A DNA stretch of 64,000 nt from positions 29,949-93,948 of the forward strand of contig WHVA01000450.1 of assembly GCA_015179125.1 (NCBI GenBank), written 5' to 3'. The notes below the pieces were generated by a model. That model searched no databases. It worked only from the letters and a program-made list of their open reading frames with translations, and had not been told where the DNA came from. Numbering within the stretch: the first letter of the stretch is position 1; each line of letters opens with the position of its first letter. The stretch comes from Gautieria morchelliformis. Lineage: Eukaryota; Basidiomycota; Agaricomycetes; Gomphales; Gomphaceae. Below are positions 1 to 64,000 of this stretch, piece after piece. Made by a program: the position numbers and the translations under genes.

Positions 1-3000
1 CACAATATCTAGATACTAGTCTCACTTTCAGCGACTCTTCTTTGCAGGACGTTTCGCTACTTGTCACAAAGTTACACCCTTCAGCCGCAATCGTTCTTGG
101 GCTTCCGTGGCTTCGCTCTATGAAACCAACGATCGATTGGGGCTCCCTCTCAATTACCTTTCCTTCCGGCACCGACTTCATGCTCCCACGTATGACGGTC
201 GCTATGGCCTGTACGATGATTTCCCCACCAGCTATCTTCGACAGTATCCCCGAACTCCACACTGCATCTATGACATCGCCACCGCCAGTTCCTGGTTCGC
301 ATCCATCCCCGCCATCCTTGGGTTATATCCCAAACACGGCGATTGGACCACTCTCCTACGTCCCGGTCCTTCCACCGGACGTCGCTTCTTCGCCCGCTCC
401 TATTCCAAATCTTTCTGGTTACGAACAGACGTTCGACGTGGATGGCGAACCCTTACTTCTCTCAACCAAGCCAATCGAGAATCACTCCTCTGAGTCCTCT
501 ATATCACTTCCTAATGATCTCATTCATCCATTTTCAGCCACGAAAGAACCCATAATAGAAACCGAACCTATTCGACCAAAAACAGAGCCTACTCCGAGTC
601 ATTTTCGTTCCTGTACACCATGTACAGAATTACTGATCGATGACCACCTCCCATTCCATTCTTCACCTCCTGATCCACCTCCGACAAGGAGGGTAGCCCG
701 CATATAGCCCTAATCAGCGCAGCCGCCTTCGAGCTAATCATGAAACTTGGCGAAGAAGAAACCTTCATGTTAAACATGCACCCTTCCATCCCTGAGCCCA
801 GTTCGCTTCGCGCTGTTGGCAACGCCCCAGCCCTGACCACACTCCTCCACGAAAACCCTCTACCGAAGGACAAGCTAGAAATGTTCAGGGCTGTGGTACC
901 AGAGGAGTACCACGACTTCTTCGATATCTTCTTGCTGCTAAAGCCAAAGACCTGCCCCCACATCGACCTTATGACCACACCATCGAAATCAAAAACGATG
1001 GTACACCACCTCATGGCCCCATATACCCACTCTCGAACAGCGAATTAGAGGCCATCTGCGAATATCTCGAAGACATGCTTGGCAAGGGATTTATCCGCTC
1101 CTCCCAGTCACCCGGTGGCGCCCCCGTTGTCTTCGCGAAAAAGAAGGATGGTACACTGCGAATGTGTGTGGACTACCGAGGGCTGAATCGTATCACGCAA
1201 AAGAACAAGTACCCTATCCCACTGATTCCGAGCCTTATTGACCAACTCAAAAGTGCGAACGTCTATACCAAATTCGACCTTCGCGCCGGGTTCAATAACG
1301 TTCGGATCACCTCTGGCCAAGAGTGGAAGACAGCCTTCCGAACATGATATGGGTCCTTCGAATATCTCGTCATGCTGTTCGGGTTAACGAATGCTCTGGC
1401 TACGTTCCAGCACTTCATGAATGACATCTTCCAAGACATGGCTGACGTCTTCGTTGTAGTCTACCTCGACGACATCCTTATCCTCTCCAAGAACAGGGAA
1501 GACCACTTAGAGCATGTCCGAATGGTCCTCGCCCATCTTCGAAAACACAACCTCTTCATAAAGCCCGAGAAGTGCCTTTTCCATTCGAACTGGGTTTAGT
1601 TTCTCGGATTCATCATCTCTCCTGCTGGGGTCTCTATGGCGAAAAGACAGCTGCCATCACAAAGTGGCCTGCACCGACGAACGTTCGCGAAGTCCAATCA
1701 TTCCTAGGCTTTGCAAACTTCTACAGGAGATTCATCATTTCGTTCTCTGAAATGTCCTGCCACTCACTCACCTGACCAGGAAGGATACTCCATTCGCCTG
1801 GGACGCGAAGCAACAGGAGGCTTTCAGAGCACTCAAAGCCGCGTTCTCACAGGCCCCAGTCCTCCTCCACTTCGACCTGAATAACCCAATCGTCATCGAA
1901 ACGGACACCTCCGACTACGCCATCGCCGCCATCATCTCCCAGATCACCCCCTCCGATGGTGATATCCACCTGATCGCCTTTTACTCGCGAGGAATGGCAC
2001 CTGCCGAAATGAACTACGAGATCTATGACAAGGAGCTGCTCGCGATCTTTTGTGCCTTCAAACAATGGCGAAACTACCTCGAAGGGGCATCCCACGTCAT
2101 CCTCGTCCTCTCCGACCACAAGAATCTTGAGGACTTCACAACCACGAAACAGCTGACCCGACGACAGGTCCATTGGTCCGAAAACCTGTCAGGGTTCAAC
2201 TGTATCATTCGCTACCGAGCTGGGCGACTTGGCACAAAGCCGGATGCATTGACCCATCGGGGCGACGTGTACCCAAAAGGGGGGGATGGTGCTTACGCAT
2301 TGGTGAATCCCCACAACTTCCAATCGATGTTTAAAACCGGGCAACTCATTCGCGCCATCATCCTTGACTCCGCATCACTGTTAACATCCATCCAACAGGG
2401 CCAGCTGACCGATCGCTTGTCCTCAGCTCAAATCACTCACCTTCAGTCTCAATCATTGGCAATCACCGCTTCAAATGAGAAGTCAGACCCCTGGTCACTT
2501 GGAGAGGATGGAAAAACGCTGTTATACAAACAGCGAACGTATGTCCCCGATCATAATGATATTCATTTGGACATCCTTCGCTCGCTGCATGATCATCAGT
2601 TAGCAGGCCACCCAGGGATCAGCAAAACGATGAAAAACATTGGAAGACAGTATCATTGGCCGAACATGTCCACCTTTGTCACCAACTATATCGGCTCCTG
2701 TTCCAAGTGTCGCCACGCTAAGTCCATTCATCACAAGCCTTTCGATCCACTTCGCTTTCTACCCATCAGCCAACGACCTTGGGATTCGATCTCCATGGAC
2801 TTCATCGAAGGGCTCCCACCGTCGGATGGGCACGATATGATCCTTGTCATTGTCGATAGGCTAACGATGATGGCCCTGTTCATTCCGACATTCTCAGACA
2901 TCGATTCGGGAGACGTCGCCATGCTCTTCCTTCAACACGTATTCGCTAAACACGGTAGCCCCAGCGACATCATCTCCGATCGAGGGAAGCACTTCACATC

Positions 3001-3834
3001 CCGATTCTGGACCTCTCTCTGCGAAATCCTCAGCATCAAAGGCAACCTTTCTACAGCCTACCACCCCCAAACCGATGGACAGACCGAACGAGTAAACCAA
3101 ATCCTAGAGCAATATCTCCGAGTCTATATCAACTACCAGCAGGACGATTGGGTCGACCTCTTGCCTCTCACCAAATTCGCTTACAACAACACAGCCCATT
3201 GGCGACTCAGGTCACACCCTTCTTCGCCAACAAAGGTTTCCATCCAAAGCTCGAAGTATCGCTCACTTCGGTAGCTTCCGAGGATGCCTATCGCCAGTCG
3301 GCAGACCTCAAGGACCTCCACCAATACCTTCGAGATCAAATCAAGAAATCAATTATCCAGTACACTTCGGCCACAACCACTCGCCGCATTCCGATCCCTG
3401 AGTTTCAGGTCGGCGACAGAGTATGGCTCGACTCGCGAAATATTCACCTGAAACGACCTTCGAAGAAACTTGACCACCGAAGACTTGGCCCATATCCTAT
3501 CATGGCTAAAATATCTTCTCATGCGTTTCGCTTAGGCTTACCACTGGACCTTCGCCAGATCTACCCTGTGTTTCATGTATCCCTTCTCGAACCCGCCACG
3601 ACATCTACCATCCCAGGTAGATACGCAGACCCCCCACCACCTATCGAAATTGACTCCGAAATCGAGTTGGAAGGCAGAGGTCAGAGAGACAGAGGCCTTG
3701 CAAGTACTTGCTGTGGTAAGAACAGGAAACAGTGCAAAGGGAGTCACATATCAAAGTCAATTATCGGATTGCAGAACAGAGGCACACATGACTGGGTTTT
3801 ATACAAAGAGCTGAGACAACATGTCAGAAGGTAG
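1..3834 (+). mobile_element. Ty3/gypsy retrotransposon pol, broken, left end outside the window
   Basis: Translated segments in order match a Ty3/gypsy pol: the end of an aspartic protease region (about 42-200), reverse transcriptase (about 1040-1600), RNase H (about 1780-2260), integrase with its zinc-binding N-terminus (about 2560-3200), and the C-terminal integrase region (about 3400-3700), which reads through GDRVWL and ends at the VFHVSLLEP block typical of fungal chromoviruses. The domain order RT, RNase H, integrase separates it from the copia elements in this window. The reading frame is interrupted several times (about five or six), so this is a fossil. No LTR is visible on the right side and the left side runs off the window, so its true length and age cannot be measured. 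Confidence 0.9.
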
Positions 3835-4252
3835 AGGTAAGCAATTCCGGTGCAAGCAAAGTAACTAGGATAAATGGAGTAAGTAACTAATACGGAACAA
3901 GAGGAACTACAAGGGGGTGCCGGGTAGAACTAAGAACAATCAATAGGCAAAAGAACAAGGGGAATGTGGGTCTAATTGATAGTGGAACAAATGGATCACC
4001 TGATGCTCTGGACTTGCTATGCTAAGGGTCAAGTAGGGAAGGCCGGTGAATAGAGTCAAAAGGGGAAGTATGTGAATAGTAAAGAACAAGGGGATCAAAA
4101 GGTCAAAGTGTGGACGTTGCGGAATAGAGCCAGAGGAGGCATGGAGGTACCAGAGTTGGTCGAGCAGCATGGTCATAACATTACCTACCTTCAATCAATA
4201 AGATGCGTTTTACTTATCTGAATGAAATTTTCTTATCTGAATGTGTTTGACT
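3835..4252. other. unassigned, between gypsy remains and Helitron-type end
   Basis: No coding region is recognisable. The sequence is purine-rich and could be the 3' untranslated part of the gypsy element or the body of the non-autonomous Helitron whose terminus follows. A short motif (AAAGAACAAGGGGA-like) occurs near 3949 and again near 4082. I see no LTR boundary. Confidence 0.4.
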
Positions 4253-4356
4253 TATCCCAAGTTTGATTTACCCAAGGCGTTTGACCTTGCTGATGCATTT
4301 GACCTTACCGAGGCGTTTGACTTGCACCCCCACGCGAAGCGCGGGTATCCACCTAG
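4253..4356 (+). mobile_element. Helitron-type 3' terminus, copy 1
   Basis: A GAA-loop hairpin (4329-4345, with one mismatch in its stem) is followed seven bases later by CTAG (4353-4356) and then a T, which is the classical Helitron 3' end: hairpin, short spacer, CTRR, with insertion between A and T. About 70 bases upstream of the hairpin consist of repeated TTTGACCTT words. The same subterminal sequence and terminus recur at 31433-31518, so this is a family. No Rep or helicase coding sequence is attached, which suggests a non-autonomous element. Its 5' end (expected TC) was not located. Confidence 0.6.
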
Positions 4357-7214
4357 TTATGAATATCCTCCTTACGTCCATCATTTCAATCTCCCAATCC
4401 TTAGAGTTTGCGATAGCCAATAAAAGTCTTAAGGAGTCGAACTTGACGACAGGTGAGGTTATGTCGTAGTAGTCCATTCCCGGCCTCTGAGTGAACCCTT
4501 GCGCGACTACCCGTGCCTTTCCTTTCTCTAATTCTCCATCTGTTTTTGTTTTCACTGTGTATACCCATCGACACCCAATAATATTGCAATCCGGCGGTAG
4601 AGACACTAGTTCCCATGTCCCAATTTGCTGGTGCTGTTTTATTTCTGTCTCCATTGCCTTTTCCCAAATGGGGGCATCCGATCGACTGATTGCTTCAGCC
4701 TAATTATTTGGTTCGGTAATGATGCTCGTGGTGACTAATGCTCGATCCGGATCGTTGAGCTTCCGATAGTCTGGCCTATTGGTCACTCGGCTGCTGCGTC
4801 GGATCTCGGGCACTTGTTCCTCGGGTGTTGACATAGTTATCACAGATGTGTGAGGGGTAACGTCATTCGCTTCCACTTCCGCTCTCCCATTCACTTCCGC
4901 CTCCGCTCCAGTTTCCTCGGGCTGTTGCTCATGCGATTCTGTCTCCCCTCGAGCGCAGCCATCCCACCGTTGTCTCCATCAGGTATAGTATACAATTTAG
5001 TGTCACCTGCATCAAATGTAATGTTTCTGGAGATTTGGACATGCCTTGAGAATTTATTGTAGTACTTCCAGGCCTTCGCGTGCTCAGCAACTCCAACGAA
5101 CAGGTGATGTTCCGCTTTCGGATCCAGCTTGGCACGGCGCTGATCCGGTACCATAACCCAACAACGTGTTCCGAATTCTTCCAGTCGCGATATATCAGGT
5201 TTCCTTCCAAAAAAGGCTTGATAAGGTGTAATCGCAGATCCAAGAGCTTGGGTCGGGGATCTGTTCTTAATGTAGCAAGCATATGCTACTGCCTCCGGCC
5301 ACAGGATTCTAGGTAGATCCTTGGCAAATAGCATGGCACGGGCATGCTCGAGTAAAGTTCTATTGAGTCGTTTGGCAATACCGTTCTGTGCCGGTGAATA
5401 GGGGGCAGTTGTTTCCATAATGATGCCATGCTGGTGACAAAAATCTTTGAAGGGTTTGTTAACGTATTCTCCACCGTTATCAGAACGAAAAACTTTGATT
5501 TTGTTACCGGTTTGCGTTTCCAGCAAACTTTTGAACCCTTCGAAGTTCTTCAGAGCTTCATCTTTGGTATTCCCGAAATAAACCACAGAGTACCTGGTTT
5601 TGGCATCTGTGAATGAATAGAAATAGCGCTCTCGGGCTGGACCCTCGACTTGGGCCAGTCCCCATACATCAGATACGATCAAATCGCCTGGTGCCTTGGC
5701 GGTCTCCTCGGCATGCTTCGGGAAAGGCTCCACATGGCGTTTCCCCTTAATGCAGGCAGTGCACTGGGTAGGTGCCTGGGAACTGTCGATAAGTAACCCG
5801 TCAACCAGGTTGTTACTTTGAATAGTCTTGATGGTCCACGGGTTGACGTGTCTGAGTATTCGGTGCCACTTATCCAGGGTACGTGCCTTCGCTACTGCTG
5901 CAAAGTCTCTTGGCTCACTTCCTGCCGTTCCCTTACATCTCATCCGATACATTCTTCCTATCTTCTGTCCCATGCCAAATAGAAGCCCTGACTTAGCTTT
6001 GAATTCGACGACAGATGATGTAAACGTGGCCGTGTGTCCAAGATCCGTGAGAAGTCCTACACTGATTAGGTTATTGGGTGCTTCAGGGGCATGTTTTACA
6101 TCAGTGAGTTTGATGTTGAAAGTGGCTGTGCCGACTTTGAATTGGACAGGTACCGTCCCTCGTCCACGTGTCTTCAGTGAGGCTCCAGGTGTGATGCCAT
6201 TAATAGTAGAATTTTCTTCAGTGTACGTTGAAAAACAATGGCGGTCTCGGGCTATATGCGTGGTTGCGGCCGAGTCAGCAAGCCAATCTGATGTTGAGAT
6301 GGAGATAAGAACTGCGTCATCAGCGGTGAATGCAAAATCATTTTCTTCCGTTTGTTGGGCAGTGTCACTATCTTTTGACTTATACCATGTTGGTGCTTGT
6401 CCTTCTTTCCCTCCTCCCTTTGCCCAACAATCCTTTATGTAGTGACCCTTCTTGCCACAATTGCGGCACTTCCCTTTCGTGGCGCCAGATTCATCGCGTG
6501 ACTGACTTCTGAGTACCGTGTGCCGGGCCAACCCTTCTTGCCGTGCCCGATCTTCGTCCAGGATTCTGGCTATCAGGATGTCCGACGAAATTGTAGTGCC
6601 GCCGGTGTTAACCGCGGTAATGAATGAAGACCAAGAGTCCGGGAGTGAGGTGAGTAATGTATTAGAGAAATCATCATCTGTGATTAATTGGCCTCGGGCA
6701 CACAGTTCCTGGCTGAGTCCTCGGAGTTTTCGAATATGTTCTTCCATGTTGGCTCCCTCTTCTGCGAGGGTACGGAAGAAGCTGCGGCGGAGGTTAACGA
6801 TTCCGACCGCACCTTTGGACTCGAATATTTCCTGTAATCTAATCCAGATAGCGTGACTCCCCATGAATTGATCAACATAAACGAGGTATTCATCGGATAT
6901 ACGTAAACAGATCTCTTTTCTCGCCTTCTTGTCTTTTTTCTTCCAATCGGCGATCGCCTGTCCTTCTGCCGATGTTACGTTGTCTGGGTCCGCCGCTGTG
7001 GGTTCGACATCGGTGCCGACTGTGATTTCCCAAACGTCTTGGTCATCGAGAATCCATTCGAGGCGGCGGCGCCATGCGGCGTAGTTGTCCCCGTTCAGGG
7101 GATCGATCTTGTACATACTATTGGTGTTGGCAAGGGACATTGTAGGTCGATTATTGCTGATATGAAAGATTGTTTTTTTTATTAGATATTTAGTTATGGC
7201 CGGGGCCCATAACC
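4357..7214 (-). mobile_element. Ty1/copia retrotransposon, truncated within reverse transcriptase
   Basis: On the minus strand a long gag-pol frame starts at 7140. It carries a UBN2-type gag, a CCHC zinc knuckle (about 6420-6465), a retropepsin region (about 6280), a GAG-pre-integrase region and an integrase core (about 5200-5690), then the start of reverse transcriptase (about 4360-4654). The element stops abruptly at 4357, exactly where the Helitron-type terminus begins. A primer-binding site complementary to the initiator-tRNA anticodon arm lies at 7203-7214. It is broken, with about two interruptions plus the loss of its 3' third; no LTR pair is available for dating. Confidence 0.9.
7203..7214 (-). 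other. copia primer-binding site (half-tRNA iMet type)
   Basis: The minus strand reads GGTTATGGGCCC, complementary to the anticodon arm of initiator tRNA-Met. This internal (half-tRNA) priming is known from Drosophila copia. The same 12 bases sit directly inside the 5' LTR of the three other copia elements in this window. Confidence 0.7.
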
Positions 7215-7633
7215 TATAGGTCGAAGATGCTTACAAATAAGATGTGAAGAAGTCTGTCGTTTTCGATGATCTATAGTAATGCGAGGTGCCGTCTTAAATA
7301 CAAAAAATCCTACTCTAATTATACCATGTCCTTTTGTCCAGCAAAGTACAAGGAGCTCATTGTACTTTGCTGCGCTCCTTCTTCTATCCCATACCTTTGA
7401 CTCCTTGTGCCTCGTACGCGTCATCATCTTATGTCAGCACGCCGGAAGTGCCGTTTCACTCAACACTTGCACCTTTCAGACGACAAGGACCATGCTGACA
7501 AGATGCTTGGTCGACCGCATAAGTTCCACGCACATGATTCACGTTTTCTTGTTGCTGATCTTCGTTTTCTTGGTGGGCAAGGCGCGTGGATCAGATGAGT
7601 CAATGAGTCATTGAAGGTTGGAGCTGGCTGAGG
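7215..7633. other. probable 5' LTR or flank of the truncated copia element, outer edge undefined
   Basis: The LTR of the truncated copia element should begin at 7215, directly after the primer-binding site. The bases there are TATA rather than the TGTA of the related elements, and with no second LTR the outer boundary cannot be fixed. No protein-coding signal is recognised here. Confidence 0.35.
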
Positions 7634-7988
7634 ATGACGGTTGTTGTGTTCAAGTTGGACCATGTGGTGAACTGTAGGCGTCTGTAAGATTGGTGCATCA
7701 TTGATGCGCGAGCACATGGACGATATTGCTTCTGTATCTACATCCCTGAGATACAGAACCCAGGCACACTACTGTATCAAAGAACCAGGCACCGCCACAA
7801 AGAACCCACGATGCCAAGCCAACCACGTGGATCAAGGGATCGGGTCGGCAATGGCCGGCGGGTACAATCGCGCCGCATGGTCACATGCAAATTACGGACA
7901 AGGGTGACGCCCAAGTTCCCGGTGCTTGGACTGCATCAAAGCGTTCGTATGTGAAAAACTGAAAAGCGGCGCTTGTAGACGTGTGTGG
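7634..7988 (+). repeat. dispersed repeat A, copy 1
   Basis: About 350 bases that recur in the same orientation at 15674-16006 with high identity and a few short length differences. Shared blocks include a GGTGCATCATTGAT segment near the left end and AAAGCGGCGCTTGTAGACG at the right end. No coding capacity, terminal inverted repeats or target duplication were found, so its class is unknown. Confidence 0.75.
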
Positions 7989-8116
7989 GTCCAGACCCTC
8001 ACCCTACTTAAGACTGGACGTGTGCACGTGCGTCACAAGGAAGCTAGAGAGATCTTGATGTATATAGGAGCACTGCAACTTGAAGCTAGAAAATTGAGTC
8101 TTCATGCTGATTGCTG

Positions 8117-8421
8117 TGTAGAGGTTATGCGCAGTAGACTAGATATAAAGCTCAGTGAGCGTGGTAGTTCACTCAGTGTATGTATTAGTACTCTACCTAG
8201 ATATAAAGCTATCAACGGAGTGAGTGGCTTTGTATCTAGACATCGATAGAAAAGGATACGCACCTCAGTGAGCGTGGTAGTTCACTGAGGTGCCGCTAAC
8301 TATTGGGTTGCACTATATACGGCCTCGGGCATATGCCCGAGGCTACTGATATGAGACCATACCCTGACCGATCTCCCCTCCACCCTAACAGTGTTCTAGC
8401 TTATCCCCGATAACCCCAACA
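8117..8421 (-). repeat. 3' LTR of the copia element at 8117-12979
   Basis: 305 bp, flanked outside by the target duplication TGCTG. It contains a perfect 20-bp palindrome built on CCTCGGGCATAT and a second hairpin with a CCTCAGTGA stem. Confidence 0.97.
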
Positions 8422-8428
8422 CTCCCCC

Positions 8429-11400
8429 TTAAGCGGAACGCATCCCTACCAGCGAGTTTAGGTACTCCACCTTGTGCCGGGCTAGGGGTTTGGTGAACAT
8501 GTCCGCAGCCATGTCAGCGGTGGGGACGTAGTCGACCTGTATGAGCTTCCTGCGAACGGCGTCCCGTATGAAGTGGTAGCGAATATCGATATGTTTGGTA
8601 CGAGGGTGGTACGCATCGTTCTTCGTGATGGAAATAGCAGAGATGTTGTCTAAGTGTATGGTGACGGGCTCCTTGAGTGGTCGCGCGATTTCCGCGATAA
8701 AAGTCCTAATCCAGAGAGCTTCCTTCGCAGCGTGCGTCGCCGCGATATACTCAGCCTCCGTTGTCGAAAGTGCGACGATAGGCTGCTTCTTCGAGCTCCA
8801 GGAGACCGCACCCCCGTCGATCGTGAATACATAGCCAGAAATAGAGTGCCTGTGTTCCTGTGAGGCCCAATCTGCGTCTGAAAAAACCTCTAGACCCTGT
8901 CCCGTCCCTCCGATGACGAGGCACGTGTCTTTCGTTCCCTTCAGGTAACGAAAAACCCGTTTTACCGCCTCCCAGTGTGCCCTCCCCGGATTCTGCATGA
9001 ATTGCGCGAGGAATGAGACGGCAAAGGATATGTCCGGACGCGTGCCCAGCGCCGCGTACATTAGGGAACCGATGGCCTCCCTGTAGGGGACGTTGCGCAT
9101 GTCGTCGTGCTGACGAGGTGTGGACGGTGATTGCGATAGGGATAGCTTATGGTGGGGGTCGAGTGGCGTGGTCAAGGGGTTGGCGTCCTGTAGGCTGAAT
9201 CGCTCGAGAATCCTCTCGATGTAAGCGCGCTGTGAGAGAGAGAGGGTTCGCAGCTCACGGTCCCGTTTGACTTCGATCCCCAATAACCAATGAAGATCCC
9301 CCATGTCCTTAATCTTGAGGACGGTGCGCAGCTCGTCTTTGAATCTGCGGATCGCGGCCTTCGAATTCCCTGCCATGGTGAGGTCGTTGACGTCGACGGC
9401 GATAATGAGCGCATCGTGGTCAGTGTATCGGTGGAACACTGCGTGTTCTGCCTCGCATCGCGTGAAGCCGAACCTGTACATAATTCCGCATAGCATGTCG
9501 TACCACTCCCTCCCCGACTGTTTTAACCTGTAGATCGCACGTTTGAGGCGGCAGACATGGTTTTCCTTGCCGGCGACTTCATATCCCTTGGGCTGACGCA
9601 TGTAAACCGTTTCCATGATCGGCGCGTTGAGATATGCGCCATCGATATCGGTTTGCTCCAGCTCCCAGTCATTCCTGACTGCTATGGCGGCTATAATGCG
9701 GATGGCGGAGAGTTTGGCGGTGGGGGAAAATGTCTCGTTGTAATCGATTCCTTCGGTCTGTGAGAATCCTTGCGCGACGAGTCGGGTCTTGTGTGCTACG
9801 ACCTGGCCGCTCGCGTTGCGCTTGTAGTGGAAAATGAGCTTGCTCCCCACGATACTTGCGCCGTCCGGTGGTTCCACCAAGTCCCAAGTGCCTAGATCCG
9901 CGTGCTGGCTCAGCTCGCGCTTGATCGAGGCATCCCATAGCGGCCAGTCGTCGCGGGAACGCGCGTCAGTCACGCTGACCGGGTCGTCCCCTGCGTCGCG
10001 TGCCGCTGCTGCCATCGAGTACTCGAAGGGGCGGCACGTCTCCCCCTCGGGCTCGGCGGCAGTGCCACTGTCCAGCTCTGCCAGAGCAGCCAAGGCCGTG
10101 CCGTCTGTGGGTAAGGGCATCCCTCGCGGGTAGGCGGGCGCGTTTGCGCGGCCCGTACTGCTGCCTGCGCCGTCCGCGATCCCTCGCACGTACGCCGACG
10201 GCTTTCGCGTGCGCTGGCCCCTGCCCTGCGGCGGGTCTGGCAGTGCATCTGCCCTCTCGAACCCTTCGAGCGGGTCGATCCGCGCGGTCTGTTCTGGAGG
10301 TGCTAGCGGCGGGGGTCTCTGGGCCTGATGGGTATGATGGGTACTGCTGCTGGCGCCCTGGCTGCCCTGAGGGTTGGACTCCCCCTCAGCCAGTGCATCA
10401 GCAGGAGTCACAAGGATAGGGGCGTCGAACGTGACATTACGTTCGACTGTGACACGGCGTTTCCCGGGCCAGTAAACCCTGTGCCCTTTACTCTCGTCGC
10501 TATATCCCATCCACCTGCCCTCGTCCGACTTTGCGTCTAGCTTGCTGTAATGTTCTTTCAGCACAAAGACCGTTGTGCCCCACTCAGGTAGGTCCGTGAG
10601 GTCGGGTTTTGCGCCGTGTACCAGCTCGTACGGCGTTTTGCCGTCGAGTGCGCGCGTCGAGGTACGATTTTTCAACCAGACCGCGTGCTGCACTGACTCG
10701 GTCCACAGGAACTTGGGTAAGTCCACTGTCAGGATCATAGCTCGCGCGTGCTCTAACAGCGTTCGATTCAGGCGCTCTGATACCCCGTTCTCCTCTGGCG
10801 TATCATGTACGGTGAGACTCCGTATTGTCCCTTTCGACTTAAGGTGCATAGTGAATTCCTGCGAAAGATATTCACCGCCGCGATCTGTTTGCAGTCGTTT
10901 TACCTTCGCGCCGTGCTGGGTCTCGACCCACGCCTCGTATTGTTTGTAGCAGCCGAACGCCTCGGCTTTCTGTGCCATGGGGACGAGGTAGGTCCATCTG
11001 TTGTGGTCATCGGTGAAACTGATAAAGTATTCTTTGCCATCGTAGCTCTGGGGGTTCGCCGGCCCCCAGACGTCCGAGTGGACTTTCTCTCCGAATGTGG
11101 AGGCACGCGGCCCATCCCGCGCCTGTGGGACCGGCTTGCGCGTAGGCTTGGCTTGCGCGCATGCCTTACAAAAACTCGGTTGGCTTGACGCGTCGAGGTC
11201 TAGCCCTGTTATGGTGCCGTCCCGGACGAGTTTCCGGGCGATCAGCGGTGATATATGGCCCATGCGCCGGTGCAGCTCGTCGATGGTGAGTGTTTTCCTT
11301 ATTGTATTCGCCGGCGCAGCCACTGACTTATGCTCTACCTTGTAGAGCCCGTTCGAGAGTGGGATCTGCCCCAGCAGCGCCCCTCTCGAATCTCGGATCA

Positions 11401-12670
11401 TGCACTGTCGGTCTTTCAGGAGGACCGAGTAACCGGCAGTGTCGCAGCGCGTGAGGGATATCAACGTGAATGCCAGATCTGGGCAATATAACACGTCCCG
11501 CAAGGTAACGTGCGTCGTCGTCTTCCCGTTGGGGATGCCTACCCTCATGTTCCCTATCCCAATAGCCTGGAATATCGTTTTGTCTGCGGCGTTGATTGCG
11601 CGTGGCGCGATCTCCTTGAAGGTAATGAACCGATGTCGGTCTGGTGACATGTGCCCTGACGCTCCTGAGTCGTAGACGTCGACCTCTCGGCCTGTAATCA
11701 GACTCGTCCCTAATGCGAGTGCGGTCCCATCGAATGTCGTCGTGAAGGCGAACTCCTCGCCTCCCGTCGCTGTGTTCGCCGAGTCGGTGCCTTTCTTGTC
11801 AGTGTCACCCTCCTTTTTATCCTTCTTCTTGGCCTTAGAACGGCAATCTGCCTTCTTATTCCCCTTTTTACTGCAGTTCCAGCATTCTAAGTCGGTCCTA
11901 GCGCTGCTGGAAGTCCCGCTGCGTGGCTGTGGTTTTCCGCGGCCCTTCGCTGCTACCAGTGCGTTCTTGCTGGCCTTGAGCTGACGTTCTTCGATAGTAA
12001 GTCGTTCAAACTCGTCTATCAGCGTTTCCACCACCTGATCGGGTTCCAATTTCGCCTTCGCGTGCGCTGCAGACATCGTGATGGCGTTTATCAGTGGGCG
12101 ATAGGACTTCGGGAGCGAACCGAGGATGATGGTCACTAGGTCGTCGTCGGTGAGTGCCGCGTTCATGCTCGCCAGTTGTTCGTGCATTTTCATGAGCGAC
12201 TCTAGGTGGGTGCGGACATTCAAGTCGTCCTCACATTTCATTTCGTACATGCGTCGGCGCATGTCGACTTTGACAGTGAGGGCCTTCGCCTCATGCTTCG
12301 CGCACACGGCGTCCCAGACTTCCTTCGCGGTGTCCAGGTTCCGTACCTCTATGAGGACACTATTGGGCACCGTGGTGAAGATCTGTGCCTTGATGGTCGC
12401 CTCGCGCTGGTGATAGTCGTCCCAGCGTTTTTCTAGCTCCTCTAGTTCCTCCTCTTCCTTCTCCGTCAAGGTGTGGCCGGTTGGGTAAGTGGGGAGCGTG
12501 GGGGGGATCCTAGCGGTCCCCTCCAGGTGCCGTCTGGCACCTCGAGTCGTTGCTAGCGTGGCTAGCGTCTGACTTTTCCACGTTACCCAATTTGTGCCAT
12601 CCCGAGCCAGCTTTGGGATGGCGAACGACTTCGAGGTGGAGGATGGTATGGTGGGCTCTGCGGGGCCCAT
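8429..12670 (-). CDS. copia gag-pol polyprotein, 1413 residues
   Basis: One continuous reading frame whose ATG lies inside the primer-binding site. Domains in order are a UBN2-type gag, a zinc-knuckle region, an aspartic protease, a GAG-pre-integrase domain, an integrase core, a proline-rich linker, reverse transcriptase, and RNase H at the C-terminus. This gag-protease-integrase-RT-RNase H order defines Ty1/copia. The length of about 1400 residues is normal for single-frame copia elements of fungi. No interruption is visible. It is part of a mobile element and has no host role that I can infer. Confidence 0.95.
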   Translation of the reverse strand: MGPAEPTIPSSTSKSFAIPKLARDGTNWVTWKSQTLATLATTRGARRHLEGTARIPPTLPTYPTGHTLTEKEEEELEELEKRWDDYHQREATIKAQIFTTVPNSVLIEVRNLDTAKEVWDAVCAKHEAKALTVKVDMRRRMYEMKCEDDLNVRTHLESLMKMHEQLASMNAALTDDDLVTIILGSLPKSYRPLINAITMSAAHAKAKLEPDQVVETLIDEFERLTIEERQLKASKNALVAAKGRGKPQPRSGTSSSARTDLECWNCSKKGNKKADCRSKAKKKDKKEGDTDKKGTDSANTATGGEEFAFTTTFDGTALALGTSLITGREVDVYDSGASGHMSPDRHRFITFKEIAPRAINAADKTIFQAIGIGNMRVGIPNGKTTTHVTLRDVLYCPDLAFTLISLTRCDTAGYSVLLKDRQCMIRDSRGALLGQIPLSNGLYKVEHKSVAAPANTIRKTLTIDELHRRMGHISPLIARKLVRDGTITGLDLDASSQPSFCKACAQAKPTRKPVPQARDGPRASTFGEKVHSDVWGPANPQSYDGKEYFISFTDDHNRWTYLVPMAQKAEAFGCYKQYEAWVETQHGAKVKRLQTDRGGEYLSQEFTMHLKSKGTIRSLTVHDTPEENGVSERLNRTLLEHARAMILTVDLPKFLWTESVQHAVWLKNRTSTRALDGKTPYELVHGAKPDLTDLPEWGTTVFVLKEHYSKLDAKSDEGRWMGYSDESKGHRVYWPGKRRVTVERNVTFDAPILVTPADALAEGESNPQGSQGASSSTHHTHQAQRPPPLAPPEQTARIDPLEGFERADALPDPPQGRGQRTRKPSAYVRGIADGAGSSTGRANAPAYPRGMPLPTDGTALAALAELDSGTAAEPEGETCRPFEYSMAAAARDAGDDPVSVTDARSRDDWPLWDASIKRELSQHADLGTWDLVEPPDGASIVGSKLIFHYKRNASGQVVAHKTRLVAQGFSQTEGIDYNETFSPTAKLSAIRIIAAIAVRNDWELEQTDIDGAYLNAPIMETVYMRQPKGYEVAGKENHVCRLKRAIYRLKQSGREWYDMLCGIMYRFGFTRCEAEHAVFHRYTDHDALIIAVDVNDLTMAGNSKAAIRRFKDELRTVLKIKDMGDLHWLLGIEVKRDRELRTLSLSQRAYIERILERFSLQDANPLTTPLDPHHKLSLSQSPSTPRQHDDMRNVPYREAIGSLMYAALGTRPDISFAVSFLAQFMQNPGRAHWEAVKRVFRYLKGTKDTCLVIGGTGQGLEVFSDADWASQEHRHSISGYVFTIDGGAVSWSSKKQPIVALSTTEAEYIAATHAAKEALWIRTFIAEIARPLKEPVTIHLDNISAISITKNDAYHPRTKHIDIRYHFIRDAVRRKLIQVDYVPTADMAADMFTKPLARHKVEYLNSLVGMRSA

Positions 12671-12674
12671 AACC

Positions 12675-12979
12675 TGTAGAGGTTATGCGCAGTAGACTAG
12701 ATATAAAGCTCAGTGAGCGTGGTAGTTCACTCAGTGTATGTATTAGTACTCTACCTAGATATAAAGCTATCAACGGAGTGAGTGGCTTTGTATCTAGACA
12801 TCGATAGAAAAGGATATGCACCTCAGTGAGCGTGGTAGTTCACTGAGGTGCCGCTAACTATTGGGTTGCACTATATACGGCCTCGGGCATATGCCCGAGG
12901 CTACTGATATGAGACCATACCCTGACCGATCTCCCCTCCACCCTAACAGCGTTCTAGCTTATCCCCGATAACCCCAACA
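12675..12979 (-). repeat. 5' LTR of the copia element at 8117-12979
   Basis: 305 bp, matching the 3' LTR at all but two positions; followed outward by TGCTG (12980-12984). The primer-binding site begins immediately inside it. Confidence 0.97.
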
Positions 12980-12984
12980 TGCTG

Positions 12985-15673
12985 CAGCAAGGCGACCTGT
13001 GACTAGTGAGCTAGCACTGAGTAGCTTCCTCTCCGCTCTCTGACAGACACCAAATGGGACTGCAATCAACATCCACAGGCATTGCAGGTGTTATCAGCAG
13101 AATATCGACCAGTGATAATCATTGGCGATCATTTTGCCTGCCGACCTCGGCTTATCCCACATCAACCGTGGCACCATGGAATAAGTTTGAGGAAACAACC
13201 TATGGTACTTGGCCATTTGACCCCAAGTGTTGAACGGACATCTCCCTGCTGGGGCAATACCACCGGTCGTCGCAATTGGCTCTCTCAAAGCCTGAGGATG
13301 GCAGTTGTCTGTGGAGGCAGATTATAGTAGCAGTCCGTCAGCCTAGCTAGGTCCTTTTAAATGCAGGCACTGTATGTCCTAGAGCCCATACTATTCCATG
13401 TGTATTGTTTTGCCATCCATGTCCATATGTAACACTTAGTTTATTATGGGTGTGGGTGGATATCTGCTGGGCTGTCGAGGTGAGATAATCCAGTTCCTGA
13501 TTATGGCTGCTGTGCTTTGCTTAAAGCATTAATCTCCAGAAAACCGCCCACCTATGTGGAATTACCTGTGCACGTCAAGCAGTCTTGGGGTCAGTTAAGA
13601 ATCAGGACGGTTCTGTCTCCTTTTCTTGTCTTTTCTTTTCAGGTTAGAGGGGACATCTCTTTCGACGGCTCTCGGCTGTATCAGGGTCATTTGACTTTCC
13701 GAAGTTCTCGAGAACAAAGCGTAGGTGATCAACAGAATACCTAAGATGAGGATCGAGCTCGCTTCGGGATCGAAGTACAGTGGAGCTCAGCCTCGAAATT
13801 GAAAGTACTTAAATGTTTAAATTTATAAATTATAAATGTTTAGCTATTTACTTTTAATAATTATACTAAACATATGAGATTCGAACTTGAACCAGGCCGA
13901 GTTCGAAACCAATTCCAATTCCAATTCCTACTTCAGCGCCAACCTCCACTCCAGGTAGATGTCAAGGGGGCACCAAAATGCAGGAACAGGAATACAACAA
14001 TAACCTGCCGTGCGGCACAGCGGCTCCACACGTGCAGGTGGAGAGCAAAGGAAGGCAAGAGAGTAGGATAGATGTGGAGGATGAAATGAAGTAACGCACC
14101 TCTTAAGGGTCTCCTCCGCGTTAACTGGCCCTCTTCCAAATCTGGCTGCACGTCTGCATCCAGAGGGACACCCGCATCTATAAATGTGTCCATGATGAGA
14201 GTCTCGCGAGCAGCATGCTAGCATGCCAGATAATATCAATGTCAATATCAAGCGCGGACCACCTGGACCTAGGTTTCATGACAGTCATGACCCTCTTCTT
14301 AACGACAGGGTAGGCGTCCACGGTAAGCGCATACCCAAGCACGAACCGCGACAGGACCTGTACGGCAAAATGCTGCTCGATCCCCTCAGAAGTTCGTATA
14401 TATGTACTGTTGGGCGGAGCACCTAAACCTGACGTCAAGCATGCATGACCTGAGCGTGCGTGGAGAGCGCACCTTGACACATGACGAGTTAGTCGATCCC
14501 GCGGGATCTGCGCGTGTGCGGATGTCGTGAGCAACGCGCTTAGCCTCTGCGAAGAGGCTGAAGTCCGCATTTATGAAGTGGTGCTCTGGGCAGCACCGAG
14601 CTCGTTCTCCTGCGAGATTTCCTACAGCCGTGCCAGCACGGCGTGTGCTGGACAGCAGGACAATAAGGTGGAGGCATACATCATACCAAGGCGCAGGAGC
14701 GTACCTTTCGCCTCATTGCGGCCCAAAATCCAAACCTCGGCACCAGCCTGTGCAAAGCGACACGCGATGCCCTCCCCAATGCCCTGTGTTCCCCCGCGAC
14801 GACATCGCGGTCGCCCGGGATAGTTATGGAAGCGACCCTTTCAGAGATGAGGGACCGTTTCATGAGATGCGGTGTGGAAATTGAGCCATGATGAAGCGTT
14901 TAAAAGCATGGTTCGCACAGCTTGCAGTGACGCGTGCGTACTTAGCGCGCCGATTAATCGGGCTCTACGCGCGGCGTGCACCCGCTTGGCGCCCGCGCAC
15001 ATGCTCCCTAAGCGCCGGACCCCATGCACTGCCCATAGTCCAGGATATGGCGCGCATGCCGCCATACAAAATTTCTCGACGACAGCGGGGGGAGATGCAT
15101 TTGACCAAGGTGTGGCGTTGACGAGGTGCCGTGCACGAGCGTATTAATGAGGTTCTGTCAGTTTCTGCATGCGTCTTGCGCGCTTCTTCAGTTCTTCTGA
15201 GCTTCTCATTGCTCCCGCTCCTCTCCGCACGCCACCGCGACGTCGCGAGCTCCTGACGGCCTTGCCAACCGCGCCCGGCTCCGAGGTCGCGGGATGACGC
15301 ACCGTGCGGAGCTCGTGCTCCGGCCGGTTGGTGGCGCATTTGGGGAGGCTTGCCGTTGGTGGCGGGGGTGGTGCTGGAGGGGGGCGGTTTAAAAACGTAT
15401 CCTGGCAATGCCTCTATTTACGGACGTGGAAGGATGGAGCTGCTGAGGACAGCTTCGATGAAGGGTTGTGAGTAGTACGTGTCTGGTGTATTCCGACGCA
15501 CCTATTTCTCAGTCATGCCAGTCAGCTGTTCAGGGTGACATCGCCAGTACGTTCGGTAGTCAGACCTGGACAAGCACAAGCGCAAGTGCCTCCCGGTATG
15601 AGCCAAACAAGCAACTCGGGAAGCGTCGCCGCTCGCATGAATCCCATTGTCCACATTATGCAGGCCTCAGAGC
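12985..15673. other. no recognisable gene
   Basis: About 2.7 kb without a convincing coding region. A strongly AT-rich patch lies at 13795-13880. The part from 14500 to 15400 is GC-rich and has several open frames on both strands, but none has a recognisable domain or a consistent splice pattern. It may hold decayed host sequence. Confidence 0.5.
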
Positions 15674-16006
15674 ATGACGGCGGTTGTGTCGGACCGTGTG
15701 GTGAACTGTAGGCATCTGTAAGAAGCTTGGTGCATCATTGATACGCGAGGACATGGTCGATATTGCTTCTGGATCTACATTCCTGAGATACAGAACCCAG
15801 GCGCACTACAGTATCAAAGCTCACGATGCCAAGCCAACCACGTGGATCAGGGGATCGGGTCGGCAAAGGCCGGCGGGTACGACCGCGCCGCATGGTCACA
15901 TGCAAATTATCGAGAACCTGGGTGACACCCAAGTTCCCGGTGCTTGGACTGCATCAAAGCGTTCGTATGTGAAAATCTGAAAAGCGGCGCTTGTAGACGT
16001 GTGTGG
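15674..16006 (+). repeat. dispersed repeat A, copy 2
   Basis: Direct copy of 7634-7988, slightly shorter because of a few internal gaps. About 240 bases separate it from the copia element at 16250. The segment between has no recognisable feature. Confidence 0.75.
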
Positions 16007-16249
16007 AGCCACTCACCTTTGACTACCTTCCAAAACCAAGCATCGCTATGTCCTTACGTAAGCGACGCTTTGCTCTGTAAATCAGGGTGGTAATAATCAG
16101 TCCACGCATCCTCAGTCAGCGATCCCTTAACACGTCAGACACAGTGTCCCATTCCCGAAGGACGGACTTGAAAGCCGGATTTCAAGTCACCCTGCTTCTG
16201 AAGCCGACTGCTACGAGACGACTCAAACCATCGCATGGTCATATGGCCC

Positions 16250-16363
16250 TGTTGCAGTACTGCAAATGACGCAGTCAGTCACACGATCTCCCTAATCTAG
16301 CGTCTGAGTTCGAAGAGAGAACTATACAGTTCTTCCTCTTCGAACTCAGTCCTGTGCGCAACA
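16250..16363 (+). repeat. 5' LTR (114 bp) of the copia element at 16250-20608
   Basis: Begins TGTTGCAG and ends CAACA. It lacks a 63-base internal segment that is present in the 3' LTR. Confidence 0.92.
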
Positions 16364-19300
16364 GGTTATGGGCCCCACGCTCTGAAAGAAGAAGAAAATT
16401 ATCGTCATGTCAGACGGTAGATACCGTACAGGCAGAAAAATGGATACTAAAGCGAGAGGAAGCCACCGGTATTATCTTGAAATCTGTAACTCCAACGCAG
16501 TATGTCCATATTGAGGGGATCATGGATGATCCCATCGAGATGTGGAATAGGTTGAGAGCCGCGCACCGATCGCAGGTAGCAAACAGCCGTTTCCACGCTA
16601 TGCAGAAGCTGCTAAGCATACGAAAAGATGATGGGGAATCGCTCACAGACTATATTACCCGAATAAACACAGCCACCAACGATCTTGTTTCACTCGCACC
16701 GAGCACACTTACTGTCCAGAACGTCATTGATGAGATTGGGATACACGCTGCAATTGCCGGACTTGACCACGTTGAATACAGTGCCTTCACATCATCCATC
16801 CTCTTGCTCAGTACCCTCGACCGTGTGGCCATCGCAACAGCCTTCCGGAACGAGGACTTGAAGCACCAGGCCTCCTCAGCATCATTGGCAGTGGCACTGT
16901 CAACAATCTCCAAAAAGAGGGGCAACATCGCAACTTGCGCCGTCTGCAAGAAACGAGGTCATACAGCAGACCGGTGCTGGATAGCACATCCGGAACTCAA
17001 ACCACGCCGGGGTGAGGAGATTGGAGGAAGTAATGGTGCAAATCAAGCGAGGGAGTGAACCCAGAGTGAAATCACACAGGAATTCGCAGGAAACGCAAGT
17101 CTACAGACCCTGTCCCTTTCCTCCACCGGCAGCGACGCTGACCTGCGTTGGAACACAGATACAGGGGCCACCAGTCATATGATGCCCCACCGTCATTGGC
17201 TGCGAGATTACGAAGCTTACCGTGTACCCATTCGACTAGCCACCAATGAGATCGTATATTCGGCGGGAAGGGGGAAAGTCTTATTAATCCCTGAGATCAA
17301 TGGAAAATTAGCACAGAATGTTATTTTCTCCCAAGTCTTACACGTACCTGCACTGCAAAATAATCTGCTCACAGTCCTCCATTTAACTACCCAACATGGA
17401 TTCACAGTTAACATCATGAAGGATCGCATCTCGTTCTCACAAAATGGACAACTACGCTTCTGTGCTACCATACAAAATGGGATAGGCTTCTTAGCTGGGA
17501 ATACGATGTTAAACTCAGTATGCGCACTTGCCACTTCACCGCCCACCATAGATTGCCCACTACTACACAAGCGACTTGCCCATATTGGTCGAGCGCACCT
17601 GGAGAGACTCTTGACGGAGGATATGGCAAGTGGAATACACATAAGCGACAGTGCAGAAATTCCCCAGATCTGTGAACCCTGCATTGCTGCTAAACAACAT
17701 CGTCATCCCTTTCCAAAAAAGAGTACCAACCGCACACCCAGGCCACTTGATCTGATTGTCTCCGACGTGCACCATCCCCTCCCCGTCCGCACGCCATCTG
17801 GGTACCGATACTGGATCACCTTCACGGATGACTGCACAAGGTACAGATGTGCCTACCTCCTTATAATGAAGGACGAAGCATTTGACGCCTATCAATTGTA
17901 TGAGGCAATGGCAGAGAATCAGACAAATTCCCGAGTGCAATGATTTCAGGATGATAAGGGGGGCGAGTACATCAGTCATAAAGGGATGCAGCACTTCCAG
18001 TGTCGAGGCATAATCCACGAACATACAACGAAGGGAACACCAAAGCAAATGGCATTTCAGAAAGAACCAACCGGACACTTACCGAAGGGATAGTCGCTTT
18101 ACTGCAGCAAGCTCACTTACCAGCATCAATGTGGGGAGAGGCTCTAAAACTACTGATCAGAATTATTAATGCCACCCCAACCTCTGCTCTCCCTGATAAG
18201 ACACGCTACCAAGCATGGTATGGGTGCAAACCAGACCTAGGAATGCTACACACTTTTGGTTGCACCGCATACGTCCACATCCAGAGCAAGGAGAGGGATG
18301 GGCTACAGCCAAAGTCCCATAAATGCATCTACCTTGGTTTCGAGGATGGATACAAAGGATGGCGCTGCTTAGATCCCATCACAAAACGCACCATAATATC
18401 CCGTGATGTTATCTTCGACGAATCTGATTTCCCAGGCCTCTCTATCACTGCAAGTACAAGTGAACCAAACGTTCCCCTACCTACTCTCTTCCCCATCGAG
18501 GCCGGTGCGGTACCAAACATGCAGCCCCCTCCAGACCCTGCCCCACCTGAAGCCGATCCCAACATTGATGTCCCACCCCCTCCCGAGCTGGTCCCAGACC
18601 CAGAACCCCTCCCACCTGACCCCCCTGCTCATCCTGACCCACCATGACAATCCAGTCGTGCCACGATCCGCCAGGATTATCACCAACTCCACGACCCGTT
18701 CCTCCGACCCCGCCCTACCCCAGATCACGACGATCCTGGCCCTGAGGGGGGTGCAGCAGCTAGCGCATCAACCATCCAGGCCCTAGAATTCGTCTACAAT
18801 GGTTCAAACATCTTCAGCAAAAACGAAACCTCACCAGATATCAATTAGTATTCAATGCAACCATCAAGGATGATTGAGTGCCTAAAACATTTGCTGAAGC
18901 GATGCGACGCTCAGATGCACCATTGTGGAAAAACTTGACAGATGCAGAAATCCATGCACTACTAGAAAATGGGACATGGGAGCTTGAAAGATTACCACCT
19001 GGAGAAAAGGCCATTGGCTCACGCTGGGTATTCCGAATCAAACTCCATTCGGACGGATTGCTCGACAAGTACAAGAGCCGCCTGGTTGCAAAAGGTTACA
19101 CTCAGCGACCAGGTATTGATTACATCAAAGTGTTTGCCCCCACGGCACGATGGGCAGCACTACGCACAATACTAGCTCAGGGGGCACTTCAAGGGGCACA
19201 TATTGAGTCTGTAGACATATCCAACGCATACCTGGATGGAGTCCTGGACGACGACGCACGCATATACATGCAACAGCCAGAAGGCTATCATCAGGGGGGA

Positions 19301-20431
19301 GTAGATTGGGTCTGCAGACTACAAAGGGGGCTCTATGGATTGAAGCAGAGTGGTAGACTGTGGTACGAACGATTGGGAGCAGCCCTAGAAGGCATGGGAT
19401 TCAAACGCTTCCAATCCGACCCGAGTCTTTATATATGGATGACCGATGCGACAAAAGTCATAATCCCTGTTTTTGTCGACGACCTCACTCTAGTATCAGA
19501 TTCTAAGCAGGAACTGGATAGAGTGAAGGACGAACTGAGCAAAATCTTCCAAGTTGAAGGACCTAGGGCCGACAACGTCACTACTGGGGGTAGAAGTGAA
19601 GTATGATCGCTCACAGAAGACACTGAAATTATCACAGAAGCAATATATTCAGGAAATCTTATAACAATTCCAAATGTCGGATTGCCAACCCGTATTCACA
19701 CCTATGACACCGGGCCTGCACCTTAACTCTAGTATGGGACCTTCAACACCAGATGAGATAGAAGAAATGCAGAATGTACCATATCTGAATGCGGTCGGAG
19801 CACTGAATTACCTAGCAGTCGCAACGCACCCCAATATCGCATATGCTGTTGGTCGCCTTTCCCGTTTCAACTCGAACCCGGGACCGATGCATTGGGCAGC
19901 AGTGAAGGATCTCCTGCACTACCTGCAAGGAACCATCGATATAGCCCTCACCTTTGCACCAGATCCCTCCGCAAATTGTTCCAGACATGGACGGATGCCG
20001 ACCATGGGGGAAACCTGGATAATGGCCAATCGACCTCCGGTTTCGTTACCAAAGTCAGGACTGGAGCTATTAACTGGGCTAGCAAGTTACAGAATTTCAT
20101 TACCTTGTCAACAACAGAAGCTGAGTTCGTCGCTTCAGTTTTTGCCGGGACGGAGATCGTATGGCTAAGAAACCTTTTTGGTGAGCTCGGTTCAAAATTG
20201 GAGGAACCATCTTACCTCTCCATCGACAATCAATCTGCGCTTTCCGTCGCTAAAAATACCAAGCATCACGGGCAAATGAAGCACCTCGACCTCAGGTACC
20301 CCTGGTTGAGAGAGAAGATCATGCAAAAAATTGTTCAAATCAGGTACATACCTACTGGTAGCATGCCAGCGGATCTACTCACGAAGGCGCTGCCTCGTGA
20401 ATTAGTAGAGGCCACCGGCGCACCATGGGTC

Positions 20432-20608
20432 TGTTGCAGTACTGCAAATGACGTAGTCAGTCATGTGATCTCCCTAATCTAGCATCTGGGTTCGAAGAGA
20501 GAACTATACAATTATTCCTCTTCGAACTCAGGTGAGACAATCACATACTTACGAGTGTCCGTACTAATATACAGTTCTTCCTCTTCGAACTCAGTCCTGC
20601 GCGCAACA
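20432..20608 (+). repeat. 3' LTR (177 bp) of the copia element at 16250-20608
   Basis: Same ends as the 5' LTR, but a CTCTTCGAACTCAG block occurs twice with about 60 bases between, which accounts for the extra length. Confidence 0.92.
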
Positions 20609-20869
20609 GGCCCTGGCTGCATTGATCATCGTACCAGCAACAGTATGACGCACCTCTTGTTCATGAATAGCGCAGCTATTTATGGCTTCTAGTATAGCCA
20701 ACGGCGGTGGCACAAAGCGTTTGAGGGTTGTCTTATGTAAGCTTCTCACGCCACGTTTGGAAAAGCGCTGTGCGCTGTCCACTGGCATTGTCCACCGAAT
20801 CCTTGATGCGGTGTGTCTTGCAGCTCAAAAATGCAGACTGACTATAGTCTTCGTCCGCACACACACCCA

Positions 20870-22318
20870 TGCCAATTGCCACCAACACCAGCAGCTCCCA
20901 AACGCTCTCGAAGAACAAGTCATTGATGGGTTCCATAGGTTTCTGCAGTCGGCCCTTACACAGGCGAGGGTCCAGAGACTGCTCGATGCGGATACGCTGG
21001 TGAGTGCGGAGGCGGACCTTATGATATCAGGTCCGTGAGCGTTGGCCAGGGGATGCTGGGGACATAGCTTCCATCCATCCGTCTGTCTGCCGGTGTGAGC
21101 ATGAGATACGTCTCGTGTCTAGCATGTCCTGGCCCAGGCATTCCATTCTCGCGCGACACGTATACTCACCCCCCCCGCCCCCGTGCAGGTCCCGCAATAT
21201 GTCTCTTCTTCGGTGCCCTCCGCTCCAGCACCCACCCCCCTTCCGTGCCACTCCCCCACAGCCGCTTCGACAGATCCAACCCCTCCTCTCCCTCTCGCGC
21301 ACGACATGCCCCCCCCCCCGCCTTCACGTTGTTTATCCAGGTCTGGGCCGCAACCGTCCCCATCATCCAGGGGCTGCCCCCGCCGCACCTGCTCGACCTC
21401 ACGGTGTCATCTGCGACCTCTCCACCCACACCATGCCCGCGCATGCCAGAATAAATCGCATCGCAGTGAATCTAAGGGCGGCGGCGATTGAGATTAGCCA
21501 GAGGCACACCTTCCAGGAGCGCTATCAGGTGGATTTGCAGGCGGTGCTGGATGCGGGGCAGGTTGGGATCTGGGGGAGGAGGCGAGAGGGGGCGACGGCG
21601 CAGTTTATGCCGCCGCCGATGTATGTGTATGATGAGAATGACATGTCGTCCACTGGGTTGCGCACCCCCGAGCCAGAGCCAGAACAAGAGCCACAAGCAG
21701 AGCGTGAGCGGGAGTCAGACCCGCAAGAAAAGCCCGACGCCGCCGACCCACCTGATGCCGGCAGCACCCTCTCCCAAACCACCTCTGCCCTCACCCTCAT
21801 CTGCAAACCCTCTTCACCGCGCTCCCCGACGTCATCTCCAGCACGCCCTCCCTCCATGCCCTCCTCTCCACTGACCCCGCGCGTGCCTACTTCTCCAGCG
21901 TTGCCCTCACTGCCCTCACCCCCGCCGGCGCCATGCTCAGCATGCTCAGGCGCGAGCTGACTCTGCAGGACTGCCCGGAGGCACTGAGCCCACTGATGCG
22001 TGAGCTCGCGGCGGTGGGCGGGGAAGCGAAAAGGTGCCCGAGGAGGACGATGAGGATGTGATATGGCTGGTGGGGGAGGGGAGGGTGGTGCCGCAGCCGC
22101 GGATGGAGCGCGTGGTTAGGATGCTGGAGAGCGGGGTGGGGTGGGACGAGTGGGAGCGCAGCCCTGATGCCGACGAGCATGATGGGCGCAGGAGCGTGGA
22201 GGGCTGTGCGGTACAGTTAGCGAATAGGGTCAATAAGCTCGTGCTGACGATGATGGGGCTGCCTATGTTCCATGCATATGCGAAGGATGTGTTTGAGGTC
22301 CTCCATGCGTTAGGATGA
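20870..22318 (+). CDS. unidentified host gene, several exons or frame-broken
   Basis: Several stretches read like real protein, but in different frames. About 20895-21025 gives a helical segment (ALEEQVIDGFHRFLQ). From about 21320 a hydrophobic segment reads FIQVWAATVPIIQGL. About 21440-21760 gives a helix (QERYQVDLQAVLDAGQ) followed by an acidic proline-rich linker. About 21800-22030 gives a helical stretch (LHALLSTDPARAYFSS), and 22034-22318 an acidic C-terminus ending at a stop. A polypyrimidine tract with GTGCAG just before 21186 is a good splice acceptor, so at least one intron is likely. The step between the last two segments leaves no room for an intron and looks like a frameshift. I do not recognise the family. 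GC-rich coding sequence contrasts with the AT-rich 3' flank. Confidence 0.35.
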
Positions 22319-22613
22319 CTCGACTGGAAGGACTCTGACTCCGCTTTTTTTTGCTTCATCTGATACTCTACGAGATATTATACCCCTGGCTGTGATATCC
22401 TGTATTCTATGTGATGCGAGCATGGATGTAGCCATTAGGAATTATTTCTATTTGCAAAAAAAAAACGTCTTTTCAAGGTTCGTGCCCATTCCGAGTCCTT
22501 GAGTCTGCAGTGGTCAGTCAGTGTTCAAGTCGATTGCTCTGCCCCAAGGCTCACACGGTGGGCATCGCATGACTGGAGTACTGTCTTTGAAGGAATCTCC
22601 ACAACACAAATAT

Positions 22614-22748
22614 ACCAGCACATCCGAGTCGAAACATCATTGACCAGGACGTTGCTCCTCAGGCTTCTGATAGTTTGAGCAGGAGTTGTTTATCGACCGA
22701 TCCGCGTATAGTATATATACGATTGGTGGACGAGCCTATGTTTGAAGA
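22614..22748 (+). repeat. diverged ~110-bp repeat, copy 1
   Basis: Shares the blocks CAGGACG(T/C)TGCTCCT and GAGTTGTTTATCGACCGA with copies at 22799-22925 and 23373-23480. This is the most diverged copy. Confidence 0.55.
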
Positions 22749-22798
22749 GGAATGGGCACATGCAGATGTGAAGGTCCAGTCTTACACGGAGCAAATTT

Positions 22799-22925
22799 AC
22801 CAGCACATTGAAGTTGTAAACTTAGTATACTTCCACAGGACGCTGCTCCTGATCTGATGATTTGAGCCAGAGTTGTTTATCAACCGACCCATACAATGGG
22901 AGGGCCAACCAACGTTTGAAGAATC
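22799..22925 (+). repeat. diverged ~110-bp repeat, copy 2
   Basis: Contains CAGGACGCTGCTC, TTGTTTATCAACCGACCCA and CAATGGGAG in the same order and spacing as copy 3. Confidence 0.6.
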
Positions 22926-23372
22926 ACAGGCATTCTGGCCCGGAGAATCACAAATCAATAACATACTACCAAGCAAGAATGTGAGTCTGATCAGTTGCAC
23001 GCACACATCACATGGTCCAAAATTAGTAGGGAGCAGCATCTCAGTGTCTAGGTGTCCAAGGTCTCCTTTGACCCTGGCAGCTATATAGTGCATGAGTCTA
23101 GGACATGAGTGTAGTTATGTCGAGATTCTGCACGAGTCTTCGGGAAAGGAAATGCAACTTAGGCGAGGGGTCAGGACGTATGGCATAACCAGGTTGGACG
23201 GCCACCATGGGCGGGGGCCTGGGGAATGCAGGGAAGGTGGGGGTTGAATTTATGGGTTATGGTCAGCACAAGGACTCGTACTGAGTGCTGCGCATTAAGA
23301 ATTGAGAAGATCTTGTCAGTCAGTGCTAGGTCGCTCTGCTGGCACAGGAGAGAGCAGGACAGGTGCTGAAGT

Positions 23373-23480
23373 TCATGCACAGGACGCTGCTCGCCGCGCC
23401 TGATCTGATGGTTTGGGCGAGAATTGTTTATCAACCGACCCATGCAATGGGAGCGCCAGCCAATGATGACTTACAGCCGT
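23373..23480 (+). repeat. diverged ~110-bp repeat, copy 3
   Basis: Contains the same ordered blocks as copy 2 (CAGGACGCTGCTC, then TTGTTTATCAACCGACCCA, then CAATGGGAG), with one small internal difference in spacing. Confidence 0.6.
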
Positions 23481-23965
23481 ACTAGCCCGGCGCATTCCAA
23501 TTCGACTTGAGCGACAACTACCATGGAGACCGTGAGTTCGGCTGTAGTCGGGGAACGACTGCACTGTTGTGCTGCCATCAGTACTTGTGTGATATTTACC
23601 ATCGTACTCAAGTCCCTATTGCGCAAATTCTGTGTGTATTTTTTGCCGGCACGGAAAGAATGAGTGTAAGCGCAAGGGTGCCTTTTGGGTCGAATCGTCG
23701 ATGAGAACCGTGGTATAAGTAGACATCCGGAAGAGAGTCAAGTACGCACAGTAATTAAGGTCGCACAGGAATTGGTCCTGCTCCCACAACGCGAGGCTTA
23801 CAGTAAGACGGATAAGTAGAGTCCAATCAGATAATTCGTGTCAAATATGAGCATTTGCATTAAGAGTATGCTGCACGGAGGGAGACGGAGTAAGCAGCGG
23901 TGAGATATCATGAACAGCCGAATTGGTCGAGATTATTGTGAGCAACCTCTATAGGCGGTATCAGA

Positions 23966-24044
23966 ACCTAGACGGCGTCAGAAGAATGTCTGATATTAAG
24001 AGATCTAACTGCGAATACCTAGACGGCGTCAGAAGAATGTCTGA
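23966..24044 (+). repeat. pair of identical 28-bp direct repeats
   Basis: A 28-base unit beginning ACCTAGACGGCGTC occurs at 23966-23993 and again at 24017-24044, separated by 23 bases. No terminal structure suggests a transposon footprint. Confidence 0.8.
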
Positions 24045-24468
24045 AGCGCCGTCGTACACGCGTTGGGTAACTATACTAGTTGCTTAGTAATATCGACTGC
24101 AAAGAGAGGATGATGCCGACTCGGCGATTGGTCATTCGGATTCACAACCAGATGCTGCCAGAGGCTCTGAAGACTAGTGGCCTGGCACAAACGAGTGCGA
24201 TCACTCCAGTGTGCTTTAGGGATTTCGAGCATGCAAAAGCTGGGTACTGTATGGGTGAATCGGGCCAACAAGAATGCGTCATGCATGACACGAATGTTGG
24301 TCAACTTAATCCGACACCTTGTGATTTCAATCGCTCATCATATACGCTCCAGCAACACATTTGTGTCAGGTGCTCATATTTTAACTAGTACATGCTGATC
24401 CGTGCCTTCTGCCAGGACATAATGTTTTCACGTGAATCAACTTCTCTCCTTGATAAAGCTTGAAACCC

Positions 24469-26044
24469 TCATGTTCTTCTCCGGGACTTCCTGCCAAATG
24501 GAAAGGCTTTTACTACCAACACTTCGATTGCCTTGGCATCGAGCCTTGGCTTGTCACCGATGCGGCCCTTGCAGGACTCCATGAGATGTTTCCGAAGAGT
24601 ATCTCTCCGCACGTATGTCCTGGCCTGCCCATGGAGCATGCAGCCCTCTGGGCACAGCACCTCAGGTCCATCTGAAAGGCCACGCTTAGCCTTTGTCTTT
24701 CCTTTTTCTGGGCCAGCTATGCCCGCCGACCCATCCTCAAGCTGTGTTCCCCTCATGTTCGCAGTTACTCTGGAAGGCGAGTCAGGTACTGGATCCGGCT
24801 GCATAGCCCGGGATCCCGCCATCAAACTGGCAACATTTTTTGCTGCCGGTGGGGTGGCCGTGGTGGTCCACGCGTCCCCCTGGTTGTAATAAGAATGTTT
24901 AGTTCCAATGGTGGGCCTGTAGCATGCATCAGGGTTATATCTCTGTCTGTTGAACACATGCGAAGGCACGCACATGTTTGGCCCACCATCTGGGTAGTCA
25001 TCACCTCCGCTATCGTAAGAGCAAGAGGTGTTTGCCTGATATGCTGGTGCACCATTGTCTTGGTACCATGCCTATTCCTGCAGTACAGACATATGCCCAG
25101 TGTCTTGAACGCTTATGAACTAGGTCAGATACTTATGTCCTATTACACAAAAAATTCTCAGCCTACCTGAAGTAATCAATGAGGGCGGCGTATGACAGGG
25201 TTGTCCAGTCTATCTCCCCGCTGGGAGCCACACTGCATGACATCGGCCCAAGTTCTTGGGCGACATGCTCAGGAGCGTTGTTTGTGGACTACTCTTGCCG
25301 TAGATAAGGCGGTCCACTCTCCTGACACCTGATAAACAGGTCAGATATGTGCTGTTACACAGAAAATGTCTTTGCATACCGCAGGTATTCCGCACCATTC
25401 CCAGCTGTCTGAGCACTCTGCGGGAACTGGTGCATACCCCATGGTCGTGCCGTGCCAAAGCGACCTCTGGACTCACCATCGCTGGAATCGCCGCCATGTT
25501 GCAGACTCCCTGGTGAGTCTGAGTCCTCATCGGCGCCCTGTGCCTCTTGGTAATCATTTGACCATGAACCGACCGCCCTTGCTGCTGCCTGTATTGCCAT
25601 GGATTCATGGGACGTGTCATTAGACATGACCCATTCCCCGGTGTACCAGCTGGAACCTGCATGTCCCCACGGTCCCTGATCCACCACTTCTGTCGCCTGA
25701 GCATTGCTTCCCACATCACCCCCATCCTCCATGTACCCCATCCCCACCGGCGCAACCCTATCGGCCATCACGTCATGCGCCGATCCTTCCCCAGGTACAT
25801 CACAGCACCGATTCACGAGTTCCAAGTCCTCTCGATATTTCTCCAACCGGGCTTGGTGAGCCAAGGTGTTCTCATGCGCAATGGCATGCCGGAGGCGCCA
25901 ACCAGGCCTTTGAGGATCATCTGCACACAGGACACAGTACCACGTGCCGTTCCCTCTGGAGCGAAAATCTGCACGGAAAGGTGAGTTCCAAGATGCTGAC
26001 AGTCCATGGTCGTGCTGCTCACATTCGGGTGCATGGAGGCTCAT
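24469..26044 (-). pseudogene. zinc-finger host gene, degenerating
   Basis: The first exon begins at ATG 26044 and runs to a GTATGC donor at 25379. It encodes a finger-like motif (YCVLCADD then HAIAHENTLAH) near residues 35-65 and a long Ser/Gly/Glu-rich tail. A canonical TTATCAG acceptor at 25329 opens exon 2 (25328-25167), which keeps frame and ends in SGEIDWTTLSYAALIDYF. Exon 2 contains an in-frame TAG. After the next intron, the frame that carries a second C/H motif (LCPEGC, then HLMESC; ends at 24469) is not the frame that the splice sites predict. The GC content and open character point to a once-functional gene. Fungal DNA transposons and regulators both use such fingers, so the family is uncertain. 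It is unrelated in sequence to the three-finger family elsewhere in the window. Confidence 0.5.
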
Positions 26045-26190
26045 GGTGGTGGGAACAAACCCAGTGACCCCTAATGCCTCACTCCAGACTATCCAAGCCC
26101 GCCCCCTGTTGTCTCTGGTGAAAATCAGACCCTCCTCCTCTCTCGGTGTACTTGCCCACCAACGTAACCTCCGGATGACCTATGGGCCAT

Positions 26191-27669
26191 TGTTAGGGAT
26201 CGTCCACAAAGTAGCTACCTATTTATGAACATTTACTAGGTAGTTAATTAGTTTCAAACGTCCTCAAGGAAGGTTGTATTAATATTTCTATGCTACACTC
26301 ACATTGGGTCCACAAGATACAACAATCTCTTGATAGTTTAGCTAAGAATCCCCACGGTCACATGACTATCACATGACCTCAAAAACAGCTCAAAGTCACC
26401 TGATCATCCACAGTCACCTGACAATCACCTGACCTCATAGTCACCTGATTATCTACAGTCACCTGACAATCACCTGACCTCAAAGTCACTTGATTATCTA
26501 CGGTCACCTGACAATCACATGACACAGTCACATGACCTCAATCCAGCATGAAGTCACATGACTTTCCTTCGTCACATGATAATCACATGAGCGTGGGAGT
26601 TTCTTACATACTCTTAGCTTTACTGTCACAGAGCTGTGACTTTAACCCAATATAGCAATAGAACCTTCCACAGCCTTCCAATAGTTTCCAAACCTTTCCT
26701 GAAGCTTCTCTAAGCTTCCACAAGGTTCTTCACAGTAGTAGAAGCCTCTACAAGGTTCCTGCAGTAGTTACATAAGCTAGATGGATGCAGTATAAATAGC
26801 CTGCAGTTTTAGCAGTGAAGCAATCAATCATCTTTCACCCAAACCACTCATACCTTGAGTAACTGAAGTGTGACTTCAACACAGCCTTGTACCGAAGTAC
26901 TGGCTCACTGACTTGGCTACAGTCTAAGATTGCAGCAATTCTGATTGGCTCTGAGAAGTACAAGAGTGCTCTATTTTAATTGCAGCAGGCTCTGACTAAT
27001 CGCGCTGCGAACAGCAACATTACTAAGAGTAACTGATTAGTAATCCTGTACCATTAGACGCCACTCTGAGCAGTGATCTAATAGACTTGGTTATTAGTTA
27101 TTCAATTCACACAATAGATTATTAACTTAACTCTGAGTTAAGTGGGTTAATAGCCTTTTGAGTAATTGATCTTTCTTGATCAATCAACGCACTACAGATA
27201 TTAACCTAACTCAGGGTAAGTGAGTTAATATCCTACGTTTGTTGAGTTAGAAAACCAGAAAAGCCACAAGAATAGTGACATACTTGAACTGAGGAAGAGT
27301 TCAAGCACAGAACTATCTTTTCACGTCTTGGGGATTATTGTTGTCTTTAATTCACTCGACCCGCGGTCCTAAGACTCTAGGTAGCTTTCCCCCTTAAAGT
27401 ATCTGGACCCTTGGACGCCTATAAACATTCTTTGACCTCACAAAGTATTGCACAATCTAAGAACTACACGTGTTCAGTTAAATCTCTATTGCTACACTTC
27501 CTGTACCAATACTGATTCTGATTGTTCACCGGAGTATAATTTCTTAATTGGGTTCTCCGTTAAAATAGTTTCGAAGCTTGCGTGTGCTTGTAAAGTCAAA
27601 TCTCTGATTGAACTTTAGAATTGTGTTTAACACCACAGTTTTACGTTTAGTTCAACGGGTTCCAAAACA
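26191..27669 (+). mobile_element. probable solo LTR, 1479 bp
   Basis: An AT-rich block with sharp edges against GC-rich flanks. It begins TGTTAGGGATCG and ends CCAAAACA, giving the TGTT...AACA ends of an LTR. The flanking 5-mers are GCCAT (26186-26190) and GCCAC (27670-27674), a target duplication with one difference. Inside are a TATAAATA box (26791-26798) and a dense upstream motif array, as expected for a U3 promoter region. It has no coding capacity and no partner LTR in the window, so it most likely arose by recombination between the LTRs of a larger element, possibly gypsy-type given the length. The strand is assigned from the TATA position. Confidence 0.6.
26358..26590 (+). promoter_or_regulatory. 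array of 15 TCACNTGA sites upstream of a TATA box
   Basis: Fifteen copies of the palindromic octamer TCAC(A/C/T)TGA lie within 233 bases, in pairs such as TCACCTGACAATCACCTGA. The core CANNTG is an E-box, the binding site of bHLH regulators. Farther down, alternating GAA/TTC words (for example GAAGCTTC near 26702) resemble heat-shock elements, and TATAAATA lies at 26791. The array belongs to the probable solo LTR. Confidence 0.75.
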
Positions 27670-27674
27670 GCCAC

Positions 27675-28499
27675 CCTCTGCCCCGCCGGCCGCACTGGCA
27701 TGCAGCGTCAGCACCAACCCTCTTGCCCTGCATCTCATGCCCCCATGCCCAGAATCTATCCCCGAACGGCATCAACACATCAATCCCGCCTCACAAAGTG
27801 ATGAGATTCTGACCTGTGTGTGGGCCAGTGAGTTTTTCTGCGCTCTGACAGAAACACGAAACGTACTGAGAAGGTTGGCCGAGGTTGTTGGTCCAGGCCG
27901 GGGAGACTGAAGCAGTGTACTGATCATATGCGCTAATGCATCGTGGTATCATATGTCAGCATGCAGACATATGGCATTGAATGGCAAGACTCGCCTGCAC
28001 CCAGAGGTATTGCTGTAGTAGTGCATGGTATGGGAGAGTCAGTGTATGTTGCGACAGGGAAAGGAACGCATGTCCTTTATATATCTACTTGGGTCAACAC
28101 ATGAATAGTCATCCTAATACACACCTGCGTTGAGTCCGATACCCTGGGAATGGCATTATAGAGTTTACGTGTCAAAAACGTGGATACCTGACAGCATCCA
28201 GTCAAATGTAGACCAAGCTCAGATCGATCCTGTCAAGTCGCAATAATAGGGTGTCCCTGACACAATAACGCTAGCTTCTAGCGAAGAATATCTAAGCATG
28301 TTTTGGGCACTCACAGAAGCTGGAGAAAATATTCCACATGAACAAGTGACATCGGGGTTTAGTAATAATGTTTACCGGATGGCATTGGACTTCAACCTGT
28401 GAAGCTTGAAGGCTTGTAAGAAGCACATGGCTGTTGTCTTCCAGCGCACCTATTTCAAAATGTTACAGTGGGAGCGTGACCTTCTCGGAACCCCAATAC
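27675..28499. other. intergenic, nothing recognised
   Basis: A short GC-rich open stretch (about 27675-27910) continues the composition seen left of the solo LTR and may be interrupted host sequence, but no domain is visible. The remainder shows no feature. Confidence 0.4.
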
Positions 28500-30340
28500 T
28501 TTTTTTATTTTTTTTTATTTTTTATTTTTTATCCATTTTGTCTTGTGGGGTGGTGCCCTATGTAAGACGATGCATATAGGTGTTCAGTTGACAACATTTT
28601 GATCTATCTACCCTTTCTTCGAAGGTGTGTTTGAATCTTCCTGTCGTGCTGATGTACTGGAAGAGTGGGGCTATGGCTTTTGGCCTGGAGAGTAGTGTTC
28701 AAAGTGACCTCGCATCCCATTTGAGCTTGTATTCTAGCCGCTGTCTATGTTTTTTGTATGCAGGGCACCGGATTAGGTAGTGGTATACTGTTTCATCACC
28801 GCTGAAGCACGCTTGACAGGTGGGGGAGTCTGCCTTTCCAATGTTGAAGAGGTGTCTGTTAAGCGGTACGTGGCCCGTTCTGAGCTGAATCAGGAGAGAG
28901 CTGTGGCGGCGTGCTAGCCCATCGCAAGCTTCATAAAGGCGGATGATGGCATTGATGGGTCTATTTTGCATGCCATGGGGGCTTCAGTGACGTCCTGAAC
29001 AGTTCCTTTGCCTGTCCTTTGACTGCTGTGTGGTGTCTTTGCAGCTCTGCGGCCTTGCTGATGGGTAGCTCTCCCCGGCATGCTATTGGTATGTCCTGCT
29101 CGCTTGTGGAATCTCCTTTGGCCGCTTTTCTGGCCTCTTCCTCTGCCCTCTCATTGCCCTTCACCCCTGCGTGGCCCGGCACCCACCTCATCGTGACTCT
29201 GCGTTGCTCTGCCCTTCCCATGCTGATTGCACTCATCTTCTCGTGGAGGGAACTGACTAGATATTGGCCGGAGATTGCACGCTCTTCCCTGGCTGTCTGG
29301 ATGGCCGCTTGGTTGTCGACTCCCAGCATGGGTCGTCCCCCCTGTTCCCACCTCAGTGACTGTGACTTGGCCCCCATTGCAGCGCCCAGCAGCTCCGCTT
29401 CAAACACTGTGTGCTTGTCCATCGGTCCCATGTATCTTCATGCTACCCTTACCTCCGTTTCCCCTCGGTACAGTACTGCGGCCACCCCTGCGCCCCCGTC
29501 TATGGCCGAGCTGTCCGTGTACACCTTGACTGTCGCTTGGTTGGCTCTCTCTTCCTCTACCACCTCCTTCTTGTTCTTGGGGATCCGCGCCTCGAACGAC
29601 GGCTCCCATTTATGCTCAATGGCCGCTACATCAATCGTCTCCATCTTTTGGGGCTTTGGTCGGGAGGCACACAGTATCTCATGTATGGCCGTCCAGTGTC
29701 TTTTGACATACCTGCTCGCTGCGTTTTTGATGTGCTTCAATAGGGGGTGTTGTCTGGGTAGGGTAGTCAGTCAGATAGCTGCACAGTGTATAACTTTAGA
29801 TACTAAGAGCTTGAATGGTAGTATGTCTGCGTGTGCGTCTAGCATGTTGCTCGCCGTTGTTCTCATTGCTCCAGTTATTGTGAGTGTGGCTTGTCACTGA
29901 ACCCTGGCCAGCTTGTTGATGTGTGCCTTTGGTGTGGGCGGATTCTGGGACGAGGAACACGTCAGCTGTGTATAGTATCTTGGGTATTACTATGGCTATG
30001 AAAAACTGTCGCATCCGCTTAGCTGCTATCCCTTTGGATGTTCTTGCTAGTCTCTTGTATTGATCGACAAGCTTTGTCCCTTTCTTGAGCGCGTAGTCTG
30101 TGTGGTGTTTGAACCGTAGCTCTTGGTCGAGCATCATGCCTAGGTACTTGTGCACCTCCTTTGGTCTGATTGTATGGTTACCTATTGTTATCACCGGTCG
30201 AGTGACTGGTCTGAATCCACTTGTTCTCATTGGGTCTTTTTCCCGCCTCCTGGTGAACCCCATCAAGCCAAACTTGTCCAGTGCAAAGTGGCAGTCGTGT
30301 TCTTTTGCCCACGCTAGCACTCCATGATCTTGTCACGATT
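28500..30340 (-). mobile_element. Tad1-like LINE, 5'-truncated and decayed
   Basis: On the minus strand the order is: the end of reverse transcriptase and thumb (about 30320-29890, with KYLGMMLD), a linker of the type VQ-QATLTITGA known from fungal LINEs, RNase H (about 29530-29080, starting VKVYTDSSA with a later WVPGHAGV), and a C-terminal CCHC motif of spacing C-x2-C-x8-H-x4-C near 28780. An A-rich tail with TAAAAA repeats (28500-28537) marks the 3' end. The 5' part is missing from about 30340, typical of incomplete target-primed reverse transcription. There is a frameshift after the thumb, and in-frame TGA codons replace arginine at least twice in the linker. I did not find a clean target duplication. 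Confidence 0.88.
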
Positions 30341-31432
30341 GGTTTTTAGGTGTTAATATCGTGTAGTAGTGAACACAGCGAATGCCAGAATGACTTGTGC
30401 GAATAAGTATGCTGTTCGGTGAATAGGTGACCCAATAAATGTTCACAAGATAAGAGGGCTGCCCGAGCGGAGCTTGCCCTATCTACAGTCGTAGCGAAAT
30501 AGCCCATGGCACTTGACGATGTAACGTGCAAGGTCTCACGGAAGGGTTGTCTAAGTAGCAACAATCCCCTCGCCAGTGAAGGTGCTCCTTCGGAGCCCTT
30601 CGCCGTCAGCACAGAAAATAGTTCGAAGGCTAAGGTAACAAAGATGAAGTATGAGAACTCACCAGTGATGCCTAAGTCCTCTTCTGGTCGAAGATAGAAA
30701 TCTCCAGGAGAAGGCTCAAGACGATGATCACAGTGAGGTCAAGTTTGCACAAGATGGACGACGTATGATAATTGAACTGGAGAATATATATGCGAATGTA
30801 AACTACTTATATCAAATGCTCGTAAGGTATTAGCAAATAGGAAAGAGGCCGTCGTGAGTCAGGGTTGGATAGGGGTGCGCAGTCATGATACTAAGTAGAT
30901 GGAATAAACATACAATAGAGTGGGGGAAGAGTCTGAACATGAAACGACGGAGAGTAAAGGTGGCAAAGGCACTTATGGACAAAACCATGTCTTGCAACCC
31001 GCATACATGCTACCCTGCACGGACTCTTCATTTACTGGGTTGATCCCGCACGACCTATGGAAGGGACGTCCTGCGAACATACTTTGGCCATACGAACACC
31101 CAAAGGGGTTGGATTAAGAAGATGATGGGGTTAATTATGAACCATCATGCCAGGTAAATGGTATCGATCATATTTGATGGCGTGCCTGCTGGCAAAATGC
31201 GCGAGCAGCGAATAGCGGTTCGGAGAATGCGGCGAACTCTGGTGAAGATGCTAGGGAGTGACGAGGGGGAACGACGAGGGGGAACATAGGGACAGTGGGG
31301 TAAGAGAAATAGACAGGTCATGACAGCTCTCTGACCATGATGTCAGACAGCTTGTCGAAAGCTTCCTGTAAGTTGGCGCTGTCTGCTAGCAACGTTGTGT
31401 AACAGGGATATATTTTGCATGATCCTATTTAC
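30341..31432. other. no recognisable gene
   Basis: About 1.1 kb between the LINE and a Helitron-type terminus. No protein motif, LTR or inverted repeat was recognised. Part of it may be the body of the non-autonomous Helitron that ends at 31518. Confidence 0.45.
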
Positions 31433-31518
31433 CCCAATGCACTTGACCTTACTGATGCATTTGACCTTACCGAGGTGTTTGACCTACACCCCTGCGCGAA
31501 GCGCAGGTACCCACCTAG
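31433..31518 (+). mobile_element. Helitron-type 3' terminus, copy 2
   Basis: A perfect 7-bp stem CCTGCGC/GCGCAGG with a GAA loop (31491-31507) is followed after seven bases by CTAG (31515-31518) and then T. The preceding bases repeat the TTTGACCTT words seen at 4262-4320. The two copies match along about 90 bases and diverge immediately after CTAG, as expected for a true element end. No coding sequence is attached. Confidence 0.65.
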
Positions 31519-31968
31519 TGGTTGGGTTGAAACTTAGACTGCCGGGTACCAGTGCTGTGCAAATTACATAAATATATTATGTGAAACACCCACAAGGACC
31601 CCACATGCAACTTTATAGACTCTGCCAGGAACTTCCAGGCAGCCAATATCTGTCAGGTCAGAAATGGTCAACCCATTCTATGGGTCTAAAACGACGTTTA
31701 AAGATGGTTTCGAGAATAAAATTTTTTTTCTCTTCTGGGTGACAATGGTCATGTATTTTAGTTAAGTAAAACCACCAAGTTCTTTGTATGTATGCTAGAA
31801 ATGATTCTATGGTTACTGATTTATTTATTTGTCCAAGTGCACAAAGTAGTAGGCAGCCTACCGAGGCGGCCAGAATGGGCGCTTAAGGGTAGCTGAGTTT
31901 GGATGGCCGCGATCTTACACCTTATGTACCATGAGACTAAAACATTACATCACATGCCAGTCACAGTA
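31519..31968. other. intergenic, nothing recognised
   Basis: AT-rich sequence with homopolymer runs (for example T8 near 31722) and no open frame of interest. Confidence 0.45.
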
Positions 31969-32057
31969 CACGTCCACAACACGTCCACAACACGTCCACA
32001 ACACGTCCACAGCACGTCCACAACATGTCCACAGCACGTCCACAACACGTCCACAAC
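31969..32057 (+). repeat. 11-bp minisatellite, 8 copies
   Basis: CACGTCCACAA (11 bp) is repeated eight times with a few transitions. It lies in a region without a recognised gene. Confidence 0.9.
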
Positions 32058-32499
32058 CACATCGAAGCTCCTGTAGGGCTTGGTGCTGTACCTGTATGGG
32101 TGGTATATACTGTTGAAAGTTAAAATTACCGGCGGATGATGTGTCTCACCCGGCACTTCGGCAGGATGATGCGGCTCGATACTAAGACAGGAAATGGTGG
32201 ACGGAGGGCTGTTGATACAAGGGATAATGAGCAGTGAAAGGGTAAAGACAATGGCTCTTTACTGACAATGGGATCATGGTATAATTAGGATGAGCTCTCA
32301 TGTATTTAAGACAGCGACCGAAGGTCGCTGCTGACTATCAAAACTACTACTTCACCTCCATATCTTACTTCAACCTACATATACGTTTTATAAGATCGCA
32401 TGAGAGAAGGTTTAGAAATATCTTACCATTGAGTCATAGTTGCTTCCCAAATTGACAAGCGGTTATTGAGTGCAAGCGTGATGATAATAGTAGATCTAA

Positions 32500-33715
32500 T
32501 TATTGTCACGCGCAGAGTTCAAGTCTGTACAGTGCAAATTTCGCTTGGGATGATCCACACAATACCATTTCAGCTTGCATAATAAAATACAATGAAGATA
32601 TAGATTGTAGCGATAGCTGCCCAGCCACTGGCACCTGGAGACCTCCCAACATCAGTTGGCAAGGGTTTCACAAGGAATATGTATACCCCTATATACCACA
32701 TCGACACCACCGAACCTACGGAGCATATGAGCAATGCATGGCCTCTACCCATATGGTCAACAAGGTACACCAGGAAAATCACGCTGATAACCAGTTTCAC
32801 AACCACATAAATGCGAGTCGAACAGCACGGCATCTGGAGCAGCAACACCGAGCCTTCAGAAGATCATGGGTGAGTAGCAATTTATCACATTTATCCCAGA
32901 AAGGTTTTGAAAAATCATCATGCTGACGCCTAGTTTGACTCTGGTGCTATGGCCACGCTGAGAGTTCTTTGAGTTGCCAATATGAAGCTCCGCCGCCGGC
33001 TTTGTCTTCGCGTTCTAGCTGCGAGCGCATGTCTTGCATCTCCGCTAATATGCATAGGTGTTCCCTTGGCAGTTTTAGAACCCGAGAGAGTGTGGATAGC
33101 CATCTGTCAAAAAGCCCATGCTGAGTGAGCCATCGAGAATTCTCCTATACCTGCACCCCGTGGGTGAAGCACATGGCGGCAGAAAAAAAGTCTTACAAGA
33201 AACATAGATACGAAAAGACCCAGGAATAATTTCATAGCGATAGGGATTTGTCATTGTGCAGTGGAGCTATTCGGAATGTGCAATACAGTGCCGTAGTTGA
33301 TCCAAAACCTGACTTTACCTGTCAGTGCAGAGAATACAAACCAATAAGTTCCACTTACCCCACCAGAGCTCCAATGATACATAATCTCATAAATGCCTAC
33401 GACGCCTCCTCCAACTACAGGAGGTGAGAACTTGGCTATGAATATGGGTATGATACTGGTTGCACTGCCAACGCCCAAGCCATTGAGTGTTCGGCCAGCA
33501 TACATCACATTCAAACTTCCGTTTGAACAAGTCCGCAAAAAGCTGTCGATGTTGAAAATGATGCTGGAAATAATAAGGGATAGGCACAGGCCATCGCAGT
33601 TGGATATAGGAAAGAAGCGCACCGAAAAAGCAGTCACCCTGAAACACGCTCACGGTGTTAGATGATATATTGTTCGCCGCTGCAGTGGACAAGTTGTTCA
33701 TTCTGAAGGAGAACC
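32500..33715 (-). pseudogene. MFS transporter pseudogene, quinate/sugar permease type
   Basis: Minus-strand segments in order match a 12-helix sugar/quinate porter. Near 33660 is FFGALLSY, followed by YAGRTLNGLGVG and PIFIAKFSPP (about 33500-33410), and a short GTAAGT...CAG intron just before FWINYG (about 33290). Next come ENSRWLTQHG (about 33140, the family's PESPRWL site) and a cytoplasmic loop with EMQDMRSQLERE. Then GVSMMIFQNLSGINVINCYSP (about 32920) leads into helices 7-9 with DHMGRG. Frames change several times, and stop codons stand where tryptophan is usual (for instance before QIP near 33255 and before NGI near 32570). It was a plasma-membrane proton symporter gene and cannot encode a full protein now. 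The extreme N- and C-termini are not recognisable. Confidence 0.8.
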
Positions 33716-33719
33716 TGAA

Positions 33720-34014
33720 TGTTTGACGCGGGGATCAGATGGAGTAGGCAGAATGTTATATCCAAGATGGTTGCGGAGGTAGTGAGCATGGAGTCATCAA
33801 AGGAGCTTCAGGAGGTGGCGCAAAGTACGATATAAAGTATTATATTGTCATGGGGAACGTCTAGCAGCTCTGAGAATACACGACACGAGTCATAGATGTG
33901 TGCTAGAGACATCTAGGATGGATGCTATGTTTGGGAGCATTAGCTAATAGAGGCCATAAGGACCTACAATGGCCATGGCCGTTTTCCCCGCAGCTGGGTA
34001 TTCCTCGGAAAGTC
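33720..34014. other. upstream flank of the transporter pseudogene
   Basis: May contain the decayed N-terminus of the transporter; no clear motif. Confidence 0.3.
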
Positions 34015-34019
34015 ATCCA

Positions 34020-34179
34020 TGTTAGGTTTTCGGTGTGGACGTCGAGAGTTAACAATAATCGTGTTTGTCTGAGCTCTGCCAAACGCGTAAGGAATCTAAC
34101 TATGGTGACTCGACTTAAGTATCCTGTGACCAAGCTTACTAATCTTCTAGTAGCTTCTAGGGCTCGCAATACTCCAACA
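34020..34179 (-). repeat. LTR of the miniature element, left copy
   Basis: 160 bp, TGTTAGG... to ...CCAACA as read on the plus strand. Confidence 0.88.
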
Positions 34180-34742
34180 CACCCCCTCGAGCCTAGAAGC
34201 TCGCAATATACGATGCACCCCCTCAAGCTCTATGAATCCACGAGTTCCATCTGAATCCATTCCATAGCATTGAGGTGCAAACAATCCAAATAGTTGTGTG
34301 AGTTTGTGCGCTCCTGAGATAGTCGGTCGGCGGTCGTAGTCGTCCTGTGATACGCCTCGAAGTAGTATTTGGTTTTCTTCTTCGTCCAATTCGTCACCCC
34401 ATCACCAACATTCCCTCGCCCATCCTGCTAATCACCCGGCTCAGTGTTCCCTCCAGTAGGGCCCTTCCGTCCCTCTGGCTCACAACGAGACTGCGGTTGG
34501 CCACTACCTCAGGCATCCGCTGGGGTTTCCTGCGCGCCGTACTTCCACATCTGTCTCTACTGCAGCTGTCGTCGATTGCCATACTGGCGATAGTTGTGAT
34601 TGGTGGTGCCTCGAAAAGGTGAGGACTTTTGTTCGATGCCCGGAACTGCCCGCGGGTCTTTGTACATCGAGTCACCTCGATTCAAGGTCTCTCTTGTCCG
34701 CAGTTCAGCTGTGGTTAACGGGAGCCACCCGTGACGCGTTTG

Positions 34743-34902
34743 TGTTAGGTTTTCGGTGCGGACCTCGAGAGTTAACAATAATCGTGTTTGTCTGAGCTCT
34801 GTCAAACGCATAAGGAATCTAACTATGGTGACTCGACTTAAGTATCCTGTGACCAAGCTTACTAGTCTTCTAGTAGCTTCTAGCGCTCGCAATACTCCAA
34901 CA
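34743..34902 (-). repeat. LTR of the miniature element, right copy
   Basis: 160 bp, matching the left copy at 154 positions. Confidence 0.88.
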
Positions 34903-34942
34903 ATCCATTGTCCTACCTACTGTATACGCGATACGCTGTTAC

Positions 34943-35496
34943 TAGGGATGCACACCGTCCGTATTACGGCCACGGCCATATAATGTACGGCGGGTTGACA
35001 GATATGGCAGACTGTATGCCGTCCGTATGATCAAGACCTCTCCCCTCTGACGGTACGGTACGGCACCGTACCGGCCGTATTACGGTTGACGGCAATATTA
35101 TACGGTGGGGCTATTGGAAAATCGGTTAGTGACCGATCCGCGTAGACTATGACGTTTCATTATATTAGTATGCTCGCCTATGCGGCCTACACAGGTAGCT
35201 GCACTTTATGTCAGCCTATGCAGACTAATTAGGCATGCCCGATGTGTACGTGCCAGCGGTAGCGCCCGTCAGGCGCTGTGTTTTTGGCTCGGCTAACACG
35301 TTTTCGGCGTTTACCGATGCATGCCGTATACATACCGTACATACCGTACACGGCCGTATTTGTACAGTATATACGGTGTCAAACCGTACCGTATACCGTA
35401 CCGTCGGCACAGCACACCGAGCCTTGATGGTACGGGTGCCGTGGCCGTAATACAGCACCGTACAGCCGTGGATGTACGGCACGGTGTGCATCCCTA
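34943..35496. mobile_element. hAT-type MITE, 554 bp
   Basis: Terminal inverted repeats start TAGGGATGCACACCGT on both strands, and the element is flanked by a perfect 8-bp target duplication GCTGTTAC (34935-34942 and 35497-35504). An 8-bp duplication with a (C/T)AGGGATG terminus is the hAT signature. The interior has no coding capacity and is full of CCGTA/TACGG words in both orientations, likely transposase-binding subterminal motifs. It is non-autonomous. Confidence 0.9.
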
Positions 35497-35504
35497 GCTG
35501 TTAC

Positions 35505-35948
35505 CAGTTACGCTGTTACCCGTTATATTCTGGCACGTGATTGACGCGCCAGCCTCCGGCTTGGGCGATACACGGGGATCCCTGGGGCTGCTGCGCTCGG
35601 CTCGGAAATCGGGCGTGATTAATCGAATTTGCGCGCAGGACGGAAGAAGACTGATTAACCGAATTTGCGTGCAGGACGGAAGGAGACTGATTACGTAATG
35701 TCCTGCTTAGACCAAAATAGTTCAGTGGTGTTTACTGTCTCTCGGATTATGCACTATTATGCAGTATTGCTGCGACGACTTTGTGGGAAGATAGTGTCGA
35801 CACTTACACCTACTCTAATGATAATTTGCGACGCGGCCCGGGTCGCGACGAGAATACAATCGCGCCTCGTCGCTTTCTTAAAGTGTGTTTGCATGTATCA
35901 GACCTCAGAACCTTAACAACCTTGATATGAGCATTTCCTGCCAGACGT
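35505..35948. other. intergenic
   Basis: Contains a near-duplicate pair of about 35 bases (around 35616-35645 and 35652-35685, sharing GAATTTGCG and GCAGGACGGA). No gene recognised. Confidence 0.4.
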
Positions 35949-35983
35949 GGAAGCGCGCTGGCTTTGCAATCCCGTGTATATAA
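35949..35983 (+). promoter_or_regulatory. promoter of zinc-finger gene 1
   Basis: A TATATAA box at 35977-35983 lies about 86 bases before the start codon. GGAAGCGCGCTGGCTTT just upstream recurs exactly, in the same relation to the TATA box, before zinc-finger gene 2. Confidence 0.6.
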
Positions 35984-36068
35984 TGCTTGTGTCCTACGGC
36001 TCATCCTATCATCGTTTCATTCCCCCCAATATCTACTAGTATCACAGAGCAGCTCATCCAAAACATCC

Positions 36069-37136
36069 ATGCAACCATCTGAGAGCTCCATTCCCAGTGA
36101 CAACTTGAACTTCACCTTGGACGAGCATGCGCCATGGGTAACCAATGGTTCGTCTCAACATGTCGCTCCTCGTCCTTGTGTTCCCTCACACCTCGTCTTG
36201 CTGCCGTCATAGATGTCAATCATTCTCATACAGCAAACGATACTCGTGAGTGTGTTCATTCATTCTCATCTAGTTATTCATCTTAGAGATGCACGCAGCA
36301 CCTTACCTCAGTCTTTCTCCCAGACATCGCCCCCTCTGGTTTCGCTGCGGGTCAGGACATTTTTAGTATTTGATTCTATCGCTGGCAGAGCGCGAGACCT
36401 GAATTACATCACCCTCACTGCATCTCCCAGCCTGGACAAAGGGGATGCCGCTGGCAAGTCTTGCATGTTTTATCCCGTCGCATTAATAGTCATCATTGAT
36501 ACGGCATACATCAGAGAGGCTCACGGAAATAGAAGATACGCCTGGTATGTCTTCCAGATGTACTGTGTAAAAAGTTCATCTTCTCATGGTGATTCTTCAC
36601 AAGCATCCAGCCAGCTTCGTCCGAGTATTCCCCCTGCCGTCACTCACGGACATCCCCAACACATCTACATGCCAGTTGGCACCATTGCGAAGACATCCGA
36701 ACTTAAAGGGGACATCACCACGACCGAAGTCGAGGGCCAGACACACCATCGTTGTAACAACCCGAGCTGTTCCCACCAACGTCACTTCGACACGAGGCGA
36801 GAGGCCATATCTCACATTCGCCGCGTCCATCTGAAGGAGCTGAAGCCCTTCATATGCATCACCTGGTACGTCTGTCTCAATCCCTAGGCCTTGCGAGTTT
36901 TCATCCTTATTGATCTTACAGTGGAAAATACTTTGCGCACAAACAGGATGCGAGCCGTCACGTCAATGCGAAAAACCGAGGCAAGATCTTCGAGTGTCCT
37001 ATCTGGTAAGCATACTGTTACTCTTCCCTTGTAGTTTGGGTATTCATGTTTTCTACCCACCAGCCATGAGCGGTATGCCCGTAAAGATTACTGTGATATG
37101 CATGCAAGGCGCTGCCTCACGAAACGCAAGCAGTGA
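36069..37136 (+). CDS. three-zinc-finger protein gene 1 (multi-exon)
   Basis: Exon 1 (36069-36147) encodes a short N-terminus starting MQPSES and ends in phase 1. The exon with finger 1 ends at 36865 and carries C-x4-C-x14-H-x4-H (CNNPSC to HIRRVH). Exon 4 (36922-37005, 84 nt) and exon 5 (37064-37136) add fingers 2 and 3: CITCGKYF...H and CPICHERY...HARRC (C-x2-C-x12-H-x3-C), ending in LTKRKQ. Both last introns (GTACGT...ACAG and GTAAGC...CCAG) split the second cysteine codon of their finger after TG, and splicing restores it. The exon 2/3 border is unclear: 36213-36887 is open throughout, so an intron near 36468-36555 may be retained. Probably a nuclear nucleic-acid-binding protein, inferred from the fingers only. 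The Helitron inserted 125 bases after its stop codon. Confidence 0.72.
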
Positions 37137-37260
37137 AATAAGCGATTTGATTATGTCTATGTCGTCGAAGTAGATCCACCAATGCGACGACGGTGGGGTT
37201 TTTAATGAAGTCCCGTAATTACGTCAGACTCTGGGAAAGCAGTGTCGATATATATATATA

Positions 37261-37291
37261 CTAGCCAATAGACCCGTGCTTCGCACCGGGT
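37261..37291 (-). other. Helitron 3' terminal hairpin and CTAG
   Basis: Stem ACCCGGTGC/GCACGGGT with one bulged G and a GAA loop, a seven-base spacer, then CTAG. The geometry is identical to the termini at 4356 and 31518, although the flanking subterminal sequence differs. Confidence 0.85.
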
Positions 37292-37388
37292 TATTTAGGG
37301 TTAACATTGCACATGGGTAGTTAATAGAACCAAAGAATTATTTGGTGAAATGCAACTACATACATTAAATACAAATGGAAATACAAAT

Positions 37389-40300
37389 TTAATCAGGCTT
37401 CAGCAACACTTCTTTGTATACAATATTAGAAGTTTTGTTCCCCTCCCCTAAAAGAATATGGACTCTGTTCCAATTAGTGCCTCTTGACACTGCAACATAC
37501 AACTGTCCATGTGAAAATACCACGTATCGCAAGTCTATGCCTACCGTGCCAAGAGACTGCCCTTGAGACTTGTTGATAGTCATGGCAAAGGCCAGCCTGA
37601 CAGGAAACTGGCGACGCTGGAGCTCAAATGGCAATTGGTCTGAGGTGGGTGTCACTGTAATCCTAGGGATAAATGCAGTCTCTCCTGCAAATGGTCCTGA
37701 AATGATCCTCACAAAGAGTACCCTGTTGGTCATATTGATGAGATGCAACCTTGTACCATTGCAGAGTCCACGACCAAGGTCAATATTCCGAAGAAGCATG
37801 AGTACCACTCCAGGTTTAAGCCTGAGTTGAGATACTCCACAGGATACACGTTGCCATCTTCATTTCCTTTGACTGAGTCTGCACTGGGATAGAGACGCTC
37901 CTCCCCAGGGAATACATTGAGCACCTCAGCATTAATCTCATCCATTTCCATATTGCGAGGGCAAAGGATGGCACGTTCCAAAAAGTATTTGTCTTGGAGT
38001 GCCTCCCCAGTACCAATGTTAGGATAGATAGCTGCAATGAGATCTGACACCTGTGGTCCACAGATCATGTGCTGAGGAAGTGTCAATGAATTGTCCAAAG
38101 GGAGATCCTTTCCCTGACCAACATCAGAGAGCCACTGAGCAAATTGTTCACTCTGGGGATCATGGGGGTCGACTCACATATTTTGAGTAAGATGGAGGAC
38201 CTTGACATGATGCCACAAAGGAGATCTTTGGATAGAAGCACCCACGATCTCCTCCTTGTTACCTCGAGGAACGACAGGCAGAGTTTGCTGGAAATCTCCA
38301 CCCCAAGCCACAGTAATACCACCAAATGGACGATCTGGACGCTCTAGGACATCCCTGCAGGTTCTGTCGACAGCTTCAACTACATGACGATGCTGCATAG
38401 GCACCTCATCCCATATGATCAAATGGACCTGCTTGAGAAGTTCTGCCAATGGTGAGCCTCTTTTGATGTCACATAGAGAACCCTCATGAATCAGAATTGG
38501 AATCTTGAGCATAGCATGTGATGTTCTGCCCCCAATTAGAAGCAATGCTGCAATTCCTGAAGATGCAATGCATAGGACAATAAGACCCCTTCCTCTGATA
38601 GAATGAGCCAGGGTGTTCCAGGTAAAAGTTTTGCCTGTACCACCAGGGCCATTGACAAAGAACAGAAGACCCTCTCCATTTATGGCCGAATGGAGGATCT
38701 CATCATGGACACGCCTCTGTTCCGCATTAAGCTTGTCAATATTGGTGGCGGATTTTTCCAGCTCTGTAGCTGGGTCATAGTCCCGCTGCTCAGCTATCCA
38801 ACGGTTCCCTACCAATCCCTCCCAGTGCCCCATTATCTGTGGCATATCTGGGAACTCATCCAGAGACTTCCCCCCCTGACGTATGATCTTGTCAATGAGA
38901 AAGAGACCAAAGTCATAGATTTGATCATTGGTAGGATGGTGAATGCCATGCCTATTTTGAAGCTGATACTCCAGGTCATCACAAATACGCTCCTGAAACT
39001 CCTCCCAGATTTGAGCAGGCCGAGCAGGGTTACACCGAAGGAGAATAGTGACAAATAACCTCCTGAGCTGGAAACCTGTTTGTATATGTGCAGCCTCCTG
39101 AAGACACTGTGTCCACTCTGAATCATCTTCTAACAGGCCCCTTGCCAGGCATGCAGCCTTGTAAGTAGGACAAAGGTCACCATCAAATGATCTAAGCTCC
39201 TCAAATGACGTTGCGCCTCTGACAACTGTCAGGAGGGTTCGCAAGAAAAAGCGCTCTCCAGAGGCTGGACTTGCAAAATGAAGGCGACCAAGACTGAAAC
39301 CCCGCTGGCGAGGCTGCCACCGCTTGGCTCGCTTTTTCCAAACATAGTGCTCAGGAAATTCCACATAGAGTAGTTCACGTGCCTCAGGATATCTGTCATT
39401 GGCTTCAAAATAGGCCATGAGCATGGTCTTAGCATCCTCTGCCCTCTGCAAAGCCATGCCTGGATCCATATGAGGATCAAATATCACATTGTGCTGGCCT
39501 GGCAAATGGACTGGAAGTGCCATGACAGGAGGGACCTGAACATGCATTTTATATTCCAGCAGTCTCCAAGCACCTTCATGTGAGCTGACATAGCGTGCAT
39601 CGAGGTACTGTTTAACCTCATCCCTCTCCTTATTAATGGTCATTGTGGTCCTGTCAGGCCCCTTGTACATATACTTGTGAATGTACTTGATAGAGCGCAC
39701 ATTGAAAGTGGGTTCCACATTAATATGGCATTCAAATTCCAAGAGGAGGGTGGGACAATAGGGAACCACGTCGCGGTTGTCCATGATGTTGCCTCTGACA
39801 TTATGCTGTCTGCCATCATTAGGACGGCGATACTGTGGATAGCCATCTTCAGTGACAGATGTCACCTCACGAAATTCCTTTGGGAAATGTTTAGAACACT
39901 TGCCCTCTGTCATGCAAGAAGCCCGAGGACGTGCTTGTCCACAGGGGCCATGAGTCATTAGATCACAAACTAATTTGTAGAGCCTTGGATGCTCTTGCTG
40001 ATCAGGAAAGACAGCCCAAACCAAAGCATCCACAGCTTCCGTGTCCTGATCTTATCCTCCTCTTTAAACCATATAAGAAGGTGCATATGAGGGAGCCCCC
40101 GCTTCTGGAATTCGATCACATGGACACGTGCAACTGTGCGACCAAGGATACCATCCTTCATGATACGTTTGATCAATTGCTCCTTCTTGAGATGAAAAAC
40201 CCTTGCAACCAAGTCAGGACGATCACTGGGAGTCTGGCCTGGCTTGAGAGCATCTTTTATTTCTTTCCACTGGGGTTTGCTGTCATTGTCACAAAGACAT

Positions 40301-42229
40301 CTGCTGGACCATGCTTCCTAGTGATTGCCATTGAATTTTGAAAATTCTCGTTCATATCCCTGGCGCTCCCAGTAAATGTAGCAGGCAAGATGACCTTTTG
40401 TCCCAAGTTAGCTGGATTGGCCTGATTGTCCTCAGGTCCAAACGTATCAATCATCTGATTGTAGACCTCAGCTCGCAGCTCATGTTGATGGTATTTGATC
40501 CAATTTAGCTTCTGCTGTTCAGTGACTGCCCAAGCATCCACAATGTATTGCTGAAAGAGCTTGCCAGCCAGGAAGAGAGTTTCAGCTTCACCCTCCCTTG
40601 GAAAAAGACGATAACGATAGTATTTTGACATGGTCACACGCCTGTCACTTGAAGGGTCCTCCTCCTCCTCCCCCTCCTGGCCTTGTCGTGGAAGAGCTTG
40701 GTCTATCTGTGGAATGTCCCAATCCCAGCCTGATTCACCTCTGGGAAAGAGAAGGACATAGTGTAGTGGCGCATACAAAGCATGTTCGGCCTGAATTCGT
40801 TGCAGTTCTCCACCTCTAAGCTGAATGACAATGTCTCTAGTGCCTCCAGGCACACCTTCTCCAGGGAGCACAATGGCAATCTCATCCGCTGTAGGAATAT
40901 TATATCTTCTCTGGTCTGTATGTGCTCTGTAGGTGAGTCTGGCCTCCACAGTCAACCTATCTGGCTGGTTCCTAAGCCTTTCCATCGCCTGCTGATAGAT
41001 TGGAACCAATGGATTGTGAGCCTGCATCATTTCCTGGAGGTCACTTAAAACATCTGAATCCAAAGGATCAAAACTGTTATTGGCCTCCCTACGTCGCAAA
41101 GCCTCTGCTGGATCATAAAAGTAGAGCTGCGCATAGCTGGGTGCCCTATCCTGACCCTGAGTAGGAAGAAGAGCGCCATGAATATGATAGAGGCCTCCCT
41201 GAATTTTGAAGACATATGGCCCAGGTCTATTCACGACCTTGTCATCTATATTCACTCCCACAGAGACGAATGCCAGTGCAGCATTATAGTTCCGAATCTT
41301 TTCCCTAAACTGTTTGCCACGCCTGTCTTGGCTGGCCAAAAGAGTCTTTAGTGGTTCTGGAGGTTCCATCAACAATTCAAGGTGTATCTGGCCCTTTGAA
41401 CAACATATACCAAATTTGGGCTCAGCAATGGTAGAGTCGGACAGACGCTCTGCCTTCCAATGCCATGCTTTACATTTTGGACATTTGTCATCCATAGCAC
41501 CAAGGTCATGAGGTGCAATCCGTTGTTCAATCAAAGGGCGACGTGCTAGCGGAAGGGTTCTTAAAGGCATTGGTGGAGGCGGTGGAAGTGGAGGGGCTGA
41601 GGAGGAGCAGGTGGATGCAGAGGCTGTGAAGGCACAGGGGGCCCTGGAGGCAGAGGAGGTACAGGTTGTTGTGGTGCAGGCTGCTGCTGGAGTGGCATTT
41701 GATCTGGGAGAGGTTCAGGGTGTCGTGCGCGCCGTCGTGCCTGTCTTTGTTGTGGCAGAGGTCTAGGATTGATATTAGCAGCCTGGGCCCGCAAGGCAGC
41801 TACCGCTGCAGAGCCTACAGGGACGGGAGGAGGAGGTGCTATCTGGGCATTAGCAGCCTGGACCTGCAAGGCAGCTACCGCCGCAGAGCCTACAGGGACA
41901 GGAGGAGGAGGTGCTATCTGGGCATTAGCAGCCTGGGCCCGCAGTGCCGCTACTGCTGCAGAGCCTACAGGAACAGGTGGCGGTGCTAACAGGGGATGTC
42001 TCTGACGCACAGGTGCCAGAGGCATATCTGCTAACCGTTCCTGTATGGCACGTACAGCATCCCGAGGACTTAGATCAGGTGGAATGGCATTTGAAGGTCC
42101 AGCCACAGGAGGCCAAGGAATTGCATTGTCCTGAGGGAGTAGAGGTCGAGGAAATGGCTGAGGAGGTGGAGGGTCAGGATTTCGAAGACGTTCTTGAGCT
42201 GCAGCGAGAACCCTATCCCGACGACGCAC
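37389..42229 (-). pseudogene. Helitron Rep/Pif1 helicase gene, frame-broken
   Basis: Segments in order: a Pro/Ala/Gln-rich N-terminus with three 25-residue repeats (42229-41561); a zinc-binding start CPKCKAWHW and the Helitron-like N-terminal domain (41570-40257); the HUH motif as GLPHMHLLIW (about 40100); the Rep tyrosine motif KYIHKYMYKG (about 39680); a Pif1 helicase with Walker A GPGGTGKT (about 38645) and Walker B LIIWDE (about 38410); and a helicase end with TINKSQGQSL and VAVSRG (37808-37389). At least five frame changes separate these parts: near 41570, 40260, 40050, 38170 and 37800. Rep would nick and join DNA ends for rolling-circle transposition, and the helicase would unwind the strand. 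Catalytic motifs are all recognisable, so decay is recent, or some breaks are unrecognised introns. Confidence 0.88.
41770..41995 (-). repeat. 75-bp in-frame tandem repeat in the Helitron gene, 3 copies
   Basis: Three 75-base units each encode PPPPVPVGSAAVAAL followed by RAQAANAQI-like residues. The unit stays a multiple of three, so copy changes alter a flexible N-terminal linker without shifting frame. Confidence 0.9.
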
Positions 42230-42300
42230 AGAAGGGACGTCATTGGCAACCGCCGCTGACGCTCCAGAGCACGCTCCTCCTGCCTATCACGCTCTGATGT

Positions 42301-43261
42301 AGAGGGCTCCCTTAGATTACAGTCAGTTTCAAATCAAGCCAAAAAAATTTTTTTTATCAAGGATACTCACATTTTCACAATGACTGTAGCTCACAACCAA
42401 CAATAGGGGATACCAGGGATGCGGTCGATGTCCACCTAAACCGTCTAAACCACCAAACCAATCCCAGTTCACAGACCACACTGGCTAACAGAGTTGTAAC
42501 TCTGGCCAGACTCAAACTGCAATGCAAGCCCCCAGTGCACAATCCAACCAACTGACCACCCAACCTAACAAATCCACCACAGATACCAGCAAGGTGGTCA
42601 ATGTCCACCTAAACCGCCTAAATCCAATATGCACCACCAAACCAATCCAGTTCACAGACCACACTGGAGTTGTAATTCTTGCCAGAACCAAACTGCAATG
42701 CAAGCTTCCAGTGCACAATCCAACCAACCAACCACCTCAATCACTATAGGCCAGAGAGATTAGCACCGCACAGAGCCTAGCAAAAACCAAGAAGGGAAAC
42801 TAATGGCCAAGTCAACATTAGCTTGAAAATCCAACATACAGATGGCAAAACCTTACTGGATAGCTGGGACTGAAAGAAATAGCAAACTGATCAGTTATGG
42901 ACAAACCCAAAATTGGTGCCAAAAAGGAAAATTGCTATGAGAATAGGAAGATACCTAAGGAGTGACAGCCTAGAGAACAGATCTGGAATGAAGAGGTTAA
43001 ATCAAGCCTGAAAAAGTTATATAAAACAACCAAATATACCAGAGGGACTTAGATATATCTAATAAGCATCCAAGAAAAGTAAAAGTGACCGCCAAACTCA
43101 CCAATGACAGGAAGGCCTGTTGGAGGACCTGATAACAAAGTCTAAATTAATTTCAAAAAAGCAACAATGTGATGAGAACGAAAACCTACCAAAGGAATAG
43201 GAGGCTTGGAAGTATATCTGGGATGAAAAAGGCCTAAGTAAGCTTGGAAAACAGCCAAATA
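42301..43261. repeat. diverged array and direct repeats beside the Helitron gene
   Basis: Two related blocks (around 42425-42545 and 42590-42735) share GTCCACCTAAACCG(T/C)CTAAA and CACAGACCACACTGG. From about 42940, weaker copies of the 295-bp unit (ACCTA-AGG...ATCTGG(A/G)ATGAA) appear near 42948 and 43184. No coding region. Confidence 0.55.
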
Positions 43262-44035
43262 AACTTTAAAAAGCAAAATCAAAAGAGAAAAACATACCCA
43301 AGGCACTGCAGAGCTTCTAGCATGAGCAAACCATGCAAAAAAGCAAAAATGAGGGCAGGATGCTCACCAGAATGCAGGCAGACACCCACAGGTAGAGTGA
43401 AGAGGAGCTGAGAGGTGTAATCTGGCCTGAAAAGGGGAAAAAATGGGGCAAAAAAGCGAAAATTAACACAGAAAAGGGGAATTGCTCAGAGGATGAAACC
43501 ATACCTAAGAGATATGAGGCAGGGAATATAGATCAGGCCTGAGAGAGGCAATAATAAGCCTAAAAAAGCGAAAATAAAAGAGAAAAACATACCCAAGGCA
43601 CTGCAGAATAGCTTGCATGAGCAAACCATGCAAAAAAAGCGAAAATGGGGCCAGGATGCTCACCAGGATGCAGGCAGACACCCACAGGTAGTGTGAAAAG
43701 GAGCTGAGAGGTGTAATCTGGCCTGAAAAGGGAAAAAAATGGGGCAAAAAAGCGAAAATTAACACAGAAAAGGGAATTGCTCAGAGGATGAAACCATACC
43801 TAAGAGATATGAGGCTGGGAGGATAGATCTGGCATGAGAAAGGCAAAAATAAGCCTAAAAAAGCGAAAATAAAAGAGAAAAACATACCCAAGGCACTGCA
43901 GAGCTGCTTGCATGAGCAAACCATGCAAAAAAGCGAAAATGGGGCCAGGATGCTCACCAGGATGCAGGCAGACACCCACAGGCAGAGTGAAGAGGAGCTG
44001 AGAGGTGTAATCTGGCTTAAAAAGGGGCCATCGGA
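43262..44035 (-). repeat. 295-bp tandem repeat, about 2.6 copies
   Basis: The marker ACATACCCAAGGCACTGCAG begins at 43292, 43587 and 43882, an exact 295-base period with high identity. On the minus strand each unit contains TTTTCAG, GGTGAGC, CTGCAG and GGTATG words at intron-like spacing, so it resembles a repeated exon-intron segment. It lies on the 5' side of the Helitron gene. Confidence 0.88.
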
Positions 44036-44812
44036 TAAGCGGAGACCGGCTGGAGGCAGAAGCTCGCGAGCTCCAGAGGCGAGGGTGATGAGGAGATATG
44101 GAGATGAGAGCAGAACAGGCACATGTGCGCCAGACGCCGGGGCGTGGGAAGGCATTCATCATCCAGATGATCTCGCCATTAATATTAGAATATGCAACCG
44201 GTCAATGATGTGACACGCGCGCTATTTATAAACCGCGCAGAAGCACAGTCTGGGAGAGCGTTGTCACCGCAGTCGTTTCATCGGACCGTTGGAACAGTAG
44301 ATCTGGGTACGAAGCGTCGAAGAGTCTCCGGCATGCGAGCCAAGCGAAGTTTGACTTGATCTCGCCATTAGATCCCTTCCCACACCGCGCACACCGTGTG
44401 GGAAGGGATCTAGGGGCCACGCGCCGCCCCAGAGTCCGGCGCATTCAACTTCCATCACCTTGCCCACGGCGCACCGGCGCCAAGTGTGACAGGCGCCTAG
44501 AGACGCATTAACCCGACTAAGATGACTATTGCTGCTGCTGCAACGTTCTAGGATTTTGGTACACACTATCCTGGGGCCCCGCTTCATGTGAAGGAGTCGC
44601 CGCAAAATGGCTTAGAACGTTTGCACCTGTCCCGGATCCTCGCGGCCCCCTTCATCTTAACGACTTGGTTGCAACGAAATTTGCCTTCAAGTACCTGCCT
44701 CTTTCCTAGAATCATTCTAGCGCACTGTTGCCAGTATTGCCAGTATATACCCGGCCCACTTTCTCTCACGACTCGGTCACGTTGGAGGTTTCTTTACGCT
44801 TAGGACCCCATG
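44036..44812. other. between tandem array and zinc-finger gene 2
   Basis: No gene recognised. GATCTCGCCATTA occurs at about 44169 and again at about 44359, and TTTATAAATA at about 44221-44232 could serve a minus-strand (Helitron) transcript. The Helitron 5' end may lie here. Confidence 0.35.
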
Positions 44813-44850
44813 GAAGCGCGCTGGCTTTCCAAGTGGCCAGCAGATATAAA
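44813..44850 (+). promoter_or_regulatory. promoter of zinc-finger gene 2
   Basis: GGAAGCGCGCTGGCTTT followed by TATAAA (44845-44850), 75 bases before the start codon; the same 17-mer precedes the TATA box of gene 1. Confidence 0.65.
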
Positions 44851-44924
44851 ACACTCCTCAGACCACACACTACCGTCCCTTATCTCCCCACTTTGCTTTC
44901 TATTACACCACAATTGTTCAAAAC

Positions 44925-46198
44925 ATGTGCCCCTCCCAGAGCGTTATGGACAGCGACGGGCTGAACTCCGTGCTGGGAGAGCCTGTATATTCGTCTTACG
45001 GTGCACAACATGACCCCCCTCCCTCGTCTTTATATTCACTAATACCCATGTTCTTCCCGACACTCGCTTACCTTATATCTCATTCGATGAATGACACTTG
45101 TGAGCATGTTTGTTCATTCGCATCCAGTTATTTGTCTCGGATATACACACAGGAATTTCCATAGCAGCCATTCCCATGAGCCTCACCATTTCAGGTTCAA
45201 GTGCAAGCCAGGACGCTATAGGTGTGTGCCTTCCATTCCTGTGGAACGCGAGACTCGATGGTGCCTTTCATCACTACAGCCCCCAGCCTGGATAATTACG
45301 AGGCCGCACGTGAGTTATGCATCTGTATCCTGTATCACCACCATGAGCTTCCCTCGCAGCCTTTTCCACAAACCTCGCCATGTCTGGCTCCAGTGCAAGT
45401 CAGGGAGCCATGGGTGTGTACATCACTCCAGAACATGGGACTCGATTGTGACATCCCCTCATGGCAGCTTTCGGCCTGGACAATGGCAAGGCCGCAGGTG
45501 AACCATGCATTTCATATCCTGTATAATCATTGATATATATACTGAAGACATCCTAGATGTTGCTTTATCTAACAATTTTGGGCCACAAGCATCGGACAAG
45601 CCTCCCCATGATGCTTCCCTCACCATTCATCCGGGCGTGTTCCACACACCTACCGAACACAACCTCACGCAGCTCTACCCAATCGCTGTGGCAGCCGACC
45701 TCCAACAACATATCATCACGGTCCAAGCCAACGGTGTCAGAAAATACTGGTGCAACTTTATTCGGCCGGGTTCATCCCCATGTCACTTCATCGGCACCAG
45801 GAAGCAGGTCCAATCTCACATTCGCCGGGCCCACCTTCACGAGTTGACACCCTTCAAGTGCACCTGGTACGTCTATCACTAGGCATGAGCCTTGGGGACT
45901 TTCATTCCGATCAACTTCTCACAGCGGAAGGTACTTTGTGGGTATGCCTGAAGGGATTCGTCATGTGACTACGAAGAACCAAGGCAATATCTATGAGTGT
46001 GGTGTCTGGTAGGCACATTATCCCGTTCTGTTTAGTTTGCGTATTCAAAAATATCTTTTTTTCACAAGCCACAATCGTTATGCCCGGAAAGATTATCGGA
46101 ACAAACATGCGAAGAGCTGCCTCATGAAAAGCAAGGAAGAAGGAGTAAATGGATCTTGTTTTGCTCATGTCAACGTCGTGCAGTCTCCAAAGCGATAA
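44925..46198 (+). CDS. three-zinc-finger protein gene 2 (multi-exon)
   Basis: Exon 1 (44925-45000) encodes MCPSQSVMDSDGLNS and ends in phase 1. The finger-1 exon starts after GAAG at 45548 and ends at 45866; its finger reads C-x9-C-x11-H-x4-H (PCHFIGTRKQ, HIRRAH). Exon 4 (45925-46008, 84 nt) holds CGRYFVGMPEG and ends ECGV. Exon 5 (46069-46198) holds HNRYARKDYRNKH, AKSC and a longer tail than gene 1. Introns again split the second cysteine codon after TG, giving C-x-C in finger 2. The second-exon region is duplicated (45181-45345 and 45373-45531), and neither copy gives a clean frame from exon 1, so expression of a full protein is uncertain. Confidence 0.62.
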
Positions 46199-48313
46199 CA
46201 TTTGTGTCTTGAATTTGATGTATTTGTTGTTTACGACCTATTTGACAAGTGATTCCGATAAACACCGTTGTCCAGTGGGGTTCTCTGGGTGAGCGAGGTC
46301 TGTGACACGCGCCGGTAAGCGTAATTCCCTTGCTCGTCAACTACGTAGGGTACTGGGAAGAGAGATCATGGGAATATATATATATACAAACCTTCTGCCG
46401 ACCTCTTTTCGCGTATTTTTGCTGTGGTCAATAACTCTAATCCGAGAAAGGGGTCTGCCATTTTGAGCACCGGCGCGCGGCATTGCATTAGAGTATATAA
46501 GTTTGTAGTATATATACGGGTATCTACGCACCGTACATACCCTGATCTTGTCGCGCGTATGATCCACCGGAATTGGCGTGTCCGTGAGACATTCACATAC
46601 CGTGTCCAGTTCCAACAGCATTGTCATATCCCGACGTTGCGCCAGATATAGAGCCCCGTACGTTCGACGAAGGCAGGGCAACACCGTGATGATGAGTCGC
46701 ATATGATGACCATTGTGCCACAGAATCAGCACTGGCATACCTAGCCGCTATCCACAACGGATATCATAGTCAGAACCGCACAGTGGAGATTGACAATTGG
46801 GGACATACAGTACTCGTCTTCGTCAGAACGCCTCATTTTCTTCCAATGAAAGATCGGGGCGGCAAGGACGGCGAGGATCTTCCAATGAGAACCGAGAAAC
46901 CGTGTGCAGGGGGCGATCGGGGTGACCCTCACGGTGAACGCCTGCTTAATCACAGTTCGGGGTGAGTTAATTTACATTTTATAGGCAACGGTGGTCCAGG
47001 CATGCAGTGGACACTCTGGGTGTGAGTAGCCGATAGAGTGCTGGGGGTATTGGGCCTTTCATATACTTATGCATATATGAGAACAAAGGTCAAGATACAT
47101 AAAGAGCGAAAGAACAAGGCGCACGCCCGACGAATGGTAAAATTTGGAGAATTGAGGCATGGCCACGGCGGTCGACACTGTCTTGGCAGACGACTCGTAG
47201 ACAGTCATTCGATTTCACGTGTACCCTGAGTGTGCTTGTAGATTTCAATAGAAAATAGTGTTCCGGTGACATGGCCATAACGAGCACGGCCCGAAATGCG
47301 TCTATGTGCATCCCGAGAATTGATCGTGTAGACACCCTGTCCCTGTATCATGCAGCAGTTGTCCACTTCTTACGAAGAAAACGTAGACATACGGTTACCG
47401 GTTATGAAGCTGACAGATACTTGTTAAGATAAGTATGTACATCTGAGAAGTTCGTGGATTCGTTCCCCTTTGATCTTTAGTTGTGTCTGCGATGGTCGAC
47501 GGCCAGGAGATGTCGAGAGGATGAGGCAGTCTGACGCTGAGCTGTCCTTACTCACAGTCACCTAATGAGGTAATCCTTTTCAAGACTCTTATTTTCGACA
47601 ATGTGGCATATGCGACGGTGTACCGGCCGAAGACGCCCGGCAGCCAGCGTGCCTGCTATTTATATATTACATACCCTTGCACCGCCTTAACTTGCCCATG
47701 ACGATTCCGTTTATCCATTTCGAGTTCGCGCGAGTCTGCGTGCCTTTCGAACTCTGGAAAGCAGTGCCAACGCTCGGAGCTCGGAAAGCGATGCCAGCGC
47801 TCGGACTACTGTTACGCTCTGAGAAGTCTTCATGCTTCTGGAATACTGCGGCACTGCCATGCATGGCCCAATCTTACTGTAAATAGGTACTCGAATGCGC
47901 CCAGTACTGACTCGGACATGGGTCACCCTCGCGCGCGAACGTCTCTGGTTAGTCCGGGTCGTAATTCTCAACTTACTGCATTGGCAGGCATCTGTAATAT
48001 TAATGCCAAGCTTTTTTTTTTTTTCAACCTTCAGAAATATGGGGATCCTGGGATCACGGGAGGACAATAATAGTAATATTGATTTATTGGAAACTGGAGA
48101 AGCGCCCGCTGGCATGCCGTTTTCCGCTCTGCACCCCTCGCTTTGGATACTAATGGATATAGATCACATGGAACCGCAGAGCCATACCTGCCAGGCATGA
48201 AGACGCGCCAGCCTGTCAGGCTTGGAAATGAGTGAAGTACATAAACCTGAAGACACGTCACATCCACTAATTCCTTCCACATTCCTATTACACCACGGCT
48301 CATTCAGAACTGT
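46199..48313. other. intergenic
   Basis: The first 190 bases (to about 46390, ending in a TA-rich run) are duplicated downstream of the zinc-finger fragment at 57259. The rest shows no recognisable gene. Confidence 0.5.
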
Positions 48314-49392
48314 ATGCCACCCTCCCAAAATTTCAAAGACATTGACTGGCTCAGCTACATAACAAGCGAACTTGGATCGGGTCCAGCCCAAGGTTCGTCT
48401 TGCGCTGCTCGATAATCATCCTGTTCTGTATATTTATATATATTCACTCATTCCCTGTTTTTTCCCTGACCTGGCTTGATTCCGACAATGTTTCGTACAT
48501 TCCCGATAATGTGAGCATGCTGCTGCATTTTTTGTCTTACTGTTTTCTGATAATACCCAGGAACATCCTTCACAGTCTTTCTCATGGATGTTGCCATGAG
48601 TTGTGGTTCCAACACAGGCCAAGAAATTAACTGTATGTAGCTTCCGACCTGTCGATCATTGCAGAATGCCAGAATCAACGGTACTCTTTCAGCTCACCGC
48701 AGCCCCCAACACGAACAGAGTAGAAGCCGTTGGTGGGGCGTGCATCTTGTACTCCGTATCACTAGTCATCACTGATAATGTATATGCCAGATACTCCCGT
48801 GACCACAGAGTACATCACAAGTGATACTTCTGTTCCCCATGGCGGTTCCGTGCCCCAAGTCTCCGGCAAACTGTCACCTGGCTTTGCCCTCGCCGTAACG
48901 CCTGGAGATTGCCCCGATCAGCACAAATTCATCCAGGCCGGCTCCATCACGAGGGCATTCGACCTCAAAGAGTACATTATTAGCACCGTTCACAACCACA
49001 TCACATACTACTGGTGTTACTATCCAACTTGTTCACATCGAAGTCATTTCGACACGAGGCGACAGGCCACCTCTCACATTCGCCACGTCCACCTTAACGA
49101 GCTGAAACCTTTCAAGTGCAGCTGGTACGACCATCCTAGCCATGCCAAGCCATAAGCACTTACAGTCTTCTTACAGTGGGGAGATCTTCGCGCATAAGCA
49201 GGACGCCAGGCGTCATGTCAATACCAAGAACTGGGGGAAGATCTACGAATGCGCGGCCTGGTATGCTGCTTCTTCCTGTTCCTTTTATGCATCATCAGAT
49301 GGTTTCTTTCCATTAGTCACCAACGGTATGCTCGCGAGGATTATCGCGGCAAACATGAGAGACGCTGCTGCATGAAAACTGGCAAGAGATAA
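48314..49392 (+). CDS. three-zinc-finger protein gene 3 (five exons)
   Basis: Exon 1 (48314-48392) encodes MPPSQNFKDIDWLS and ends in phase 1. A small second exon (about 48665-48735) reads FQLTAAPNTNRVEAV, with its acceptor not fixed. Exon 3 (48791-49124) starts after GCCAG and includes finger 1 (CYYPTC...HIRHVH, C-x4-C-x14-H-x4-H). Exon 4 (49177-49260, 84 nt) and exon 5 (49317-49392) give CGEIFAHKQDARRH and CAACHQRYAREDYRGKH followed by ERRC, ending KTGKR. All visible introns have GT...AG ends, and the last two split the second cysteine codon. This copy shows no defect in exons 1, 3, 4 or 5 and is the best candidate for a working member. Presumed nuclear nucleic-acid-binding protein. Confidence 0.75.
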
Positions 49393-50919
49393 ATTTAAGA
49401 TGCATGTGGTTTGATTCTATCAATGCGAAAAGTGCATGGGGACAGACTAGTCGGTATGATCCATAGGCTAAACGTGTATTTTTGGCGTGCTCAATGATAA
49501 GTAGCGGTGTCCAGATATGAAGGGGACACTGCATATGCCCTGCGGAAAGGCGTTTGATCGTCAGAGGGAAAACAACAGCGGAAGATGAAATTTCACGGTT
49601 GGAGAACAAGTACACAAGAACAAAGCACCACTCTCTGGACAAAACCAACACGAGTGGAGGTGATGGAGAAGGCCGGAATGCGGTCGGAGGCGCCCTCATG
49701 TTCTCAATAATGCATATCGTAGTACCGTGTATTCGCCGTCTGGGAAGAGGCTCGCGCCAGAGAACAGTGAGTTGAAGCGGGACCGCGAAGGAATAGTCGC
49801 AACTCGATGTCAATGGACTGGTGATGGAGGACAGGGAAATGGACAGAGAAGCGGAGATGAAAACGAACAGAGTTTGAAACTTACGCCCAATGAGGACAAC
49901 GTCGACAGGGAGACGCACGGAGGAGCGAAACGAAACTGGTAATAATTGCGTTGATGTGCTATAAATAGACAGGGCAGGAAGCTCTAAGATCGAGACATGA
50001 ATGGAGCGCGAAGATGGAAGAAGGAAGCATGTCCAGAAACAGGCGTATGACACCAGGAGCGTAGAACCACGAAGCAGGAACAGAATCGCAGACTCACACA
50101 CAATCACATACCCGTCGCGTCCCCTTGGAGCGACCCGACGGTGGTGCAGGCACTTATCTACTCATCCACGATTCCACAGTTAGCTCGCCAAACGTGGCTG
50201 ATAGCACTCCCTTAACTGTGGGGGTTTCGACCCCCACGGGGCGTGCGCGCCAAACAGCCGCTCGACACTCCAGTATGAGATGGAAACTATTGTAATTATT
50301 ATATCTAACATAGGACGATGTCCCAATAGATATAAATGGAAAGGAAAAAAAAAACTAGAGCGCTATGAGTGGAGACTGACCACAAATGAACGGATAAGTG
50401 TATCGCGGGAAGCGAGACATCAAATGGATTCTCTGTGGGTGCGTGCCTGGCGTGAGGTGGGAAGGGAAGCGTGTTGCATTGACTGCACATAGCCGGCAGA
50501 CTCCTGAGTGCTGGCTCACCGTGGGAACATCGAGATCTTCCGATCCAGCCAAGCAAGTTAATACTTAGCAGTCAGATTGCCCAGTGTCGGCGGCAGGGAC
50601 CCGAACCCAATCGACTAGAAACCCAGCTAATTACGAAGGCCGCAAGCGGAAAGACACATCAGTGCCACGTTGCCACTTGCCAACACATGCACTGTGTGAC
50701 CCCTGTCTTGGTACGACTGCTTTGGTGCTGATCGATGATCTATAACACGTTCGTGGCGAACGTCCTTCGGCGATGGTACCTGTTTTCGAGAAAAGGGTTA
50801 CTGTACAATAAGCAAGTGAACTTGAACTCAACGCGGTGCGTATCCACATTATACTGTACCCGTGTCACGATAATTAAAGGTATTTACCAAAGGGTTCCCG
50901 TGGAGTCCTTGTAAATCTA
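49393..50919. other. intergenic, with a possible SINE-like stretch
   Basis: The minus strand is open for 264 codons across 49313-50107 but overlaps gene 3 and has no domain. A tRNA-like box (GGGTTTCGACCCCC) near 50222 followed by an A10 run at 50346-50355 hints at a SINE, listed under findings. No other feature. Confidence 0.4.
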
Positions 50920-51443
50920 TTGTCAACGTGGTGTACCTGGAGGCCGTTTCTTCAGAGACTTGGCCACTGGTGGCTGTCCCACACGAGGAGGTACAGCTGG
51001 GGACACCTGCCCCTATTGCTTGCATACCTGCAGAGGGTAAGGGTATCCCGCAAAGTGATGTTCATCTCGATTTTCTTCTCCAAGGATGACAGGCGGTTAG
51101 CCACACTCCATCGTTCGATGATGAGTGGCAAGTACTAAAGGGAAACTGCCTCCCATCTGACCCATCCCTCGAGAATCCCTTCACCCTGCTCAAGTTCCTG
51201 TGCTTTGTCGCCATCTGCTTCACAGGATGTGGGCTTATGCTTTCTTCTATGCTCTAGGCCTCTGCTCACCCCCTTGGCTTCCATTGGTGTTCCTACTTCG
51301 ATGGCAAGGTCGATTTCAAGGGTGAGCGTCATATGTACCTTTATTCCGACGCGCTTGCAGAAGCCCATACAGGTGATGTGCTGGATATTATGGAACTCTG
51401 TCATGATTGGCCCAGATTCGACTTCACGCCCGACTCAAAGATG
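50920..51443 (+). CDS. unidentified host gene fragment, several exons
   Basis: A possible exon ends at 51036 with donor GTAAGG. After a 56-nt intron, 51093-51228 reads HTPSFDDEWQVLKGN and then a hydrophobic FLCFVAICF. Exon 51258-51320 reads HPLGFHWCSYFDGKVDF and ends in phase 1 at GTGAGC. After a 47-nt intron ending CTTGCAG, 51361-51440 reads EAHTGDVLDIMELCHDWPRF and ends at a GTGAGT donor. The phase match across the last intron supports a real gene. It is cut off right after that by an inverted piece of zinc-finger gene 2 at 51480. I do not recognise the family. The start codon and the exon joins before 51258 are uncertain. Confidence 0.4.
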
Positions 51444-51479
51444 TTCTTAAACGTGAGTGAATATAAAGACGAAGGGGGG

Positions 51480-51857
51480 CGTGTTGTTCACCGTGAGACG
51501 AATATGCAGGCTCTCCCAGCACGGCGTTCAGCCACAACACTGTGGGAGGGACATATATGTTTTGAACAATTGTGTGTAATAGAAAGCAAAGCGGGGAGAT
51601 AAGGGACGGTTACGAGAGTTTTATATCTGTTGGCCACTTGGAAAGCCAGCGCGGTTCCATGGGGTCCCAAGCTTAAAGAAAGCTCCATCGCGACTCGGTC
51701 GTGAGAGAAAGTGCGCCGGGTATCTCGATACGGTGCTGGAAACAGCACGCTAGCATGATTCCAGAAACGAGGCAAGCAAATTTCGCTGCAAGCAAGTCGT
51801 TAAGAGGCGGAGGAGCGCCAGGACCCGGAACAGGCGCAAACGTTCTAAGCGGAGGTA
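51480..51857 (-). pseudogene. inverted copy of the promoter and exon 1 of zinc-finger gene 2
   Basis: The minus strand matches 44600-45030 of the plus strand: the upstream region, the motif near 51642 (now GGAACCGCGCTGGCTTT), a TATA-type box near 51620, and exon 1 around 51490-51570 with the GAGAGCCTG/TATTCGTCT stretch and donor. No finger-encoding exons follow, so it is an orphan fragment made by inverted duplication. Confidence 0.75.
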
Positions 51858-52974
51858 AATCTCATTGCAGCTGACTCCTTCGTATGAAGGAAGGGGCCAG
51901 GATACTGTATACCACCCTGTGCAGAAGCAGCAGTATTCCACATTAGTGGATGCGATGACAGAAGATCAACCGTGGACTACGAGGCGCCTGCGACCCCACC
52001 GGTACACGAAGAAGAGGGGAGCATTCACGGAGAACGCAGACACACGAAGAACGCAGACACATGGAGAACGCACAGCAGTGCACCGGTACATGGAGTAGTA
52101 GAGTAGTAGGTGACAGGTACATGTAGCCCACAGAAGCGACCAGACCTAGTACTGGCGCACCGTGGTGAGCCCAGCGTCTTTTGCAGGTCCAGCTTCATAG
52201 TCAGCGCGCTGTCAGACATGGCTTGAGGATACATGTGGCGGCGCTGCAGAATAGGCTGACACACATGGGTGACATCAACATATATAGTCACGTACATCGC
52301 CACCGAGTCACAAGTTATTTCCTTTTCCGACAGGCGAGATACCTTAAATGTGACAGCATTCCCACGCTCCGCCAAATTTGGTTGTTGAGCACCGTAGGCG
52401 CCGCTTTTCGCCCCTGCGGCACTCTCCTTTTGCACAGGTTTTGCTCTCCAGGCTCGCTTGCCACCCTCATACTAATCCGTTTCGTCGATCGCCTCTTTCC
52501 CGATGAGTTTTTGACTGCCATATGCTTTCGTCAGGTGCTTCGTCTCGCACATACGTCACCAACTCTTTTGTTACGGTGCCTCGCCAGGCACCGGGGACAC
52601 GGATTCTTCGTGAGAGCCCTCCTCGAGTCGCTTCTCGGGTCCAGCGATCGTCTATTGTCTCGGCTACCGTCGGGCACTCGGCAAGAGAAGACGCTGTCAT
52701 CAGGATCATACACTCTATTCCCGCCTTTTTGGACCACAGGACCATGTAACATTGCTTTTGTGCACGCCAACAAACACCTTTAGCATTGCAGCGAGTACAC
52801 GAACAGCGGTCAAGATACAAAGCCAAGAGCAGACAAAGATACGGTCAAGAAACGGTCAAGAAAAAGGCCAAAACAAGAAAGAGACTGAGACTAAGACAAA
52901 AACACTACATGACACTCCACTTTGCATCACAAAATATCAGAAGTGCGGATAAGATATATCGGCCATGGCCACCT
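51858..52974. other. no recognisable gene
   Basis: An open plus-strand frame (52181-52783) has no domain or codon pattern that I trust. Short ACACGAAGAACGCAGAC-like repeats occur near 52040. Confidence 0.4.
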
Positions 52975-53154
52975 CTACTGAACGATGCGTGACTCGTGCA
53001 CGAGTTGCGCGGAAGGTAGCGAGTAGGATGGATGGGAAGGGGTGGCGGTGGGAAACGATAAGGGCTGCTGCTCATCTCGTGACCCGCCAGCAACACCATT
53101 AATCGGAGATATAGGGCGGGCTGAGAACAGTCGCGTCACGAAGTCAGATTCCAT
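52975..53154 (-). pseudogene. 5' exon fragment of a paralogue of the SAP-like coiled-coil gene
   Basis: From ATG 53154 the minus strand reads MESDFVTRLFSARPISPIN and further residues parallel to residues 134-180 of the complete gene next door, then loses similarity at about 52975. It lacks the coiled coil and all downstream modules. It lies directly behind the complete gene and the tandem array. Confidence 0.8.
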
Positions 53155-53822
53155 CGTTGTCGGCTAGATGAGACCGACCATACCTTGGTCTGTGTAGGTG
53201 TGCTCGGGGTTTTGACCCAACAAAACATCGACGCGCCCTCGTCTACCATAAGAAAACCGTCAAGCGTATATTCCACTGTTGTCGTGTAGATGAGACGGAT
53301 AATACCTTGGTCTGTGTGGGGGTGCTCGGGTTTTGACCCGACCAAACATCTACCGATCCAACGCCCTCGTCTACCGATAAGAAAACCGTCAGTGTATATT
53401 CCACTGTTGTCGTGTAGATGAGACGGATAATACCTTGATCTGTGTGGGTGTGCTCAGTCAGGGCTTTGACCCGACCAAACATCTACCGATCCAACGCCCT
53501 CGTCTACCGATAAGAAAACAGTCAGAGTATATTCCACTGTTGTCGTGTAGATGAAACTGATAATACCTTGGACTTTGTGGGTGTGCTCAGTCAGGGCTTT
53601 GACCTGACAAAACATCTACCGATCCAACGCCCTCGTCTACCGATAAGAAAACCGTCAGCGTATATTCCACTGTTGTCGTGTAGATGAAACTGATAATACC
53701 TTGGACTTTGTGGGTGTGCGCGGGGCTTCGACCAGATCACACATCCGCGGAAAGAGCGCTTTTACCTACCGATAAGGAAACCGTTAGCTTATAGTCCACC
53801 GTTGTGGGATACATGAGACCCA
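53155..53822 (-). repeat. ~126-133-bp tandem array derived from intron 3/exon 4 of the SAP-like gene, about 5 copies
   Basis: Units recur near 53163, 53286, 53412, 53545 and 53678, with a diverged copy up to 53822. On the minus strand each holds TCTTATCGGTAG (acceptor), a 65-base exon-like segment coding DEGVGSVDVWSGQ, and GGTATTATC (donor-like). The complete gene carries one such unit at its intron 3 acceptor and start of exon 4 (56137). Confidence 0.85.
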
Positions 53823-56618
53823 TCATACAGGTGTTCCCCAGTCATATCGACCGCGATCCCGCCGGTGGGTTGGCGTTTTTGGACAAGGTAAAGCCACGCC
53901 TTGCGGGATGGTGGCTGGGTTCCCCACTGCCTCGGAGTTCGAGGGTTCTGACAGCTCCGGGATGTCCTGTGGGTTAGAAGGCGTGCTAGGGACCAGCGGC
54001 CAGGGGAGGGCAGAACTCGGCGTATAAGTAACGGGCAGCGGGCCACCGAAAATCCCGCGGTTGTCCATAGGATCCACCGAGTCAAAGGCGTTCTCCATGT
54101 TGGAGGAAGGTCCCGCAACTGCAGCTCTGGGTGGGGTGCATGGAGCACCCTCGACAGGAGCTACTGCTCCGGTACTGGACGGTTCAGCCCGCGGCATTGC
54201 CAAGTCGTCGTCTTCCAGGTCGAGGTACCCATCGGTATCAGCCGTTCCCGCAAATGGCGTGGGAGCTTGGCCGCCAGCCGTGAAAAGTCCCGGGGGCGAT
54301 TTGGACCGATGCCGTGGCGTAGATGTACACTCCGGACCGTCGGGACCAGGGCCAACAAAAGACGATGGCCCTGCATCCTTCTCAGGGCCATGAAGACGAG
54401 GACGTTTCCTCAACGGTTTAGTGACCCGATGCCCTTCGTTCTCTTGCTCGGCGCCATCTTCGTTGACGCTCACGTCAGGGGTATCCAGAAGACCGCGAGT
54501 CCGTTTGCCGAGTGTAGGCTGCGACGGCGAGGGATCAGGAAGCTCAACTTTGGCCCTGGCAAAATCACGCCAGTTAGTAATGCCCGCTGGGTGGTAGTGG
54601 AAACAACCCACGGAGCAGCCACACCAGACCCCACACCGGCTTCCATGTTAGCATCCACTTTGGAGTCCTTAAAAAAGTCACTGCCGCTGTCGTCGAACGG
54701 ACCAGGTGGAAGTGTGCTACAAGTGAAAGAGGAACTGGCGACACCAGGGCTAAGAAAAGAAAACGGCGCAGCGTCCTCTTCATGGCCGAGATCCGCAGCG
54801 TCCTCTTCTTGGTCGAGATCCGCAGCGTCCTCTTCTTGGTCGAGATCCGCAGCGTCCTCTTCATCGCGATCAAGCCGAGGCCGCTTCCTCAACGGTTTAG
54901 TGACCCGATGCCCTTCGCTCTCTTGCTCGGCGCCATCTTCCATGACGCTGATGTCGGGGGTCTCCACCAGACTGCGTCTGCGCTTACCCAGCGCAGGCTG
55001 CGACGGCGAGGGATAACGAAGCTCAACTTTGGCCCTGGCAAAATCACGCCAGTTAGTAATGCCCGCTGGGTGGTAGTGGAAACAACCCACGGAGCAGCCA
55101 CGCCAGACCCCACACCAGCTTCCATGTTAGCATCCACTTTGGAGTCCTTAAAAAAGTCACTGCCGCTGTCGTCGAACGGAAAAGGGGGAAGCTTGCTAAA
55201 ACTAAACGAGGAACCGGCGGCACCAGGGCTAAGAGAAGAAAACGGCGCAGCGTCCTCTTCATGGTCGAGATCCACAGCATCTTGTTCTTGGTTGAGATCC
55301 GCAGCGTCCTCTTTAGTGTCCCGATGGTAAGCTGCCAGCGGAGCCCCTTCGTTCTCTTGCTCGGTGCCATCTTGGTTGACGCTGATGTCGGGGGTCTCCA
55401 CCAGACTGCGTCTGCGCTTACCCAGCGCAGGCTGCGACGGCGAGGGATCAGGAAGCTCAACTTTGGCCCTGGCAAAATCACGCCAGTTAGTAATGCCCGC
55501 CGGGTGGTAGGGGAAACAGCTCACGGAGCAGCCACGCCAGACCCCACAGCGGCTGCTGTGTCTTCATTCGTTTTCGCGTCCTGTCTATGGTCACTCGTGC
55601 CGTTGTCTTCGGGAGGATCACTAATCACCCTGGACATGGAAGGGTCACGGGCTGCCTCGCGATTACGCAGCGTCGTCTCCAGTTCAGTGACACGATCCTT
55701 CAAAGTGCCATTCTCCGCCGCCAGCTGTTTCACTTGAAACTCCAGGCCAGCCACTTGAGCCTCTGCGAATAGGACAATATCCGCCGCGGATTTCGCACGT
55801 TCGGCTTGGAGACGCTTTACCTCGTCCTGAAGCCCAGGAATTTGGGCTATGGCGACCTCCATCTCGGATATGCGGGCAGCCAAGGTTGCCTCCTCGAGCT
55901 GAACGATGCGTGACTCAAGTGCACCGTAGGACGGATGAGAAGGGGTGGCGGTGGGAAGCGGGAAGGGTTGCACATCGCGAGACCCGCCAGCAACACCATT
56001 GATCGGGGATATAGGGCGGGCTGAGATGAGTCGCGTGACTAGGTCAGATGCCATCGTTGTCGGGTAGAGGAGATCAATGATATTTTTACCTTTGTTGGTG
56101 TGCGCGGGGAAAGGATCTACCGATCCAGCGGCCACGTCTACCGATAAGAAACGCGTCAGCTTATGTTGAGGTAGAACTTGCCGTCATCGTACCTTCTTCT
56201 GCCTGTATGGGCTCTTCTTGCAGCATGACAGTGACCTTAGTCTGCCGTCCAGCGCCACGTGTGATTACCTTCGTCGCGTGTCTGGCCCCACTACCACCCG
56301 CCAGGACCGGTCGACCTTTGCCAACCCGCGCAGACCCTGCACGAAGGGGGCGAGGAACCTGCTTTCCACTGGGACTAGGATGAGAGGATGTCTCGTTCAA
56401 CGATAACACGATGATAAGCTTACTTGACGAGGTCACACAATGCATTTATCATCTCCACGGTCCTCTTGTTTGCCTTAATATGGTTCTCCTAGAAGGTATG
56501 TCACGGTTTAGAACGATGACCATGTTGGCCAAGACAAATCGACGTCTACCTTACACAGTCTCTGGATGTGAGTCCGCGACAGTGATTCCAAGTTTTTGCG
56601 GTCAGGGATTTTACCCAT
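53823..56618 (-). CDS. SAP-like, coiled-coil protein with a triplicated exon module (7 exons, 820 residues)
   Basis: Exons: 56618-56550, 56488-56424, 56374-56193, 56137-55525, 55468-55091, 55034-54612, 54555-53823; every phase agrees and the total is 821 codons including the stop. Exons 1-2 encode a SAP-like helix pair (LESLSRTHIQRLCKE, TVEMINALCDLV). Exon 3 adds a basic GRPVLAGGSGAR block. Exon 4 holds a coiled coil at about residues 177-266. Exons 5, 6 and 7 each begin AKVEL and carry SPSQPALGKRRR- and TPD(I/V)SV-type blocks; exon 6 has three EEDAADLDQ repeats, and KPLRKRPRL is a likely nuclear signal. The three introns before exons 5-7 are all 56 nt and nearly identical, each with TACTAAC. 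SAP domains bind DNA, so a nuclear role is inferred; no catalytic domain is seen. Confidence 0.82.
54612..55525 (-). repeat. tandem exon-intron module duplications
   Basis: The segment intron (56 nt) plus AKVEL exon is present three times (introns at 55524, 55090 and 54611). Exons 5 (378 nt) and 6 (423 nt) are whole multiples of three, so duplication left the frame intact. Confidence 0.9.
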
Positions 56619-56896
56619 CGTAGTAGTGGCTGGTGGGCCGTTGATGGTAATAGATGGTTGGAGGTTTCGAGTAGCCATGCGTTTCGATGTGTGTCTTGAC
56701 ACGGTGGAGCGTTGTGATGGTGGTGGTTAAAGCTAAGAGTAGAAACAAACGCGACCGGTCACGTGACTTCTTATAACCTCCAAACAATTGTTGAAACTCC
56801 GCTGACATCGGTTACCGTAAGACGAAATGATTGGCCCCTCATACAATTTTTTTTCCCGCGCGTATTGTCTCTCTTTTTCTCAAATTTCATCGTACA

Positions 56897-57259
56897 ACTA
56901 GGTGGTGTTGTCGGGACAAGGAAACAGGTTCGAACTCACATTCGCCGGGCTCACCTTCAGGCGTTGAAACCCTTCAAGTGCACCTGGTACGTCTCTCACT
57001 AGCCGTGAGCATTGGGGGCTTCATTCTGATCAACTTCTCACAGCGGAAAGTACTTCTGTGGGTAGGCCCGAAGGCATTCGTCATGTGACGACGAAGAACC
57101 AAGGCAAGATCTATGAGTGTGGTGGCTGGTAGGCACATTTCCCGTTCCGTTTATGTAGTTCGCGTATTCAAAAAAAAAAATTTCACTAGTCACCATCTGT
57201 ATGCCCGGAAAGATTACCGGGACAAGCATGGAAGGAGCTGCCTCACGAAAAGCAAGTAG
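56897..57259 (+). pseudogene. three-zinc-finger gene 4, 5'-truncated copy
   Basis: The end of the finger-1 exon (to 56986: GTRKQVRTHIRRAH), exon 4 (57044-57128) and exon 5 (57190-57259: HHLYARKDYRDKH, GRSC) match gene 2. Exon 4 is 85 nt instead of 84, which shifts the frame, and everything upstream of about 56885 is missing. Splice sites are preserved. The similarity to gene 2 continues about 230 bases past the stop codon. Confidence 0.8.
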
Positions 57260-58286
57260 AAGGAGTAAATGCATGTCAACGTCGTGCAGTCTCCAATGTG
57301 ATATAACGTTTGTGTTTTGAATTTGATGTATTTGTTGTATTACGACCTATTTTACAAGTGATTCCGAAGAAAACCGTTGTCTGGGCTCTCTGGATGAGTG
57401 AGTATGTGACGCACACCAGTGCATGAGCGTAATTCCCTTGCTCGTCAACTAGCACTGAGAACAGAGAATCGTGGGAATATATATGTAAATGTTGAGCTCA
57501 CCACCTATCAACACTGTAGTTTATAGATGTGCATCACAGCGGCAGGTCATAGGTACCTCGACTCAGATCTTAAATCGTGCCTCAATGCTTCATGATCCCA
57601 GCACTTGCTGGCCCGACTGAGTCGTGACTTTCACTTTAACTTGGACCAATTTTTTTCACTGTTGCTCCACACTTGCTCAATGTGCTAGGACGGCTGTTTA
57701 GTTCAACTTTCGACCCTCAATGCGTGCAGCGCCCTCCCAGGCCTCCTTCCACATCAGAGTCGCGGATATTAAGAAGGCGAGACAGTGACGGCCAACCTCG
57801 AATTCGAAACCCCAATGACCACCTCACCATGCACATGACTATGTCTGATTCGTGAAATATTATATTAAACCTATGCATTTGGATTAGCCCTTGAGCTACA
57901 TACAGTGCCAAGATGGCCTTGGAAACAGAGTGGTCCCATGATTTGAGAAGTGGGCAGCCTTGCGTTCGTAGAGACCGGGTAGGTATTTGCCGTGAGTGCC
58001 ACAATGGCTGCCCAGCGGATGGGAGACAAAAAAATGAAAATTTCGAGACAAATATCCAGAAGCAGGGCTATAGAGCTTGACCAATTCACATCCTACACAG
58101 CATTCGCGACCAAAAGCCTAATAGCGAGAGGAGTCACTCGAAGCACACCCATTCAATCCAACAAAAGAACGCAAAACGCATCATATACCAGTTACCATGT
58201 CATTTGGCACTCGGTTGTAGATCTAGCATGTAGGCAACTGTCCACGCGAACACCATGAGTAAATCAGATGACGGGACTGCTAGGAT
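57260..58286. other. intergenic
   Basis: The first part duplicates the 3' flank of zinc-finger gene 2. From 57700 to 58286 the minus strand has protein-like pieces (LLKSWDHSVSKAILALY; LLMVFAWTVAYMLD) interrupted by stops; I cannot assign them. The young copia element inserted at 58287-58291. Confidence 0.4.
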
Positions 58287-58291
58287 AGTTA

Positions 58292-58608
58292 TGTTGGAGT
58301 CAGGGTCGGTAAGCGGAGAACGCAGGGCCAAGTAGGTTAGGGGGAAGGATTTATCATCGTATAGTAAAATAGTATTACTGGCCTCGGTCAAGTATGACCG
58401 AGGCCCTATATCTACTCGCTCCACAATCGCTAACCCCTCAGTGAACTGGCCGTTCACTGAGGTACGTGCCCCCATCCGATTATGTATCCTAATGGTATAC
58501 TTACTGTCATGTAGGCTTCATACTATTAGGTAGAGTACTTATATACACTTAGTGAACTGGCCGTTCACTGAGGCTTCATACTATTAGATACTGCGCATAA
58601 CCGCTACA
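58292..58608 (+). repeat. 5' LTR of the copia element at 58292-63185
   Basis: TGTTGGAGTC... to ...CCGCTACA, with hairpins GGCCTCGGTC/GACCGAGGCC and CCTCAGTGAAC/GTTCACTGAGG, and a TTCATACTATTA direct repeat. Confidence 0.98.
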
Positions 58609-58612
58609 GGTT

Positions 58613-61600
58613 ATGGGCCCCGCAGAGCCCACAACGTCTACCCCCACCTCCAAGTCGTTCGTCGTCCCGAAGCTGGCCAGGGACAGCACGAACTGGGTCA
58701 CCTGGAAAAGCCAGACGTTAGCTACGCTGGCGGCGACCCGTGGTGCCAAGCGCCACCTAGAAGGGACTGCTCGGATCCCTCGCACGCTCCCGACGTACCC
58801 TAACGGCTACACGCTCACAGACAAGGAGGAAGAGGACCTAGAGGATCTCGAGAAACGCTGGGATGACTACAATCAGCGCGAGGCAGCGATAATGGCACAA
58901 ATATTTACCACTGTCCCCGATAGCGTCCTCATCGAAGTCCGCAACCTAGCGACAGCAAAGGAGGTCTGGGAGGCCGTATGTGCAAAGCACGAGACAAGGG
59001 CACTCACGGTCAAGGTTGACATGCGACGACGCATGTACGAGCTGAAATGCGAGGACGAATCGAACGTCCGCACGCACCTGGAATCCCTCATGAGAATGCA
59101 GGAGCAACTCGCAGGGATGAACGCGGGACTCACCGATGACGACCTTGTCACCGTCATCCTCGGCTCGCTCCTGAAGTCGTATCGGCCGCTCATCAATGCG
59201 ATAACGATGTCGGCGACTCACGCAAAGGCAAGACTTGAACCGGACCAGGTAGTCAGCACTCTAATCGACGAGTTTGAGCGATTAGCAATCGAAGAACGAC
59301 AATTGAAGGCAAGTGAGAACGCACTCGCGGTGGTCAAGAGTCGTGGAAAGCACCAGCCACGCAGCAGTGGTTCCAATACCACGCGGACAGATGTGGAATG
59401 TTGGAAGTGCGGCAAAAAGGGGCACCTCAAAGCAGACTGTCGTTCTAAAGGCAAGAAAAAAGAAAAAAAGGATGAGGACAAGAAAGGAGGCGACTCGGCG
59501 AACGCAGCAGTAGAAGGCGAGGATTTCGCTTTTACCGCGACGCTCGCTGGGACCGCGCTTGCGCGGGGAACGAGTCGGTCAACGGGGCGAGAAGTCGACG
59601 TGTACGACTCGGGCGCATCAGGCCACATGTCGCCGAGTAGGCATCGCTTCACCACTTTCCGTGAGATCGCGCCGCGGACGGTCACTGCCGCGGACAAGAC
59701 AGTCTTCAAGGCTACCGGGATAGGTAGCATGAAGATCGGAATACCTAACGGTAGAACGACAACGTACGTTACCTTGAAGGACGTACTGTACTGTCCCGAT
59801 CTCGCGTTTACACTCATCTCCCTAACGCGATGCGACGCGGCTGGCTACACGGTTCTACTCAAGAATCAGAAATGTTTAATTCGAGACAAGAAAGGAACGT
59901 TACTTGGTCAAATCCCGCTCTCGAATGGCCTGTATAAAGTAGAACATCAGTCTACTGCAGCAGCAGCGAGTACTACACGAAAAGTACTCACATTGGACGA
60001 GTTACACCGCCGGATGGGACACATATCGCCCCAGGCCGCTCGCAAGCTCATCCGAGACCGAATCGTCACTGGACTAGATCTCGACATGGCGAGTCAGCCA
60101 GGCTTTTGCATGGAGTGTGCACAAGCCAAACCTACCCGAAAATCCGTGCCACAGAAACGGGAGGGGCCGCGAGCCACCAAATTCGGCGAAAAAGTGCACT
60201 CGGACGTCTGGGGGCCTGCAAACCCCCAGAGCTACGACGGAAAGGACTATTTCGTCAGTTTCACCGACGACTATAACCGGTGGACTTACCTGGTACCAAT
60301 GGCTAGGAAAAGCGACGCGTTCAACTGCTATAAGCAGTACGAGGCGTGGGTCGAGACGCAATATAACGCAAAAATAAAACGCTTACAGACTGACCGCGGG
60401 GGAGAATACCTCTCCGACGCCTTCACGGCCCACCTAAAGTCAAAGGGGACGACCCGGAGCCTCACGGTGCACGATACCCCTGAAGAAAACGGCGTGTCAG
60501 AACGTTTGAACAGGACGCTGCTAGAACACGCACGTGCAATGCTCCTGGCAGCTGGATTACCGAAGTTTTTGTGGACTGAAGCGGTACAGCACGCGGTCTG
60601 GCTGAAAAACCGGACTTCAACGCGTGCACTCAACGGCAGGACGCCGTATGAGATTGTGCACGGCGTGAAGCCGGATCTCACGGACCTACCAGAATGGGGA
60701 ACTAGAGTCTATGTTCTAAAAGAAAGCAGCAGTAAGCTAGACTCGAAGGCGGATGAAGGAAAATGGGTGGGGTATAGCGATGAGAGCAAAGGGCACAGGG
60801 TCTACTGGCCCGGGAAACGCCGCGTCACAGTCGAAAGGAACGTCACGTTTGACGCCTTTGTCCATGTGACCCCCAACGACGGTCTGACTGAGGGGGAGTC
60901 GTCCGCTCCAGACACTCAGGACGTTGTCGGCGGCGTTCCCGCTCCTCGCACACCCCACCAGCACCAGCCACTACAACCCCCGGACCCGGAAGCAGGCCCC
61001 GCAGACACCGGGCGAATCGACCCCCTCGAGGAATTCGAGGCCGCGGATCTCCCGGCAGACCCGCCCCAAGGAAGGGGCCACCGCACGCGGAAACCGTCCG
61101 CGTACGTGCGGGGGATCGCGGACGGCGTGGGCAGCAGCACAGGTCGTCCACATGCACCCGCGTACCCCCGAGGTCTGCCGATGCCCACAAACGACTCAGC
61201 CCTAGTCGCGCTGACAGGGGGCGGAAGGGAGATCGCCAGAGCTGAGGGGGAGCCTCGTCACCCTGCTAGGCACACGACCGCTGCCACAGCGCACAGCCCA
61301 GGGCCCGACCCGACTAACCTCGATGACGCCTGTTCCCGCGCTGACTGGCCGCAGTGGGATGCGTCGATCAGGCGGGAGTTGGACCAACACGCGGCGCTGC
61401 GCACCTGGGACCTCGTCGAAGCCCCGGATGGCGCGAACATCGTGGGGAGCAGGCTCGTGTTTCATTACAAGCATGACGCGGAGGGAAAGGTTGTAGATCG
61501 AAAAACGAGGCTCGTCACGCAAGGATTCTCACAGACACATGGAATTGACTACAATGAGACCTTCTCCCCCACAGCAAAGCTCTCTGCTATCCGAATAATC

Positions 61601-62863
61601 GCAGCCATTGCAGTCCGGAACGACTGGGAACTCGAACAAACGGATATAGATGGCGCGTACTTGAACGCACCAATCACGGAGACCATATACATGCGACAGG
61701 CCAGGGGATATGAAGCCCCTGGAAATGAGCACAAGGTCTGCCGGCTCAACCGTGCGATATACGGGCTGAAGCAATCCGGTAGGGAATGGTACGACACGCT
61801 GCGCAGGTTCATGAACCAATTTGGGTTCACGCGCTGCGAGACGGAACACGCAGTCTTTCACAGGTATGCCGGACAGGACGCGCTTATCGTTGCGGTCGAC
61901 GTAGACGACCTGACCATGGCCGGAAGCTCGAAGAGCGCGATCCTTGAATTCAAGAATGAGCTACGTACGGTCCTCAAAATCAAGGACTTGGGCGACCTGC
62001 ATTGGCTATTGGGTATAGAGGTGAAACGGGTGCGCGAGACGCGCACAATATCGTTCTCACAACGCGCTTACATCGAGAGAATTCTCGAAAGATTTGGTCT
62101 GCAAGATGCGAATGCCCTGAGCACGCCGCTCGACCCGCATCACAGGCTATCCCTATCCCAATCGCCCACCACTCCTTGCGAACGCCAAGAAATGCACGCC
62201 GTACCGTACAGGGAAGCTATCGGCTCACTCATGTACGCGGCTCTGGGCACACGCCCTGACATTGCGTTCGCGGTGTCCTTCTTAGCTCAGTTCATGCAAG
62301 ACCCCGGGAGGCCGCATTGGGAGGCGGTCAAACGCGTGTTTCGATACTTGAAGGGCACGAAGGACGTGGCCCTAACTATCGGCGGATCTCACAGGGGACT
62401 GGAAGCATTTTCTGACGCTGACTGGGCATCACAAGAACACCGACACTCGATTTCGGGGTACGTATTCACGATCGACGGAGGCGCTGTGTCTTGGAGTTCC
62501 AAGAAGCAGCCGATCGTCGCGTTGTCAACAACGGAGGCGGAATACGTTGCAGCGACTCATGCCGCGAAGGAGGCTTTGTGGATACGCGCCTTCCTGGCAG
62601 AGATCGCCCGACCACTCAGCCAGCCCATCACCATCCACCTCGACAATCTCTCCGCGATATCTATCACAAAGAACGACGAGTATCACCCGAGGACCAAGCA
62701 TATCGATATACGGTATCATTTCATACGCCACGCGGTACAAAGACAGCTACTGTACATCGACTACGTACCGACAGATGATATGGCAGCCGACATATTCACT
62801 AAAGCCCTCCCCCGACACAAGGTTTTACACCTGACCGCCCTACTTGGTCTACGTTCGGCTTAA
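58613..62863 (+). CDS. copia gag-pol polyprotein, 1416 residues
   Basis: Uninterrupted frame starting at an ATG inside the primer-binding site. Approximate residue positions: UBN2-type gag 1-230, CCHC knuckle 262-275, protease near 330, GAG-pre-integrase near 460-510, integrase core 525-690, proline-rich linker to about 910, reverse transcriptase about 925-1170, RNase H from about 1265. It aligns along its whole length with the element at 8117-12979, the linker being the most variable part. It ends seven bases before the 3' LTR. Confidence 0.96.
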   Translation: MGPAEPTTSTPTSKSFVVPKLARDSTNWVTWKSQTLATLAATRGAKRHLEGTARIPRTLPTYPNGYTLTDKEEEDLEDLEKRWDDYNQREAAIMAQIFTTVPDSVLIEVRNLATAKEVWEAVCAKHETRALTVKVDMRRRMYELKCEDESNVRTHLESLMRMQEQLAGMNAGLTDDDLVTVILGSLLKSYRPLINAITMSATHAKARLEPDQVVSTLIDEFERLAIEERQLKASENALAVVKSRGKHQPRSSGSNTTRTDVECWKCGKKGHLKADCRSKGKKKEKKDEDKKGGDSANAAVEGEDFAFTATLAGTALARGTSRSTGREVDVYDSGASGHMSPSRHRFTTFREIAPRTVTAADKTVFKATGIGSMKIGIPNGRTTTYVTLKDVLYCPDLAFTLISLTRCDAAGYTVLLKNQKCLIRDKKGTLLGQIPLSNGLYKVEHQSTAAAASTTRKVLTLDELHRRMGHISPQAARKLIRDRIVTGLDLDMASQPGFCMECAQAKPTRKSVPQKREGPRATKFGEKVHSDVWGPANPQSYDGKDYFVSFTDDYNRWTYLVPMARKSDAFNCYKQYEAWVETQYNAKIKRLQTDRGGEYLSDAFTAHLKSKGTTRSLTVHDTPEENGVSERLNRTLLEHARAMLLAAGLPKFLWTEAVQHAVWLKNRTSTRALNGRTPYEIVHGVKPDLTDLPEWGTRVYVLKESSSKLDSKADEGKWVGYSDESKGHRVYWPGKRRVTVERNVTFDAFVHVTPNDGLTEGESSAPDTQDVVGGVPAPRTPHQHQPLQPPDPEAGPADTGRIDPLEEFEAADLPADPPQGRGHRTRKPSAYVRGIADGVGSSTGRPHAPAYPRGLPMPTNDSALVALTGGGREIARAEGEPRHPARHTTAATAHSPGPDPTNLDDACSRADWPQWDASIRRELDQHAALRTWDLVEAPDGANIVGSRLVFHYKHDAEGKVVDRKTRLVTQGFSQTHGIDYNETFSPTAKLSAIRIIAAIAVRNDWELEQTDIDGAYLNAPITETIYMRQARGYEAPGNEHKVCRLNRAIYGLKQSGREWYDTLRRFMNQFGFTRCETEHAVFHRYAGQDALIVAVDVDDLTMAGSSKSAILEFKNELRTVLKIKDLGDLHWLLGIEVKRVRETRTISFSQRAYIERILERFGLQDANALSTPLDPHHRLSLSQSPTTPCERQEMHAVPYREAIGSLMYAALGTRPDIAFAVSFLAQFMQDPGRPHWEAVKRVFRYLKGTKDVALTIGGSHRGLEAFSDADWASQEHRHSISGYVFTIDGGAVSWSSKKQPIVALSTTEAEYVAATHAAKEALWIRAFLAEIARPLSQPITIHLDNLSAISITKNDEYHPRTKHIDIRYHFIRHAVQRQLLYIDYVPTDDMAADIFTKALPRHKVLHLTALLGLRSA

Positions 62864-62869
62864 GGGGAG

Positions 62870-63185
62870 TGTTGGAGTCAGGGTCGGTAAGCGGAGAACG
62901 CAGGGCCAAGTAGGTTAGGGGAAGGATTTATCATCGTATAGTAAAATAGTATTACTGGCCTCGGTCAAGTATGACCGAGGCCCTATATCTACTCGCTCCA
63001 CAATCGCTAACCCCTCAGTGAACTGGCCGTTCACTGAGGTACGTGCCCCCATCCGATTATGTATCCTAATGGTATACTTACTGTCATGTAGGCTTCATAC
63101 TATTAGGTAGAGTACTTATATACACTTAGTGAACTGGCCGTTCACTGAGGCTTCATACTATTAGATACTGCGCATAACCGCTACA
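62870..63185 (+). repeat. 3' LTR of the copia element at 58292-63185
   Basis: 316 bp, identical to the 5' LTR except for one G fewer in a G run. Confidence 0.98.
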
Positions 63186-63190
63186 AGTTA

Positions 63191-63774
63191 GACATATGAA
63201 AAGTGAAAGCTAAGGCGGCTTACGATATCTCCTTTAAAAGCTTTTTTCTTTTTGGGGTGACTTTAATCGACGTATGGCTTTTAACGCCCTTGATACGATG
63301 GTATGCATTTAGATTCTTATGCAGCGTAATATGGAAGGCCGCAGATCCGCCCCTTGGCTGGGTAGGTTGATGACGTCAAGAATGGCAGAGGAAAGAGAGT
63401 GGAGAATGGATTATTTACCGTTCCACAATAGCTGTCACGACTCAGCAGGGTCTATCGAGCTGCAAAATCGCTCAACGAGCCTGTGGAAATAATTTATATA
63501 GCCATGGTTGGGAGGCCTAGGCGCCACTGTGCTTCGATTTCCTGGCCCTCCTCGCGCAAGAAATCCTTACCTTAACCGAATCACCCGGGGCACCAGTGTT
63601 TCCTGACCGCCGGTGTTATTGTAGCACGCACCGAGGAAACGGCTTTGGGTGCTCCAAGCTAGCCATAACATGGCCATCTTCCCGTATTTATTTGTCAGGT
63701 AGTCTGCGAATGTATCCTACAGCTCAATCCTCCGTCTCTCTACCTCCCAGTTGTCTATTACAAGAACACATAGT
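63191..63774. other. upstream region of zinc-finger gene 5
   Basis: No gene. A TTTATATA box at 63492-63499 is rather far from the start codon. GGAAACGGCTTTGG near 63636 faintly resembles the motif found before genes 1 and 2. Confidence 0.35.
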
Positions 63775-64000
63775 ATGCAACCTTCCCAGAGCTTTGTGGA
63801 CAACGACTGGGTGAACTCTGCAGCTCTGCATGAGTTTGGATATGGTCTACCCATTGGTATGCATTGCCATGCCCACCATGTCATTCCTCGACCTTATATT
63901 CATTTACTTACCATTTACCTCCCGACACTGATTTTACACATTCGGAAATCCACATCCTCGTGAGCATGCTGTTCATTCATGTCTTGTTGCTTATCTCGAA
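63775..64000 (+). CDS. three-zinc-finger protein gene 5, first exon (cut by window end)
   Basis: Exon 1 (63775-63844) encodes MQPSQSFVDNDWVNSAALH and ends in phase 1 at a GTCTAC donor. The intron that follows (CACTGATTTTACAC, then GTGAGCATG(C/T)TGTTCATTC) matches intron 1 of gene 2 (45050-45125). The finger exons lie beyond the window. Assignment rests on the shared N-terminal pattern M-x-PSQS and the shared intron sequence. Confidence 0.7.

Follow-up and report, generated by a model that had tools for sequence, protein, structure and literature searches.

Candidate C2H2-type regulators in an expanded, duplicated gene family of the fungus Gautieria morchelliformis

Introduction

A stretch of 64,000 nt from Gautieria morchelliformis (GCA_015179125.1, contig WHVA01000450.1, positions 29,949-93,948, forward strand), hereafter the window, carries several small genes that encode three zinc fingers each. 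What kind of protein do these genes specify, and how did they multiply? The first-pass annotation described five related loci and proposed recent, ongoing duplication and divergence of DNA- or RNA-binding proteins. The gene starts that it placed at 36069, 44925, 48314 and 63775 (genes A to D) are all present, as is a truncated copy, E, at about 56911-57259.

Results

Exon organization of the window genes

In genes A, B and C the finger exons are complete and run in the order finger 1, finger 2 (84 nt) and finger 3, with consensus splice sites. The exon order proposed earlier is therefore borne out for these three, while D is represented in the window by exon 1 only. Overlooked in that otherwise conserved plan were four symmetric phase-1 micro-exons (33, 54, 30 and 30 nt) that A and its relatives carry between exon 1 and the finger-1 exon. 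The exons of gene A are:

36069-36147, + strand: exon 1, 79 nt, ending in phase 1 (MQPSESS...)
36213-36245, + strand: micro-exon 2, 33 nt, phase 1-1, from the alignment of A copies
36312-36365, + strand: micro-exon 3, 54 nt
36424-36453, + strand: micro-exon 4, 30 nt
36515-36544, + strand: micro-exon 5, 30 nt
36604-36865, + strand: exon 6, 262 nt, finger 1 (C-x4-C-x14-H-x4-H)
36922-37005, + strand: exon 7, 84 nt, finger 2, without a fourth ligand
37064-37136, + strand: exon 8, finger 3 (C2HC) and stop

Because the acceptor AG of exon 4 reads AT and its donor is GC, the window copy of A probably skips this 30-nt exon in frame. Ten modeled A copies predict proteins of 214-216 residues; those of subfamily B are about 255 residues long. 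As the first-pass annotation had remarked, finger-1 spacing and the tail vary between copies. Family genes contain one to three copies of the 54-nt micro-exon, which is duplicated in gene B; judged by eye, the 54- and 30-nt exons are duplicated there as a pair. Genes B and C comprise:

44925-45000, + strand: gene B exon 1, 76 nt, exon end by eye
45168-45221, + strand: gene B 54-nt micro-exon, copy 1
45280-45309, + strand: gene B 30-nt micro-exon, copy 1
45360-45413, + strand: gene B 54-nt micro-exon, copy 2
45468-45497, + strand: gene B 30-nt micro-exon, copy 2, by eye and absent from the filtered exon list
45557-45866, + strand: gene B finger-1 exon (C-x9-C), start by eye
45925-46008, + strand: gene B finger-2 exon, 84 nt (C-x1-C), without a fourth ligand
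46069-46198, + strand: gene B finger-3 exon, with a longer tail and stop
48314-48392, + strand: gene C exon 1, 79 nt (MPPSQN...), exon end by eye
48791-49124, + strand: gene C finger-1 exon, start inferred
49177-49260, + strand: gene C finger-2 exon, 84 nt (C-x1-C)
49317-49392, + strand: gene C finger-3 exon, including the stop

The remaining family features in the window are partial:

51454-51914, - strand: 5' fragment of a broken B-like gene (promoter element and gene start), inverted relative to E
56911-57259, + strand: E, 3' fragment of a broken B-like gene (last part of finger 1, finger-2 and finger-3 exons)
63775-63856, + strand: gene D exon 1, 82 nt, end by eye

E had been called a truncated copy. 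Very probably, E and the inverted segment at 51454-51914 are the 3' and 5' halves of one broken B-like gene, since both pieces stand side by side in other family loci such as L055, L056 and L063. Gene D is cut short because the window ends where the contig ends. Its remainder is found on a near-identical contig, C404, where locus L072 (C404:375001-385000) is 100% identical to window positions 63186-64000 and also contains the three finger exons of D (L072 7252-8289).

Family size and mode of spread

Genome searches returned 117 family places on 41 contigs. Fragments, near-identical contigs and a number of weak matches swell this count, but the five loci first described fall far short of it. 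The first-exon pattern was too loose for gene counting (388 and 403 matches, versus 87 and 95 with the reversed pattern). The loci analyzed contain 67 finger triplets, although overlap between loci means that some genes enter this total repeatedly. Nine triplets lacked a full splice-site set at first pass and five more failed later; the remaining 53 collapsed to 33 distinct proteins. Their number indicates that the triplet plan is not a product of chance and, together with the conserved splice sites, upholds the earlier claim of an expanded family. Three proteins with a frame-shifted or short finger 1 (L010, L011 and L057) were excluded from the selection, ligand and tree analyses, leaving 30; the ATG is uncertain in L032, L034, L074 and L075. 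One fragment matches solved laccases. An Rfam search of the window gave no match, a search for a relative in viral contigs gave four pattern matches of which none was confirmed, and a search of the assembly for four TTAGGG units, made with a subtelomeric location in mind, found two overlapping matches only.

Neighboring family places are less than 10 kb apart in 53 of 76 gaps (null mean 1.15, maximum 5 in 1000), and genes of A and B, which are sister subfamilies, are interleaved on C404. Mean dS among recent copies is 0.14 in A and 0.24 in B, and across subfamilies it is roughly 1 or higher (the sole A-B pair computed gives 0.98). Duplication has thus been both old and recent, so that the recent duplication proposed earlier is only part of the history.

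One explanation for this distribution is that a transposable element carries the genes as passengers or parts. It would accommodate the clusters in transposon-rich DNA, the many broken copies, and the six A-like copies that stop matching window A near one upstream point (35738-35743). Transposons do lie among the copies, as had been reported: a Helitron directly adjoins gene A, and a Copia element (58292-63185) separates E from D. However, other copies continue past the upstream limit, in groups, which marks it as an indel of window A. The first-pass annotation had named terminal structures around each copy as the sign of pieces of one transposon; the flanks of 11 A copies share no such structure, and their homology fades at differing points on both sides. 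C404 lacks the Copia at the matching site (target duplication AGTTA), so this element was inserted later, next to pre-existing genes. We therefore regard carriage by a transposable element as very improbable and largely refuted. An origin of gene A from the neighboring Helitron was also considered and rejected, as the Helitron sits outside the gene. The flanking sequences indicate that the family spread through duplication of neighboring DNA, not as one transposon with fixed ends.

Finger ligands and relationship to known zinc-finger models

The three fingers do not all follow the classical pattern C-x2-4-C-x12-H-x3-5-H. Finger 1 reads C-x4-C-x14-H in 19 of the 30 proteins, with x13 in one, x12 in another (D) and other spacing in nine B proteins. 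The fourth ligand of finger 2 is missing throughout (30/30), its position being occupied by Asn in 28 and Thr in two, and the cysteines of this finger are one residue apart (C-x1-C) in 13. These two features suggest that fewer than three fingers may fold in each protein. Finger 3 is C2HC in all 30, as claimed earlier. Invariant across the 30 aligned proteins are Arg at helix position -1 and Asp at +2 of finger 3, and Arg at +6 of finger 2; following the general C2H2 rule, we take helix positions -1, 2 and 6 to be DNA contacts.

Standard models recover few of these proteins. The A, B and C proteins of the window exceed no Pfam cut-off (0/3), and among ten chosen members scored against curated cut-offs, only L077 passes PF00096 (25.8 versus 25.2 bits). 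A genome search with PF00096, in which 150 of the 189 candidates were scored, found at least 28 fingers; no family place is among their positions. In a separate scan of 14 chosen members at E up to 1, the ordinary models zf-C2H2_6, zf-C2H2_4, zf-C2H2 and zf-H2C2_2 match five to 12 members. In gene C, the stretch covering fingers 2-3 resembles solved C2H2 DNA binders, most closely Aart (2i13, E 6.1e-12), with ZBTB7A matched as well (3e-08). By this sequence relationship to known structures, the family belongs to the C2H2 finger superfamily.

These comparisons also bear on the possibility that the family encodes RNA-binding proteins resembling JAZ or zf-met, acting for instance in RNA processing or silencing. 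Within an E value of 1, zf-C2H2_jaz matches six of the 14 members and zf-met seven, and finger 2 is non-canonical. Against the curated cut-offs, D passes zf-C2H2_jaz, a model of double-stranded-RNA fingers (30.3 versus 22.6 bits), whereas L033 does not (16.9 bits) and the other eight of the ten proteins have no match at E up to 0.01; L077 narrowly passes zf-met (21.3 versus 21.2 bits). The score of D lends RNA binding some weight and takes a little from DNA-binding regulation. However, ordinary C2H2 models match five to 12 of the same 14 proteins, the solved structures recovered are chiefly named DNA binders, and finger 3 retains a DNA-type contact pair. RNA binding therefore appears unlikely.

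Selection on the fingers

N-terminal and finger regions were compared in 10 of 11 A copies, L027 being left out for its incomplete model. The dN/dS ratio is 0.19 for finger 1, 0.22 for fingers 2 and 3 and 0.52 for the N-terminal exons, with dS close to intron distance; the comparison suggested by the first-pass annotation thus gives about 0.2 in subfamily A fingers. Subfamily B has a dN/dS of 0.41. Pairwise medians are 0.25 (A) and 0.44 (B), and values above 1 occur in one of 53 A pairs and none of 35 B pairs. The substitution patterns show purifying selection on the fingers, while the N-terminal part is weakly constrained and composed of symmetric micro-exons.

Not every copy is intact: a stop interrupts the matched stretch at 28 of the 117 places, several copies are truncated, and splice acceptors are lost in window A, L030 and L031. 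Such decay would be expected if duplication were maintaining a family of mostly decaying pseudogenes in which only a small number of members still function. Yet 30 distinct finger regions retain a complete finger 1, and the medians of the young subfamilies lie well below 1, making general decay improbable.

Animals possess zinc-finger arrays that silence transposons, and a fungal equivalent would fit the tandem clusters in transposon-rich DNA and the many young copies. However, the contact residues are not diversifying within subfamilies: their mean entropy is 0.11 versus 0.15 elsewhere in A, and 0.13 versus 0.45 in B. The proteins have three fingers only, and Pfam comparison of two full-length models, one from A and one from B, gave no effector domain, KRAB- and ZAD-like domains included (E up to 0.01). 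We consider a silencing array of this type a poor prospect. The same entropies led us to reject diversifying binding specificity within subfamilies, part of the divergence envisaged earlier; between subfamilies, contact positions and the remainder are about equal (0.94 versus 0.89).

A shared promoter element

Subfamilies A and B have in common an 18-bp element, TGGAAGCGCGCTGGCTTT, at -112 to -126. In the window it occurs at:

35948-35965, + strand: promoter element, 121 bp before the gene A ATG
44811-44828, + strand: promoter element, 114 bp before the gene B ATG
51642-51658, - strand: promoter element with one mismatch, inside the inverted 5' fragment

The element is 93% identical between A and B and keeps a fixed distance from the gene, whereas the promoter flanks around it can no longer be aligned (63% identity, versus 61% for shuffled flanks). 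All 43 genome copies (at most one mismatch) lie on family contigs, and 32 of them precede a family finger-1 exon in the same orientation by no more than 1.6 kb. Eight other genes tested, from other subfamilies, lack the element. A CTGGC/GCCAG half-site is present in 14 of 17 promoters, without a fixed place outside A and B. Judging from conservation and position, this element, which lies some 120 bp ahead of the start codon, probably serves to activate members of subfamilies A and B jointly.

Discussion

We favor, at somewhat better than even confidence, the interpretation that these genes form a large family that multiplied by duplication and encodes short DNA-binding regulators of C2H2 type. 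It draws on the conserved triplets and splice sites, the low dN/dS of the fingers, the matches to solved DNA binders, the invariant contact residues, the clustering and interleaving of A and B, and their shared promoter element. Weighing against it are the ligand loss in finger 2, the absence of a matched effector domain in the A and B models, the scores of D and L077 above the cut-offs of zf-C2H2_jaz and zf-met, the interrupted places, the decayed exon of window A, and the lack of the promoter element in the eight genes of other subfamilies. In the mechanism we envisage, each protein consists of a weakly constrained N-terminal part followed by three C-terminal fingers. The proteins would enter the nucleus, where fingers 1 and 3 would make most of the DNA contacts, aided by the helix Arg of finger 2, and the N-terminal part would then activate or repress target genes. 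Members of A and B would probably be co-activated through the 18-bp element.

We further speculate, as a rather doubtful extension, that the family's own proteins bind the -120 element, making the A/B clusters a self-regulating circuit. Here the conserved Asn of finger 2 would turn this finger into a non-canonical spacer that fixes how far apart fingers 1 and 3 lie, and the micro-exon cassettes would tune the N-terminal part. The element's confinement to family contigs is no proof of a closed circuit, because an 18-mer at one mismatch or fewer is not expected elsewhere by chance. If such a circuit exists, the family's own control sites would multiply along with its gene copies.

Because its members mostly score below standard zinc-finger models, surveys of fungal regulators can easily overlook or undercount the family despite its more than 100 places. 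With its young copies, interleaved clusters and shared promoter element, the family offers a compact system for studying how a regulator family multiplies in fungi and whether copy number alters gene control. The conserved ligand loss also raises the question of whether finger 2 still folds.

Among the titles and abstract openings listed from open PubMed Central papers, none describes this family. Like classical C2H2 proteins (PF00096, PF13465), its members share the finger fold, the helix positions, the DNA-type contacts of finger 3 and, in several subfamilies, a TGEKP-like linker (HLKEKPF); they differ in finger-1 spacing, in the Asn or Thr at the last ligand of finger 2 and in the C2HC form of finger 3. 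A PF00096-based survey of basidiomycete C2H2 genes counts 1032 genes in 30 species, the highest number being that of Schizophyllum commune, whose group numbers add to 74 (PMC12295980). Purifying selection is reported there, as is duplication in both tandem and dispersed form. The present family shares these traits, whereas its 117 places, fragments and near-identical contigs included, stand for one family alone. Animal KRAB- and ZAD-zinc-finger genes are likewise reported to be amplified in clusters and linked with transposons (PMC10547256, PMC12575710, PMC7655104). The Gautieria family resembles them in its clustering by duplication in transposon-rich DNA, and differs from them in having three fingers, no effector domain found and no diversification of contact residues within subfamilies.

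Gene models in the window

All four gene starts and the truncated copy named in the first-pass annotation are present in the window (G000:C505:29949-93948; assembly 122 Mb, 1113 contigs). In genes A (36069), B (44925) and C (48314) each of the three fingers has its own exon, that of finger 2 being 84 nt long; these exons are in order and in frame, and short introns with consensus ends separate them. Gene D (63775) is seen as a first exon only, because the right edge of the window is the contig end; its remaining exons, with three fingers, are found on contig C404 in a stretch (L072, C404:375001-385000) that is 99.1% identical to 52719-58291 and 100% identical to 63186-64000. The truncated copy E (~56911-57259) very likely represents one half of a broken B-like gene, and an inverted piece at 51454-51914 its other half, since both lie within one gene in three other loci (L055, L056 and L063). 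Frames with internal repeats occupy the interval between these halves (53023-56167) and also occur on C404.

The proposed exon structure holds for the order of the finger exons but misses four micro-exons that A copies carry upstream of finger 1. The A gene has eight exons in total, of 79, 33, 54, 30, 30, 262, 84 and ~73 nt (ten copies aligned, eleven modelled; exon 6 was not recovered in one of the eleven, L027). Introns 1-5 of A genes are all phase 1, and loss or duplication of a micro-exon therefore leaves the frame intact. Window A has lost the exon 4 acceptor, and in each of two other copies (L030 and L031) one different acceptor is lost. The 54-nt exon is present in two copies in B and three in another locus, L043. 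By eye, B has a second 30-nt exon, whereas exons 2 and 5 are apparently absent from it. Model proteins are 214-216 residues long for ten A copies and 255 for B.

A separate pair of frames at 24469-26044 on the minus strand contains other C2H2/C2HC-like stretches (CPEGC...H....C and CVLC...H....H). No Pfam model matches these frames at E ≤ 0.01, and they look like a zinc-finger gene distinct from the family.

A clustered family under selection

The window genes belong to a genuine, selected and clustered zinc-finger family. Three genome searches with finger-1 exons returned 117 distinct matching places on 41 contigs, after merging same-strand matches less than 1 kb apart; distinct loci are fewer, because some matches on the list are weak (E up to about 0.8) and near-identical contigs enter it more than once. 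A stop falls within the matched stretch at 28 places. Gaps between neighbours were below 10 kb in 53 of 76 cases, against a mean of 1.15 and a maximum of 5 under random placement (1000 trials), and 36 of these 53 pairs share a strand. In five stretches of C404 totalling 50 kb, the long frames found again in the other stretches compared are family genes, Copia pieces, frames of the near-identical stretch and a few others adjoining the family genes.

The same B gene occurs on C505 (the window contig), C765 and C1038, and the same gene pair on C404 and C989; these contigs, C847, C828 and others include several that repeat the same genes, as near-identical DNA or with identical proteins. Such contigs differ in spacing or insertions, and the assembly probably contains more than one haplotype.

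Among A genes, dN/dS is 0.19 in finger 1 (95% bootstrap 0.08-0.47), 0.22 in fingers 2 and 3 (0.08-0.64), 0.52 in the N-terminal exons (0.31-0.90) and 0.63 in the pre-finger part of exon 6 (0.33-1.32); the B value is 0.41. Synonymous distances between A copies (0.12-0.17) are near the intron distance (0.10). Cross-subfamily pairs have dS of about 1 or above, or saturated (0.98 in the single A-B pair computed), with lower values within the pairs C171 (0.42), C278 (0.37) and C209 (0.16). Subfamilies A and B come out as sisters with full support, and their genes are interleaved on C404.

A shared promoter element

The sequence TGGAAGCGCGCTGGCTTT occurs with at most two mismatches in each of the 17 promoters examined from subfamilies A and B, 112-126 bp upstream of the ATG; it was not found in eight examined genes of other subfamilies (7 to 9 mismatches). 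Element identity between A and B is 93%, compared with 63% for aligned and 61% for shuffled flanks. Genome-wide, all 43 copies with no mismatch (17) or one mismatch (26) lie on family contigs; 32 of them have a family finger-1 exon on the same strand no more than 1.6 kb downstream, and the other 11 have no such exon nearby. Two-mismatch copies fall on contigs outside the family in 14 of 23 cases, and the reversed pattern has no genome match. These results make it very likely that selection acts on the element in subfamilies A and B.

Transposons around the family

Transposable elements in the window
8117-12979: second Copia element; 1413-residue frame intact, 305-bp repeats 99.3% identical
37261-42229, minus strand: Helitron with Helitron_like_N and PIF1 domains
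58287-63190: Copia element with repeats 99.4% identical and an AGTTA target duplication

The copies could instead have been pieces of one transposon with terminal structures, as six A-like copies might suggest, whose match to window A stops near 35738-35743. That limit arises because window A lacks ~30 bases common to the other copies, which continue past it. Eleven A copies lose homology at differing points on both sides and have no common ends, and we reject a single transposon unit.

The Helitron beside A begins beyond the gene end, just 3' of A and inside a TATATA run kept by most other A copies; its terminal hairpin and CTAG end (~37261-37264) were identified by eye. On C404 (L072) the Copia site of 58292-63185 is empty, with a single AGTTA, so this insertion differs between near-identical contigs. 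The two Copia elements are 74% identical.

Visibility to standard models

The three window proteins score under every Pfam cut-off. Of ten proteins scored, three exceed one: D (zf-C2H2_jaz), L034 (zf-C2H2_6, 25.1 vs 25) and, narrowly, L077 (PF00096 and zf-met). A genome search with PF00096, in which 150 of 189 candidates were scored under a stricter E threshold than in the family searches, gave at least 28 finger matches at E ≤ 0.001, and among the matches listed no family place is hit. Family members are therefore mostly, though not wholly, invisible to standard models. An ordinary PF00096 finger and a divergent family place are ~3 kb apart on contig C337 (175136 and 178328), a pair that may link the family to ordinary C2H2 genes.

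No such family was found described by title or abstract opening in the literature searched, mostly non-subscription papers. A PF00096-based survey of 30 basidiomycetes reports 1032 genes, with Schizophyllum commune highest; the group numbers for this species there sum to 74 (PMC12295980).

The fingers and their likely role

Finger 3 is C-x2-C-x12-H-x3-C in all 30 distinct proteins analyzed. Finger 1 is C-x4-C-x14-H-x4-H in 19, with x13 in one, x12 in one (D) and other spacing in nine B proteins. In finger 2 the last His position holds Asn in 28 proteins and Thr in two, and one residue separates the cysteines in 13.

A search with gene C related fingers 2-3 to solved C2H2 proteins. A regulator role is the likeliest reading of the family, one that we infer with a little better than even confidence; its main rival, that the proteins bind RNA, appears unlikely. 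The Arg(-1) and Asp(+2) pair of finger 3 and Arg(+6) of finger 2 are kept in 30 of 30 proteins; by analogy with Zif268-type fingers, these residues would be DNA contacts.
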